64,000 nucleotides of DNA. Origin: Clytia hemisphaerica. Lineage: Eukaryota > Cnidaria > Hydrozoa > Leptothecata > Clytiidae. This document shows positions 1 through 64,000 of the stretch, in pieces. Within the stretch, counting starts at the first letter, position 1; every line of letters starts with the position of its first letter. The stretch lies in NCBI GenBank assembly GCA_902728285.1, contig CACVBU010000349.1:706384-770383 (forward strand), read 5' to 3'. The position numbers and the translations under genes were made by a program. The notes under the pieces were generated by a model. The model saw nothing but the letters and a program-made list of their open reading frames with translations, had not been told where the DNA came from and did not search any database.

Positions 1-277
1 TTCATGGTGGCCAGCACTTCCTTCTTTTAACAAATTCAAGGGTTTCAAGGGTCAGTTTTTACCAATTTTCAAGGGTTTCAAGGGTTTTTAGGGTTTTGAA
101 TTCGATCTTTGCTAGATTTCAAGGATTTTAAGGAAATCTGTTGACAATAGGAGAAAAGTTAATTGTTGAATCTCCTGAAAAAGCATAAAATACCCCTAAA
201 ACTTGAGAAAAAAACTATTTAATTTAAGAATTGAAGCCCTTAGATCAAGCTATTACCAAATAAATGAATTTATTTAC

Positions 278-2250
278 CTTTTCTAAATTCTTTGCTGATG
301 TTGGTCTGGTTTTTGGAGATTTTGTTCTTATAGGAGATATTGGTCCATTTTTCGGAGATCCCTTTCTTATTGGCGTTTTTGGTTTCTTTGGTGTTGTAAT
401 TTTATGAATTTTGGATGTTGATAAGCTTTCCTAAGAAAAATGAGAATAGCTGACTGTATTGAGGCTCTTTGTAAAGTGATTTCACTAGAATATACATCAA
501 TATACATTTGAGGCCGAGTAGCTTGGTCGTTAGGGCATTCGCCTTACAATCCAAGGGTTGTGGGTTCGATCGCCGGTCACAGGCAACTCAGCGAATGAGT
601 AGCTAAGATTGGGTAATCTGATCTAAGCGGTAAGTAACTGGGAGCAGAGAGTAGGTGTGGCACTCCACCTGAGCATTCGATCACCCAGGTCTAGCGCAAA
701 TAGAAAAGGGGATAGACTCCCTCACTTCCGGCTCCGCCGACAGCCACCAGATGAATATACTTACTTACTTATACATCAGTTACACAGGGGAAATAAAAAC
801 GACACTGTATGAATTCTGTAAAATGAAAAATGAATTCTGTAAAATGAAAACAGTATCTAACCTTGGTAAAGTCAATGCTTCTTTTCCTTGATTCTCGTCG
901 TCGCTGGGTCATCCTATTCTTGACCATAGTTCTAATGTCATCCAAGTCCATTTGCCCGAAGAGGCTTTTTGATTTTAGGTCCGTCACAATGTCTTCCAAT
1001 TTCATGATGTTTGATAACTTGTCGCTTTCAAATGTCGGAAGATCTACCGCCTTGGGTGGCCAGACAGCATCAGTTGATTTCCTTATCGTTCTCAATCTGT
1101 TTAAACAAATTGAAAATATAAAATAAGACTTGTAGACCCTCAATCTCAAACCTCTCAAAAATTGAAGAGCCCTCACACTATTTCTTGGTGTGATTTACCC
1201 GTCTCAAAACCACAAACTAGGCCTGCTAGATTGATGATAACCTGTTAGAGGCTGCACAGGGTCTATCAAGCACAAAGAACTTAATAATATTTATTAGATT
1301 CCGAATTCTTACCTCAATTTGTGTCTTTGAGAGGCAAGTGCTCTCCCCGAAGGAGTCATTTGCCCTCCAGTCATTAACTGATTATTGCAAGGTGCGTTGA
1401 AATCACGTTCCAGAATCAGCATTTGTTTGATTGTAATCTCCATTTTCTCAAAGTAAAACACCCTCTGCGCACAACCAAGGAGAACATCAAACAACTCACC
1501 ATCCAAACCAAGATCTACAAATGAATTCAAAGACTTCTAAAGTTTGAGTGTTTTAATCGACATGCTATACCTTGATTGAAAACCCACACAATTTTTCATG
1601 ACAGTTCAGAATATTTTTAATTTTATTAAAGTTTAAGATAGAACTTTGAAACTTAATTAAAAAACATAAAAGTTACAATGCCCTCGACTCCCACTTAAAG
1701 GGATAATCAGATGGTTTTTTAGTCTCATTTTTAGAAAATTCAAAATCAAATATCTCAACTGAGGTTTTTCTCAGAACTATAGAATGTATCTCTAGGCTAA
1801 GTATCAAAATCCATCTGTTATCCCTTTGAAGTCCATCCCCGATGAACCCCAAATTCATGGATATACTGGATGCAGGAAAAGCTAATTCAAATTCTAGAAT
1901 TGATATGAAAAGAAAGTTTTTGAGATAGGCATTTTCCAGGTTTCACTGACCACTGGGAACCCTCACAGGAAAAAATGTTGAAAACCCAGGCTTGGGTTTG
2001 AAAATGGAAACAACCACAGGTCTTTTCCCAGGCCTGGTTTTTTTTCGGGGCCGAAAATGACCAGTTCCCAATCCTAAACCAGTAAACAAAAAACACAGGT
2101 GTGTGGCTAGTAAGAAATGTAACTAAAAATACATGAATTCCACAAACCTTTCACTTTGTTTGACAACGACAAACCATATTTTCGTGATAAAAATTCGAAT
2201 AGTTCATCTGTATCCATTTTACTCATGCACCGAGCAGTAGAAGAAGGCAT
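278..2250 (-). CDS. unrecognised multi-exon gene with basic S/T-P-rich tail (partial)
   Basis: Minus-strand gene model from splice signals. Exon 1 is 2250-2155 (ATG at 2250, donor GTGAAA, or 2148 if GTTTGT is used), exon 2 is 1536-1313, exon 3 is 1096-862 and exon 4 is 430-278. Exons 2 to 4 join in frame at three junctions (phases 2, 0, 0). The N-terminus contains MDTDELFEFLSRKYGLSL. Exon 3 ends in a strongly basic stretch (KNRMTQRRRESRKRS). Exon 4 is rich in Lys/Pro with repeated TPK, SPK and SPI motifs that resemble proline-directed kinase sites, so a nuclear or cytoskeletal protein is plausible; that is inference. I do not recognise the family. Exon 4 ends at a GT donor at 277. A possible last exon after the acceptor near 186 would end in a stop about 20 codons on, but it is unproven. 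Confidence 0.6.
510..770 (+). mobile_element. tRNA-derived SINE in an intron
   Basis: The head resembles a tRNA gene. It has a box-A-like TAGCTTGGTCGTTAGGGCA and a box-B-like GGTTCGATCGC, and the anticodon-loop region CTTACAA would read TAC (valine-like). The anticodon stem no longer pairs, so it is not a functional tRNA. A tRNA-unrelated body of about 180 bp follows, ending in a short CTTA microsatellite near 755-768, as expected for a SINE tail. It lies in the intron between exons 3 and 4 of the minus-strand gene, in the opposite orientation to that gene. Confidence 0.75.
1927..2100. repeat. AGGCCT-rich interspersed repeat fragment
   Basis: This stretch holds several copies of AACCCAGG, CCCAGGCCTGG and related palindromic words. 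The same words form the 177-bp tandem repeat at 12597-13150 and its border at 13250-13335, so it is probably a dispersed copy of that repeat. It lies in the first intron of the minus-strand gene. Confidence 0.45.
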
Positions 2251-3225
2251 GATTTTCTTGTTTTCTCGAGAAGTGATTTGATGGTCAACCAGCTAGCCGC
2301 AAGTTCCTTGCTCGCAGAAAAGAAAGAACTTTTTCAAAAATTTGGCGGATTTCTTCCATCCACGAGGTCTGCCATGCGCGTGCGCGCTGAATTAATTTTT
2401 GTGTCCTTGGTCATTTTGACGGTAGCAAATCATCAATTAGATTAAGGTTACAGTAAGTAGGTACGTGAGGCCAGTGCTAGATGTTTTTGATTTTCCATAA
2501 TGGGGGAATACGATGTAAACAGAAGAGAAATTCACACTCAAACAAGGGTATCTTTTGACTATGGTGGAAAGAAGGGATAATCTGGCTGTGGGGGAACACA
2601 CACTGGGGAACAGGGCATTTTCTGGGTAATGAAATGCCTATTTTCATCTTCGGGGATGGGATTCTCTATGCAGAGTTCCCAGCGGTCAGGGAAAACCTGG
2701 AAAAGGGGCTGTTTCTCAAAAGTCAGGGAATTTTTTTCCAGAATGCCTTGAATTTAATGGTTTTTAGCCAATCTTGGAATCTCCATTTTTCAAAGTTTTT
2801 CTTGTCGGATCCAACCATGGTGGGTCCTCCAAATAATCATGATAACCACTAAAATCAGCACACTTGACTATTGTAAAACTGACAGGGGTGTTTTTGAAGA
2901 GCGCGATAATTTTTTTTACTACAACATGAAAAATTTGCCGTTGTTTTAGTCAGGGAAAAAAGATCTATTTTCATCTTGAGTCAGGGAAAAACTACCCTTT
3001 TTCAACACTTTTGTCAGGGCAGGGAAAAAGGGTGGATTTTTTACCCAAAGTCAGGGAAAATTATTCTGGGGAACTGCTGGGAACAAATTTTTTGACAACA
3101 AGGACAAATTTGATGACATTATTTTCGATGGTTAAGTTGACTAAATCCTATTCTTAACGAACAGTACACACAAAAAGTGTGTTTTTTTTTATACATCAAT
3201 CTATTCTTACAGACAGTCAGACACA
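2251..3225. other. intergenic, no gene seen
   Basis: This is the upstream flank of the minus-strand gene. From about 2620 to 3080 the word CAGGGAAAA recurs many times with G-rich spacers (TCAGGGAAAA near 2690, 2720, 2950, 2980, 3020 and 3050), a degenerate simple repeat. No splice-bounded coding stretch or RNA gene was recognised. Confidence 0.5.
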
Positions 3226-3496
3226 CTTCTATAAAATAGCTCCTCACTCCATGAAGGCAAAAGCCTAACTGAATACTTATTGATCTAAGGCTCTATTTAT
3301 ACTAAAACCATTAAAAATCAATTATCTCATTAACTACCTACACAAAAGACATTAAAGAATGTAGAAATTGTTTTCCCCCACAAGGTAATTAATGACATAA
3401 TTGATTTTTAATGGTTTTAGTATAAATAGAGCCTTAGATCACTGAGTATTCAGTTAGGCTTTTGCCTTCATGGAGTGGGGAGCTATTTTATAGAAG
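3226..3496. mobile_element. palindromic MITE
   Basis: Two arms of about 110 bp (3226-3338 and 3385-3496) are near-perfect reverse complements separated by about 45 bp. Both carry a shared core (CTCCATGAAGGC on the left, GCCTTCATGGAG on the right) and the run GGCTCTATTTATACTAAAAC or its complement. Very long inverted arms with no ORF fit a MITE. Any transcript would fold into a long hairpin. Confidence 0.75.
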
Positions 3497-3557
3497 TTAA
3501 TAAGACTGTCTTAGTTTGTGATTCGTCATCAGTTTTCATCTAATACCATTCCTGTGT

Positions 3558-4129
3558 AATACACCTTTCCCGTAATTCAGATTTCCCGGAAAAAAATTGT
3601 TCTCCACCGTTGTGATAAAAATTCACGGGAGGTAAACAAACTCGATTTTGCCTGCATTTGCTTAGGGGAAAGCAGTTTTTGTCTTCTATCTTTCGATGCC
3701 CAAATTTGTTTTAAAAAAGATTTGGAGGGTAGTATAGACCTTTTTTCAAAGAGGCCACCCTGTTGAATAATTATGTAGTCCAGCAGAAAAACAATGATAA
3801 AACCATGCATAATTAATACAATATGCATGATACAGTAATTATGCATGGCTCTATCATTGTTTTTATGGCTGGACTACATAATTATTCAACAGGACGTCCT
3901 CTTTGAAAAAAGGTCTATTGTATCATGGATAGTAGAAACATAGTCCAAAATTTGAAGAAATTCTATACGATGGAAGTTAAGAAAAGTCCAAAAAACCACC
4001 TTTTCCTAAGTAATCCTTTCCTAAGTAATCGGCAGCAAAAATGGGTTTGTTTACCTCCCATCCAAGAAACGATGGAGAGAAAAAAATATGCGCACGCATA
4101 TGTTTTTCGAAATACGGGAAAGGTGTATT
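3558..4129. mobile_element. foldback element with nested palindrome
   Basis: The outer ends match as inverted repeats: AATACACCTTTCCCGTA at 3558 and its reverse complement ending at 4129. Outer arms (3558-3734 and 3918-4129) are diverged copies of each other, sharing for example GGGAGGTAAACAAAC. The inner block 3735-3917 is a much cleaner palindrome (arms of about 80 bp, termini TAGACC and GGTCTA) around a short AT-rich centre. ORFs of 89 and 91 codons here sit in the arms and are not credible genes. A partial duplicate of the right arm lies at 4258-4345. Confidence 0.7.
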
Positions 4130-4257
4130 CAAATTTTGCCCGGAAATTCCACGTTGTGTATAAAAGTTTTGGAGATAAGAATCCTGTAGTTTTTGCTTGA
4201 GTTTGCTTATGAAAAGTTCGTTTTTGATTTGTGATTTGATTTGAAATGAAATTTTCT

Positions 4258-4345
4258 ATGTGTAATACTGTATCATGGAAAGTAAGAAGAACATAGTAGA
4301 TTTTAAAATTCTATAAGATAGAAGCTGAGAAAAATCCAAAAAGTG
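4258..4345. repeat. partial copy of the foldback right arm
   Basis: This segment resembles 3917-4000: both run GTATCATGGA-AGTA-GAA-ACATAGT followed by AAATTCTATA-GAT-GAAG and AAAA-TCCAAAAA. It is probably a truncated second copy of the upstream element. Confidence 0.5.
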
Positions 4346-4374
4346 ACCCTGAATAGCTAAAATTCCTAAATTTT

Positions 4375-4510
4375 CCAAATTTTTATGAGGGATTTTTCGA
4401 TTTTGATGTTTTTGCAACCCTGCGTGGGACTGGTGGAGGTGAAAAAAGGTACCCTGACCAGCGGAGCATCCCTGTACCCCTTTTTGCCCTAGTACACCCC
4501 CGGGTGCTAG
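4375..4510. repeat. CCCGGG-bordered interspersed repeat fragment
   Basis: The stretch containing GTTTTTGCAACCCTGCGTGGGACTG and a terminal CCCCCGGG matches the better-preserved element at 44926-45146 and the piece at 47270-47340. It is part of a dispersed repeat found at least three times in this window. Confidence 0.45.
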
Positions 4511-4748
4511 AAAAATGAAAGATACTGAAGTTGAGCCAATTAAGTTAGCATGTTTGACAGTGTTAATAGAATATTTCACTTTGCCATATCTTATTCCATT
4601 AAAAGAATTTTCTAGATTTATATAGTACTTAACTAAAATTTGTGCACCATAAACAAAGTCTTAGCAAATTTTTACTCTCAGAATTATCTTTAATTTAAAG
4701 GGAAATACAATAATCAATAAAGCCTATGTAAGAAAGGATTATTTCACA

Positions 4749-7700
4749 ATGGAAAAACCAAAATTAAAATGGAGTAGAACCTCGATAGAAATTTGTTACT
4801 GTGACTCTTTACCAGGTGAACATATTCACTGTCCTTGCACGATTTGCGAGAACTCTGCAGTATCAAGATCTACAGAATACAATCATTGGAAATTATCACA
4901 ATCAATTTATGGTGATGTCACTAGTGATAATGACAGTGATAATGATACCCAGAAGAGTTCTGACAATATTATGATCATTGAAAGTGATTATTACAATCCA
5001 GATGATATTGATAGTGAAATTAATCAGAATAGTACTTTTAACGAAACTTTTGAAAGTGAAAGTGATTCCATTCAATCTTCTGAACCTGATGATACTGATG
5101 AAAGTCATGAGAATAGCAGTGTCAATAAAACATTTGAAAGTGAAAACAATGCCAGTGAATCTGTTGAACCAATTGAACTCTATCAATTTGTTGGAAATAT
5201 GAACAATACCTCTATTAGATCAAGCATCCAACAGAGTGCTCATAGTACCAATGGTGATAATCTTGCTGGAATGGAAAACACTGATGGTGAAGAAGATCCG
5301 AATGATGCTGTTGAAATGTAAGTACTAAAATGTCTGATGGTCTGATGGTCCTTCACAGTGTCTTTTCTCTTTTACTCTAGGGGCTGAGTTAGGTGTCATA
5401 TGCATATCCGCGTATAGCCATTTTTTCTTTTGATCATGAAAGTATAGACCTTAGAGAGTCAGAAAACGTCTGTGCCGTGATTTGGATCAGGCCCAATTTT
5501 CCATAATGGCGGATTTTAGATTTTTAACCCTTTTTAGCTCTCTTGCTTGAGAAAAAAAAACTTTTGACTTCAAACCTAGACATATTATATACCAATCCAT
5601 CACAAATTTTATGCTGATTGAGAAAAAGGTCAGAACCATTGTATACAATCTAAACAATGTAAAACTCTCAACCAAATGAAAAGTTTGGACCAACTTAACA
5701 TACATTTTATCAATTATTTGAATAATGAAAGCTTTGAATTTCAAAAGTATTAAGGCATTTGAAGTGAGAATGAGTAAGATTTTAAATTCTTTTTCTTTTA
5801 TTTAGCGAGAAATTTGTCACATTTCATGTTGTGAAGACCATGGATTTGGCAGCCGAAATGAATGCCTCTCACCACATGACAGAGAAATTACTGAAACACA
5901 CAGGAGAAATACTACAGCTTTTAAACACTGAAATATGTGATCATTGGCCTAGCAGCTACGCAAGGGCAAAATCGATTTCAGAAGCAGGACAGTTATATTC
6001 CACACCAGAAGCCAAAGCTATATGTTTTGACAAGAAAGAGCATCCTCTTCATTGGTATGAGTTAGATGTGGGCGAACCATGTCCTCATTGTTTGTCCATT
6101 CCAAGTTTATACCGCTATTACTTACCTCTTAAAGGGAAGATCATCCGTTGGTTTTCATCCGAAACCATGTGCTGTTCAATGTTAGGTCATTGGAAAAATA
6201 AAGATAGCTGGCTGCACAAGACAGGTTCTACGTTCCCATTGAATGAGATTTGGGATGGCTCAAGATTTAAAGAGGTCCAATGGTTCTGGGACCCAGCTGC
6301 ATCATGGGCACTTCCTCATCAATGTAATTTTTGTGAAAATATTATCAATATGCAAAAATTGAACAGTGGTCAGAATAAAGTTTTCACTGTCACATGTGAT
6401 GAATGTCAGCGTGAACAGTCAGTGCGACTTAAATATGCAAATGGGGACCCACGAAATATTGCCCTTATTGGTCATTGGGACGGTTGGCAGCCTGGTTTTG
6501 GTCGTGGATATTCTAAAGGATCAGGTAATCAAGCTACACTTTTTGCTGTTATTCTTATTTAATAATGGTCATAAAATTTTCGGCCCTATAGAAACAATCT
6601 CATCATTCATCTTCTCTAAATTAGAATCTCCCAAATAAATACTTTAAAGATAGTAACTATACCCATTTTGAAAGTGGATCAAATTGTATGACAGAGATTG
6701 TTGATATGTTCTTTGAGATATGGATAATAGCAATTCGCTCCAACTCAACTCCCTCAGATCTGTCATTTCACCAAGAAAGTTAATACTTTAAACTGATTTT
6801 TAGGCTCAATTGAAGTAACCATTGCCAATATGGAAAAGAGAGAACGTTCTAAAAGTGAAAATGTTTTTGTCACATCATTTGTACCGGAACATCACCTACC
6901 AAACAAGCAACCAACAGCTCTGGATCCTTATCTGAATCCTTTAATTGATGAGCTTGTAGAATTATTCATCAATGGTAATTGATTTATTTTTACATGGCAA
7001 GTTGAAATTTTTCTTCTGTGTGAGAGAGATAGTCCTTCCGATGAACGGAAGAGGCCCTATCCCAATCACTATCCTAGGATAGGGAAATCACTGCGCTTGC
7101 CTGACTCTACTAACTCTGTGCTTGCGACACACAGCGCTAATGGCGTATAGTAGCGGCACTCGGACGACTCGGGAGGACAGTGCATCACTCGCATGGTCGA
7201 ACTTGACAAGTTACCACACCATAGTGCCAGGCATATCTCCCCATACTCTTGTATCAGAGTGATGGTACCCCATTCCCCTCACATGGCATGGGTTGACCCG
7301 GGCGAAGGTACATTTTCTTGCCAAGTGAATCACAGCACTGAGTGGGAACCCCGAACTCCTGCTTTCGTGCAGGAGTTGTGGTTTGTCAAAGCTGATAACC
7401 ACTACACTACTGCGCCTATTTTTTGTTCTGTACTGACAGTTTTATGGTTAAAAGTATTTGAGTTAATGTTTCAAAGGCAGGACTGTCTGAATCTCTGATT
7501 TTCAGCTCAGTTTTAGATTCGATCGTACCTTGTAAACAAACCACTTTACAGTGAATGGATTAATCCAACACTAACAAACGTCTGCTTAATGCGGGAAATC
7601 AATTGTTCATATTTTTCCTCAGGAATGGAAGTCGATTACCCATCCGATATCATGGAAGGTTTGAATGGGGGTAAGTTTACAGTCCGATGTATGCTACTTT

Positions 7701-10700
7701 GCTGGACTGGAGACTATCCTGGACACTGTCAAATCGGCAAGTTTTCAAGAGGAGGAACACATGGTTGTCGTTTGGATAAATGTAAAGGTAAGCACACCAA
7801 GCAGTGGCTTATAATATTGTCCATAGTGCGGAAGGGGGTCTGATCCCCCCTTCTTGGCATCCCCCAACCTTGAAAAATGCCGATCCCCCAAGGTTTTCGG
7901 GCTTTTCGAGTTTGGAAAATACTGCATGGTATTGACTGTGTAACACTCAAATGCCACACTAAAATTGCCTTATAAAAATAGGAAATGCATTGTAAATTGA
8001 GCAAATTTCCCCATTGAAAGTACAAAAATACAGAAAAATACACAATTCTGACCAGAAAAGGAAGACTTCATGTCAATCCCTTCCAAAGGGATCCCCCTTT
8101 CGTGCTACCCCCCTTTTGAGGAAAATTTCCAATCCCCCTTTTTTGGTTTTTCAGAAGGTGTCAGCCCCCAAAATCACTTTAATAATGACCCTCCCTTATT
8201 TTGTTGATTTTCTCCAAGAGTACCAACCCCCTGCTTATTCCACCCACCCCTACAATTAAACACAAAGATAAATCTATTAAAATAAGGGCCATTTTCCCGG
8301 GGTGATTTCTTGGGACAAATTTCTCAGAACCGTTATTTCGAAAATAAGAAAACTAGTATCCTTCCTGTATTCTATCCTACAGGTGAATCTGTTGACAATT
8401 CAAGTACAAAATATTTTAAGCGTAACCGCGAAAACTACGTGATTGCAAATCGCTGGAAGGAGAGAAAGTTGACAGATGAATATCGTAAGATGTACGAGAT
8501 CGAAATGAAACCTTCAATTCAAGCTAAGCTTTCAGCTGCAACGGATACAGGGTACACTGGTTTGTCCCTCCTGTATATTCCATATAAATTATACGAGTTC
8601 AACTACATAACGGATACGACTCGAGATATAATGCATCTGGTGGCTTTGAACCTCTGCAAAAAACTACTCAAACGTATATTTGAGACGTACATCACGGGAG
8701 CTTCTCAAGATGAGTTTAATGAAAAAATGCAAAATTTCCCGCTTACTCCTGGTGAGCTGAACCTTTTTAAACCATCTTTTCTTATTCTATATTCACGCTA
8801 GGATTTTCACTAATCGGATTGAGACGATGTCTAGTTTAAAGGGTATCTAAGGTCAGAAAATTCATGTGCCTCATTTCTCTACATAGGAAAGGTCTGATGG
8901 AAACAAAAATATTACAAAAAGAACGAATTTAAAATCTTTTAAATTTATTAGGTTATTTAGAGTGCCAGATGAAAGTTGAAAGTTGGGAAAAAGTTTCACT
9001 GACACCCTTATTTGAAAAGGGGTTATTGAATTTTGAAACATGGTATAAGGTATGATAGGGGGTTGCTCTAGGATAAGATATGAGGGTAGTGACCCTTTTC
9101 GAACTGTTTATTTAGATTTCGAGACAAAATCAAGACAATAAAACAAAGCTCATGCCATATTTCAGAGTTTCTCATTCACTTTCATTCATTATTTTCTTGC
9201 CTGTTTTAATTTAGATTTACAAGATGGTCACTGCCCAAAACACATTGAGAAATGTAACTCTTGGACGGCTGAAGAGTGGCATAAATTTACATTCCCGATG
9301 GCCGAAGTGTTACTCATTGATTTACCGGACCATGAGTACCATCTGATATGGTTGACTGCTCGAATCGTCGAGCTCCTCTTCCATCACAGGTCTGGCTTAA
9401 CAGAGCAAGAGGTGAAGGATTTGGATTCCATATGCTGGCGTCGTCTCATTCTCCTAGAAGAGCAGATTGGACCGAAACAGTGCGTGATAACATGTCACAA
9501 CAGCATACATATTGCACAAGATATTTTGCGATTTTCTCACAGTGACAATCATTGGGTTTGGAAGAATGAGAGATCAATCAAACGGTGAGTGTATGTGTAT
9601 GTGTGTTATTTCAAACACCAATTTCACTTGAACCACTATAGCCTTAACTCTTTTGTGCTTTACAGTTATTGGAAAAAATCACTCCCCATTTTATGATTTT
9701 TCTCAAAAAAAGTCTAAGAAAGTGCTAAAATTTTCATTTTCCTAGAGAAAATCACACCAATATCACGCTATGATGACGCCTTCCATTTTAAGTTGTTTTC
9801 CTTGAAGTACCCACCCCCTACTCTTTCCACCCGCACCCCCTACAATCAAGTACAAGACAGTATTCACTGTAACTTCATTAATACCCTCGCCGAGATATGG
9901 CTCGGATTGGAGCAGAGCCTGTGAACATGTCTTTCAATTAACTACAAATTACAAATTAATGATATAAAGCAAAATATTAAAATGCTATGAAATGGACAGA
10001 CTTTCTAATGGTAAAATTTGCCTTTATTCGAATGATTTTAGGTTTTGAATGCGTTTTTAGCCACTACATTTCACACAATTTTCAAACCATGGTCAACCTT
10101 CGCGTTGCCCCCTAATATGGAAATGCTTTCTACAAAACTTTCTTTTTGAATTTTCTTTCTTTTTAGACACAAAGCTGTTCAAACCAATTTCAAAAATATT
10201 GAGTATACATACGCCAAGGCTGAGATAGCGCGAGAAACAAGAATGGTTCATGGGAAAGAAACCCCTCCTTGGACTCATAAGGAAGACGATAAAAACGCTG
10301 TAAGTAACATTGGGGTCTTTCTAGAAAACAATTTTGTTGGGGGTAGAGGATAGAAATATTTCACTGACCCCCCCCCCCCACGAAAATTCTAAGTTTTTAC
10401 TCCCCAAACATCAGCTTTTACACCGAGGGCAACCATCTCATACATGGCTTCCCTGGACATTCAAAATTACTTTAGGCGTGTACAAACTTCCGCGAGCAGA
10501 AACTTTCACGGTTTTCTCGAATTTTGGCTTTTTTCGCGGAAGTAAATGTCTTTGAAAATTTTTAACGAGGCGATTCGCGAAAGTATACGCAAAAGATTCT
10601 TTAAAAAGTTTAAAATCTGTAAAGCTTCGAAATCAAAATAACAACTAGCCATTTTTCGTTTTGATTACCCAAATCGCGAAAGTTTATGCTCGCTATGCTC

Positions 10701-11710
10701 GCGAAAAACATTTTTTCCTTGAATTCGCGAAAGTAAATGTCGTAAATTTCGCGAATTTTCGACCTCGTGAAAGTTTGTTCGCTTAAAGTACTAAAGTAGA
10801 AGCTTAAAGTACTTACCCAGCGGAAATTTCCAATTCTTTCGTGGTTTTTTTTTCGAGTGCTGATTGGTTCATTTTCAAAATTTTAAGCAAGCTTAACGGA
10901 ATCATGGAATGTCTATTGTATTAGACTTTGGTTTTATTTTTTCACCCTCGTACCTTATTGTAACCATTTATTAATGGGTTCTTCCAGAAAAAATCCGTTC
11001 ATGGGGGATAGTGGATTTATTATTTTTTCAGTGATCTTTTTTTCACCCCCTGGACATCGCAAATTCATCCCATGGACATGGCAGTTTTTCAGGGTTTTCT
11101 TTCAAGATAACTTATCTCCCCCCCCCCCATGAACGTTTTTTTTTTCTGGAAGAGCCCGATGTTTGAAAGAACTCTTTTTGTGTTAATTCTCCAGGTTGTT
11201 TCAAGTCTGGAAGGTGCAAAGATCTACGCTTGGGTATGCATGGTCGGCTTTGATGATGATCCATCGACTTTGATCATTTTTATCGGTGCTGGTGGTGATA
11301 GAAACACGCACGAACTAGACAAATCCATTGCTGACGTAACAAGTTCAGATGGACTAAATGCAGAACTCTACACCGAGTATCGCTCCTGTTATTTACCCTC
11401 AACAAATACCCATCTTAAAAAGGGATCATTCGTCTTGTTTTCAGACAATTCGATAGGACAATTGACTCAATTCATTTTAATAAAATTACTCAACGGAGAG
11501 CCTCATAAATACGTGAGGGCAGAATCCTTCGAGAAAACAAACTCACTCCTCAAAGAATTTTCTATTTACAAAGATGCGGGAAAGGTGGTTGTTAAAAAAG
11601 CAAGTCTTATCAAACGTGTTGTTATTCTCTATCAAACAGACGAAGAAACATATTTATGTGTAGATCTGAAGAGACCTAATTTCAGTTTTGATTATCAAGT
11701 ACTTTCGTAA
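4749..11710 (+). CDS. Tnp2/Transposase_21-like protein (CACTA/EnSpm type), intact
   Basis: Eight exons join in frame with no stop: 4749-5317, 5806-6524, 6804-6974, 7623-7787, 8383-8751, 9215-9584, 10167-10299 and 11195-11710 (3012 nt, about 1003 aa). Every intron is GT-AG. The N-terminus has a Cys-rich motif (CYCDSLPGEHIHCPCTIC, residues about 17-37) and then an acidic Ser/Asp/Glu-rich stretch in exon 1. Exon 2 carries several CxxC pairs, including a zinc-ribbon-like CNFC...CDEC. Exons 4 to 7 match the transposase core known from Tnp2/Transposase_21 proteins: TGDYPG with the following GGTHGC and KCKG, then TTRDIMHLV, the TAEEWHKF region, and the NERSIKRHKAVQTNF-NIEYTYAKAE block. In CACTA transposases these regions hold the RNase H-fold acidic residues; I cannot assign the exact triad here. 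It may be a resident transposon or a domesticated host gene. Introns carry a SINE and MITEs, and no terminal inverted repeat flanking the gene was found. Confidence 0.85.
7018..7415 (-). mobile_element. tRNA-derived SINE in transposase intron 3
   Basis: Read on the minus strand it starts with a tRNA-like head (GGCGCAGTAGTGTAGTGGTTA, box-A-like; GGGGTTCCCACTC, weak box-B-like) near 7405-7320. A body of about 300 bp follows. Its composition (GC-richer, no homopolymer runs) contrasts with the AT-rich intron around it. ORFs through it are not genes. Confidence 0.6.
7830..8275. repeat. C-rich interspersed repeat in transposase intron 4
   Basis: The segment has repeated CCCCCTT blocks, for example TGATCCCCCCTTCTTGG and ATCCCCCTTTCGTGC. 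Its 3' part (near 8211-8270, TACCAACCCCCTGC...CACCCCTACAAT) resembles 9800-9855 in intron 6. It is probably two fragments of one degraded element. Confidence 0.4.
10468..10790. mobile_element. MITE, TACTTTA-ended family, copy 1
   Basis: The left end TACTTTAGGCGTGTACAAAC and right end GTTTGTTCGCTTAAAGTA are inverted repeats. The interior is rich in CGCGAA words. It shares ends and interior style with the elements at 11847, 47636 and 49463. It lies in the last intron of the transposase-like gene. Confidence 0.65.
10975..11157. mobile_element. MITE with GGGTTCTTCCAG-type ends
   Basis: The left arm (GGGTTCTTCCAGAAAAAATC...CATGGGGGATA) and right arm (TATCTCCCCCCCCCATGAAC...CTGGAAGAGCCC) are inverted repeats of about 40 bp. 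The element ends about 37 bp before the last transposase exon, so the polypyrimidine tract of that exon lies just beside it. A related fragment (GGGGTCTTTCTAGAAAACA...) lies near 10310-10460. Confidence 0.6.
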
Positions 11711-11846
11711 TTTAATACAACTAATTTAAGGGAAAATAACTTATTATAACATTGTGTATTATTATATTATTATCCTTCGGCTTGTTTTCCTCGGTACTTT
11801 AACAATTTCCGAACGAATCTAATTATTTTTGCTCTTTTGAGTGTAC

Positions 11847-12060
11847 TACTTTAATCGGATTAACTTTTGCGAGATTAAATTTCGCGATCACGCGAAATTT
11901 TTAACATGCTATTTATGCCAAAAAACTGCTTCAGCTGTTTCAGCTGTTTTCAGGCTCATTCGCGAAATCAAATCCACGCAAAATATTTTCAAAACGCTGA
12001 CTCGCGAAATTAAATCCAAATCGAATTTTTTGGCTCGCGAAATATAATCCGGTTAAAGTA
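11847..12060. mobile_element. MITE, TACTTTA-ended family, copy 2
   Basis: The left end TACTTTAATCGGATTAACTT mirrors the right end, which finishes CCGGTTAAAGTA. The interior holds many TTCGCGAAAT-like words. It is 214 bp long, lies 136 bp after the transposase stop codon and contains no credible ORF. Confidence 0.65.
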
Positions 12061-12596
12061 TGAATATCGGTGTGGAAAACCCTCAATATGTGGTGGAAGG
12101 AGATGGGCATGCGTCCTTTTCCTCAAGTTCAAATTCTTATTGGATTGTATTTTTGGTAATTAGAGATTTTCTGAGATATCAGAACGGTTTTTTGAGCATA
12201 GGTATATTTAAGGAAGTATTTGGTCACAAAATCAAGTTTTGTTTGTATAAATATTTATCAGAGGATTGTAAAGATTTTAATAGCTATATATAAACTTATT
12301 TAAATAAGTTCCTCAAAAAATAGACAGAAAAATAGGATATTAGTTTGAAACAAATATTCTACGTCAATGTTCTATTTTTTGTTCATCTTGGTTCAGGATA
12401 AAAACAAAGTCTCTGCCAAGATACCCCGACATTTCAAATAATCTATCTACTTTCACTTTTAAGTATAAGCTTCTCAACGCATCTACAAGAATACAGGCTT
12501 TGGATTTGGCCAGTTAACTAGTCTAAGATTGTTTTCCTTTTAACTCATACAATTTTCCAATGGAAAAACCACCCGAAAACGGCTGTTTTACAGCCC

Positions 12597-13150
12597 CAAA
12601 ACCCAGGCCTGGGATTTGGCCATTTTCGGACCCGACTTCAAAAAACCCAAGCCTTGGAAATGACCCGTATACAAGGGTGGGTTTTGGGTTTGCTTTTTAG
12701 ACAATTTTCATTTTTTGAGCTATAAAAACGCAGGCCTGGGAAATTGCCAAATCCCAATGGAGTCCTCACTTTGAAAAACCCAGGCCTGGGATTTGGCCAT
12801 TTTCGGACCCGACTTCAAAAAACCCATGCCTTGGAAATGACCCGTATACAAGGGTGGGTTTTGGGTTTGCTTTTTAAACAATTTTCATTTTTTGAGCTAT
12901 AAAAACGCAGGCCTGGGAAATTGCCAAATCCCAATGGAGTCCTCACTTTGAAAAACCCAGGCCTGGGATTTGGCCATTTTCGGACCCGACTTCAAAAAAC
13001 CCATGCCTTTGAAATGACCTGTATACAAGGGTGGGTTTTGGGTTTGCTTTTTAGACAATTTTCATTTTTTGAGCTATAAAAACACAGGCCTGGGAAATTG
13101 CCAAATCCCAATCCAGTCCTCATTTTAAAAACCCAGGCCTGGGAAATGGT
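12597..13150. repeat. 177-bp tandem repeat, about three copies
   Basis: CCAGGCCTGGGATTTGGCC recurs at 12603, 12780 and 12957 (period 177) and a fourth, diverged start lies at 13133. Each unit also contains a second AGGCCTGGG word near its middle, so the unit is itself a degenerate dimer. Flanks to about 12545 and 13335 carry the same words without a clear register. Confidence 0.8.
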
Positions 13151-13639
13151 CAAATCCCAGGTGGGTTTTTCATCCGAAAATTTTTTCAGGTCTGTAAAAT
13201 AGCTAAAAAGACACCCACATTTTTATTCAACTTATAGCAAAATGAAAATCCCAAGGCAAAAATTTTTTTGATGAAAACCCACCCCGAAAATGCCCTGTTC
13301 CCAGGCCTGGGTTTTTAACATTTTTTCCTGTGTTTCATTGTTACAAAATTTTCTCAGTCTCCAATTTTCAAAACAATATATTTAAAAGTTAAAATTTATT
13401 TTAATTTCTAAAAAATATTTATTAATTTCGCCTAGCGAAAGTATTACAATCGTCTTTCGCGGCGGTGTCGTCGGAAAAAAAAAAAGAAAACGAAAGTACT
13501 CGATACGGTGGACGAACTCACTAAATTTAATTTACAAATTATACCCTCGTATAACCACGGACGATTTTCGCGGGTTTTCTTTGGATTACGTCATATATCT
13601 TTGTGTCCTTTAGCTTCACAGTTTGGATTTTTTCTTTTT

Positions 13640-16614
13640 TTTCTTATAAGCATATACTTTATAAGAGTCAAATCAATAACTCTTGATAAACGATAATATA
13701 CCTTTCGGTAATTAGTTCTTACAAAGTAAACAAGGGATGGCACACAATATGAGCATATTTATTTTTCTTATAAGCATACACTTTATAAGAATCAAATCAA
13801 TAACTCTTGATAGACTGTGATATACCCTTCGGTAATTAGTTCTTACAAAGTAAATAAAGGATGGCGCACAATATGATCATATTTATTTTTCTTATAAGCA
13901 TGTACTTTATAAGAATCAAATCAACAACTCTTGATAGACGGTGATATACCCTTCGGTAATTAGTTCTTACAAAGTAAATAAAGGATGGCGCACAATATGA
14001 TCATATTTATTTTTCTTATAAGCATGTACTTTATAAGAATCAAATCAACAACTCTTGATAGACGGTGATATACCCTTCGGTAATTAGTTCTTACAAAGTA
14101 AATAAGGGATGGCGCACAATATGATCATATTTATTTTTCTTATAAGCATGTACTTTATAAGAATCAAATCAACAACTCTTGATAGAAGGTGATATACCCT
14201 TCGGTAATTAGTTCTTACGAAGTAAACAAGGGGTGGCGCACAATATAAGCATATTTATTTTTCTTATAAGCATATACTTTATAAGAATCAAATCAATAAC
14301 TCTTGATAAACGGTGATATACCCTTCGGTAATTAGTTCTTACAAAGTAAACAAGAGATGGCAGGCAATATGAGCATATTTATTTTTCTTATAAGCATATA
14401 CTTTATAAGAATCAAATCAACAACTCTTGATAGACTGTGATATACCTTTCGGTAATTAGTTCTTACAAAGTAAACAAGGGATGGCACACAATATGAGCAT
14501 ATTTATTTTTCTTATAAGCATACACTTTATAAGAATCAAATCAATAACTCTTGATAGACTGTGATATACCTTTCGGTAATTAGTTCTTACAAAGTAAATA
14601 AGGGATGGCGCACAATATGATCATATTTATTTTTCTTATAAGTATATACTTTATAAGAATCAAATCAACAACTCTTGATAGACGGTGATATACCCTTCGG
14701 TAATTAGTTCTTACAAAGTAAACAAGGGATGGCGCACAATATGAGCATATTTATTTTTCTTATAAGCATATACTTTATAAGAATCAAACCAATAACTCTT
14801 GATAGACGGTGATATACCCTTCGGTATTTAGTTCTTACAAAGTAAACAAGGGATGGCGCACAATATAAGCATAATTATTTTTCTTATAAGCATATACTTT
14901 ATAAGAATCAAATCAATAACTCTTGATAGATTGTGATATACCCTTCGGTAATTAGTTCTTACAAGGTAAACAAGGGATGGCACACAATATGAGCATATTT
15001 ATTTTTCTTATAAGCATACACTTTATAAGAATCAAATCAATAACTCTTGATAGAAGGTGATATACCTTTCGGTAATTAGTTCTTACAAAGTAATCAAGGG
15101 ATGGCACACAATATGAGCATATTTGTTTTTCTTATAAGCATACACTTTATAAGAATCAAATCAATAACTCTTGATAGACTGTGATATACCTTTCGGTAAT
15201 TAGTTCTTACAAAGTAAATAAGGGATGGCGCACAATATGATCATATTTATTTTTCTTATAAGTATATACTTTATAAGAATCAAATCAACAACTCTTGATA
15301 GACGGTGATATACCCTTCGGTAATTAGTTCTTACAAAGTAAACAAGGGATGGCACACAATATGAGCATATTTATTTTTCTTATAAGCATACACTTTATAA
15401 GAATCAAATCAATAACTCTTGATAGACTGTGATATACCTTTCGGTAATTAGTTCTTACAAAGTAAATAAGGGATGGCGCACAATATGATCATATTTATTT
15501 TTCTTATAAGTATATACTTTATAAGAATCAAATCAACAACTCTTGATAGACGGTGATATACCCTTCGGTAATTAGTTCTTACAAAGTAAACAAGGGATGG
15601 CGCACAATATGAGCATATTTATTTTTCTTATAAGCATATACTTTATAAGAATCAAACCAATAACTCTTGATAGACGGTGATATACCCTTCGGTATTTAGT
15701 TCTTACAAAGTAAACAAGGGATGGCGCACAATATAAGCATAATTATTTTTCTTATAAGCATATACTTTATAAGAATCAAATCAATAACTCTTGATAGATT
15801 GTGATATACCCTTCGGTAATTAGTTCTTACAAGGTAAACAAGGGATGGCACACAATATGAGCATATTTATTTTTCTTATAAGCATACACTTTATAAGAAT
15901 CAAATCAATAACTCTTGATAGAAGGTGATATACCTTTCGGTAATTAGTTCTTACAAAGTAATCAAGGGATGGCACACAATATGAGCATATTTATTTTTCT
16001 TATAAGCATACACTTTATAAGAATCAAATCAATAACTCTTGATAGACTGTGATATACCTTTCGGTAATTAGTTCTTACAAAGTAAATAAGGGATGGCGCA
16101 CAATATGATCATATTTATTTTTCTTATAAGTATATACTTTATAAGAATCAAATCAACAACTCTTGATAGACGGTGATATACCCTTCGGTAATTAGTTCTT
16201 ACAAAGTAAACAAGGGATGGCGCACAATATGAGCATATTTATTTTTCTTATAAGCATATACTTTATAAGAATCAAACCAATAACTCTTGATAGACGGTGA
16301 TATACCCTTCGGTATTTAGTTCTTACAAAGTAAACAAGGGATGGCGCACAATATAAGCATAATTATTTTTCTTATAAGCATATACTTTATAAGAATCAAA
16401 TCAATAACTCTTGATAGATTGTGATATACCCTTCGGTAATTAGTTCTTACAAGGTAAACAAGGGATGGCACACAATATGAGCATATTTTTTTTTCTTATA
16501 AGCATACACTTTATAAGAATCAAATCAATAACTCTTGATAGAAGGTGATATACCTTTCGGTAATTAGTTCTTACAAAGTAATCAAGGGATGGCGCACATA
16601 TGAACATATTTACA
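13640..16614. repeat. 124-bp satellite array, 24 units with higher-order structure
   Basis: The word CC(C/T)TTCGGTA starts at 13701, 13825, 13949, 14073 and so on to 16553; the first and last are exactly 23 x 124 bp apart, so no net indel is seen. Variants form a five-unit (620-bp) higher-order repeat starting at 14597, 15465 and 16085, with two extra units at 15217-15464. Its first unit is marked by ATATGATCATA with AAGTATATAC and its third by TATAAGCATAATT. Each unit has a weak internal inverted repeat, CTTATAAG...CTTTATAAG. A diverged last piece follows the MITE at 16615, reaching about 16850. Confidence 0.9.
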
Positions 16615-16765
16615 TTATCGGGGAAAACTTCGTTGGGGAAAAATATTCGTCACTTGCTGGTAGTTGGTAAAGGCGTTAAGGCCGGGCTAAATTCTCGTCG
16701 GGGAAAAATATTCGTCACTTGGCCAAAATTTCGTCACTTTTCCCCGACGAAGTTTTCCCTGATAA
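16615..16765. mobile_element. MITE at the edge of the 124-bp satellite
   Basis: The ends TTATCGGGGAAAACTTCGT and ACGAAGTTTTCCCTGATAA are inverted repeats. GGGGAAAAATATTCGTCACTTG occurs twice inside. Satellite-like sequence resumes after it, so the element inserted into or beside the array. Confidence 0.65.
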
Positions 16766-16867
16766 GGTTTTTTTTCTATAAGAATCAAATTATTAACTCT
16801 TTATAGATGGTGATATGCCCTTCAGTTATTAGTTCTTAAGAATTAAACAACCATTGATCTTATCTTT

Positions 16868-16972
16868 TTAGCGATTTTGAGCCTCGTTGTTCATATCAAA
16901 TTGTTTCATCAAGGCTCGATGTAAAGTAGACTTCAGATTAGCTTTCATCTCTACTTCTTGTTTTTTTCCCAT
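16868..16972 (-). CDS. possible 34-aa small ORF
   Basis: On the minus strand an ATG at 16972 opens a 34-codon frame ending TAA at 16868, beginning MGKKQEVEMKANLKSTLHRA. Its composition is protein-like and amphipathic, unlike the surrounding AT-rich DNA. It could be a small exon or chance. I see no match I can name and no supporting neighbour. Confidence 0.2.
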   Translation of the reverse strand: MGKKQEVEMKANLKSTLHRALMKQFDMNNEAQNR

Positions 16973-17791
16973 GCAGTTTAAACTTTAGGCGAAATTTTCG
17001 ACTTCAAGTCGTCTTGTTTTTATTTTATTTAATGACTTCTTTGTTTCTGCGCTCGAGTATGTCCTCCGTTTCCCAAAGCCAATTCTAGCCAATCCACGCC
17101 TGATCCGGTCGGATATCCATAATCTTTTTTTTCCCAGTTTATCTGAGCTCAAGCCATCTCTGCATTAAAAGCACATAGAGTAATATTTAGATTATGCTAG
17201 GTTACTATATTTAGTATAAAGTATTTTTTTATTTATGAACTAGAGTTAAATTTGAACAATTTTCTAAGCCCCTTCCAGTTCTATCTTGCTTTCATAATTT
17301 CGCAATTACTCTATCGTTTCTGCGACAATTGTCTCGTATTTTGGTCGATTTTCCGACAAATTTGTTTTGTTTTATAAATTAAGTTTTTTTTAGATGTTAT
17401 TTAATTATTTATTTTTTTAAGTATTTTAATAGGGATAAGAACCGTAGTATAATATGGAACTCGAAGTATGTTTAAAAACCAAAAAACAAGCAAAATCAAA
17501 ACGCCTAGATTATTTTTTTTTCTGCAAAGGCTACCTATCTTTTTTGATAATATTCCACTCCGGAATATCTTTTTTAACGAGCACAAAATCGGCTACTTAA
17601 TTCAAATTCTATCAAAAGTTATCGAGGTTTGAAAAAACACTGCCAGCTAAGACTTTAATGTACTATGAATTAACGAATAAGATAAAACTGCTGCAAAAGG
17701 GTTACTCAAATCAACACACTTGACCTGTCCCAACTAACATAATCCCTGAACATAACTCTGTGTGTATCTTTAAAAAATCATTTCATTCTAG
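16973..17791. other. AT-rich stretch upstream of the TRAF exon
   Basis: I looked here for the RING and first TRAF-type zinc-finger exons that should precede the exon at 17792. No CxxC-containing, splice-bounded frame was found. The only long ORF (61 codons, minus strand) is low-complexity. Confidence 0.5.
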
Positions 17792-17944
17792 GATCACAAT
17801 GCAGTATGTCAATTCGGTCCAACAGAATGTGTCTTTTGTTCCAAGAAATTTCCTCCCAGCGAAATGGAACAACATCAGAAACAATGTGTTCTGGCAATGA
17901 GCAACATGGCATGTCCTTTTGCACACGCTGGATGCCAATTTAAG
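17792..17944 (+). CDS. TRAF-family adaptor: zinc-finger exon
   Basis: A 153-nt exon (51 codons, phase 0 both sides) follows the acceptor TTCATTCTAG and ends at GTAAAT. It encodes a TRAF-type zinc-finger segment with ECVFC, then EMEQHQKQC, then MACPFAHAGCQFK. In TRAFs such fingers lie between the RING and the coiled coil and contribute to signalling-complex assembly. The end GCQFK joins in frame to the exon at 45179, whose VSEFESVDEHITRNALLH supplies the expected H-x(6)-H end of the finger. Upstream RING and finger exons were not found in the window. They may lie before position 1, with the transposase gene inside a large intron, or be missing. Confidence 0.8.
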
Positions 17945-18095
17945 GTAAATTAACAAGGCTTGATTTTCAAGATCATCAAAATTCAGTGGTTTATGGTTGA
18001 TCAGAAACGGTGTTTGTTTCGACTTGTGGCTGCCATATTGAAATCAAGTTTTACTTTCCAGCTATGTGGTATGCTAACTAGGCTGTCCAAATAGA

Positions 18096-18180
18096 ATACA
18101 CGCTTTTTTTATAAGAATAACTTCAGGGTGAGTACAACCAAACTAGCCAAAATACATTATTGTTATAAAAAAGTGTGTAT
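18096..18180. mobile_element. short MITE, ACACGCTTTT-ended
   Basis: The ends ATACACGCTTTTTTTATAA and TTATAAAAAAGTGTGTAT are inverted repeats; the element is 85 bp. A longer relative lies at 60069-60225. It sits in the TRAF intron just before the Helitron array. Confidence 0.65.
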
Positions 18181-18282
18181 TAGCCTTCAATTTGATAAAC
18201 ACTTCGACTTCTTCATTAAAACGATCAATTAACATTGTTGGAAAGGTTTATGGATTATCAGAAACATTGGTATGGACTATAA

Positions 18283-19358
18283 TCTATATACTAAAAGTCT
18301 AATGTGAGTGAGCCGTGGGGGAGCCATTATGGATTTTTGAGATGGGGGTTCGAGAGTTACGTGACCGATTGTTTTGTTGGATGGGTGGGTATTTGGCACC
18401 GATATATACAAACATATATCGGTGGTATTTGGTTGAAAACGAAAGCGAAAGTGGTCAGGGGAAGAGTGTGAAAATTAGCGTTTTTGTGAAGAAGTCGTTG
18501 CAGTGCAAATCTTTCGCAAATTTAAAAAACCACTTTCCCGTGGAAATAATTGACGTTTTTTGGTTTTCTGGGACCCTTGGGGCATAAGCTACCCGTTGAC
18601 CGCAAAAATTTCAAAATTCGCGAATTGACCGTTGACAACATTAGGGGTAAAGGGACCCAATGACGTCACAGATTTGGGAAAAAACTTCAAAATGCGTTAT
18701 CTCGAGTTTGAAAAGGAGTTGGGAGGTCGGTGACCCCTCATTGGATCGAGAATTTTATGGAGCATAAGATGGGATGGGTTATGAGGCTTGAGTGTGACTT
18801 TGAAATTTGGCTGAATTTTTAGGCGTTTTCAGTTGATGACGTCATCAAAACAGGAAAAATGCGATATCTCAAGATTGGATAGGAGTTAGGAAATGGCTAA
18901 CCCCTCATTTGATCGGAAATTTTACGTGGAATTAGCTGGGAGGGGTTAGAGTGGGTATATAGAGACTTTCAAAAATAAATATATTCAAATTGTGGCTTTA
19001 TGGGTCCGATGACGTCATCAAAAACGGAAAAATACAATATCTTGAGTTTGAGTAGGATTTAAGCAATGGTTGACCCCTCATTGGATCGGAAATCATCAAG
19101 AGAATCTTTTGGATAAATGACAAATTGATTTCAGTGAAGTGAAAAAATTATTACCCTTTCGATGACGTCACTTAGGGCCAAAATGACGTCACCAAACATG
19201 AAATATGCTGTTTTCCGAGTTTTGATCAGTGAAAAGTGGTAATATTTCGTTCTTTGGGCTTACAATATACAATTTTTACCCCCCCCCCACCATCCAAAGG
19301 GCTTTTGATGTGTTCAACAACACTCTACTCGGCGGGTGCGACGCCGGGTGACGGCTAG
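18283..19358 (+). mobile_element. Helitron unit 1
   Basis: This is a near full-length unit of 1076 bp with both ends. A short palindromic insertion (GATATATACAAACATATATC, near 18400-18425) interrupts its 5' part. The body holds three to four diverged blocks of about 170 bp, each with a TGACGTCA-type palindrome, a CGATATCTCGAG-like word and GACCCCTCATTGGATCG. Confidence 0.85.
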
Positions 19359-21085
19359 TCTATATTACTAAACGTAGAATGTGAGTGAGCCGTGAGGGGG
19401 CCCTTATGGATTTTTGAGATGGGGGTTCGAGAGTTACGTGACCGATTTTTTGGTTGGATAGTTGGGTGGGTGGTTAAAAACGAAAGCGAAAGTGGTTAGG
19501 GGAAGAGTGTGGAAATTAGCGTTTTTGTGAAGAAGTCGTTGCAGTGCAAATCTTTCGCAAATTTAAAAACCCACTTTCCCGTGGAAATAATTGACGTTTT
19601 TGGGTTTTTTGGGACCCTTGAGGCACAAGGTACCCGTTGACCGCAAAAATTTCAAAATTCGCGAATTGACCGTTGACAACATTAGGGGTAAAGGGACTCA
19701 ATGACGTCACAGATTTGGGAAAAACTTCAAAATGCGATATCTCGAGTTTGAAAAGGAGTTGGGAGGTCGGTGACCCCTCATTGGATCGAGAATTTTATGG
19801 GGAATAAGATGGGAGGGTTTATATGGCTTGAGTGCGACTTTGAAATTTGGCTGAATTTTTAGGCGTTTTCAGTTGATGACGTCATCAAAACAGGAAAAAT
19901 GCGATATCTCGAGATTGGATAGGTGTTGGGAGGTCGTTGACCCCTCATTGGATCGGAAATTTAAAGGAGAATAAGTTGGCAGGGGTAAAAGTGGGTATAT
20001 AGAAACTTTCAAAAGTAAATGTATTCAAATTGAGGGCATTTTGAGTCCGATGACGTCATCAAAACCTAAAAGATACAATATCTCGAGTTTGATAAGGATT
20101 TAAGCAATGGATGACCCCTCGGTCTTAAATTGCAATTGTTTGTACTTTGGGATTAATTCAGTCTCGCACCCGCCGAGGATTAGATAAGCTGAACGCATCC
20201 TAAGCCCTTTAGATAGTAAAGGAGAAACCATAGACTGAATTAATCCCTAAGAACGAAAAATTGCCACTTGAGACCGATCAAAACTCGAGAAATCGCAAAT
20301 ATAATGTTTGGTGACGTCATTTGGGCCCTAAATGACGTCTTCCAAAGGGTAATAAACTTTTCACTTCACTGAAATCAATTTGTCATTTACCCAAAAGATT
20401 GTCTCGATGATTTCTGATCCAATGAGGGGTCAACCATTGCTTAAATCCTTCTCAAACTCCAGATATTGTATTTGTCAGGTTTTGATGATGTCATCGGACC
20501 CAAAATGCCTCAATTTGAATATATTTATTTTCGAAAGTTTCTATATACCCACTCTTACCCCTCCCAACTTGTTCTCCATTAAATTTCCGATCAAATGAGG
20601 GGTCAACGACCTCCCAACCCCTATCCAATATCGAGATATCGCATTTTTCCTGTTTTGATGACGTCATCAACTGAAAACGCCTAAAAATTCAGCCAAATTT
20701 CAAAGTCATTTTCAAGCCTTATAACCCCTCCCATCTTATTCGCCATAAAATTCTCAATCCAATGAGGGGTCACCGACCTTCCAACTCCTTTTCAAACTCG
20801 AGATATCGCATTTTGAAGTTTTTCCCAAATCTGTGACGTCAATGGGTCCCTTTACCCCTAATGTTGTCAACGGTCAATTCGCGAATTTTGAAATTTTTGC
20901 GGTCAACGGGTAGCTTATGCCCCAAGGGTCCCAAAAAAACATTAAAACCTGCGTTTTTTTAAAGAAGGGACGTGTTTGTACTTTGGGATTAATTCAGTCT
21001 ATAGTTTCCCCTTTACTATCCAAAGGGCTTATGCCGCGTTCAGCTTATCTACTCCTCGGCGGGTGCGACGCCGGGTGACGGCTAG
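19359..21085 (+). mobile_element. Helitron unit 2, with inverted internal segment
   Basis: The unit is 1727 bp. It starts normally, but from about 20120 to 20945 the body is present as its reverse complement (for example GACGTCATCAACTGAAAACG and CCAATGAGGGGTCA). A normal 3' end follows, of the variant with TTCAGCTTATCTACTCCTCGG. A short piece containing TTGGGATTAATTCAGTCT occurs on both sides of the inversion. Confidence 0.8.
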
Positions 21086-21377
21086 TCTATATTACTAAAC
21101 GTAGAATGTGAGTGAGCCGTGAGGGGGCCATTATGGATTTTTGAGATGGGGTTCGCGAGTTACGTGACCGAATTCGGTTGGTTGGATGGATGGGTGGTTG
21201 AAAACGAAAGCGAAAGTGGTCAGGGGAAGAGTGTGAAAATTAGCGTTTTTTTAAAGAAGGGACGTGTTTGTACTTTGGGATTAATTCAGTCTATAGTTTC
21301 CCCTTTACTATCCAAAGGGCTTATGCCGCGTTCAGCTTATCTACTCCTCGGCGGGTGCGACGCCGGGTGACGGCTAG
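21086..21377 (+). mobile_element. Helitron unit 3, 292-bp deletion derivative
   Basis: It has intact 5' and 3' ends but almost no body. The 5' 160 bp is joined, at GCGTTTTTTTAAAGAAGGGACG, to the same 3' segment used by unit 2. It is the shortest unit that keeps both termini. Confidence 0.85.
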
Positions 21378-23289
21378 TCTATATTACTAAACGTAGAATG
21401 TGAGTGAGCCGTGAGGGGGCCATTATGGATTTTTGAGATGGGGGTTCGAGAGTTACGTGACCGATTTTTTGGTTGGATGGTTGGGTGGGTGGTTTAAAAC
21501 GAAAGCGAAAGTGGTCAGGGGAAGAGTGTGGAAATTAGCGTTTTTGTGAAGAGGTCGTTGCAGTGCAAATCTTTCGCAAATTTAAAAACCCACTTTCCCG
21601 TGGAAATAATTGACGTTTTTTGGTTTTTTGGGACCCTTGGGGCATAAGCTACCCGTTGACCGCAAAAATTCCGAAATTCGCGAATCGACCGTTAACAACA
21701 TTAGGGGTAAAGGGACCCAATGACGTCAGAGATTTGGGAAAAACTTCAAAATGCGATATCTCGAGTTTGAAAAGGAGTTGGAAGGTCGGTGACCCCTCAT
21801 TGGATCGATTATTTTATAGAGAATAAGATGGGAGGGGTTATAAGGCTTGAAAGTGACTTTTAAACTTGGCTGAAATTTTAGGCGTTTTCAGTTGATGACG
21901 TCATCAAAACATGAAAAATGCGATATCTCGAGACTGGAAAGGGGTTGGGAAGTCGTTGACCCCTCATTGGATCGGAAATTTAATGAAGAATAAGTTAGGA
22001 GGGGTAAGAGTTGGTATATACAGACTTTCGAAAATAAAAAATATATTCAAACTGAGGCATTTTGGGTCCGATGACGTCATCAAAACCTGAAAAATCTAAT
22101 ATCTGGAGTTTGAGAAGGATTCAAGCAATGATTGACCCCTCATTGGATCGGAAATCATCAAGAGAATATTTTGGTTAGATGACAAATTGATTTCAGTGAA
22201 GCAAAAAATATATTACTTTTTGATGACGTCATTTAGAGCCCCACCGAGTAGAGTGTTGTTGAACACATCAAAAGCCCTTTGGATGGCAAGGGACGTGTCC
22301 AAATTCACAGCAAAAATTTCCACATTTTAAACGCACGTCTGCGCACGTGGAAGAAAATGTCCAAATTCAAAGCAAAAATTTCCATATTTTAAACGCAAGT
22401 GGAAGAAAGTGTCCAAATTCACAGCAAAAATTTCCACGTTTTACACGCACAGCGGGAAGAAAATGTCCAAATTCACAGCCAAAAGTTTTTTCCACGTTTT
22501 AAACGCATGCGGAAGAAAATGTTGACCAATGCGATAATGATATATTGTATCATGTCGGTCGATTATCTTTGAATATTAAATCTAAACGTGCATTTTAAAC
22601 GTGAAAAACCTTTTGGTTGTGAATTTGGACGTTTAGATTCTAAAAAGTGAGTCGGTCGGTTTAAAAAGTGAGTCGGTGGGTCTAAAAAGTGAGTCAGTCG
22701 GTTTAAAAAGTGAGTCGGTCGGTCTAATAAGTGAGTCGGTCGGTCTAATAAGTGAGTCGGTTGGTCTAAAAAGTGAGTCGGTCGGTCTAATAAGTGAGTC
22801 GGCCGGTCTAAAAAGTGAGTCGGTCGGTCTATAAAGTGAGTCGGTCGGTCTATAAAGTGAGTCGGTCGGTCTATAAAGTGAGTCGGTCGGTTTAAAAAGT
22901 GAGTCGGTCGGTTTAAAAAGTGAGTCGGTCGGTTTAAAAAGTGAGTCGGTCGGTTTAAAAAGTGAGTCGGTCGGTTTAAAAAGTGAGTCGGTCGGTCTAA
23001 TAAGTGAGTCAGTCAGTCTAATAAGTGAGTCGGTCGGTCTAATAAGTGAGTCGGTCGGTCTAAATAGTGAGTCGTTCGGTCTAATAAGTGAGTCGGTTGG
23101 TCGGTCTAAAAAGTGAGTCGGCCGGTCTAAAAAGTGAGTCGGTCGGTCTAAAAAGTGAGTCGGTTGGTCGGTCTACAAAGTGAGGCGGTCGGTCGGTCTA
23201 CAAAGTGAGGCGGTCGGTCGGTCAGTCTACAAAGTGAGGCGGTTTAATTTTTCAAATATACCTAGCATGATCGTTACAAACACGGCTAG
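21378..23289 (+). mobile_element. Helitron unit 4, carrying an inverted minisatellite module
   Basis: The 5' body is normal to about 22240. From 22243 the sequence is the reverse complement of a Helitron 3' end (GAGTAGAGTGTTGTTGAAC), then inverted 52-54-bp repeats (22300-22520), then the 21-bp minisatellite in the opposite orientation to units 7, 12 and 14. It ends with CGGCTAG after GATCGTTACAAACA, without the usual hairpin. Confidence 0.75.
22636..23245 (+). repeat. 21-bp minisatellite, GTGAGTCGGTCGGTCTAAAAA type
   Basis: About 29 units of GTGAGTCGGTCGGTCTAAAAA and close variants (TAATAAG, TATAAAG, TTTAAAA in place of CTAAAAA). The last units change to ACAAAGTGAGGCGGTCGGTCG. It is the reverse complement of the arrays in units 7, 12 and 14. 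Confidence 0.9.
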
Positions 23290-24331
23290 TCTATATTACT
23301 AAACGTAGAATGTGAGTGAGCCGTGAGGGGGCCATTATAGATTTTTGAGATGGGGGTTCGAGAGTTAGGTGACCGATTTTTTGGTTGGATGGTTGGGTGG
23401 GTGGTTGAAAACGAAAGCGAAAGTGGTCAGGGGAAGAGAGTGAAAATTAGCGTTTTTGTAAGAAGTCGTTGCAGTGCAAATCTTTCGCAAATTTAAAAAC
23501 CCACTTTCCCGTGGAAATAATTGACGTTTTTTGGTTTTTTGGAACCCTTGGGGCATAAGCTACCAGTTCACCGCAAAAATTCCAAAATTCGCGAATTGAC
23601 CGTTGAGAACATTAGGGGTAAAGGGACCCAATGACGTCACAGATTTGGGAAAAACTTCAAATTGCGATATCTCGAGTTTGAAAAGGAGTTGGGAGGTCGG
23701 TGACCCCTCATTGGATCGATAATTTTATGGAGAATAAGATGGGAGGGTTTATATGGCTTGAGTGCGACTTTGAAATTCGGCTGAATTTTTAGGCGTTTTC
23801 AGTTGATGACGTCATCAAAACCGGAAAAATGCGATATCTCGAGATTGGAAAGGAGTTAGGAGATGGTTGACCCCTCATCGGATCGGAAATTTAATGGAGA
23901 ATAAGTTGGCAGGGGTAAAAGTGGGTATATAGAAACTTTCAAAAGTAAATGTATTCAAATTGGGGCCATTTTGAGTCAGATGACGTCATCAAAACCTAAA
24001 AAATACAATATCTCGAATTTGATAAGGATTTAAGCAATGATTGACCCCTCATTGGATCGGAAATCATCAAAAGAATCTTTTTGGTAAATGTCAAATTGAT
24101 TTCAGTGAAGTGATAAATTTATTACCTTTTCGATAACGTCATTTAGGGCGCAATTGACGTCACCAAACATAAAATATGCGATTTTTCAAACTTCGATCAG
24201 TGATAAGTGGTAGTATTTCGTTCTTTGGGCTTAGAATTCAACCTTATTACCCTTCCCCCCCACCATCCAAAGGGCTTTTGATGTGTTCAACAACACTCTA
24301 CTCGGCGGGTGCGACGCCGGGTGACGGCTAG
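23290..24331 (+). mobile_element. Helitron unit 5
   Basis: A full-length unit of 1042 bp, nearly identical by eye to units 8 and 13 over most of its length, including private variants such as GCTACCAGTTCACCGC and GTTGAGAACATTAGG. Confidence 0.85.
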
Positions 24332-25371
24332 TCTATATACTAAAAGTCTAATTTTCTATGAGTCGTGGGGGAGCCATTATGGATTTTTGGGATGGGGGTT
24401 CGAGAGTTACGTGACCGATTTTTTGGTTGGGTGGTTGGATGGGTGGTTGAAAACGAAAGCAAAAGTGGTCAGGGGAAGAGTGTGGAAATTAGCGTTTTAT
24501 TAAAGAAGTCGTTGCAGTGCAAATCTTTCGCAAATTTAAAAACCCACTTTCCCGTGGAAATAATTGACGTTTTTTGGTTTTTTGGGACCCTTGGGGCATA
24601 AGCTACCCGTTGACCGCAAAAATTTCGAAATTCACGAATTGACCGTTGACAACATTAGGGGTAAAGGGATCCAATGACGTCACAGATTTGGGAAAAACTT
24701 CAAAATGCGATATCTCGAGTTTGAAAAGGAGTTGGGAGGTCGGTGACCCCTCATTGGATCGAGAATTTTATGGAGAATAAGATGGGAGGGTTTATATGGC
24801 TTGAGTGTGACCTTAAAATTTGGCTGAATTTTTAGGCATTTTCAGTTCATGACGTCATCAAAACAGGAAATATGCGATATCTCGAGATTGGAAAGGGGTT
24901 GGGAGGTCGTTGACCCCTCATTGGATCGTAAATTTAATGGAGAATAAGCTGGGAGGGTAGGAGTTGGTATATAGAGACTTTCAAAAATAAATATATTCAA
25001 TTTGTGTGGCTTTATGGGTCCGATGACGTCATCAAAAACGGAAAAATACAATATCTTGAGTTTGAGTAGGATTTAAGCAATGGTTGACCCCTCATTGGAT
25101 CGGAAATCATCAAGAGAATCTTTTGGATAAATGACAAATTGATTTCAGTGAAGTGAAAAGTTTATTACCCTTTCGTTGACGTCACTTAGGGCCAAAATGA
25201 CGTCACCAAACATGAAATATGCTGTTTTCCGAGTTTTGATCAGTGAAAAGTGGTAATATTTCGTTCTTTGGGCTTACAATATACAATTTTTACCCTCCCC
25301 CACCATCCAAAGGGCTTTTGATGTGTTCAACAACACTCTACTCGGCGGGTGCGACGCCGGGTGACGGCTAG
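24332..25371 (+). mobile_element. Helitron unit 6
   Basis: A full-length unit of 1040 bp with the 5' variant AAAAGTCTAATTTTCTATGAG. Its 3' portion (near 25225-25371) matches the 3' portion of unit 8, suggesting recombination between neighbours. Confidence 0.85.
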
Positions 25372-26341
25372 TCTATATACTAAAAGTCTAATTTTCTATG
25401 AGCCGTGGGGTGGCCATTTTGGATTTTTGAGATGGGGGTTCGAGAGTTACGTGACCGACTTTTTGGTTGGATGGTTGGTTGGGTGGTTGAAAACGAAAGC
25501 GAAAGTGGTCAAGGGAAGAGTGTGAAAATTAGCGTTTTTTAAAGAAGTCGTTGCAGTGCAAATCTTTTGCAAATTTAAAAACCCACTTTCCCGTGGAAAT
25601 AATTGACGTTTTTGGGGTTTTTGGGACCCTTGGGGCACAAGCTACCCGATGACCGCAAAAATTTCAAAATTCGCGAATTGACCGTTGACAACATTAGGGG
25701 TAAAGGGACCCAATGACGTCACAGGTTTGGGAAAAACTTGAAAATGAGATATCTCGAGTTTGAAAAGGAGTTGAAAGGTCGTTGACCCCTCATTGGATCG
25801 AGAATTTTATGGAGAATAAGATGGGAGGTGTTATGAGGCTTGAGTGTGATTTTAAAATTTGGCTGAATTTTTAGGCGTTTTCAGTTGATGACGTCATTAA
25901 AATAAAAAGGAAAAATGCAAAATCTCAAGATTGGAAAGGAGTTGGAAGGTCATTGACCCCTCATTGGATCGGGAATTTAATGGAGAATAATTTGGGAGGG
26001 GTAAAAGAGGGTATATAGAAACTTTCAAAAATGAATATATTCAATTGGGGTATTTTTGGTCCGATGACGTCATAAAAACCTAAAAAATACAATATCTCGA
26101 GAAAGATTAAAGCAATGGTTGACCCCTCATTGGATCGGAAATCATCGAGAGAATCTTTTAAGTCAACGAAGAAATACTTTCAGTGAAGTAAAAAGTTTAT
26201 TACCCTTTCGATGACGTCACTTATGGCCCAAATGACGTCACAAAACATGAAATTTGCAATATTTTTTGTTTCAATTATTTAAAATGGTATCCAAGTAATT
26301 TGGTAGTCTTTGTAGGCGGCAATCACAAATGTGTTCGTTTC

Positions 26342-26882
26342 AAACGACCGACCGACCGACCGACCGACCGACCGACTGACCGACCGACCGACCGACCGAC
26401 CGGCTGACTCACTTTTTAGATCAACCGACCGCCTCATTTTGTAGATCGACCGACCGCCTCACTTTGTAGACCGACCAACCGACCGCCTCACTTTGTAGAC
26501 CGACCGACCGACCGCCTCATTTTGTAGCCCTTCCGACCGCCTCATTTTGTAGCCCTACCGACCGCCTCATTTTGTAGCCCTACCGACCGCCTCATTTTGT
26601 AGACGGACCAACAGCCTCATTTTGTAGACCGACCAACCGACCGCCTCAGTTTGTAGACCGACAAACCGCCTCATTTTGTAGACCGACCGACCGCCTCATT
26701 TTGTAGACCGTCCGACCGCCTCATTTTGTAGACCAACCGACCGCCTCATTTTGTAGACTGACTCACTTTTTAGACTGATCGACCGTCTGACTCACTTGAC
26801 CGACATACTCACTTGACCGACCGACTCACTTGACCGCCCGACCGACTCACTTTTTAGACTGATCGACCGACTCACTTTTTAG
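26342..26882 (-). repeat. 21-22-bp minisatellite in unit 7
   Basis: GACCGACCGCCTCATTTTGTAG and GACCGACTCACTTTTTAG-type units, preceded by an almost pure run of GACC near 26346-26400. A 15-bp perfect inverted repeat (GCGGCAATCACAAAT at 26316, complement at 26909-26923) brackets the whole array. Confidence 0.85.
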
Positions 26883-26900
26883 ACCCAACAAGGACGCAAA

Positions 26901-27001
26901 ATGAAGATATTTGTGATTGCCGCATTATACGTTTCTCTTCGATACTTTACTTTGGTTGCGGGCTGTGCTGCGCAAGAAGAAGCAGCAACAATGAATATTT
27001 G
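26901..27001 (+). pseudogene. captured exon fragment with signal-peptide-like N-terminus
   Basis: An ATG at 26901 opens 33 codons, beginning MKIFVIAALYVSLRYFTLVA and then GCAAQEEAATMNI, ending at a good donor (GTACGT at 27002). A short basic N-region, a hydrophobic core and small residues before an acidic stretch resemble a secretory signal peptide exon. It lies inside a Helitron and has no recognisable partner exon, so I call it a captured gene fragment. The first bases of the exon belong to a 15-bp inverted repeat with 26316-26330, which is a reason for caution. Confidence 0.4.
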
Positions 27002-28060
27002 GTACGTACAATATTGTAATCATTTTTATTATGTTGTTGTAGATAGGAAAAGGTTATAGTTTTATTGACACCATTATATGATAAAATGAATCATTCTAAT
27101 TTCATTCAGATTTGTACACATTAAATTTATCACTAGCACCTCTTCAATTAACACTAAACCTCATTATAAAAATATTGACATTATCCTATCTTCCATTTCT
27201 TTGGGTTCCTTTATAGTATTGAGCGGATGTTATTTTCATTTTATACCATACCAGTTTTTTGTCCTCAATAACTTCATGTTGTCTGTGTAGTAAATGGTTT
27301 TGGCCTTCGAGCTTAGCTTCTTGCTTTTAAAGTATTCAGTTGTTAATCATTATATGTCTATATAATATAAAAAGTAAAATGGGTAATAGGGAAGGAAAAT
27401 AGGAAAAAAACTTTTTCTAATCTGTGACACATTTTTGTTCCTTGTGTTTTGTTTATATCGGGAATCCGCCATTTTTCTTTAAATCCGTTCACATAGCAAC
27501 GTGATAGACCGTATATTTTATAGCCCGGGCTTTTACGGAAGAGAGCTAAGAAACTTAACAAGGCAATATCTCGAGATTGGAAAGGAGTTAAGAGATGGTT
27601 GACCCCTCATTGGATCGGGAATTTAATAGAGAATAAGTTAAGAAAGGTAAGAGTGGGTATAAAGAGACTTTCGAAAATAAATATATTCGGGCATCTTTGG
27701 CCCGATGACGTCATCAGAACCTAAAAAATAGAATATCTAAAGTTTGAGAAGGATTTAAGCAATGGTTGACCCCTCATATTGTATCGGAAATCATCGAGAG
27801 AATCTTTCGGTAAATGATAAATTGATTTCAGTCAAGCAAAATATTAATTACCCTTTCAATGACGTCATTTAGGACCCAAATGACGTCACAAAACATTAAA
27901 TTTACGATTTTTCGATTTTTGATTGGTCTGCTTGAGTGACAATTTTTCGTTCTTTGGGAATAAATCAGTCCATAATATTCCCTTTACTTACTATCCAAAG
28001 GGCTTATGATGCGTTCAGCTTATCTACTCCTCGGCGGGTGCGACGCCGGGTGACGGCTAG

Positions 28061-29100
28061 TCTATATTACTAAACGTAGAATGTGAGTGAGCCGTGAGGG
28101 GGCCATTATGGATTTTTGAGATGGGGGTTCGAGAGTTAGGTGACCGATTTTTTGGTTGGATGGTTGGGTGGGTGGTTGAAAACGAAAGCGAAAGTGGTCA
28201 GGGGAAGAGAGTGAAAATTAGCGTTTTTGTAAGAAGTCGTTGCAGTGCAAATCTTTCGCAAATTTAAAAACCCACTTTCCCGTGGAAATAATTGACGTTT
28301 TTTGGTTTTTTGGAACCCTTGGGGCATAAGCTACCAGTTCACCGCAAAAATTCCAAAATTCGCGAATTGACCGTTGAGAACATTAGGGGTAAAGGGACCC
28401 AATGACGTCACAGATTTGGGAAAAACTTCAAATTGCGATATCTCGAGTTTGAAAAGGAGTTGGGAGGTCGGTGACCCCTCATTGGATCGATAATTTTATG
28501 GAGAATAAGATGGGAGGGTTTATATGGCTTGAGTGCGACTTTGAAATTCGGCTGAATTTTAGGCGTTTTTCAGTTGATGACGTCATCAAAACCGGAAAAA
28601 ATGCGATATCTCGAGATTGGAAAGGAGTTAGGAGATGGTTGACCCCTCATCGGATCGGAAATTTAATGGAGAATAAGTTGGCAGGGGTAAAAGTGGGTAT
28701 ATAGAAACTTTCAAAAGTAAATGTATTCAAATTGGGGCCATTTTGAGTCAGATGACGTCATCAAAACCTAAAAAATACAATATCTCGAATTTGATAAGGA
28801 TTTAAGCAATGATTGACCCCTCATTGGATCGGAAATCATCAAATGTATCTTTTTGGTAAATGTCAAATTGATTTCAGTGAAGTGATAAATTTATTACCTT
28901 TTCGATAACGTCATTTAGGGCGCAATTGACGTCACCAAACATAAAATATGCGATTTTTCAAACTTCGATCAGTGAAAAGTGGTAATATTTCGTTCTTTGG
29001 GCTTACAATATACAATTTTTACCCTCCCCCACCATCCAAAGGGCTTTTGATGTGTTCAACAACACTCTACTCGGCGGGTGCGACGCCGGGTGACGGCTAG
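28061..29100 (+). mobile_element. Helitron unit 8
   Basis: 1040 bp. The 5' nine-tenths matches units 5 and 13 almost base for base. The last 130 bp matches unit 6 instead (GTAATATTTCGTTCTTTGGG with CTTACAATATAC), so it is a mosaic. Confidence 0.85.
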
Positions 29101-30134
29101 TCTATATACTAAAAGTCTAATTTTCTATGAGCCGTGGGGTGGCCATTTTGGATTTTTGAGATGGGGGTTCGAGAGTTACGTGACCGACTTTTTGGTTGGA
29201 TGGTTGGTTGGGTGGTTGAAAACGAAAGCGAAAGTGGTCAAGGGAAGAGTGTGAAAATTAGCGTTTTTTAAAGAAGTCGTTGCAGTGCAAATCTTTCGCA
29301 AATTTAAAAACCCACTTTCCCGTGGAAATAATTGACGTTTTTGGGGTTTTTGGGACCCTTGGGGCACAAGCTACCCGATGACCGCAAAAATTTCAAAATT
29401 CGCGAATTGACCGTTGACAACATTAGGGGTAAAGGGACCCAATGACGTCACAGGTTTGGGAAAAACTTGAAAATGAGATATCTCGAGTTTGAAAAGGAGT
29501 TGAAAGGTCGTTGACCCCTCATTGGATCGAGAATTTTATGGAGAATAAGATGGGAGGTGTTATGAGGCTTGAGTGTGATTTTAAAATTTGGCTGAATTTT
29601 TAGGCGTTTTCAGTTGATGACGTCATTAAAATAAAAGGAAAAAATGCAAAATCTCAAGATTGGAAAGGAGTTGGAAGGTCATTGACCCCTCATTGGATCG
29701 GGAATTTAATGGAGAATAATTTGGGAGGGGTAAAAGAGGGTATATAGAAACTTTCAAAAATGAATATATTCAATTGGGGTATTTTTGGTCCGATGACGTC
29801 ATAAAAACCTAAAAAATACAATATCTCGAGAAAGATTAAAGCAATGGTTGACCCCTCATTGGATCGGAAATCATCGAGAGAATCTTTTAAGTCAACGAAG
29901 AAATACTTTCAGTGAAGTAAAAAGTTTATTACCCTTTCGATGACGTCACTTATGGCCCAAATGACGTCACAAAACATGAAATTTGCAATATTTTTTGTTT
30001 CAATTATTTAAAATGGTAATTTTTCGTTGCTTGGGCTAAGAATTCAAGCTCATTAGCCTCCCCCACCATCGAAAGGGCTTTTGATGTGTTCAACAACACT
30101 CTACTCGGCGGGTGCGACGCCGGGTGACGGCTAG
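29101..30134 (+). mobile_element. Helitron unit 9
   Basis: 1034 bp, near-identical to the first part of unit 7 (both have CCGTGGGGTGGCCATTTTGG and the TTAAAATAAAA variant). It shows what unit 7 looked like before it acquired foreign DNA. Confidence 0.85.
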
Positions 30135-30162
30135 TCTATGAGCCGTGGGGGAGCCATTATGG

Positions 30163-30720
30163 ATTTTTTTCCAAGTCTCTTTTTAGATCGAGCTCCGAGC
30201 GGGAAAACAGTACAGTGTTCTTTTTTCGAGGCGGAGTACGTTTCTTTTGAGACACGTCACCGGAAAACATGCCTACGGTTCCTTGCCGATCGGGAAACGT
30301 CGCCCGGTTCGGAAGCGTATCTATGATCAGCCCATACTGCTTTATAACAGTCAAAATAAAGATGGCGGCAATAAACAACTGGTTGCTACTGCTCTTTTGC
30401 TATTTTTGTTTGGTTTTTATGATGCTTTAATAAGTTGAATTGATTTGATTTTTGTGTGATTGTTACAAGAAATGGTTGATGATGAAGTTTTATTATTCTT
30501 TGCTGGATTTGATGCTTCGTTTGGTGTGGCTTGAGAGATGCAATGCAATCTCTTGAATTCTTGAAAAAGAGGACACTTTATCAACTTTCACAACCAACTT
30601 ATCTCAATTTTGGCTGTATATTTACACAAATTCTAACAAGGACGCAACATTTGTGGATAAATCTGACCATGCTAGGTCTATTTGAAAAATTAAATACTTG
30701 CAACATCAAAAAAGTTTGAA
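30163..30720 (+). other. captured promoter/start-codon module, copy 1
   Basis: GC-richer DNA with CGAGCTCCGAGCGGGAAAACA, GGCGGAGTACGTTTC, GATCGGGAAACGTCGCCCGG and then AAGATGGCGGC at 30359-30369. AAGATGGCGGC is the well-known YY1-type initiator motif at start codons of housekeeping genes. The ATG at 30362 opens 22 hydrophobic codons (MAAINNWLLLLFCYFCLVFM...). Copies 2 and 3 have extra A residues that shift this frame. I infer a Helitron-captured 5' end of a host gene. Confidence 0.55.
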
Positions 30721-30928
30721 CTCACTTTTTTATGATGTTGTCAGAATGGATGGTAGATGTACCAAATGGTTGTGGTTGGATAAGAACTGTAAGTAAAAAT
30801 TCAAATCCTGAACGGAATTTACTGATTAATGATTGAGTTTCCCTTGGTATTTTAAAATGCATTTTATTAAACGTGGAAAACTTTTGGTTGTGAATTTGGA
30901 CATTTTCTTCCGCATGCGTTTTAAACGT

Positions 30929-31354
30929 CAGTCTGAGAAATCCTCTCAATTGCACGCTTATGTTCCGAGGCAGTAAGCGCGCAATTGCACGGTTATCAAA
31001 ATTGTTCTGAAACGGGCGGTAAGCGTTAAGCAAGATTGACGGGTGACGGCTTTTGCGGTAAGCGAGCAATTGCACGCTTTAAAATTTCCTATATTTTTGA
31101 CATGCAATTCCTTCCGAAAGCTTTGTTGAATTTCAAAAGCCTAGGGCAGTTTTACTCAAAATTTATCGTAGAAGAAGATTCCGTAAAAATGGATTGCCCG
31201 TTAAACCATGCCTTCGCCCGAATTAGAGAATTCTAAACCCCTTGAAATCCCTAAGCAAGTTCAACCGGGGCGGGAGCGGGCGTAAATTATAACCATGCAA
31301 TTCGCGCTTAGCCCTCGGAACATAAGCGTGTAATTGAGAGGATTTCCCAGACTG
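30929..31354. mobile_element. 426-bp TIR element with AACGT target duplication
   Basis: Terminal inverted repeats of about 42 bp start CAGTCTG(A/G)GAAATCCTCTC and differ at only a few bases. The flanks AACGT (before 30929) and AACGT (after 31354) match, and the surrounding 52-54-bp repeat unit (TTTAAAACGTGGAAAA) is restored if the element is removed. CAATTGCACG words recur inside. It is a non-autonomous DNA transposon inside Helitron unit 10. Confidence 0.75.
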
Positions 31355-31855
31355 AACGTGGAAAACTTTTCGCTGTGAATTTGGACATTTTCTTCCATGT
31401 GCGTTTAAAACATGGACATATTTGCTATGAATTTGGACATTTTCTTCCACGTGCGTTTAAAGCGTGGAAATTTTTGCTGTGAATTCGGACATTTTCTTCC
31501 ACGTGCATTTGAAATGTGGAAATATTTGCTGTGAAATTGGACATTTTCTTCCCTGTGCGTTTAAAAAATGTGGAAAACTTTCACTTTTGTCGTAAACTTG
31601 ACATTTTCTTCAACGCGGTTTAAAACGTGGAAAAAATTTTGGTTGTGAATTTTGACGTTTTATTTCCTGTGCGTCTAAAATGTGGAAAACTTTCACTTTT
31701 GTCGTAAACTTGACATTTTCTTCCAGTTCCACATGCGTTTAAAACGTGGAAAAATTTTGGTTGTGAATTTGGACATTTTCTTCCACGTGCGTTTAACGGG
31801 ATAACTTTTGGTTGTGAATTTGGACATTTTCTTCCACGTGCGTTTAAAACTACTT
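31355..31855 (-). repeat. 52-54-bp tandem repeat, unit 10
   Basis: Units of GTTTAAAACGTGGAAATTTTTGCTGTGAATTTGGACATTTTCTTCCACGTGC type, with variable spacing, about nine copies. The same unit occurs inverted in unit 4 (22300-22520) and direct in units 12 (34830-35012) and 14 (39318-39545). Each unit carries a CACGTG-like E-box core. Confidence 0.8.
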
Positions 31856-32144
31856 TGATAGCTTGAATGCTCCAACTTTTTTTTGTGATTAACTATATAG
31901 ATGAATCCATAGTCTGCGGCCGGGTCATAAGATTATTATTTTTCATCCGGCTGTTTTCCGGAAACACTACATTTTTATATTTTCGCCTCAATCGAAAGTT
32001 TTTTTAAGCAATTTCCTGGCATGATCACGACTTTTTTTCTTTTTGATATTTTTGGAAATTATGAATGCCAATTATGCATCCAAAGGGCTTTTGATGTGTT
32101 CAACAACACTCTACTCGGCGGGTGCGACGCCGGGTGACGGCTAG

Positions 32145-33173
32145 TCTATATACTAAAAGTCTAATTCGTATTGAGCTGTGGGGGAGCCATTATGGATTTT
32201 TGAGATTGGGGTTCCAGAGTTACGTGACCGACTGATTGTATGGGTGGTGAAAACGAAAGCGAAAGTGGTCAGGGGAAGAGTGTGAAAATTAGCGTTTTTT
32301 TAAAGAAGTCGTTGCAGTGCAAATCTTTCGCAAATTTAAAAACCCACTTTCCCGTGGAAATAATTGACGTTTTTTGGTTTTTTGGGACCCTTGGGGCACA
32401 AGCTACCCGTTGACCGCAAAAATTTCAAAATTCGCGAATCGACCGTTGATAACATTAGGGGTAAAGAGACCCAATGACGTCACAGATTTCGGAAAATCTT
32501 CAAAATGCGATATCTCGAGTTTGAAAAGGAGTTGGGAGGTCGTTGACCCCTCATTGGATCGAGAATTCTATGGCGAATAAGATGGAAGGGGTTGTAAGGC
32601 TTGAAAGTGACTTTGAAATTTGGCTTAAATTTTAGGCGTTTTCATTTGATGACGTCATCAAAACAGGAAAAATGCAATATCTCGAGATTGGAAAGGAGTT
32701 AGGAGATGGTTGACCCCTCATCGGATCGGAAAATTAATGGAGAATAAGTTGGCAGGGGTAAAAGTGGGTATATAGAAACTTTCAAAAGTAAATGTATTCA
32801 AATTGGGGCCATTTTGAGTCCGATGACGTCATCAAAACCTAAAAAAATACAATATCTCGAATTTGATAAGGATTTAAGCAATGGATGACCCCTCATTGGA
32901 TCGGAAATCATCGTGAGAATCTTTTGGCTATATGACAGATTGATTTAAGTGAAGTAAAAAGTTCATTACCCTTTCGATAACGTCAATTAGGGCCCAAATG
33001 ACGTCACAAAACATGAAATTTGCAATATTTTTAGTTTTCAACCATTTAAAAGGGTAATTTTTTGTTGTTTGGGCTTAGAATTCAACCTTATTACCCTCCC
33101 CCCAGCATCCAAAGGGCTTTTGATGTGTTCAACAACACTCTACTCGGCGGGTGCGACGCCGGGTGACGGCTAG
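32145..33173 (+). mobile_element. Helitron unit 11
   Basis: A full-length unit of 1029 bp, with both ends and the usual blocks. Its 5' part has a private variant (AATTCGTATTGAGCTGTG). Confidence 0.85.
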
Positions 33174-33222
33174 TCTATATACTAAAAGTCTAATGTGAGT
33201 GAGCCGTGGGGGGGCCATTATG

Positions 33223-33685
33223 GAATTTTTTTCCAAGTTTCTTTTTAAATCGAGCTCCGAGCGGGAAAACAGTAGAGTTTTTTTTTTGAGGCGGAGTACG
33301 TTTTTTTTGAGACACGTCATCGGAAAACATGCCTACGGTTCCTTGCAGATCGGGAAACGTCGCCCGGTTCGGAAGCGTATTTTTGATCGGACCATACTGC
33401 TTTCTAACAGTCAAAATAAAGATGGCGGCAAAAAAACAACTGGTTGCTACTGCTCATTTGCTCTTTTTCTTTGGGTTTCATGCTTTAATGAGTTGAATTG
33501 GATCATGATTTTTGTGTGATTGTTACAAGAAATGGACGATGATGAAGTTTATTGTTAATCTTTCCTGGATTTGATGCTTCGTTTGGTTTGGCATGAGAGA
33601 TGCAATCTCTTCTCTTCTATTCTTGAAAAACAGGACATTTTATCAACTTTGATCATGCTAGGTATATTTGAAAAATTAAACCGCC
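33223..33685 (+). other. captured promoter/start-codon module, copy 2
   Basis: Closely similar to copy 1, with AAGATGGCGGC at 33419-33429. After the ATG the A-run is longer than in copy 1, which puts the following bases in another frame. The downstream part (AATGGACGATGATGAAGTTT, GGATTTGATGCTTCGTTTGG) is shared with the other two copies. Confidence 0.55.
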
Positions 33686-34127
33686 TCACTTTGTAGACCG
33701 ACCGACCGCCTCACTTTGTAGACCGACCGACCGCCTCACTTTGTAGACCGACCGACCGCCTCACTTTGTAGACCGACCGACTCACTTTTTAGACCGACCG
33801 ACTCACTTTTTAGACCAACCGACTCACTTTTTAGACCGACCGACTCACTTTTTAGACCGGCCGACTCACTTTTTAGACCGGCCGACTCACTTATTATACC
33901 GGCTGACTCACTTTTTAGACCGACCGACTCACTTATTAGACCGACCGACTCACTTATTAGACCGACCGACTCACTTTTTAAACCGACCGACTCACTTTTT
34001 ACACCGACCGACTCACTTTTTAAACCGACCGACTCACTTTTTAAACCAACCAACTCACTTTATAGACCGACCGACTCACTTTATAGACCGACCGACTCAC
34101 TTTTTAAACCGACCGACTCACTTTTTA
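33680..34127 (-). repeat. 21-bp minisatellite, unit 12
   Basis: About 20 units of GACCGACCGACTCACTTTTTA type, preceded by four GACCGACCGCCTCACTTTGTA units. Because the unit is 21 bp, frames stay open and give a heptapeptide repeat (VGLKSES) that is an artefact of the period. Confidence 0.9.
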
Positions 34128-34270
34128 GAATCTAAACGTCCAAATTCACAACCAAAAGGTTTTTCACGTTTAAAATGCACGTTTAGATTTAATATTCAAA
34201 GATAATCGACCGACATGATACAATATATCATTATCGGTCGACATTTTCTTCCACATGCGTTTAAAACGTG

Positions 34271-34826
34271 GTTAAACACAAGTGGTCGAAAGGGGGACTA
34301 GGCAGGAAGGCACACAGTGTGATCTACATATGGTATTTTCAGTTCTTGAAATGAAGACAATGACATGGCAAATATGTACAGGAATAAAAACTAGAATAAA
34401 ATAAATGAATACACAGATACGCGTAAAGAAAACACAATACAAACACATATAGTTATAAAACAGCAAAAGTGACAAAATGACAAAAAACAGTAAACAGTAA
34501 ACAGTAAATAGTACGTGTAAACAATATTGAGTATATGGCTGAAAATTACAAAACAGGAGTAATAGTACTAAAAGGCAGGTGTAAATAAACAAGGCTTCAA
34601 AATAAAAAGAAATTGCTAAAAAAGGAAGCTCCCTAGATGCTGGGGTGGGTGGAGGAGCAAAAATACAGCAGTCAGCACTAAGGTAAGAAATGAAGAACTG
34701 AAAAAGGGCCATGTGAAGAAACTGAGGCCTTATATAGACATGAGAGTGAGGCTGAACCAAGAGTCCGGATAAACCAAAACAAACCAAATGCATCTAAACT
34801 CTGATATACAAACATATATCAGAAAC
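34271..34826 (-). other. unclassified 0.55-kb insertion with core-promoter-like end
   Basis: Absent from the matching place in unit 14. On the minus strand, CTATATAAGGCCTCAG near 34740-34725 looks like a TATA box with a start region. The rest is T-rich. A 173-codon minus-strand ORF here is almost entirely hydrophobic low-complexity and I do not accept it as a gene. It could be a captured promoter or a solo LTR; no clear TG...CA ends or target duplication were seen. Confidence 0.3.
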
Positions 34827-35090
34827 AAAAAACTTTTGGCTGTGAATTTGGACATTTTCTTCCCGCTGTGCGTGTAAAACGTGGAAATTTTTGCTGTGAA
34901 TTTGGACTCTTTCTTCCACTTGCGTTTAAAACATGGAAATTTTTGCTTTGAATTTGGACATTTTCTTCCACGTGCGTTTAAAATGTGGAAATTTTTGCTG
35001 TGAATTTGGACACGTCCCTTGCCATCCAAAGGGCTTTTGATGTGTTCAACAACACTCTACTCGGCGGGTGCGACGCCGGGTGACGGCTAG

Positions 35091-36134
35091 TCTATATTAC
35101 TAAACGTAGAATGTGAGTGAGCCGTGAGGGGGCCATTATAGATTTTTGAGATGGGGGTTCGAGAGTTACGTGACCGATTTTTTGGTTGGATGGTTGGGTG
35201 GGTGGTTGAAAACGAAAGCGAAAGTGGTCAGGGGAAGAGAGTGAAAATTAGCGTTTTTGTAAGAAGTCGTTGCAGTGCAAATCTTTCGCAAATTTAAAAA
35301 CCCACTTTCCCGTGGAAATAATTGACGTTTTTTGGTTTTTTGGGACCCTTGGGGCATAAGCTACCAGTTCACCGCAAAAATTCCAAAATTCGCGAATTGA
35401 CCGTTGAGAACATTAGGGGTAAAGGGACCCAATGACGTCACAGATTTGGGAAAAACTTCAAATTGCGATATCTCGAGTTTGAAAAGGAGTTGGGAGGTCG
35501 GTGACCCCTCATTGGATCGATAATTTTATGGAGAATAAGATGGGAGGGTTTATATGGCTTGAGTGCGACTTTGAAATTCGGCTGAATTTTTAGGCGTTTT
35601 CAGTTGATGACGTCATCAAAACCGGAAAAATGCGATATCTCGAGATTGGAAAGGAGTTAGGAGATGGTTGACCCCTCATCGGATCGGAAATTTAATGGAG
35701 AATAAGTTGGCAGGGGTAAAAGTGGGTATATAGAAACTTTCAAAAGTAAATGTATTCAAATTGGGGCCATTTTGAGTCAGATGACGTCATCAAAACCTAA
35801 AAAATACAATATCTCGAATTTGATAAGGATTTAAGCAATGATTGACCCCTCATTGGATCGGAAATCATCAAAAGAATCTTTTTGGTAAATGTCAAATTGA
35901 TTTCAGTGAAGTGATAAATTTATTACCTTTTCGATAACGTCATTTAGGGCGCAATTGACGTCACCAAACATAAAATATGCGATTTTTCAAACTTCGATCA
36001 GTGATAAGTGGTAGTATTTCGTTCTTTGGGCTTAGAATTCAACCTTATTACCCTTCCCCCCCCCACCATCCAAAGGGCTTTTGATGTGTTCAACAACACT
36101 CTACTCGGCGGGTGCGACGCCGGGTGACGGCTAG
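35091..36134 (+). mobile_element. Helitron unit 13
   Basis: A full-length unit of 1044 bp, near-identical to unit 5 throughout, including the 3' poly-C variation before ACCATCC. Confidence 0.85.
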
Positions 36135-36141
36135 TCTATAT

Positions 36142-36527
36142 CACAGGCAGTAAGGACCTTTCTCGCAATTCTATTTCATAATACTGCGCATGCGTAATTT
36201 TCAACCGGTAGTGGATATTTAATGGCTAGAACCAAGTCAAATAATCAGGGAGGGGTGGACTCACTTTTTCGGTCGGGGTTGTGGACGGCCGAATCCATTT
36301 TTTAGATGTGACGTTTTTTAGTGACGTATTGTGACGTTCTTTAGTGACGTATTTGTCGCTTATTGGGTCACTACCAGTTAGGGTCAGGGTTGGACTCGAG
36401 AGTCACAACTGAGTGCCCTGGACCCATTTAGAGTCACTTTAGGGTTAATTGGACCCACTGACAAAATTGAAAATCTTCGTTTTTGTAAGATTTTAGATTG
36501 CTGCGAATAAGGTCCTTTCTTCCCCTC
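36142..36527. mobile_element. 386-bp TIR element with ATAT target duplication
   Basis: It splits the Helitron 5' end TCTATATACTAAAAG: TCTATAT lies on the left and ATATACTAAAAG on the right, so ATAT is duplicated. The ends CACAGGCAGTAAGGACCTTT and (complement) GAGGGGAAGAAAGGACCTTA share an imperfect inverted repeat including AAGGACCTT and TCGCA. There is no ORF of note. Confidence 0.65.
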
Positions 36528-36574
36528 ATATACTAAAAGTCTAATGTGAGTGAGCCGTGGGGGGGCCATTATGG

Positions 36575-37018
36575 ATTTTTTTTCCAAGTTTCTTTTTAAA
36601 TCGAGCTCCGAGCGGGAAAACAGTAGAGTTTTTTTTTTTGAGGCGGAGTACGTTTCTTTTTAGACACGTCATCGGAAAACATGCCTACGGCTCCTTGCCG
36701 ATCGGGAAACGTCGCCCGGTTCGGAAGCGTATTTTTGATCGGACCATACTGCTTTCTAACAGTCAAAATAAAGATGGCGGCAAAAAAAACGACTGGTTGC
36801 TACTGCTCTTTTGCTCTTTTTCTTTGGGTTAATTTATGCTTTAATGAGTTGAATTGGATCATGATTTTTGTGTGATTGTTACAAGAAATGGACGATGATG
36901 AAGTTTATTGTTAATCTTTCCTGGATTTGATGCTTTGTTTGGTTTGGCATGAGAGGTGCAATCTCTTAGGACATTTTAATATCAACTTTGATCATGCTAG
37001 GTATATTTGAAAAATTAA
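36575..37018 (+). other. captured promoter/start-codon module, copy 3
   Basis: AAGATGGCGGC lies at 36771-36781 with the same upstream GGCGGAGTACG, GATCGGGAAACGTCGCCCGG and GGAAGCGTATTTTTGATCGG as copy 2. The A-run after the ATG differs again in length. It leads directly into the minisatellite. Confidence 0.55.
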
Positions 37019-37130
37019 ACCGCCTCACTTTGTAGACTGACCGACCGACCGCCTCACTTTGTAGACCGACCGACTCACTTTTTAGACCGGCCGACTCACT
37101 TTTTAGACCGACCAACCGACTCACTTATTA

Positions 37131-38753
37131 GGACAATCTCAAATCAATGTCGCCTAAGAAAAAGTTAATTTTTTTGAGGAAAAAGTGGAAAATTTACATA
37201 ATTGGCCATATAATCTTAATTTTTTATCTAAAAAAGTTAAAATTTTGAGTGTTGGTCATAATTGATGGCTTATACCCAAAAATGAAAAAAAAACTTGAAA
37301 AAGGTTTGTTATTTGAGGTTAATATGACAATTTATAGACTTTTGTTAACCTCAAAATATAGAGACGCTTATTGAATTATTGGGGAAAAAATTATTAGGGA
37401 GTCATCAAAAAGGCTTCAAATATCAAGCTTGTTTAAAAAAGGTTAGAGATTTCCCACAAGAAAGGTGCAATCCATGAGGTTAAAAAAATGGTAACAAGTA
37501 ACCTCACATTCTTAACCATATCTTCTGCTAGCATTTGTATTAAGTTATGGGACAAAAGTAAAATGATACTAGAAGCTTAGATCAATAGGGTTTTTATAAA
37601 ATTGACAATCTTTGCTCTAACGTAGGGTTAAAAATTGAGGTTAAAATTAGAACTCTATGTTAAGGAATGTGAGAAATTTGTTTCTCTAATTGACCTAAAT
37701 AGTTCTATTCTATTAAAGCTACAGGAACAAAATTACTTTTTAAAAGTTTTCATAAAGTAACTAAGCTAAAAATATATGAAATAGACCAAAAAGGTTCTTA
37801 AAACGAGGTTAAACAATCTGAAAAAGTAGGATGTTTTCGCTTATACATTCAAACTTAAACAACTGAACGAAAAATGTTTAAGCTATACTACGATAAAAAG
37901 TTAACCTCAAAGATTTTTAATTCAGACTTAATTAAGACTCAAGCTTTACTTTTAAGATCAGTATTGATATCAAAAACAGATTTATAAGCCATTAAAGTAT
38001 ACAACAAAGAATTAAAAAACCCTATAAGCCCAATTCACAAATAACCTCAATTTTGATACCCAAACTAAGATATTAACCTCATTTTTTCCACCTTACCTTG
38101 TTCCTCAACCATTGAATAATGGATCCCACTATTTTTATCACACAATTTTCCCTTTTTATGAGGTTATCTGAAAGCTTAAAATCAACCCCTTTCTCAGGTA
38201 CTTGTGTCTCTCAAGTTAATATACGAGTTAACCTCACTTTTGATACCAAAGTATAATTTTTCATGTTTAGTTGTTTTTGATAATAGGCTACTGTTTGTCT
38301 GATATCCAAAATTAGACTGAAATATCATTGTTAACCTCACAATTAGGGTGTTTTTGTGAAATAACCTCAAATTTTACACCCTACTTGAAATGTTAACCTC
38401 ATTTTTTCTAGCCTGCCTTGTTGCCCAATCATTAAATAGTAAAACCCAATCATTATTTTTACTTTAACCTCACATTTCATACCAATTTTGGTCTATCTTT
38501 AAGGACCATTAGGTTAACCTCAGTGCAAGTTAACCTCATATTTTTAACCCTACTTTGACCAAGAATATCTCTTTAAATTCAACACTTAACCTCTATAATG
38601 TATATATCATTGTGAACCTGAATAAATTTTGAGTTAGCATGTAAAGTAGCAAATAAAAATAAGTTAACCTCATTTATTTATCCTTTGTTAAAGTCAAAAA
38701 AGTTCTTTTGAAAAAGTTAGGCGATTTTTGGGGGTTTTGACTTGAGATGGTCC
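37131..38753. mobile_element. 1623-bp TIR element with ATTA target duplication
   Basis: The ends GGACAATCTCAAATCAA and TTGACTTGAGATGGTCC are inverted repeats, followed inward by TCGCCTAA and its complement. ATTA flanks both sides (37127-37130 and 38754-38757), and removing the element restores a minisatellite unit. There is no ORF above noise. The word TTAACCTCA or its complement TGAGGTTAA (with partial variants) occurs about 20 times, mostly TGAGGTTAA-type in the left part and TTAACCTCA-type in the right part. A 4-bp AT-rich duplication is compatible with several cut-and-paste superfamilies; I do not assign one. Confidence 0.8.
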
Positions 38754-39200
38754 ATTAGACCGAACGACTCACTATTTAGACCGACCGACTCACTTATTAG
38801 ACCGACCGACTCACTTATTAGACCGACTGACTCACTTATTAGACCGACTGACTCACTTTTTAAACCGACCGACTCACTTTTTAAACCGACCGACTCACTT
38901 TTTAAACCGACCGACTCACTTTTTAAACCGACCGACTCACCTTTTAAACCGACCGACTCACTTTATAGACCGACCGACTCACTTTATAGACCGACCGACT
39001 CACTTTATAGACCGACCGACTCACTTTTTAGACCGGCCGACTCACTTATTAGACCGACCGACTCACTTTTTAGACCAACCGACTCACTTATTAGACCGAC
39101 CGACTCACTTATTAGACCGACCGACTCACTTTTTAAACCGACTGACTCACTTTTTAGACCGACCGACTCACTTTTTAAACCGACCGACTCACTTTTTAGA
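38754..39200 (-). repeat. 21-bp minisatellite, unit 14
   Basis: About 21 units of GACCGACCGACTCACTTTTTA type. The plus-strand reading frame stays open for 154 codons as repeats of PTDSLF(K/R), because the unit is a multiple of three. It continues the array at 37019-37130 that the 1623-bp element split. Confidence 0.9.
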
Positions 39201-39621
39201 ATCTAAACGTCCAAATTCACAACCAAAAGGTTTTTCACGTTTAAAATGCACGTTTAGATTTAATATTCAAAGATAATCGACCGACATGATACAATATATC
39301 ATTATCGCATTGGTCAACATTTTCTTCCACATGCGTTTAAAACGTGGAAAAAACTTTTGGCTGTGAATTTGGACATTTTCTTCCCGCTGTGCGTGTAAAA
39401 CGTGGAAATTTTTGCTGTGAATTTGGACACTTTCTTCCACTTGCGTTTAAAATATGGAAATTTTTGCTTTGAATTTGGACATTTTCTTCCACGTGCGCAG
39501 ACGTGCGTTTAAAATGTGGAAATTTTTGCTGTGAATTTGGACACGTCCCTTGCCATCCAAAGGGCTTTTGATGTGTTCAACAACACTCTACTCGGCGGGT
39601 GCGACGCCGGGTGACGGCTAG

Positions 39622-41166
39622 TCTATATTACTAAACGTAGAATTCTCTATGAGCCGTGGGGGAGCCATTATGGATTGTTGAGATGGGGGTTCGAGAGTTA
39701 CGTGACCGATTGTGTGTTTGGGTGGGTGGTTGAAAACGAAAGCGAAAGTGGTCAAGGGAAGAGCGTGAAAATTAGCGTTTTTTTTAAAGAAGTCGTTGCA
39801 GTGCAAATCTTTCGCAAATTTAAAAACCCACTTTCCCGTGGAAATAATTCTGCCGTTTTAGAGCCAAAGGAGGTATGTAACAATTTCTGAATATTTTGGA
39901 TTAGGAATAAATCAAGAAAAACGTGTCAGAAGGATCAATTTTGTCCATTTAGTACCAATTTTTACACTAAATATAGAGAATCTAGCAAAGAATCGATTTC
40001 CATAAAATCTATTCAGATCTTATTTAAAGTATTTTGATTAAATATATTTTTTGTTCAGAAATGTGTTACTTACATCTTTTTAAGCAAAATTTTGGAAAAT
40101 CTTTGTTACTTACAGCTTTTTATTTAAACAGATTTTGTAACTTACCTCCAATTTTTCACTTTCAAAACATTTTTTCATCATTTTAAATGAGAAATTTATG
40201 AATTTTTGTAACATACCTCTTTTGGCAAGTCTGAAATAGGCATTTTCAATGAAAATTAGTAACACCATCTGATAGAGCAGGTCAAAAAACCATGATTTTT
40301 GAAAAAAAATATTTTTTGAAAATTTGTAACTTACCTCCTTTGGCTCTGAAATGGCAGAATTGACGTTTTTGGGTTTTTTGGGACCCTTGGGGCACAAGCT
40401 ACCCGTTGACCGCAAAAATTTCAAAATTCGCGAATTGACCGTTGACAACATTAGGGGTAAAGGGACCCAATGACGTCACAGATTTGGGAAAAACTTCAAA
40501 ATGCGATATCTCGAGTTTGAAAAGGAGTTGGGAGGTTGGTGACCCCTCATTGGATCGAGAATTTTATGGAGAATAAGATGGGAGGGTTTATATGGCTTGA
40601 GTGTGACTTTAAAATTTGGCTGAATTTTTAGGCGTTTTCAGTTGATGACGTCATCAAAACAGGAATAATGCGATATCTCGAGATTGGAAAGGAGTTGGGA
40701 GATGGTTGACCCCTCATTGGATCGGAAATTTAATGTAGAATAAGGTGGGAGGGGTAAGAGTGGGTATATAGAAACATTAAAAAATAAATTTATTCAAATT
40801 GAGGCATTTTGGGTCCGATGACGTGATGAAAACCTGAACAATACAATATTTCGAGTTTGAGAAGGATTTAAGCAATGGATGACCCCTCATTGGATCGGAA
40901 ATCATCGAGAGAATATTCTGGGTAAATGATAAATTGATTTCAGTGTAGTGAAAAGTTTATTACCCTCTCGATGACGTCATTTAGGCCCCAAATGACGTCA
41001 CAAAACATTAAATATGCGATTTCTCGAGCTTCAATCAGTAATAAGTGGTAATATTTCGTTCTTTGGGCTTAGAATTCAAGCTTATTACCCTCCCCCACCA
41101 TCCAAAGGGCTTTTGATGTGTTCAACAACACTCTACTCGGCGGGTGCGACGCCGGGTGACGGCTAG
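39622..41166 (+). mobile_element. Helitron unit 15
   Basis: 1545 bp: a full-length unit interrupted at AAATAATT by a 508-bp TIR element. Otherwise typical. Confidence 0.85.
39850..40357. mobile_element. 508-bp TIR element with AATT target duplication
   Basis: The ends CTGCCGTTTTAGAGCCAAAG and CTTTGGCTCTGAAATGGCAG are inverted repeats of about 30 bp. AATT is duplicated (39846-39849 and 40358-40361); the uninterrupted sequence GAAATAATTGACG is seen in the other units. GTAACTTAC-type words recur inside. Confidence 0.8.
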
Positions 41167-42212
41167 TCTATATACTAAAAGTCTAATTCTCTATGAGCCG
41201 CGGGGGAGCCATTATGGATTTTTGAGATGGAGGTTCGAGAGTTACGTGACCGATTTTTTTGGTTGGTTGCTTGGTTGGATGGGTGGTTGAAAACGAAAGC
41301 GAAAGTGGTCAGGGGAAGAGTGTGAAAATTAGCGTTTTTTTAAGAAGTCGTTGCAGTGCAAATCTTTCGCAAATTTAAAAACCCACTTTCCCGTGGAAAT
41401 AATTGACGTTTTTTGGTTTTTTGGGACCCTTGGGGCATAAGCTACCCGTTGACCGCAAAAATTCCGAAATTCGCGAATTGACCGTTGACAACATTAGGGG
41501 TAAAGGGAGCCAATGACGTCACAGATTTGGGAAAAACTTCAAAATGCGATATCTCGAGTTTGAAAAGGAGTTGGGAGGTCGGTGACCCCTCATTGGATCG
41601 AGAATTTTATGGAGAATAATATGGGAGGGGTTATGAGGCTTAAGTGTGACTTTGAAATTTGGCTGAATTTTTAGGCGTTTTCAGTTGATGACGTCATCAA
41701 AACAGGAAAAATGCGATATCTCGAGACCGGAGAGGGGTTGGGAAGTCGTTGACCCCTCATTGGATCAGAAATTTTATGGAGAATAAGTTGGGAGGGTCTA
41801 AGAGTGGGTATATAGAAACTTTCGAAATTAAAAATATTCAAATTGAGGCTTTTTGGGTCCGATGACGTCATCAAAACCTTAAAAATACAATATCTCGAGT
41901 TTGATAAGGATTTAAGCAATGGTTGACCCCTCATTGGATCGGAAATCATCAAGAGAATTTTTTTAGTCAATGAAGAAATACTTTCAGTGGAGTGAAAAGT
42001 TTATTACCCTTTCGATGACGTCATTTAGGTCCCAAATGACGTCACAAAACATTAAATCTTTCAACATTTTTAGTTTTCAACCATTTAAAGAGGTAATTTT
42101 TCGTTGTTTGGGCTTACAAATCAGATCTTTTTATCCTCCCCAACATCCAAAGGGCTTATGATGCGTTCAGCGTATCTACTCCTCGGCGGGTGCGACGCCG
42201 GGTGACGGCTAG
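41167..42212 (+). mobile_element. Helitron unit 16
   Basis: A full-length unit of 1046 bp with the variant 3' segment (TTATGATGCGTTCAGCGTATC) also seen in units 2, 3 and 7. Confidence 0.85.
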
Positions 42213-42417
42213 TCTATATACTAAAAGTCTAATTCTCTATGAGCCGTGGGGGAGCCATTATGGATTTTTGAGATGGGGGTTCGAGAGTTACGTGACCGAT
42301 TTTGGTTGGTTGTTTGGTTGGATGGGTGGTTGAAAACGAAACCGAAAGTGGTCAGGGGAAGAGTGTGAAAATTAGCGTTTTTTAAAGAAGTCGTTGCAGT
42401 GCAAATCTTTCGCAAAT

Positions 42418-43274
42418 TCTCAACTTCAGTTGAGTTAGAATCTGACAATGTGTGTGTGTGTGTCTGTCTGTGTGTCTGTGTGTGTGTATGTCCCAAAACT
42501 TTGTGGCAGCCTGGAGACTTCAAAAATTGTTTGATTTGGCTGAAATTTGGCACACTTGTTCCTTGGGTGAATATCTGGGGGTGTTTTTTTCATTTTTCAA
42601 AAATTTTGATTTTTGGGGCCTGGGACGAGTTTTTCGCCAAAACGAGGCTAAAACTTTGGGGCAGCCTGGAGACTTCAAAAATTGTTCGATTTGGCTGAAA
42701 TTTGGCACACTTGTTCCTTGGGTGAATATCTGGGGGTGTTTTTTTCATTTTTCAAAAATTTTGATTTTTGGGGCCTGGGACGAGTTTTTCGCCAAAACGA
42801 GGCTAAAACTTTGGGGCAGCCTGGAGACTTCAAAAATTGTTCGATTTGGCTGAAATTTTGCACACTTGTTCCTTGGGTGAATATCTGGGGGTGTTTTTTT
42901 TCATTTTTTGAAAATTTTGATTTTTGGGGCCTGGGGACGAGTTTTTCGCCAAAACGAGGCTAAAACCTTAGGGCAGCCTGGAGACTTCAAAAATTGTTTG
43001 ATTTGGCTGAAATTCTGCACAATTGTTCCTTGGGTGAATATCTGGGTGTGGTTTTTGCATTTTTCAAAAATTTTGATTTTTGGGGCATGGGGACGAGTTT
43101 TTTGCCAAAACGAGGCTAAAGCTTTGGAGCAGCCTACAGGCCTCCTAAATGGTCGGATTTGGTTGAAATTTGGCACACTTGTTCATTGGGTGAATATCTT
43201 GGGGTCTACAATTGGGCCTATGAATAATTTGAAGCCACTGAAGTTGAGCCCAGTGCGTTGCGCACGTTCGACTA
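42418..43274 (+). mobile_element. Helentron/HINE-like non-autonomous element
   Basis: It has 12-bp subterminal inverted repeats CTCAACTTCAGT (42419-42430) and ACTGAAGTTGAG (43237-43248), a TG microsatellite near 42450-42490, about 4.7 copies of a 155-157-bp tandem repeat, and a short 3' hairpin GTGCG-TTG-CGCAC (43253-43265) near the end. It sits between T residues with no target duplication. That layout (subTIRs, microsatellite, central tandem repeats, 3' hairpin, T/T site) is the known plan of HINE/DINE-1-type elements. Confidence 0.75.
42490..43215 (+). repeat. 155-157-bp tandem repeat inside the Helentron-like element
   Basis: GCAGCCTGGAGACTTC-type words begin at 42506, 42661, 42816, 42973 and (diverged) 43129. 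The unit contains GGCTGAAATTTGGCACAC and GAATATCTGGGGGTG. Several overlapping ORFs of 60 to 133 codons here are by-products of the repeat. Confidence 0.9.
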
Positions 43275-44118
43275 TTTAAAAAACCACTTTCCCGTGGAAA
43301 TAATTGACGTTTTTTGGTTTTTTGGGACCCTTGGGGCATAAGCTACCCGTTGACCGCAAAAATTCCGAAATTCGCGAATTGACCGTTGACAACATTAGGG
43401 GTAAAGGGACCCAATGACGTCACAGATTTGTGAAAAACTTCAAAATGCGATATCTCGAGTTTGAAAAGGAGTTGGGAGGTCGGTGACCCCTCATTGGATC
43501 GAGAATTTTATGGAGAATAAGATGGGAGGGTTTATATGGCTTGAGTGTCACTTTAAAATTTGGCTGAATTTTTAGGCGTTTTCAGTTGATGACGTCATCA
43601 AAGCAGGGAAAATGCTATATCTCGAGATTGGATAGGAGCTGGGAAGTCGTTGACCCCTCATTGGATCGGAAATTTAATGAAGAATAAGTTGGGAGGGGTA
43701 AGAGTAGCTATATAGAAACTTTCAAAATTAGAAATAGTCAAATTGAGGCTTTTTCGGTCCGATGACGTCATTAAAAACGGAAAAATATAATATCTCGAGT
43801 TTGAGAACGATTTAAGCAATGATTGACCCCTCATTGGATCGGAAATCATCAAGAGAATATTTTGGTTAAATGACAAATTGATTTCAGTGAAGTAAAAAGT
43901 TGATTACCCTTTCGATGACGTCACTTAGGGCCAAAATGACGTCACCAAACATAAAATATGCGATTTTTCAAGCTTCGATTATTGATAAATGGTAATATTT
44001 CGTTTTTTCGGCTTACAATATACAAATTAGATCTTTTTATACTCCCCCACCATCCTAAGGGCTTTTGATGTGTTCAACAACACTCTACTCGGCGGGTGCG
44101 ACGCCGGGTGACGGCTAG

Positions 44119-44750
44119 TCTATATACTAAAAAGCTAATTTTCTATGAGCCGTGGGGAAGCCATTATGGATTTTTGAGATGGGGGTTCGAGAATTACGTG
44201 ACCGATTTTTTGGTTGGATGGTTGGGTGGGTGGTTGAAAACGAAAGCGAAAGTGGTCAGGGGAAGAGTGTGGAAATTAGCGTTTTTGTGAAGAAGTCGTT
44301 GCAGTGCAAATTTTTCGCAAATTTAAAAACCCACTTTCCCGTGGAAATGATTGACGTTTTTTGGTTTTTTGGGACCCTTGGGGCACAAGGTACCCGTTGA
44401 TCGCAAAAATTCTGAAATTCGCGAATTGACCGTTGACAACATTAGGGGTAAAGGGAACCAATGACGTCACAGATTTGGGAAAATTTTCAAAATGCGATAT
44501 CTCGAGTTTGAAAAGGAGTTGGGAGGTTGGTGACCCCTCATTGGATCGAGAATTTTATGTAGAATGAGATGGGATGGGTTATGAGGCTTGAGTGTGACTT
44601 TAAAATTTGGCTGAATTTTTAGGTGTTTTCAGTTGATGACGTCATCAAAACAGAAAAAACCTTATTACCCTCCCCCCCCCACCATCCAAAGGGCTTTTGA
44701 TATGTTCAACAACACTCTACTCGGCGGGTGCGACGCCGGGTGACGGCTAG
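44119..44750 (+). mobile_element. Helitron unit 18, last and internally deleted
   Basis: 632 bp. The 5' half is typical. At about 44655 it jumps to the 3' end (CTTATTACCCTCCCC...). The final CTAG is followed directly by host T44751 and the TRAF intron. Confidence 0.85.
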
Positions 44751-44886
44751 TGGAAACCCTTTTTAATTACATGCCTCTGGAGAGGCTGCTAATTTAAAAG
44801 TAAACGGTCGTCTTTCTTCAAGTTGTGACACCGTCGACAAGAAACAACTAATGTCGTTTTGCTTGCATGTTGGATGTCAATCCAAG
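44751..44886 (+). other. possible decayed or alternative zinc-finger exon
   Basis: Just after the Helitron array a short open frame ends CLHVGCQSK followed by a donor (GTAAAA at 44887), echoing AHAGCQFK and GTAAAT at the end of the exon at 17792. It also contains TVDKKQLMSF. It may be an alternative or degenerate copy of the zinc-finger exon end. The exon at 17792 joins 45179 well without it. Confidence 0.3.
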
Positions 44887-44925
44887 GTAAAAGGGTCAAT
44901 TAGTCGGGCGATCTTATTACAATTT

Positions 44926-45146
44926 CTCCCGGGGGAGGGGGTACTACCCTTGTCGACCGACGGTTCTAAAAATGGACCCTACGTGGGACTCGAATTTTGC
45001 GAAAAAACCCTGAATAGGACTGAAATTCCAAAATGTTCTCAAATTTTCTACTTTTTCCCCAAATTGTCCAAAAATAGGCACCCTACGAGGGACTGATTTT
45101 TCTATTTTGGTGTTTTTGCGACCCTACCTGGGACTCGTGGAGGTTT
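44926..45146. repeat. CCCGGGGG-bordered interspersed repeat
   Basis: It starts CTCCCGGGGGAGGGGGTAC and contains GACCCTACGTGGGACTC and GACCCTACCTGGGACTC. Related pieces lie at 4375-4510 and 47270-47345 (CTCTCCCGGGGGTCCCC). It is a dispersed element in the remaining TRAF intron. Confidence 0.5.
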
Positions 45147-45178
45147 CTCTGTTATTTAAGTTATTTACATTTTCACAG

Positions 45179-45460
45179 GTTTCCGAATTCGAGTCAGTGG
45201 ATGAGCACATCACAAGAAATGCTTTACTTCATGCCAAAATGTTTTCCGAACATTACAAAGCAAACGAAACTAAGCACCAGCAAGAAAAAACTGATATGGT
45301 TAACCAGATCAAAGGATTACAACTCGAGTTGCATTCAACGAAAGAAAAATTTACACAAACTACTCGACAAATGCAGCAAGAGTTTGAAAACAAAATTGAA
45401 GAGTTTCAAAAAGTTTTGCAGGTCAAATTATCAGAGGTGGAGGCTATTAAAGCCCGAGGC
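45179..45460 (+). CDS. TRAF-family adaptor: coiled-coil exon
   Basis: 282 nt, 94 codons, phase 0 at both ends (acceptor TTTTCACAG, donor GTAAGT). The first residues (VSEFESVDEHITRNALLH) complete the preceding zinc finger. The remainder is a long heptad-rich helix with many Glu, Lys and Gln, including MVNQIKGLQLELHSTKEKF and QQEFENKIEEFQKVLQVKL. This is the TRAF-N coiled coil that trimerises the protein next to its MATH domain. Confidence 0.85.
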
Positions 45461-45734
45461 GTAAGTTTCATGCTAATTTCTTTTTCGACTTATGATTTGG
45501 TGGGAACGGCACTCGCTATGATTTATTTTTACGAGAAGTTTTGTGCCAGGAAGCTTTCTTGATTTTAAGTTTTATCCTCGAACCTCAGGAGTCGTTAAAT
45601 CGTAGGCTACTTTCTTTTATTCACAAGAAAGATGAACGAAATACTTAGCCAAAGGATAGTTAGCCAAAGGTATCTACGAACGGCCTACGGGTCCTTACAC
45701 TGTCTTAGGAAAGCCTACGGGTTTTTTTTTCCAG

Positions 45735-46355
45735 CCAAGCGGTGGCGATGGCACAGTCATGAGTGCGGAGATGTCGTCTGGCATTCACAAAGAGATAAAG
45801 AAGACACGCGATGACGTCACACAAATGAACAAGACTGTCAGCAACATCACCCACAATCTCGCCGACGTCGACTTACGTCATCAGCTCCACGAAAACACGA
45901 CATTCGACGGACATATGATTTGGAAGATCGACAATTTTGAAACGCGATACCAGCAAGCGGTAATTGGAAAAACAACAGCTTTACACAGTGCACCTTCATT
46001 CACCTCTCGATATGGGTACAAATTCTGCGCACGACTCTACCTGAACGGTGACGGAATGGGTAAAGGCACCCATGTGTCGCTTTTCTTTGTCCTAATGAAA
46101 TCTGAGTTCGATACTCTGTTAGAATGGCCTTTTAACAAGAAAGTTACTTTCACTTTAATCAATCAGGAAAACCAAGAAAGGAATGTTGTGGAAACGTTCA
46201 ATGCTGATGTTAACTCCTCAAGTTTCAAGAAACCGACCAAACACATGAATATCGCATCAGGATGCCCTTATTTTGTTTCGCAGGAAAAACTGAAGAAGCC
46301 AAACTCGGGTTTTATCAAGGATGGATGCTTTTTTTTAGAGATAAAGCTCAAGTAA
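45735..46355 (+). CDS. TRAF-family adaptor: MATH (TRAF-C) domain exon
   Basis: The acceptor is TTTTTCCAG at 45734 and the stop is at 46353-46355; 206 codons, in phase with the coiled-coil exon. About 45 residues of linker helix precede the domain. The MATH domain shows hallmark motifs in order: DGHMIWKIDNF, SAPSFTSRYGYKFCARLYLN, GDGMGKGTHVSLFFVLMKSE, LLEWPFNKKVTFTL and MNIASGCPYF, ending FLEIKLK. This matches the TRAF1/2/3/5 type that binds receptor tails. With the finger and coiled coil it makes a signalling adaptor, probably in TNF-receptor or innate-immune pathways. I do not assign an orthologue number. Confidence 0.93.
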   Translation, partial: PSGGDGTVMSAEMSSGIHKEIKKTRDDVTQMNKTVSNITHNLADVDLRHQLHENTTFDGHMIWKIDNFETRYQQAVIGKTTALHSAPSFTSRYGYKFCARLYLNGDGMGKGTHVSLFFVLMKSEFDTLLEWPFNKKVTFTLINQENQERNVVETFNADVNSSSFKKPTKHMNIASGCPYFVSQEKLKKPNSGFIKDGCFFLEIKLK

Positions 46356-46571
46356 ATGCTGGTAAACTTAACCCAGAATCACGAAATGTAGTTTGTAAAA
46401 TAACGCCAGTTCACTCTGAAAGATTTACAGGACTTAGAAGTAATAAATTTATATTAGACTTCATTTTTGTTATAAACTTCTTGCGGATATTTTCGTTTCC
46501 GCAACCCTTGTACAAAATGGAATTTCAAAACTGTATTTTTTTCTGCAAAATTCCAAACCTTTGATCTATAC

Positions 46572-46577
46572 AATAAA
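46572..46577 (+). terminator. polyadenylation signal of the TRAF gene
   Basis: AATAAA 217 bp after the TRAF stop codon, in AT-rich DNA; the first canonical signal downstream. Confidence 0.6.
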
Positions 46578-47635
46578 CACATTGAACATTATCTTAAAAA
46601 TTATAATCATGTTTATACCTATTATCAGCAAAAGACAATCAGAACCTGCCATTGCCACATATGTTCCTGCAGATCTTCATTTTATTACCAAACAGATATG
46701 AAGTCGGTTCGAACTTCACGGAGATTTTCACCTACCTTGCTACCCAGGAGAATTGGCGTCAACACACAAACTTATGTTAACTTTATATCTTCAGTTACAT
46801 TAAAACCGTACACTCCTCGGATATCAAAGTCATTGAAAATTAACCAAAAATATTGGAGTTGTACATTCTTACCACAACATTACATTTCAAAGTTTGATTG
46901 TCCTTCGATTACACTACATTATATCAACGCTGTGAATCGACTTAACCGAAAAACGCACAAACTAATTTCATGTAAAGATGTTTCGAGTCCTGATCTGGTA
47001 GATTTACACTATATAACACATCGATCCGAATCTTTAAATCTTACGAAAAATAGTTCGAAGATAGATATGAAAACCATGATACAGGAACCTCAAGCAACAC
47101 TTATGGTTTTAGAAATATGGAGCACGTGTGCTAGCTATGTTAGAAAGCCGTCAATCTTATCATCGGCGTCAATACCGTCACTATCAACGGCGAAATTGAA
47201 GCCCTGGTTTTGATACTTTATGTTTATTTGGGTGAAGATTCTGAAAAAAGGGGTCCGAAGTCCTGAAAAGTTGAAGAAACAGCGCTACGGGGGTTTTTGG
47301 CACCCGTACAGGACTTAACCAGACCCTCTCCCGGGGGTCCCCTTAATCTATGCCAGGTGTATAAAATGCAGACTCAAAACTTTTTATTTTTTTTGTTTAT
47401 TTCAGTCTCGTTGTTTTTCTAAATGCCAGAAAAACCAAAGTCCAACCTCAGAATTGGTTTGCAGATTTTCAGAATGATAAGAATCAAATCTTTTTTAGAG
47501 TTGTAAGGTGGGCCAAAGGGTAGGCCAAGGGTAGGCCATATGGCCCGGGCCAGAGAGGTGGGCCAGGTTTTCTACCTACCCGTCATTTACTCATTTATTA
47601 ACGGCCGCACACCCTTAGAATTCTTGAAATACATA
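46578..47635. other. intergenic with one doubtful ORF
   Basis: A 171-codon plus-strand ORF (46698-47213) is open but has no domain I recognise, and its Ser/Lys/Thr-rich composition is unremarkable. It may be a lineage-specific gene or chance. It is followed by a fragment of the CCCGGGGG-bordered repeat and a GGGCC-rich stretch (47510-47575, GGTGGGCC and TGGCCCGGGCCA). Confidence 0.35.
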
Positions 47636-47961
47636 TACTTTAATCGTAGAAATTTTAGCGAGACTTATTTTAGCGTATATTAGCGAGTCACGAATCACGA
47701 TTTCAAAAAATTTCGCGTGGATAAATTTTAGCGAATACTCGTATTACATTATTGATTGCTTTCGATTTCTAGCATTTCTTTGCACTGAAACCCTTCCTAT
47801 TGATAAAAATGTATCAAGGCAATATAACCAGCAATTTCGCGCGGATAAATTTTAGCGATCTGGTGATTCGGCGTGTTTTAGCGAGATTTATTTTAGCGAA
47901 AATAGGGAAAACTCGCTAAAACGCTAAAATTAGTCTCGCTGAAATTTCTGCGATTAAAGTA
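47636..47961. mobile_element. MITE, TACTTTA-ended family, copy 3
   Basis: The left end TACTTTAATCGTAGAAATTT mirrors the right end, which finishes AAATTTCTGCGATTAAAGTA. TTTTAGCGA and TTTCGCG words fill the interior. It is 326 bp and the best-preserved member of the family in this window. Confidence 0.75.
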
Positions 47962-48741
47962 CCCAATAGTCGTATCGATTTTACAACTCATCACCGCCAA
48001 AAATAGCCTAGAAATCTAAGCCAGATTGATTCAATCACTTGATAAAATCTGATGGTAAGTTGTGACTCAATATCTGTTTTTTTGTGAATGGTTTTGAAAA
48101 TACGACATCAATTTGCGCGTTGGCGGCGGATTTCTGTTGTGAAATGTTTGAAGACTCAGGGTTTTGGGTTTTATCATAGGATGGTAGGGATTTACGTTTT
48201 CTTATAAGAACAAACTATATTCAAGAACATGAGGCTTCGATGGCCAAAATATTAAGAAGAAGTTAAGAACATCAAGAGTTTACAGACTCAAAACCACCCG
48301 ATTTCATAGAGAATTTGGCAATAAAATACTTTCAAATGGTGAAGTTAAGACCATTTTAAGAACATTTTGAGAACATTTTTAGGCTCAATGGCTTCAAACA
48401 TTTTAGATATTCTCATAAAAAAGGTGTATTGGTAGATCAAAGTGCTTTTTTACGTAAAAACCTTAAGAGTATTTCTAGATCTTTATTCTGGAATCGACTA
48501 GAAGGGCACTACATGCAAGACATGCGTATCTACAAACCTTCCGCCCTCTCGAACCCAGACTTTAATAACATTCGGCTTTACAAGTGTTGAAAGATATTTG
48601 CCATTGCCTGAAGACACGATGGTTCCTAACAAGTCCGAAGAATCCTGAAAAGAGAAAAATGAATAGGAAATTCAACTCTCCAATACAAAATACAAATCCA
48701 TCTCCCTTCTTCTGGCAGCAAACTGTATTCCAGAAACCAGT

Positions 48742-48873
48742 TACCTTATCGGCCAAAGCTAAATCGGCCTTAATTTTAGTCGGCCCAAATTTCTAGTCGG
48801 CCTTAAATTTTAGTCGGCCCTAATCTTAGTCACCAAGTCACTTAGGGCTGACTAAGTTTTGGCCGATAAGGTA
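48742..48873. mobile_element. MITE with TACCTTATCGGCC ends
   Basis: The ends TACCTTATCGGCCAAA and TTTGGCCGATAAGGTA are perfect inverted repeats of 16 bp. AGTCGGCC words repeat inside. 132 bp. Confidence 0.75.
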
Positions 48874-49462
48874 GTTAGTTTTTAGAACTTCTGCTTTATC
48901 CAGGCTGATCCTTTTCAGTCAATTCCCTATGTTCTAAAATCTTTATTTCCCTAACAGGCTCCTTGAGACATAACATTTTATAGACCAGATTTTTAGAGGT
49001 TTGGGTGCTAACAGTAAGCATCAAAAATCCGAAAATACACAGGTAATAGCGGAGACAGGGGTGAAGGAATATAATTTCTTAGAAAAAAGTAGATTTAAAC
49101 GATAGCTTATAGTTATAATAAATGATTATTTTATCATACCGAAAACAATGACAGAATTTTTATTCCCGTAATAAAAATGGCCATCTACATTTTTATTATA
49201 CCACGTGTCATAATCTGTTTCAGTTCCGTTTTTCGGAATCTCCAATTTTTTAGATTGATCGGTTGGATGAAGTAACCATACTTTCCCTTAAGTAGATTTA
49301 AAGTCAGAAAGCTTCAGGATCGTTTCAAAAAAAATTTTCGGAAAAAGTCTGAATAAGATACTTTTGCTACCCAAAAGAATACTTTTCATTGATAAGACTT
49401 CTGATTTTAGCAGGTCTTGTTTTATTAAAGAAACTTGTAAAGAAAGTAGTATATATTTAGTA

Positions 49463-49591
49463 TACTTTAAAAGAAGAAACTTCCTCGGAAAGAAACTTTC
49501 GCGAATCAGCCTTTGGAGAATTTTTCGCGGAAATAAATTTCGCGAATTTGCCCAAAATTTTCTTTCCGCGAAAGTTTCTTCCTTTAAAGTA
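49463..49591. mobile_element. MITE, TACTTTA-ended family, copy 4
   Basis: The ends TACTTTAAAAGAAGAAACTT and AAGTTTCTTCCTTTAAAGTA are inverted repeats. The centre carries TTTCGCGAA words. 129 bp. Confidence 0.7.
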
Positions 49592-51044
49592 TCATATTTT
49601 ATTTTAAAGGATACAGCCATTTATGTTTTTAAACCATGTATTATTTTTAAAGTTCAAAAAAAGAAACCATTTATGTATTTAGTAGACTATGTATTATTTT
49701 AAAAGCTCAAAAAAAGAAACCATTTATGTATTTAATAGTTCATGTATTATTTAAAATCTTCGAAAACATTTACCTTAAGGGAATTACTTTTTGCAGGAAC
49801 TAATTTTTGGACTGCATCTAATATGTTAAACAAGTTACGCGATAGCTGTAATTTTTGTTGCAAGTCGAAAACCTGTAAAATTACGTTCCACAAAGAAAAG
49901 TTCCCTTTCTTCTTGATAGCACATTGCTTTGCAGATCTCTTACCGGTGTCGCTTTTTGACGTCGTGTTTCTTTACTATAAAATTCATATTTTGATGCGGA
50001 TTATACCTATATATGGAGTGAGTGTCTGTTTTTAAGCGGCTTCTTCTTTTATTTTTAGATATTTTAAAAACGATATTTTTATTCATTTCAATTTCAATTT
50101 CATATTGTTTTACATTGGAAACTAAATAGTTTTTTTATAATCCAACTTGAACATTTTCATATTTTTAGCAACTTTAACAACAGAAAGTTATATTTAAAAA
50201 GGACAGTTTTATTTTTATGATGCCGTTGGCCATTTTTGATAATTGTTTGTAATTTTTGATAATCACAGAAAATTTTTGTTAATCACAGAAAAGATTTGTT
50301 ATTTGAAGTAAATTCTGATGTCACGAATACTTATTTTCCATTTATGGGTGCGGTTTTTCTAAGAAATTCTAATTCCCACAACTGGTACTCCCGTAAAAAT
50401 TTCCATCATAATGACTATCGTAGCAGATGTGATTTTTTTGTGACATCATTTTTAATGCCTATGGATCTAGTCTTGGTTGGTTTAGTTTGTCAAATGAGTC
50501 ATATTAAAAGAATCGGGGTTTGATTATTACGAGAATCCCACCGTCAGATCCCAAGTTACTCGGACTTCATTTTCGAAATTCTTATTAAAAGCCTCGGTTT
50601 ACTTTGTCAAATTAGTCGTGTTAAACGAAGTCGGGATTTTACGGGAGGCTTTTTATTATTAAACTGACTTTTCGCAAGTGTGAAGGTTTTTTCTTCTTTT
50701 TTGGCTTTTTTGTTTCTGTACTTTGTTTGACATAATTGGTTTTGGCTAGGCTGGGGTATCGAAAGGATATGAGCTACTGCCCGGGGTTTTAGCAAATTTG
50801 TTTAGTTCTATGGTTTTATACTGGGTTTCTAATTTCCATCATCTTGTTTCACCGGGGTGACTGTTGACTAATGTTAGACGAAGTCGGGGTTTGACTATTA
50901 TGAGAATCCCGTCAGACCCCTTCCCTGTTACTCAAACTTAATTTTCGAAATGCTTATGAAAAGCGTTGTTTTAGTTTGTCAATAGTCATGTTATATGAGT
51001 TAGGGTTTTACTATTACGAGAATCCCGTCAGATTGCCTTAGACT
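49592..51044. repeat. AT-rich region with short degenerate repeats
   Basis: A 56-bp unit (ACCATTTATGTATTTA...ATGTATTATTT) occurs three times from about 49615 to 49760. From 50480 to 51035 a looser repeat with GTTTGTCAAA, GAGAATCCC and GTCAGA recurs. No credible gene; the ORF at 49742-50035 is AT-driven. Confidence 0.45.
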
Positions 51045-51260
51045 TCTGTATAACAGACAGCCAATTTACGGAATTCGAGGGAACGAAACCGCATTTTGTT
51101 TTTTCCCCTTTTGAGGACTGATTTGACCCAAATTTGATCCTTAGAGTGCTATTCTGTATAACAGACAGGCACTTTACCAAATTCGAGGGAACGAGACCGC
51201 ATTTTGTTTTTTTTCCTTTTGAGGACTGGTTTGAGCCAAATTTGGTCCAAAAGAAGATTT
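51045..51260. repeat. 108-bp tandem duplication
   Basis: TCTGTATAACAGACAG begins at 51045 and again at 51153. Each copy continues with AATTCGAGGGAACGA and TTTTGAGGACTG. Confidence 0.8.
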
Positions 51261-51603
51261 TACATCAACCGTTATCTTCACTATGAACACATTGAAAGAT
51301 TTCTTACTCTTCTCGGAGATGAACAAGAGTTTTCAAAAACTTACAATGGTGAACTCGACAATTTATTATTGTTTGAATTCAATATTTGTTCAAAGAACAA
51401 TTAATTTGTTTTTCATAAACACTACATCACAACGATCTACAAAATCGTTGGAAAGTTCATCATGCACCAGAAACAGTAATACCATTCTCATCTGTGACCA
51501 TTTTATGGGAAAGAAGTTATTATGCTTTGCTATTATGACATGCCTCTCGCCAGACTGTCAAAAAGTAGAATATATTTTATGTTTCATGAATGGTCAATTA
51601 TTG

Positions 51604-51810
51604 CTTAAAGTTCGTAATGGTGTTATGTGGACAAGAAAAACTCTTCTTGGTAATGATTCGATATTGGATTTGCTAAAAGTTCGTAATGATGTTATGTGGA
51701 ATAGAAAAACTCTTCTTGGTAATGATTCGATATTGGATTTGCTGAAAGTTCGTAAAGGTGTAATGTGGAATAGAAAAACTCTTCTTGGTAATGATTCGAT
51801 ATTGGATCGA
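51604..51810 (+). repeat. three 69-bp tandem repeats
   Basis: AAAGTTCGTAA starts at 51607, 51676 and 51745. The unit is 23 codons, so a plus-strand ORF (51283-51957) reads through with a repeated GVMWNRKTLLGNDSILD. That ORF then runs into a foldback arm, so I do not call it a gene with confidence. Confidence 0.8.
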
Positions 51811-52339
51811 GTAACTTATGGCATGTCCAAAAAGGACGTAAGTTTGGTGCAGAAATTTGGGGACCTTAGACATGGTTATTTAATCGTCAAAAGAAGCGTA
51901 TTAGGGTGTAGATTTCAGAACTGCCTATTAATAGAATTAAATTGTTGTCTTTTTTGAGAAATTAGGGAAAACTTGCTTTATGACGTCATTGATGACGTCA
52001 TAAAATTCAAAATTTGAACATCTCGAAAAGTATTTATCAAAAGATTATGAAATTTTGCTAACTTTTGAGGACGTCAGAAAAGTTTATTATGGCTGAGAAA
52101 ATGATTAGGTATTTTGATTTAATCCTATTTTGATCGCTAGTTTTTGAGATATTCAAATTATGTCGTCATAAATTACTTTTTCCCTAATTTTTCAAAAAAG
52201 TCAAAAAATTAATTCTATTAACAAGCAGTTCTGAAATCTACACCCTAATACGCTTCTTTTGACGTATAAATGACCATGTCTAAGGTCCCCAAATTTTCTG
52301 CGCCAAAATTATGTTCATTTCGGATATGCCATACGTTAC
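51811..52339. mobile_element. 529-bp foldback element
   Basis: Arms of about 175 bp (51811-51985 and 52165-52339) are inverted repeats. Landmarks are GGGGACCTTAGACATGG, AAGAAGCGTATTAGGGTGTA and TTTCAGAACTG on the left, with complements on the right. The 180-bp centre contains a TGACGTCATTGATGACGTCA palindrome. Confidence 0.8.
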
Positions 52340-52433
52340 ACGAGTTGTCGGTGTCGCCGTGTAATAAGACACCAAAGAATTCATTTTTTCTTACCCGTTT
52401 CATAGACGGACCGAATTCTCTTGTAAAATAATA

Positions 52434-53230
52434 ATGATAATGATAACAACTCTACAACCACCCATTGCTGGGCATGGTTGGACATAGAGCCATGACTCTC
52501 GTCTGCGAGGCCTAATCACTTCTGAGAGCCATGACTATGTCGAGCTATCAAAATTTTAGAAATTAAGTTTTCTTGCTTAAGGCAAGAGTGGAATATTAGT
52601 TCAGAGTAACATTTTCAAATTCTATGACTTGGTCATTAACGATTTTGTTGACCGACCTCTTTTAGTATAGTGGTCCTCATTGAATGTTAGTAATTTAACA
52701 GTTCGTGTTACTGGCATTCGAATTGTATGGCTGACGTATTTTTGTTGCTATGATCTAATAAAAAAGCTGACAATCTGATGTGCCACATATACCATGAAGT
52801 TGAGCGTTACTTATTGCATATCGTCGTTGGCATCTAGATTCACGAATTTGAATCCACCTCGAATCATTCGACGAAAAAGATTTCGATACGCAGCATTCAC
52901 GCGATCAAGTTGTTGTCGAGTCAGATTCCCATTCTGACATGCGTATACTATCAGATACTATGTGCCTACTTTGCACAAAACTGTTCAAGAATAATATGCG
53001 AGTTTTCAGATTAACTCGAAAATATTTTGAATCAAATTTGATAATTGCTGAAATTTAGCGTTGGCAAGTTGGATACGGTGGGTTATCTCCTTTTCACCAG
53101 TGTTTGGTTGGTCTTACAATCGAGATAGGCTCCAAAGTATTTGAATTCGGATACGTTGGATAGTTGGCATTCGTTTAATTCGACAATTGATTGTGGGTAT
53201 GTAGAGTTGACTGGATGATTAAGAATTATC
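52434..53230 (-). mobile_element. decayed non-LTR retrotransposon (LINE) 3' fragment
   Basis: The minus strand encodes, with frameshifts and stops, the C-terminal part of a reverse transcriptase ORF: NVSEFKYFGAYLDCKTNQ, then EITHRIQLANAKFQQL, then ACQNGNLTRQQLDRVNAAYR followed by NLFRRMIRGGF. These match the thumb and connection region of LINE reverse transcriptases. The 3' end is marked by a TCATTA-type microsatellite tail near 52434-52455. The 5' part is missing, as usual for truncated LINE copies. Confidence 0.75.
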
Positions 53231-54707
53231 GTCTGTCTTTTGAACATTGACGTAACGAAATTCGTAATCGCGTCATTCGTAATTGACGTAATGACGCAAT
53301 GTTCTCAGGTGGGAGTTACCCCAAGCATTCGGTATATCTAATTATTCCCACAAATTGTTGGTGATTCTTTGAATTACTTGCATCATTATCGGATGAGAAA
53401 TTTTTTTAGTAGCTCGGCTTCAACATCATTGCTAGCTTTGTTGTTTTTGAGGAGACGGATGTGTTTCTCTATTTCATTATTGTCTGTAGGTGGAAGGTCA
53501 TTGATGATTATATTGTCAGAAATTTTTTGAAGACAAGGAAGACAATTAGGACAAAAGAGGGAATTTTCAAAAACATTTTCTTAAAAATTAATAAGTGGGG
53601 GGTTTGGGGGTTGGAATAAGAATGTCCTGGGTGGAAATTTTGCGAAAAAAATAATTAGCAGGGGGACGGCTATTAGTAGTACCCTAGAGTAGTCTTTAAA
53701 GCGACTTCACATTCAAGTTGGGACTCAAGAAACATTCACACTATCATTTGAAGTTACAGCTTGTTCACAAACGGTGCATTTCCAATGTGCGTAATGTAAA
53801 GACATTAGACTCAACCAAGGTCACTGTCGGATGATAAACAAACAACATTTTAGATTAGAATTAATTGTTGCGACTTTCTTCTAATTTTGGCCATTTTTCT
53901 TTTTTTAAAGGTATAAAAATCTGCGAGTCATTCCATGTAAACTAAACCCTTTAGTTAAATATTTCCCTAGGGGAATATTTGTTAAAACGGCCTTTTTCCG
54001 TTTCTTCTTCCATTTTCGATGTTAATGTTTTCTTTATTCGTGCTGCACATTATGTAAAGGCTCTTCAGTCACGTGACTAAAAATCGTCGCGAAGATTTAG
54101 CGGGGAAAAAAATAGTATACATCCTTCCATAAAGCTCATAGACAGGCAGCTAATTGCATCAAAAAAAGTGAAACAGTGAAAAATTAAGGGACAATTCATA
54201 AAGTAGATATTCATGTTACAAATACATTTTTGATACAAATGCACTTACTCGGCGTTCTTGAAATCATTTAAGGTCAATGATATTCACAAAACAAATCATA
54301 AAAAATACGATTCATCTCTCACTCAAAATCCGCCATCTTTTACACTTCTCTTCTACTGTTTCTCTCTTTTTCTCAATCGTTCGATTTCAAAACATACAAC
54401 AATGACGGGGGTTTGTAAGTTTTTATAAATCCCATTAAAATGTTGATAAACAAATTATTAAACTCAATCTACTTTATCAACTCTTTTTCTTATTTACTTT
54501 GAAATAACTCATTTAGCTTATTGTTATCAAACTAGTGTTAAATTAGGAAAAGTAGTTAAAAAGAAAAGCAACATGAACCCCCTGAATTGTTTCTATTTAC
54601 ATTTCTAATTATTTTAACGCGGGAAAAAGTAAAAATGTGCGTCTTAGAAAAATAAATTTCGGAGAGAAAAAGAAGATGGTGTTTTTGTTTTTGTTTTTTT
54701 TTCTGTA
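53231..54707. other. intergenic, upstream of the 54708 gene
   Basis: No gene recognised. A short palindromic stretch (GACGTAACGAAATTCG...TAATTGACGTAATGACG) lies near 53250-53305. The last 400 bp is AT-rich and may include the promoter, but no clear TATA or initiator was identified. Confidence 0.45.
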
Positions 54708-57700
54708 ATGGAACTGCCTTCATCCCCTCCTTCGACCAAGAAGAAAAATAAAAGATTGGTTTTGACTCCTAAGAGAAGAAGTAAGAAAACACAGGAGCTT
54801 GTATCGAGATGTATCTTACACCACGCTAACTCTGGAGCAAGTGCCCAAAATTTGAAGTTGAGAAAGTTCTCGCAAAATGCTTTGGATAAAGTAAAAAATG
54901 CAAGGTGAGTGAACCTCTTCCTTAATTCATTAAAAGCTGGTTGTTTGATTTTTGACATTATAGTAGTTTTATTTTTCTACTTTTTAAACTTCTTACGTAC
55001 TTTTTTGGGTGAGAGTGCAACAAACCCTCCACTAGCCTGGGTCCGTGGTAAAAAAATGCTACGGATTTAAAACAGAGCAAGCTCTAGCCCGTATCCGCGC
55101 AAGAAAGAAACATTAGTCAAAGATTTTCGAGCAGCACATGACGCTCGAGTTTACAGTTTGATTTATAGGCGCACATAAGAAGGAGTGGATGTGCTTTATT
55201 TACGGGTTTATTTATGGAGCCATAGCTTACTTATCTTATCAATAATTTTATGATCTTATTATGTCCGAAATACTAAATCTACGGAGTTATCTTTTCCTTC
55301 TACTCGCTTCTTGCTCATTTTTATCAGTGAAATACGCAAAGACGACAAAGTCATCCATCTGGTTCGTGATCTGAATCTTGAGATTTCTAATGAATTGCAA
55401 TTCCATAACGAATGCTACGGCATTTATACCCATTCAACCACTCTCAAACGCATTCAAAAGAGGTACGCAGAGGAGGAAACCACTTCGAATGACGATGATG
55501 ATGATGATGATTCGAATCCGTTACGCAGATCAAACCGGAAGCGAGATCGTTGTGGTAAGCACTTAAATCATTTTCAAGCTTACCTTTCCGAGTAACGGCA
55601 CGGAGTTTACTCCTATTAAGTACTTTTTTTATAATGCGAAAGGGAAAAATCGTTTTGATGCTACCCTTATTTTCTTCTAGTCAACATTTTCGAACCAGAT
55701 TATTTGCATTCAAATTTTTAGGACGGGTATTGGCTGACGTGGAATGTTGTATCTGCTACAAAAAGAAATGTATGAAAGGTGGAGGCTATGAGCCAGTTAC
55801 GAAATGTACCACGCGACAAGCTGCCGAGACACTTCAGAGATATGCTTTAGCATGTGATTCTAATCCCAATCTTCGCGCATATATGAGTGGTTTGAATTGG
55901 AATTCGATTGTCCCACAGGAAATTCATTACCATAGAACTTGCTATCAATCTTTCACACGGCCAATAGTTGAAGCTCCAAAAAGTCCTGAAAACGAGGAAT
56001 CTTTACTCGCTGTTATCAACTACGTTCAATCAACAGTCTTAGATGAGAGAGAGTTAGTTACCCTTGACCGATTGGTAGAAGTTTACGAAAATGCTCTCCC
56101 TCGTAAGGGCAAAAAGTTGCACAAACGAACTTTGACGGACAAAGTCATTGCACATTTCTGTGGTAAAGTTTCGATGTGGTCACCTAAGTATGGAGAGGCT
56201 TTCCTCTTCAATGAAGAAATTGAAAAGGGTGAAATCATTGAGATCCTGTTTAAAAAGATTGAACAGGCTAAGGAGCAAAAAGCACCTTCCTTACAAACAC
56301 AAATTAAAAACGTGGGAAAATTAATCAAGAAAAACATTAAAAATCTCCCTGATACATACACAAGTTGGCCACCGAATGAAAACGAACTCATTACATCCAA
56401 AACACATATCCCTGCCGAGTTAGAACTATTAATGACGACTGTGCTCACGGCAACTCCTATCTCAAGACTAAGCGAACGTAAGAAAGCCATTATTTCATCA
56501 CTTTGCGAGGACGTGATTTATAACAGTAGAGCTGGTCGTTTTCGGTGCTCGAAACAAACAAAACTGGGATTTTGTATCAAAAGGAAAACGGGCTCGAAAA
56601 CACTGGTCGGTTGGATGAATAAGTTCGGCCATTGCATTTCTTATGACGATGTTAACTACCTTGAAACTATTCTCGCAATGGATGCAATGTACAACGAATC
56701 AATCCGAAGTTTTTGTCCATCACTAATTCTACCATCTATATTTGTTACGTTCGTCTGGGACAACAATGATATCAATCCGAAATCGATCAAAGGTTTGTTT
56801 ATTATAGGTCGCTTTTTCATTTTAGTGTTTCTATACTTTACTGAAATGGTTTGCCAATCAATTTACACAGTCATGCGTTAACTTCGAGTCAAGCTAAAGG
56901 ACTTCATAAAAGAACAAGTTGACCAGCATTGAAGCTTAAATTTTCAGTTTGATTCTTTAAGTGTGTGTGATAATTTCTTTCCTTTTTCAGCTTAGGGAGA
57001 AGCTCGCCAAATTGGGCCTGTTAATCATAGTTAAACATTTCTTAATTTAAGAATTTCTTAATTTAGGTGTATCAATGCACGTTACCAACGGTATCGTTAT
57101 CCAACTAAAACATGAATCGAACAATCAAACGAGAAGGATAAGTCAACGCCTAAATACAAACCGAAAACGTTCTTTCGAAGCTGTGGAAAACCCGCTCCTA
57201 AAATACAATTCAACAAAGAAGAGAGATGGGCCAGAGAACAAGAAACTACCTAAAGAGAATGAAAGTGACTTGTTTCGTGCTTGCGAGCTGCTGAATTTCT
57301 TTTGGGTATTCTTACGGGCTCATTCCAATCTTGTGCCAGGATGGAAAGGATTTAACTACCTCATAACACCAGAGCCTAACGACCAAGTTCACAATATTTG
57401 CTACTTACCAGCAATAAATAAATCACCAACCAAGATGGATGCTGTCTTGGAGCTGTTAACCCAATCGAAAATAAAAGCTGAAAAACTCGGGTTAGCAGAA
57501 ACTGATGTTGTCTTGGATCAGGCTATTTATGCCAAGGCTTGTGAGGTGGGTTCGCCATTGGCAGATTCCTCATTATTTAATCGAGTCATATCCCATGTTC
57601 AAGTTTTTTTTGGTATGTAATTTTATCTCATCAAGAATCTACTGGGTCCAAGTCAATCAAATCGATTTGTCCTTATTTTTTAGATTTTGATGAATCCAGT

Positions 57701-59332
57701 CTACAAGGAGCTAAAAGACTTCATCGTTCTTCGAATGGGTGCCTTCCATGCACAATGCATTTTTATTGCTGTTATTGGGAAGAGGTTTGCAGACGCTGGT
57801 TTGAGAGATTGGATTATCGAAGGAGACTTGATTGGTGAGAGAATAAAATAAAGTTTTGAATAATACTAATAAGATCGTTACATGTCATGTATCCATAACT
57901 CGAGCGAACAGCTTAATTCTAAATGGACCTTATCTGTAATCAAGAGTTATTTTAGCATCTAAAATTTGTAAGTAACTTCTATCTGTTTTTCGATTTATGT
58001 ATATTTTTCCTATTCAATCAGGGAGCGGATCGTTGGAAGGTGTTCTCAACGGCAAGCAATATAACTATGCAACAAGGGTGTTAGAGAACGTGTACGACGC
58101 TTTGTCACGCTTCAAGGTGGAAAATTTCAAAGAATGGATCCGTGAAAGAGGCAAGGCCAGCGAAAACATCCTTGAACGAGTGATTTCTTCATCAGACTTT
58201 GAGTCGTGTAAAGAAAAGGTACTTTTTGAATTTAATCAGACGTATTTTTAGCAATGATTTTCATCTTCGGAATAAGCATAAAAGCATAATTTGAAGTCTT
58301 TACCATTCCGGTTGCTCTGCAGTTTAGGAGACAAAGAGACAGGGGTGTTAAGAGTAGTTGTAAGTTTTTTGAATTATTGTTCAATTTAAGCCAACTCTGG
58401 AAGCGCTTTCCGCCGTATTTGACGATACTGAGTTCATTGAACTTATCGAGCTACACGAAAAGGTTTTGAAAAACGAACGCGGTCCAGCATCAACGTTTTG
58501 GTATTCATTCATTGAGATGATGGACATTCTCTTCAACTTTCAACGGTCCATCAAGCTTGGCGATTGGAACTTACATTTAGAGACGACGAAAAAGATGATT
58601 CCGTGGTTTTTCGCGTACGATCGCCCTAATTATTCACGCTTCTTTACGTATTACTGGTCAGACATGATTCAACTTCCTACTTCGCATCCAAATATCTACG
58701 AAGAATTCAAGTAAGGCCAATTAATCATTATTTCACTTTTTCGGTCTTCATATTTGTCTTGTCATCACATACTTTTTGATTCATCCCTTAATTGCTGTTC
58801 AAAAAATCTTTCTCGGAAATCTTAAACTTAAGTTACGCTCTTTTTTAGAAACGGGAATTTTGCTGTCCAAAGAACTTGTGGAAAGTTTAACAAGGTTCCA
58901 TCTGATCAAGCGATTGAACAAACAATCAACAGGGATCAGAAGTGTCATGGTGGTATCAAAGGATATAGCACTTCTCCTGGAACGATTCAACGTTGGGTAT
59001 TGACTAGCCACATTGCTTCGAAATGTATCAACGACATTGAAAATTCTTTTGGTAAAACGAAGAAACCAACAATCCCTAAAGATTTAGGAAAATCTCGCCA
59101 CACGTTCAATAACTGTACCGTTGAAAAAGCCTACGAGGTTTTGAATTGCTGGGGTTCCCCTTTTCAAAAGCGGGACGCCCTCATCAATGTATCTTCTGGG
59201 CACAAAGCATCTCCTTTGGTTGAAAATAATTTGATCAAGGCTGTTGGAAAGGGTGAGACTGCGATGAAAAGTTTCATTCGTGATCGTATTGAAACGTCGC
59301 AGAAATTGTTCTACGAAGTAAAAGATGGCTAA
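54708..59332 (+). CDS. large uncharacterised metazoan multicopy-family protein, one apparent frameshift
   Basis: Eight exons: 54708-54904, 55328-55554, 55722-56792, 57067-57612, 57684-57834, 58022-58218, 58391-58710 and 58849-59332 (about 1064 codons). All introns are GT-AG and all junctions but one keep frame. Exon 2 has the HNECYGIYTHSTTLKRIQK block and exon 3 has CCICYKKKC and EIHYHRTCYQSFTRP, both zinc-binding-like. Exons 3-4 encode FVTFVWDNNDINPKSIKGVS. Exons 5-7 encode VLRMGAFHAQ, IGKRFADAGLRDWIIEGDLI and GVLNGKQYNYATR. Later come YYWSDMIQLPTSHPNIYEEF, NGNFAVQRT and TSPGTIQRWVLTSHIA. I recognise this motif order from a family very abundant in cnidarian and other invertebrate genomes, possibly transposon-related; I cannot name its function. 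The join 57612/57684 is out of phase by one, next to a T8 run. Confidence 0.75.
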
Positions 59333-60040
59333 ATTAGGAAAAGTGAATATAGGTTTTCGTTTTTTATAAGCATTGTTTGAAGTAAAAGATGGCTAAATTA
59401 GGAAAAGTGAATATAGGTTTTTGTTTTTTATAAGCATTGTTTGAAGTAAAAGATGGCTAAATTAGGAAAAGTGAATATAGGTTTTTGTTTTTTATAAGCA
59501 TTCTTTGGAGTAAAAGATAGCTAAATTAGGAAAAGTGAATATAGGTTTTCGTTTTTTATAAGCATTGTTTGGAGTAAAAGATGGCTAAATTAGGAAAAGT
59601 GAATATAGGTTTTTGTTTTTTATAAGCATTGTTTGAAGTAAAAGATGGCTAAATTAGGAAAAGTGAATATAGGTTTTCGTTTTTTATAAGCATTGTTTGA
59701 AGTAAAAGATGGCTAAATTAGGAAAAGTGAATATGGGTTTTCGTTTTTTATAAGCATTGTTTGAAGTAAAAGATGGCTAAATTAGGAAAAGTGAATATAG
59801 GTTTTTGTTTTTTATAAGCATTCTTTGGAGTAAAAGAATGCTATTAGCAAAAGTGAATATGGGTTTTCGTTTTTTATAAGCATTGTTTGGAGTAAAAGAA
59901 AGCTATTAGCAAAAGTGAATATGGGTTTTCGTTTTTTATAAGCATTTTTTGAAGTAAAAGATGGCTAAATTAGGAAAAGTGAATATGGGTTTTCGTTTTT
60001 ATAAGCATTGTTTGGAGTAAAAGAAAGCTATTAGCAAAAG
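59316..60040 (+). repeat. 64-bp tandem repeat starting in the last codons of the gene
   Basis: AGTAAAAGATGGCTAAATTA begins at 59317, 59381 and 59445 and continues for about 11 copies. The later copies are truncated variants such as AGTAAAAGAAAGCTATTAGC. The first copy holds the last codons and the TAA stop of the preceding gene, so the repeat was seeded by that gene's 3' end. The unit carries TTTTTTATAAGCATTGTTTG. Confidence 0.9.
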
Positions 60041-60068
60041 TGAATTATGGGTTTTCGTTTTTTTGGAG

Positions 60069-60225
60069 TACACGCTTTTTCTTTTATAAGAATAACTTCT
60101 ATAAGAATATCAGGGTGAGATTTCGGGTTTAAAACAATAGGCCTATTGTTTAGAACAATAGAAAAATAAGAATAATGCTCACCCTCAACCAAAGTACACT
60201 ATTCTTATAAAAAAAAAAGCTTGTA
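60069..60225. mobile_element. MITE, ACACGCTTTT-ended, longer copy
   Basis: The ends TACACGCTTTTTCTTTTATAA and TTATAAAAAAAAAAGCTTGTA are inverted repeats. An inner AACAATAGGCCTATTGTTT palindrome marks the centre. It is related to the 85-bp element at 18096. Confidence 0.65.
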
Positions 60226-60368
60226 ATGATAGCTAAAGAAGCAAGGGAAAGCTAAAGTAGCCAAAGTGAAAATACCTAGATTTTTGTTTTTTATAATCAT
60301 TGTTTGGAGTGAAAGATAGTTATAAAAAGCAATAAATAGGTGTAGAATAATTTTAAAATTATTTTTAG

Positions 60369-62893
60369 TTTTGGAACTGGTAAGACCTATACTCCTGATT
60401 TCTGGAGACGCGGAATTTCGACGAAACAAAACAAGTCGCTCTATCCTGCTTCTTATTGCAGCCAGAATCCGGTAAGTATCTTTTCTATTCAATTGTTTAC
60501 TCTCTTAGTAGTTTATAGGCTTTATAAGTATGTACTTTATACTTTTATCATTATTTTCGGTATCACTTTCATTTGGTATAATCCTTGTAATTCAACAAAT
60601 CTTTTTCAAAACAATTCATTTTATATGATAATTTAGGCGTACTATTAATGAAACGAGATTTGATTGCATGCATGATCATCTATAAATTTTTGAAAAATTG
60701 TTAGAAATGTTTGAAAATTGTACTTTTTCAGATTGCAGTGTTTTCTGATTCCCTGCTACGACCAGTCGTACAAAAGCTCTTGAAAGCTCCTCCCAATTTT
60801 TATGTCAATTGTACACCTGGTGGGACAGCAGGACATATTCAAATTGAACTGGAAGCTTCCATCGTTCAGCCTTCTTGTGTTTATTTTGTTGCCGGAACCA
60901 ATAATTCATCGTCCAGTGATTACGTTACGCTTCGACAATTTCAGAATCTAATTTATGCTGCCAAACAAAAATTTCCACGTACTCCGGTAAGATTCTGGAA
61001 GTATTATCCTAAGTTTTTTGGAACTAGTCTCGATTTATCTAAGACATCACTTCGTCTCTCTGACCCTTACAGTGCAATATAGGGAGCCTGAAACCTTAGA
61101 GAGTACTGAAAAGAGCCAATTAACCATATAGTTTGGAGTTTCCATAATTAAAAGTAAGTTTATGCTGATATCTTTAGATAACCGTTGTTTCTGTACCCAA
61201 ACGACTGGACGCTGATGTCACTTGGATTAACAAATTATGGAAGGAAGTAGCTTGCAACGAAAGTGTAGGATTTCTGGAGGTGGATTTGGATTACAGCAAT
61301 CCCAATACATGGAAACTGAAAGACAAAGTCCATCTCAGTCTTGACAGTTGTGGGCTCCCTGCATTTTTCGACGCCATTGTTGTAGACTCAGTCAAGTCAA
61401 GTAAGTCGTCCAACCAAGTGGTTAGTACGTATAGGTTCAACTCTTGAAACGCTTGAAACGCAATTTTTTTAAACAATGTAATTGATTTTAGATTTTGTTC
61501 AAAGTATTTAGAAAACTTGTTGGTAACGAACAATCGATATTAAAGTACGCTTTTAAAATTGAGGACATTTGAAGGAAGCACTACAGTAAGCAACTTTTTA
61601 TTGACATGTGTTTTTTTTGTTTCTTTATAGATCGCATTCTCACAAAAAGAGAAAGCAAAAGAATATTCAAAACGCCAGGAGCATTTCAGCGTAATTGCTT
61701 TGTAAATCAAAATCATCTTCCCACAAATAACGAGCAACGTGGTAATGCTTATAAATGGTTCAAAAGGTATACTCAATATAAAAGTTGAGATCAAGGCTAG
61801 CGTTGTCAATGGTAATGAAGTAGTCCCAGAAGGACTAGAATCGAATCTTTACCCTCTCTCAGGCAAGAAAAAGTGAAGCCTTAAAATATGCGCCGTATCT
61901 TTGACGTAGGATTGAGATAGCGATTCCTTTGTTTTTTAGGTGTAGATTTTAGTTTCAATCTGTCATATGTGTAAAAACCAGGCGGACCGCGCTAGACCGC
62001 GCAACTTTGGTGGGATTTAGTAGGCTTCAAATCCTACCAAGGAGTTTCGATTCTAGCCCTTTGGGTATATATACTTCATAGGTCAATGGCTCACTGAATG
62101 TTGAATAATATTTTGCTTTTCGTTAAAGTAAAGATTGCATTTCTACTGACGGTCCGAAAATATTAAGATATCAGAAAGACCTGGCGATTCCAAACCCCAG
62201 CAGACTTTTATCTTATATACGAGCTGCTTAATGTATTCAGCTACTAAGACGCATTAATACAGTGGTCTAATCTTGTGCATTTTGTCCTTTACACTTATTA
62301 GGAAACCAACGTCAAAAAGAAAAAATATCAAACCGTACGTATAACATAATTACTATACACTTGTTTATCGAACGTTTATAGTGTTATTTATATGCTTTAA
62401 TAAATCTGATATCTCTTTTAATGATTTGAATATTTCAATTACAGATTGGACAAGTACACATTCATTCAGAACGTTACTCCTCATCATCAGACTTTTGTGA
62501 AGACTGAAACCCTAAAGCATTATGTTCGAAACGTAAGAAGCTCTAATAAGTAACACTTTTTTGATACTGGGTAGCACAAAGCAAGTCTTGTGATTCCATT
62601 ATGTCTGTAAGAATACGCCTTTTAAGGTAACTAAATATTGGCTTTATAAGAACGATTCGTTACACTATCCATTTCTATTTTAGCAAGCCAGGTTTCAGCG
62701 GGATTTTTATGTGTTTTAGTTAGGGTATATCAATAATTACACATTTGTTAATCATTGTTTTCCTTCTTAGAAGAAAAGACCAATAAAGACAGAACTTTCA
62801 TCGAGCGTTAAAAGGTTTAAAAATCAAGAAAAAGCGAAAAAAGAAAAACCCACTTCAAAAATGCGAAAGCATCCAACGAGGACCTTTTTTTAA
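60369..62893 (+). CDS. SGNH/GDSL-like hydrolase with lysine-rich C-terminal tail (5' end not found)
   Basis: Seven exons with consistent phases: 60369-60471, 60732-60986, 61178-61400, 61631-61766, 62302-62334, 62445-62532 and 62771-62893, stop at 62891 (about 319 codons). The domain begins IAVFSDSLLRPVVQ, the GDSL-type block with candidate nucleophile Ser. GGTAGHI follows as block-II-like Gly, then FVAGTNN as the GxND-type block III. LKDKVHLS gives the D-x-x-H of block V. These are the four SGNH hydrolase blocks, so esterase or lipase-like activity is expected; the substrate is unknown. Exons 4 to 7 are strongly basic (KPTSKRKNIKP; KKRPIKTELSSSVKRFKNQEK), suggesting nucleic-acid binding or nuclear location. 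SGNH domains also occur in ORF1 of some LINEs, but seven introns argue against a retrotransposon copy. Exon 60369 starts in phase 2, so upstream exon(s) exist and were not found. Confidence 0.7.
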
Positions 62894-63418
62894 ATATCTG
62901 TTTCCCAGACATAGGCTTCCTGGAAAATTTGATCTGTTGGCCGAATATTTCAAAAATCTTATTCCTAGAAACTAAGATCTGTTTCTCCGCAAAACCTAAA
63001 TTTTTAATCTCAAAGTATCTTTCCTAGAAAATTTGATCTGTTTCCACAATTTTCAGAATTAAAATTTTGATCTGTTTTCCCAAATAGGATATCTGTTCCC
63101 ATCTCCTGGAAATTTTCATTTGTTTCCCTTTCTTTTTGTTATTGATATCTGTTTCCCCCATAAAGTCCAATCTGTTTCCGAAGCAATATCATCTTTTTTG
63201 GAAACAGATATCTGTTTCCCAATTCATTATGTCATCTCCTAGAAATATTGATCTGTTTCTCTCTGATGACGTCATCAGCTGGAGCGGGGAAACAGATAGT
63301 TTTAAGGAAAAGGTCTCTCCTAGAAAATCGGATCTGTTTCCCCATTTTTCAAAAAAAGTTCTCTCCTGGAAAAGGGAAACAGATATTTCGGGGAAATGGG
63401 CTCGTTGGCTGCTTCTGA
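62894..63418. promoter_or_regulatory. cluster of ATCTGTTTCC motifs upstream of a probable gene
   Basis: About 14 copies of ATCTGTTTCC or its complement GGAAACAGAT, some diverged, lie between 62898 and 63385, irregularly spaced by 20 to 50 bp. Two meet head to head at 63200-63219 as a perfect 20-bp palindrome. Linkers often carry CTCCTAGAAAA. The cluster sits directly before a candidate first exon (ATG at 63419), so it may be a promoter array or a degenerate minisatellite. Confidence 0.45.
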
Positions 63419-64000
63419 AAATGGTAAGATCATAATTTACAATAGACCGGTATCTTTGGGTCATAATTTCACATACATTTGAAACTAAAGTAATAAAAAA
63501 ACAGGCTTTATGGCACATGATCGAAATGTTGTTATAAAAGTTCTGGCTTTTGAAAATCGATCTCGTCCTCATTACTTGCGGTTACGGCTTTTAGAGTTAG
63601 GTTCACACTATGAAAGTTAAATCTATTAACGATTAAGGATAAGCAACTAAAATTTTACAATACAATCTTTTTTAGAAATCGATTTGTATTTACTGCAGAA
63701 GTAAACGTTTTTTGGATGAAAACCAATGGTTGGATCATATGGTCACTTGCAAAAAGAAATCTTCATTTGACCTGACTGTTGAGCCAAGACGAGCTGGAGG
63801 AGAGAAGACAAGAGCCGATTCAGTGGAGGAGGATCATCGATGGAACCTTCTTGCAGAGGTAAAACAAGAATTTCGATCACCGAGAAACTTAAGTCCAGCT
63901 TTCAAAAACTCTGTTATAGATTTGTTATCAAATATATCAGTTCTTGAGGATAGCAACCTACGTCGTTTGGCTATGGACTTTTCTACGAACCAGCGTGTCA
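63419..64000 (+). CDS. probable C2HC-type zinc-finger protein (5' part, runs off window)
   Basis: A large exon follows the acceptor TCTTTTTTAG and is open from 63676 to the window end (108 codons). It begins KSICIYCRSKRFLDENQWLD and continues HMVTCKKK, a C-x2-C-x12-H-x3-C finger, then a charged region (RRAGGEKTRADSVEED) and a helical-looking segment. The start may be an exon ending exactly in its ATG: AAAATG at 63417-63421 is followed at once by a GTAAGA donor, and ATG joins AAA in phase 0. Other readings across that junction meet a stop. I do not recognise the family. Confidence 0.5.

Follow-up and report, generated by a model that had tools for sequence, protein, structure and literature searches.

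A TRAF-like gene intron in Clytia hemisphaerica contains a head-to-tail array of 18 Helitrons (26,468 bp; positions 18283-44750 of the window, the whole 64,000-nucleotide stretch analysed here), which is one of many such arrays in the genome. Most of the array probably arose as varied copies of a single canonical Helitron family inserted independently, each exactly at the head (5′ end) of a resident element, with a short motif downstream of the cut apparently serving as the target of the Rep protein.

Eighteen Helitrons occupy a single host site

The array consists of abutting units that all start with TC, the 5′ feature of canonical Helitron1-type elements, and all finish with CTAG, which fits their 3′ CTRR (18 of 18 units in both cases). 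As the initial annotation had described, the units are in direct contact at 17 CTAG|TC joints, with the first base of CTAG lying at 19355 in the first joint and at 44115 in the last. The tail ...GCGACGCCGGGTGACGGCTAG is carried by 17 of the 18 units, unit 4 being the exception. Unit lengths range from 292 to 3487 bp, with about half near 1040 bp, and the interiors are rearranged. The features are as follows, all on the + strand.

17792..17944, +, host coding stretch; its TRAF-type zinc-finger match scores 22.5 bits, under the 27-bit cut-off; donor GT at 17945; 17792 is the limit of the stretch as read, not a mapped exon start
18282..18282, +, host base A to the left of the cut in the single A/T target; the empty version reads GACTATAA^TGGAAACC
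18283..19358, +, unit 1; 99.6% over 956 bp to C248a_07, a unit of another array
19359..21085, +, unit 2; the second half repeats the typical unit body in inverted orientation
21086..21377, +, unit 3; 292 bp, internal deletion
21378..23289, +, unit 4; lacks the usual tail and ends CGGCTAG; its bases 863-1708 match unit 14 in reverse complement (99.3%)
23290..24331, +, unit 5; 99.6% to unit 13 and 98.3% to unit 8
24332..25371, +, unit 6
25372..28060, +, unit 7; matches C300_06 at 99.75% over 1209 bp and, in its first 918 bp, unit 9 at 99.7%
28061..29100, +, unit 8
29101..30134, +, unit 9
30135..32144, +, unit 10; shortened head, TCTATGAGCC
32145..33173, +, unit 11
33174..35090, +, unit 12; different interior with minisatellites
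35091..36134, +, unit 13
36135..39621, +, unit 14; foreign piece of about 390 bp splits the head
39622..41166, +, unit 15
41167..42212, +, unit 16
42213..44118, +, unit 17; 155-bp tandem repeat inside (42495-43205)
44119..44750, +, unit 18; adjoins the right host base
44751..44751, +, right host base T; downstream TGGAAACCCTTTTTAA without the CTA target motif
45179..46352, +, downstream host gene region, the coordinates being those of the region and not of its exons; acceptor AG ends at 45178; the open frame 45660-46352 holds a MATH domain (143 bits)

With splice sites read by eye, the intron runs from the GT at 17945 to the AG ending at 45178 (27,234 bp), and subtracting the array leaves 766 bp, in agreement with the initial estimate that an intron of this size had grown to about 27 kb. 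The earlier proposal that the whole array occupies a single A/T site is borne out by an empty version at C421:1758925-1759121, whose surroundings are about 97% identical; there is no sign of lost or duplicated host bases at the site. A two-unit array on C780 likewise has an exact empty version (100% over 140 bp), and both cases show A/T insertion without target duplication. A/T does not hold as a strict rule for the family, since the left base at free heads not on an element of a second Helitron family, P, was A in 11 of 18 cases, T in four and G in three. One T-left site, on C256, carries a base change: the four empty copies fetched read CCCT-G-CCTATT, but in the filled site CTAG is followed by T, and the base at this position may therefore not always be derived from the host.

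The family encodes a putative Rep-helicase

An autonomous 10.4-kb unit, itself within an array (C248:53075-63462), encodes an intact-looking Rep-helicase in an open frame of 1496 codons. The last 1118 codons match the Pfam domains Helitron_like_N (205 bits) and PIF1 (192 bits), neither of which matches the first 377 codons. Together with the PHAHM, YLFKY and GGTGKT motifs read from this frame, the unit is predicted to carry the HUH two-tyrosine nuclease and PIF1-like helicase of a RepHel protein. The family's 5′ end is ^TCTATATACTAAA, with head forms ^TCTATAT-ACTAAA or ^TCTATATT-ACTAAA. Canonical Helitrons have a hairpin some 10-15 nt from their 3′ end. In the tail of this family a hairpin with an 8-bp stem is predicted at -7.3 kcal/mol, stopping just ahead of GACGGCTAG, 9 nt from the 3′ end; its z-score is -1.3, with 20 of 200 shuffles folding equally well, and that of the P tail is -0.5.

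Joints in the genome show a head-to-tail bias

The genome holds 330 exact family tails, and a search for further tail-to-head junctions, as the initial annotation had advised, found 153 joints with a 19-base pattern, compared to 0 for the reversed control, which excludes chance. No tail-to-tail joints were found in the genome with 0-6 bases between the tails. The head-to-head search, covering the TCTATATA head type only, returned one palindromic 16-mer match, and its reversed control returned three per strand.

Insertion sites share a downstream motif

Insertions have in common the downstream motif ^T-N3..8-CTA[A/T], which for this family often takes the form ACTAA, and to which the family's own 5′ end (^TCTATATACTAAA) conforms. 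Derived from the same data after five forms had been tried, the motif is present at 31 of 44 unique sites (tails without a following Helitron head) and at 19 of 24 unique sites of family P; the background is 4.7% of host T positions, and within these flanks the remaining T positions match at 3-13%. By set, the counts are 10/15, 9/11 and 10/12 for this family, with 2/6 at the right ends of wholly read arrays on unique host DNA, and 15/20 and 4/4 for P; only the third set, which was fetched once the final motif form was fixed, and the second P set are independent of that form. Several members of the flank sets are array ends, not solo insertions, and the array ends inside the third set have the motif in 8 of 9 cases. 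The motif is missing at 13 of the 44 sites, including the host site on C218, which reads ACTAG and was scored as a miss, and four of the six right ends, among them the window array's own founding site.

Rows removed before counting were L069 (head cut short), L122 (its own head, with N), L158 (no exact tail), L149, L157 and L161 (P heads, entered as joins or P-P) and the repeat rows, namely thirteen small-piece tails and the C105 array end, all followed by one repeat (TATAATACTAAAATCCAACTAAAG... and variants) and set aside because they are possibly copies of one event. When L158 alone is removed, the counts become 13/20, 15/20 and 12/14, with 3/7 at array ends and 15/20 and 5/5 for P. Automatic thinning gave 12/23, 9/10, 10/12, 12/17 and 4/4; these counts were replaced because thinning also lost a motif-less site. 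The CTA motif was also considered as the remnant of decayed downstream heads, which was rejected by eye, there being no head similarity beyond the motif.

Family members join P at one exact position

Units of the family are found at one exact spot in the P head, TCT^TACTATACTAAA, at nine places and in the same orientation, eight of them read in sequence and one (C594:891050) recognized by adjacent coordinates only. The five joined units that were compared are unlike one another and are therefore not one composite that moved; the arrays on C79, C105 and C273 were rejected as copies of such a composite for the same reason, as their units differ though P follows each. One further copy lies inside P in reversed orientation, ahead of TCTTCTCTAATC, indicating that orientation follows the motif. 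The start of P was placed at TCT (TCTTACT) and an alternative start at TACTATAC was rejected, because P on C36 splits the perfect palindrome CAGTTGCAAA^TTTGCAACTG only with the TCT start, and because the left flank ...CACACTTA^ is common to P and this family at C207 and C300. The P joins point to the head as the recurring target, so a model in which each new unit enters at the 3′ end of the one before is not favoured.

Unit relationships favour independent arrivals

Most units of an array are several to 15% apart from one another and are unlike in structure. The nearest relative lies in the same array for 13 of 78 units (8.4 expected; p 0.09) and is adjacent for 4 of 78 (1.7 expected). Units that are 98.8-99.5% alike sit on three different targets, a host site (C218_05), a P head (C273_05) and the family's own head (C31_03), and C248b_01 at a host site matches C300_07 at an own head at 99.9%. 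Judged by sequence similarity, these relationships favour independent arrivals. The neighbours of units 5, 8 and 13 are unlike one another, so no multi-unit block was duplicated; among the 39 of 975 candidates scored, no full-length relative of these three exceeds 93% elsewhere, a hint of some local amplification. A local origin is possible for a few pairs inside the array (units 5/8/13 and 7/9).

A target-choice mechanism and its alternatives

We propose that the Rep (HUH) nuclease would pick its target by the short motif directly downstream of the cut, ^T-N3..8-CTA[A/T]. Because the family's 5′ end fits this motif, each insertion would leave a new target directly in front of itself, in one fixed orientation, and arrays would consequently grow head to tail. 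We infer that the motif is read by Rep itself, and that insertion could occur at any of an array's heads, not at the leftmost alone. The HUH transposases of IS608/IS200-IS605 elements similarly use a target that resembles their own left cleavage site; these elements are prokaryotic and have no helicase, and the guide-sequence mechanism is that of IS608, the likeness here being a target that resembles the element's own end. Repeated targeted insertion, one of the growth routes first suggested, is retained with the target moved to the resident element's head, through a motif common to heads and ordinary target sites.

Circular Helitron intermediates could alternatively recombine homologously with resident copies by a single crossover, yielding precise direct repeats. 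Helraiser is known to form circles joined precisely at CTAG|TC (PMC4778049), and such recombination would account for the polarity, the exact joints and mosaics such as unit 7, with its 918 bp resembling unit 9 and 1209 bp resembling C300_06. It leaves unexplained the P-head joins, where likeness at the joint spans only a few bases, and the CTA motif at unique sites; these objections do not reach joints between two same-family copies, and overall we regard it as unlikely. Canonical A^T insertion without other specificity would have the host A and the T of TC remake an A/T at the left edge, with leftward growth by chance. The window array does have A at its left, and re-creation of A^T is one of two insertion orders proposed for a maize pair in the available text of PMC2267711. 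However, AT is palindromic, so that half of the insertions should be head-to-head, and essentially none are for the TCTATATA head type; moreover, the cut on P is TCT^TACT, not A^TCT, and 7 of 18 free heads have a left base other than A, making this explanation very improbable.

The initial annotation also offered rolling-circle concatemers and unequal exchange, neither of which is upheld as the main route, as a unit's closest match is not usually its neighbour. A single insertion of a multimer copied repeatedly from a circle has been proposed for tandem Helitrons of bat and plant (cited in PMC5876387 and PMC2267711), but it predicts near-identical adjacent units, and the low number of adjacent nearest relatives, the sequence divergence and the structural differences make it still less probable here. 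Enlargement of a small seed array by unequal exchange or local duplication fits the alike units 5/8/13 and 7/9, as well as C232a_03/07 and 04/05 elsewhere, yet same-array nearest relatives account for only 13 of 78 units (8.4 expected) and the differing neighbours of units 5, 8 and 13 argue against duplication of several-unit blocks; we consider it the least probable of these explanations.

Comparison with known Helitrons

In the literature as available to us, canonical Helitrons are said to choose A^T in AT-rich DNA as their target, and tandems are often read as rolling-circle products. A maize head-to-tail pair has unlike units and a CTAG|TC joint making G/T; consecutive insertion was argued, and a second element inserting at the head of the first was already proposed (PMC2267711). 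That report concerns one pair and, in the portion available, gives no target motif, in contrast to the 153 joints and the motif common to heads and host targets found here. Tandem Helitrons of bat and of plant centromeres (Pritham and Feschotte 2007; Xiong et al. 2016) likewise form arrays with perfect head-to-tail joints; judging from the titles and from papers that cite them, they were read as rolling-circle products, whereas the units here vary and have their relatives in other arrays. The three tandem Helitrons of Metarhizium acridum and the self-insertions in Fusarium (PMC5148889) are few cases, and those elements differ in their non-canonical ends and target preference (TNAT^A, two subgroups). 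Helraiser and Myotis Helitrons share TC...CTAG and A^T with this family, prefer an AT-rich 3′ flank, and some bat copies are inserted directly beside another Helitron; the available sections describe no CTA motif, and those elements do not cluster near donor sites (PMC4778049). Nor is the motif given in the accessible parts of reports on silkworm (PMC3789558), rice Mothra (PMC4683698), poplar (PMC13253262), wheat (PMC13286980) and maize/rice (PMC2575219) Helitrons. The published maize 5′-end search pattern, TC[CT][CA]TA[CT]TA..., also permits T-N-CTA (PMC2267711), and given this pattern the T-N-CTA rule might be general to canonical Helitrons. Tandem Helitrons were thus already known, and the self-targeting explanation looks new.

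The chances seem about even that the canonical Helitron 5′ end is a copy of the element's own preferred target, that residents of the same and other families act as landing pads, and that arrays are a predictable product of target choice by Rep. A motif common to head and targets would explain arrays without concatemers and would supply a DNA code, open to testing, by which an HUH-helicase transposase chooses its targets. It would also show a transposon steering much of its spread onto its own copies.

Array structure and host gene

A genome of 417 Mb was searched, in which the window lies at contig C248:706384-770383. The 18 abutting TC...CTAG units that the initial annotation placed at 18283-44750 are confirmed, with 0 bases between them at all 17 CTAG/TC joints. 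The host is a TRAF-like gene, as indicated by a MATH domain downstream of the array (143 bits); upstream lies a zinc-finger TRAF match that, at 22.5 bits, does not reach the 27-bit cut-off. Splice sites give an intron at 17945-45178, which bears out the proposed length of 766 bp without the array.

Using both window flanks joined as the query, we found an insert-free site at C421:1758925-1759121 that reads GACTATAA^TGGAAACCC, where ^ marks the insertion point. It matches the right flank at 96.6% over 1603 bases and the left flank at 97.2% over 107 bases, and carries 15 extra bases located 8 bases left of the junction. This empty version supports the earlier claim of a single A/T dinucleotide as the entry site, and entry without visible duplication or loss. 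Because likeness to the window was not found beyond position 18168, C421 may hold a paralogue or a rearranged copy of the region and not simply an allele.

Within the array, the last 68-69 bp are 98.5-100% common to most units, even those with unrelated interiors (e.g. 10, 12 and 14), while unit bodies differ by about 10%; a minority of window units have a second tail (3' end) type. Inverted copies of unit bodies lie within units 2 and 4, each beginning 17-22 bp inside the 3' end, a possible sign of a template switch close to the 3' hairpin. The copy in unit 2 is a typical body, and that in unit 4 is unit 14 (99.3% over 846 bp). The head (5' end) of unit 14, TCT...ATATACTAAAAG, is interrupted by about 390 bp resembling a small element whose inverted ends are imperfect.

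Features of the window array and its surroundings
19359-21085: unit 2, with inverted body copy
21378-23289: unit 4, with inverted body copy
36135-36530: interrupted head of unit 14
22639-23219, 33700-34129 and 38755-39200: 21-bp minisatellites inside the transposon, about 20-27 copies (units 4, 12 and 14)
12598-13144: tandem repeat near the gene, 177-bp unit, 3 copies
13638-16612: tandem repeat near the gene, 124-bp unit, 24 copies
59315-60063: tandem repeat near the gene, 64-bp unit, 12 copies

Genome-wide joints and autonomous copies

Exact family tails number 330 genome-wide (195 forward, 135 reverse). A search for other tail-to-head joints, as the initial annotation had suggested, used a slightly different pattern and found 153 (104 + 49; reversed control 0); the 100 that were listed fall at 31 places, counted by hand. 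No tail-to-tail joints with 0-6 bases between were found genome-wide, and for the head type searched there was one palindromic head-to-head 16-mer (reversed control 3 per strand).

A 10.4-kb unit at C248:53075-63462 has the head and tail of the window family. Its 1496-codon open frame carries HUH, two-tyrosine and Walker motifs and scores 205 bits for Pfam Helitron_like_N and 192 bits for PIF1. Genome-wide, scoring 150 of 441 candidates gave at least 150 Helitron_like_N matches, and many of them lie in long open frames. In a second array, C504:2417265-2434640, a RepHel match at C504:2420339 is flanked by two joints, so that a further autonomous copy probably lies inside that array.

A short motif at targets and heads

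Where no head follows a tail, the right flank begins with T, followed mostly by CTA at about 6-9 bases. A first form of this motif, T.{4,10}ACTAA, occurred in 10/20 flanks where it was noticed and in 8/20 of the next set, compared to 0/147 and 0/164 at other T positions of the same flanks; for P, a second Helitron family, it occurred at 4/20 sites versus 2/196 other T positions. Five forms were compared and T.{3,8}CTA[AT] was retained. Unique sites carry it in 10/15, 9/11 and 10/12 cases, the third set having been fetched after the form was fixed; by coordinates, nine of those 12 sites are array ends, eight with the motif. At the right ends of arrays read whole it is present in 2/6, the window's end being among the misses, for a total of 31/44. 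P sites carry it in 15/20 and then 4/4 cases. The background is 4.7% of host T positions (1143/24193), and 3-13% at other T positions of the same flanks. The window's founding site is without the motif, and the host site on contig C218 reads ACTAG, a near miss. The family's own heads, ^TCTATATACTAAA and ^TCTATATTACTAAA, place CTA at offsets 8 and 9 as read from sequence, within the target range.

P is about 810 bp long (A^TCTTACTATACTAAATGAG...GGGAACCGTCTAG^T); allowing up to 1 mismatch in each, the genome contains 199 of its heads and 334 of its tails. Window-family units adjoin P at TCT^TACTATACTAAA in at least nine places (C75, C79, C105, C144, C273, two in C594, C700 and C768), eight of them read in sequence and C594:891050 taken from adjacent coordinates alone. 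All six joins whose left flank was read (C79, C105, C273, two in C594, C700) have ATCT there, and the five joined units compared differ from one another. P also stands head-to-tail on P, at C193 (CTAG/TACT) and C105 (CTAG/TCTTACT), and one window-family copy lies reversed within P, before TCTTCTCTAATC. Near-identical units occupy three kinds of target: a host site (C218_05), a P head (C273_05) and the family's own head (C31_03).

Several insertions at C36, C256 and C780 lie within inverted-repeat sequences; P at C36 splits a perfect 20-bp palindrome exactly in the middle. The filled site C256:609131 has T after CTAG, compared to G in four empty copies (CCCT-G-CCTATTCTAA), and the base after CTAG may thus come with the element.

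Growth of the arrays

The initial annotation had proposed repeated targeted insertion or concatemer formation, followed by unequal exchange. We compared 78 units cut from the window and 13 further fetched regions. For 13/78 units the nearest relative lay in the same array, where shuffling predicts 8.4 (p 0.09), and for 4/78 it was adjacent, where shuffling predicts 1.7 (p 0.12); the comparison covered these 78 units, and closer copies may exist outside them. Ten of the 15 unit pairs at least 97% alike over at least 600 bases connect different arrays. In the window array, units 5, 8 and 13 are 98-99.6% alike, and units 7 and 9 are 99.7% alike over 918 bp; a genome search with unit 5 found no other full-length match above 93% among 39 of 975 candidates scored. 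These sequence comparisons suggest that arrays did not grow mainly by local duplication, and repeated targeted insertion is favoured.

Head-to-tail Helitron pairs and arrays as such are already known. The available texts describe a maize pair of unlike units with a G/T joint (PMC2267711), bat and plant arrays (as cited in PMC5876387), bat copies inserted directly beside another Helitron (PMC4778049) and a tandem trio in Metarhizium, for which one explanation offered is that elements inserted into the 5' end (PMC5148889). The target is reported there as A^T with an AT-rich 3' side (PMC4778049), as AT in wheat (PMC13286980) and, for maize flanks, as having no consensus except A (PMC2575219). A motif common to head and target was not found in the text passages of the openly available literature that was searched.

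Insertion is exact and one-way, in front of mostly T-N-CTA sequences, heads included. The left base of free heads outside P varies (A 11/18, T 4/18, G 3/18) and array joints offer G^T, so any head could be hit; the young mid-array units of the window fit such targeting, without proving it. We propose that Rep may recognise one short sequence in both its own left end and its targets, and the array would therefore be a chain of landing pads.
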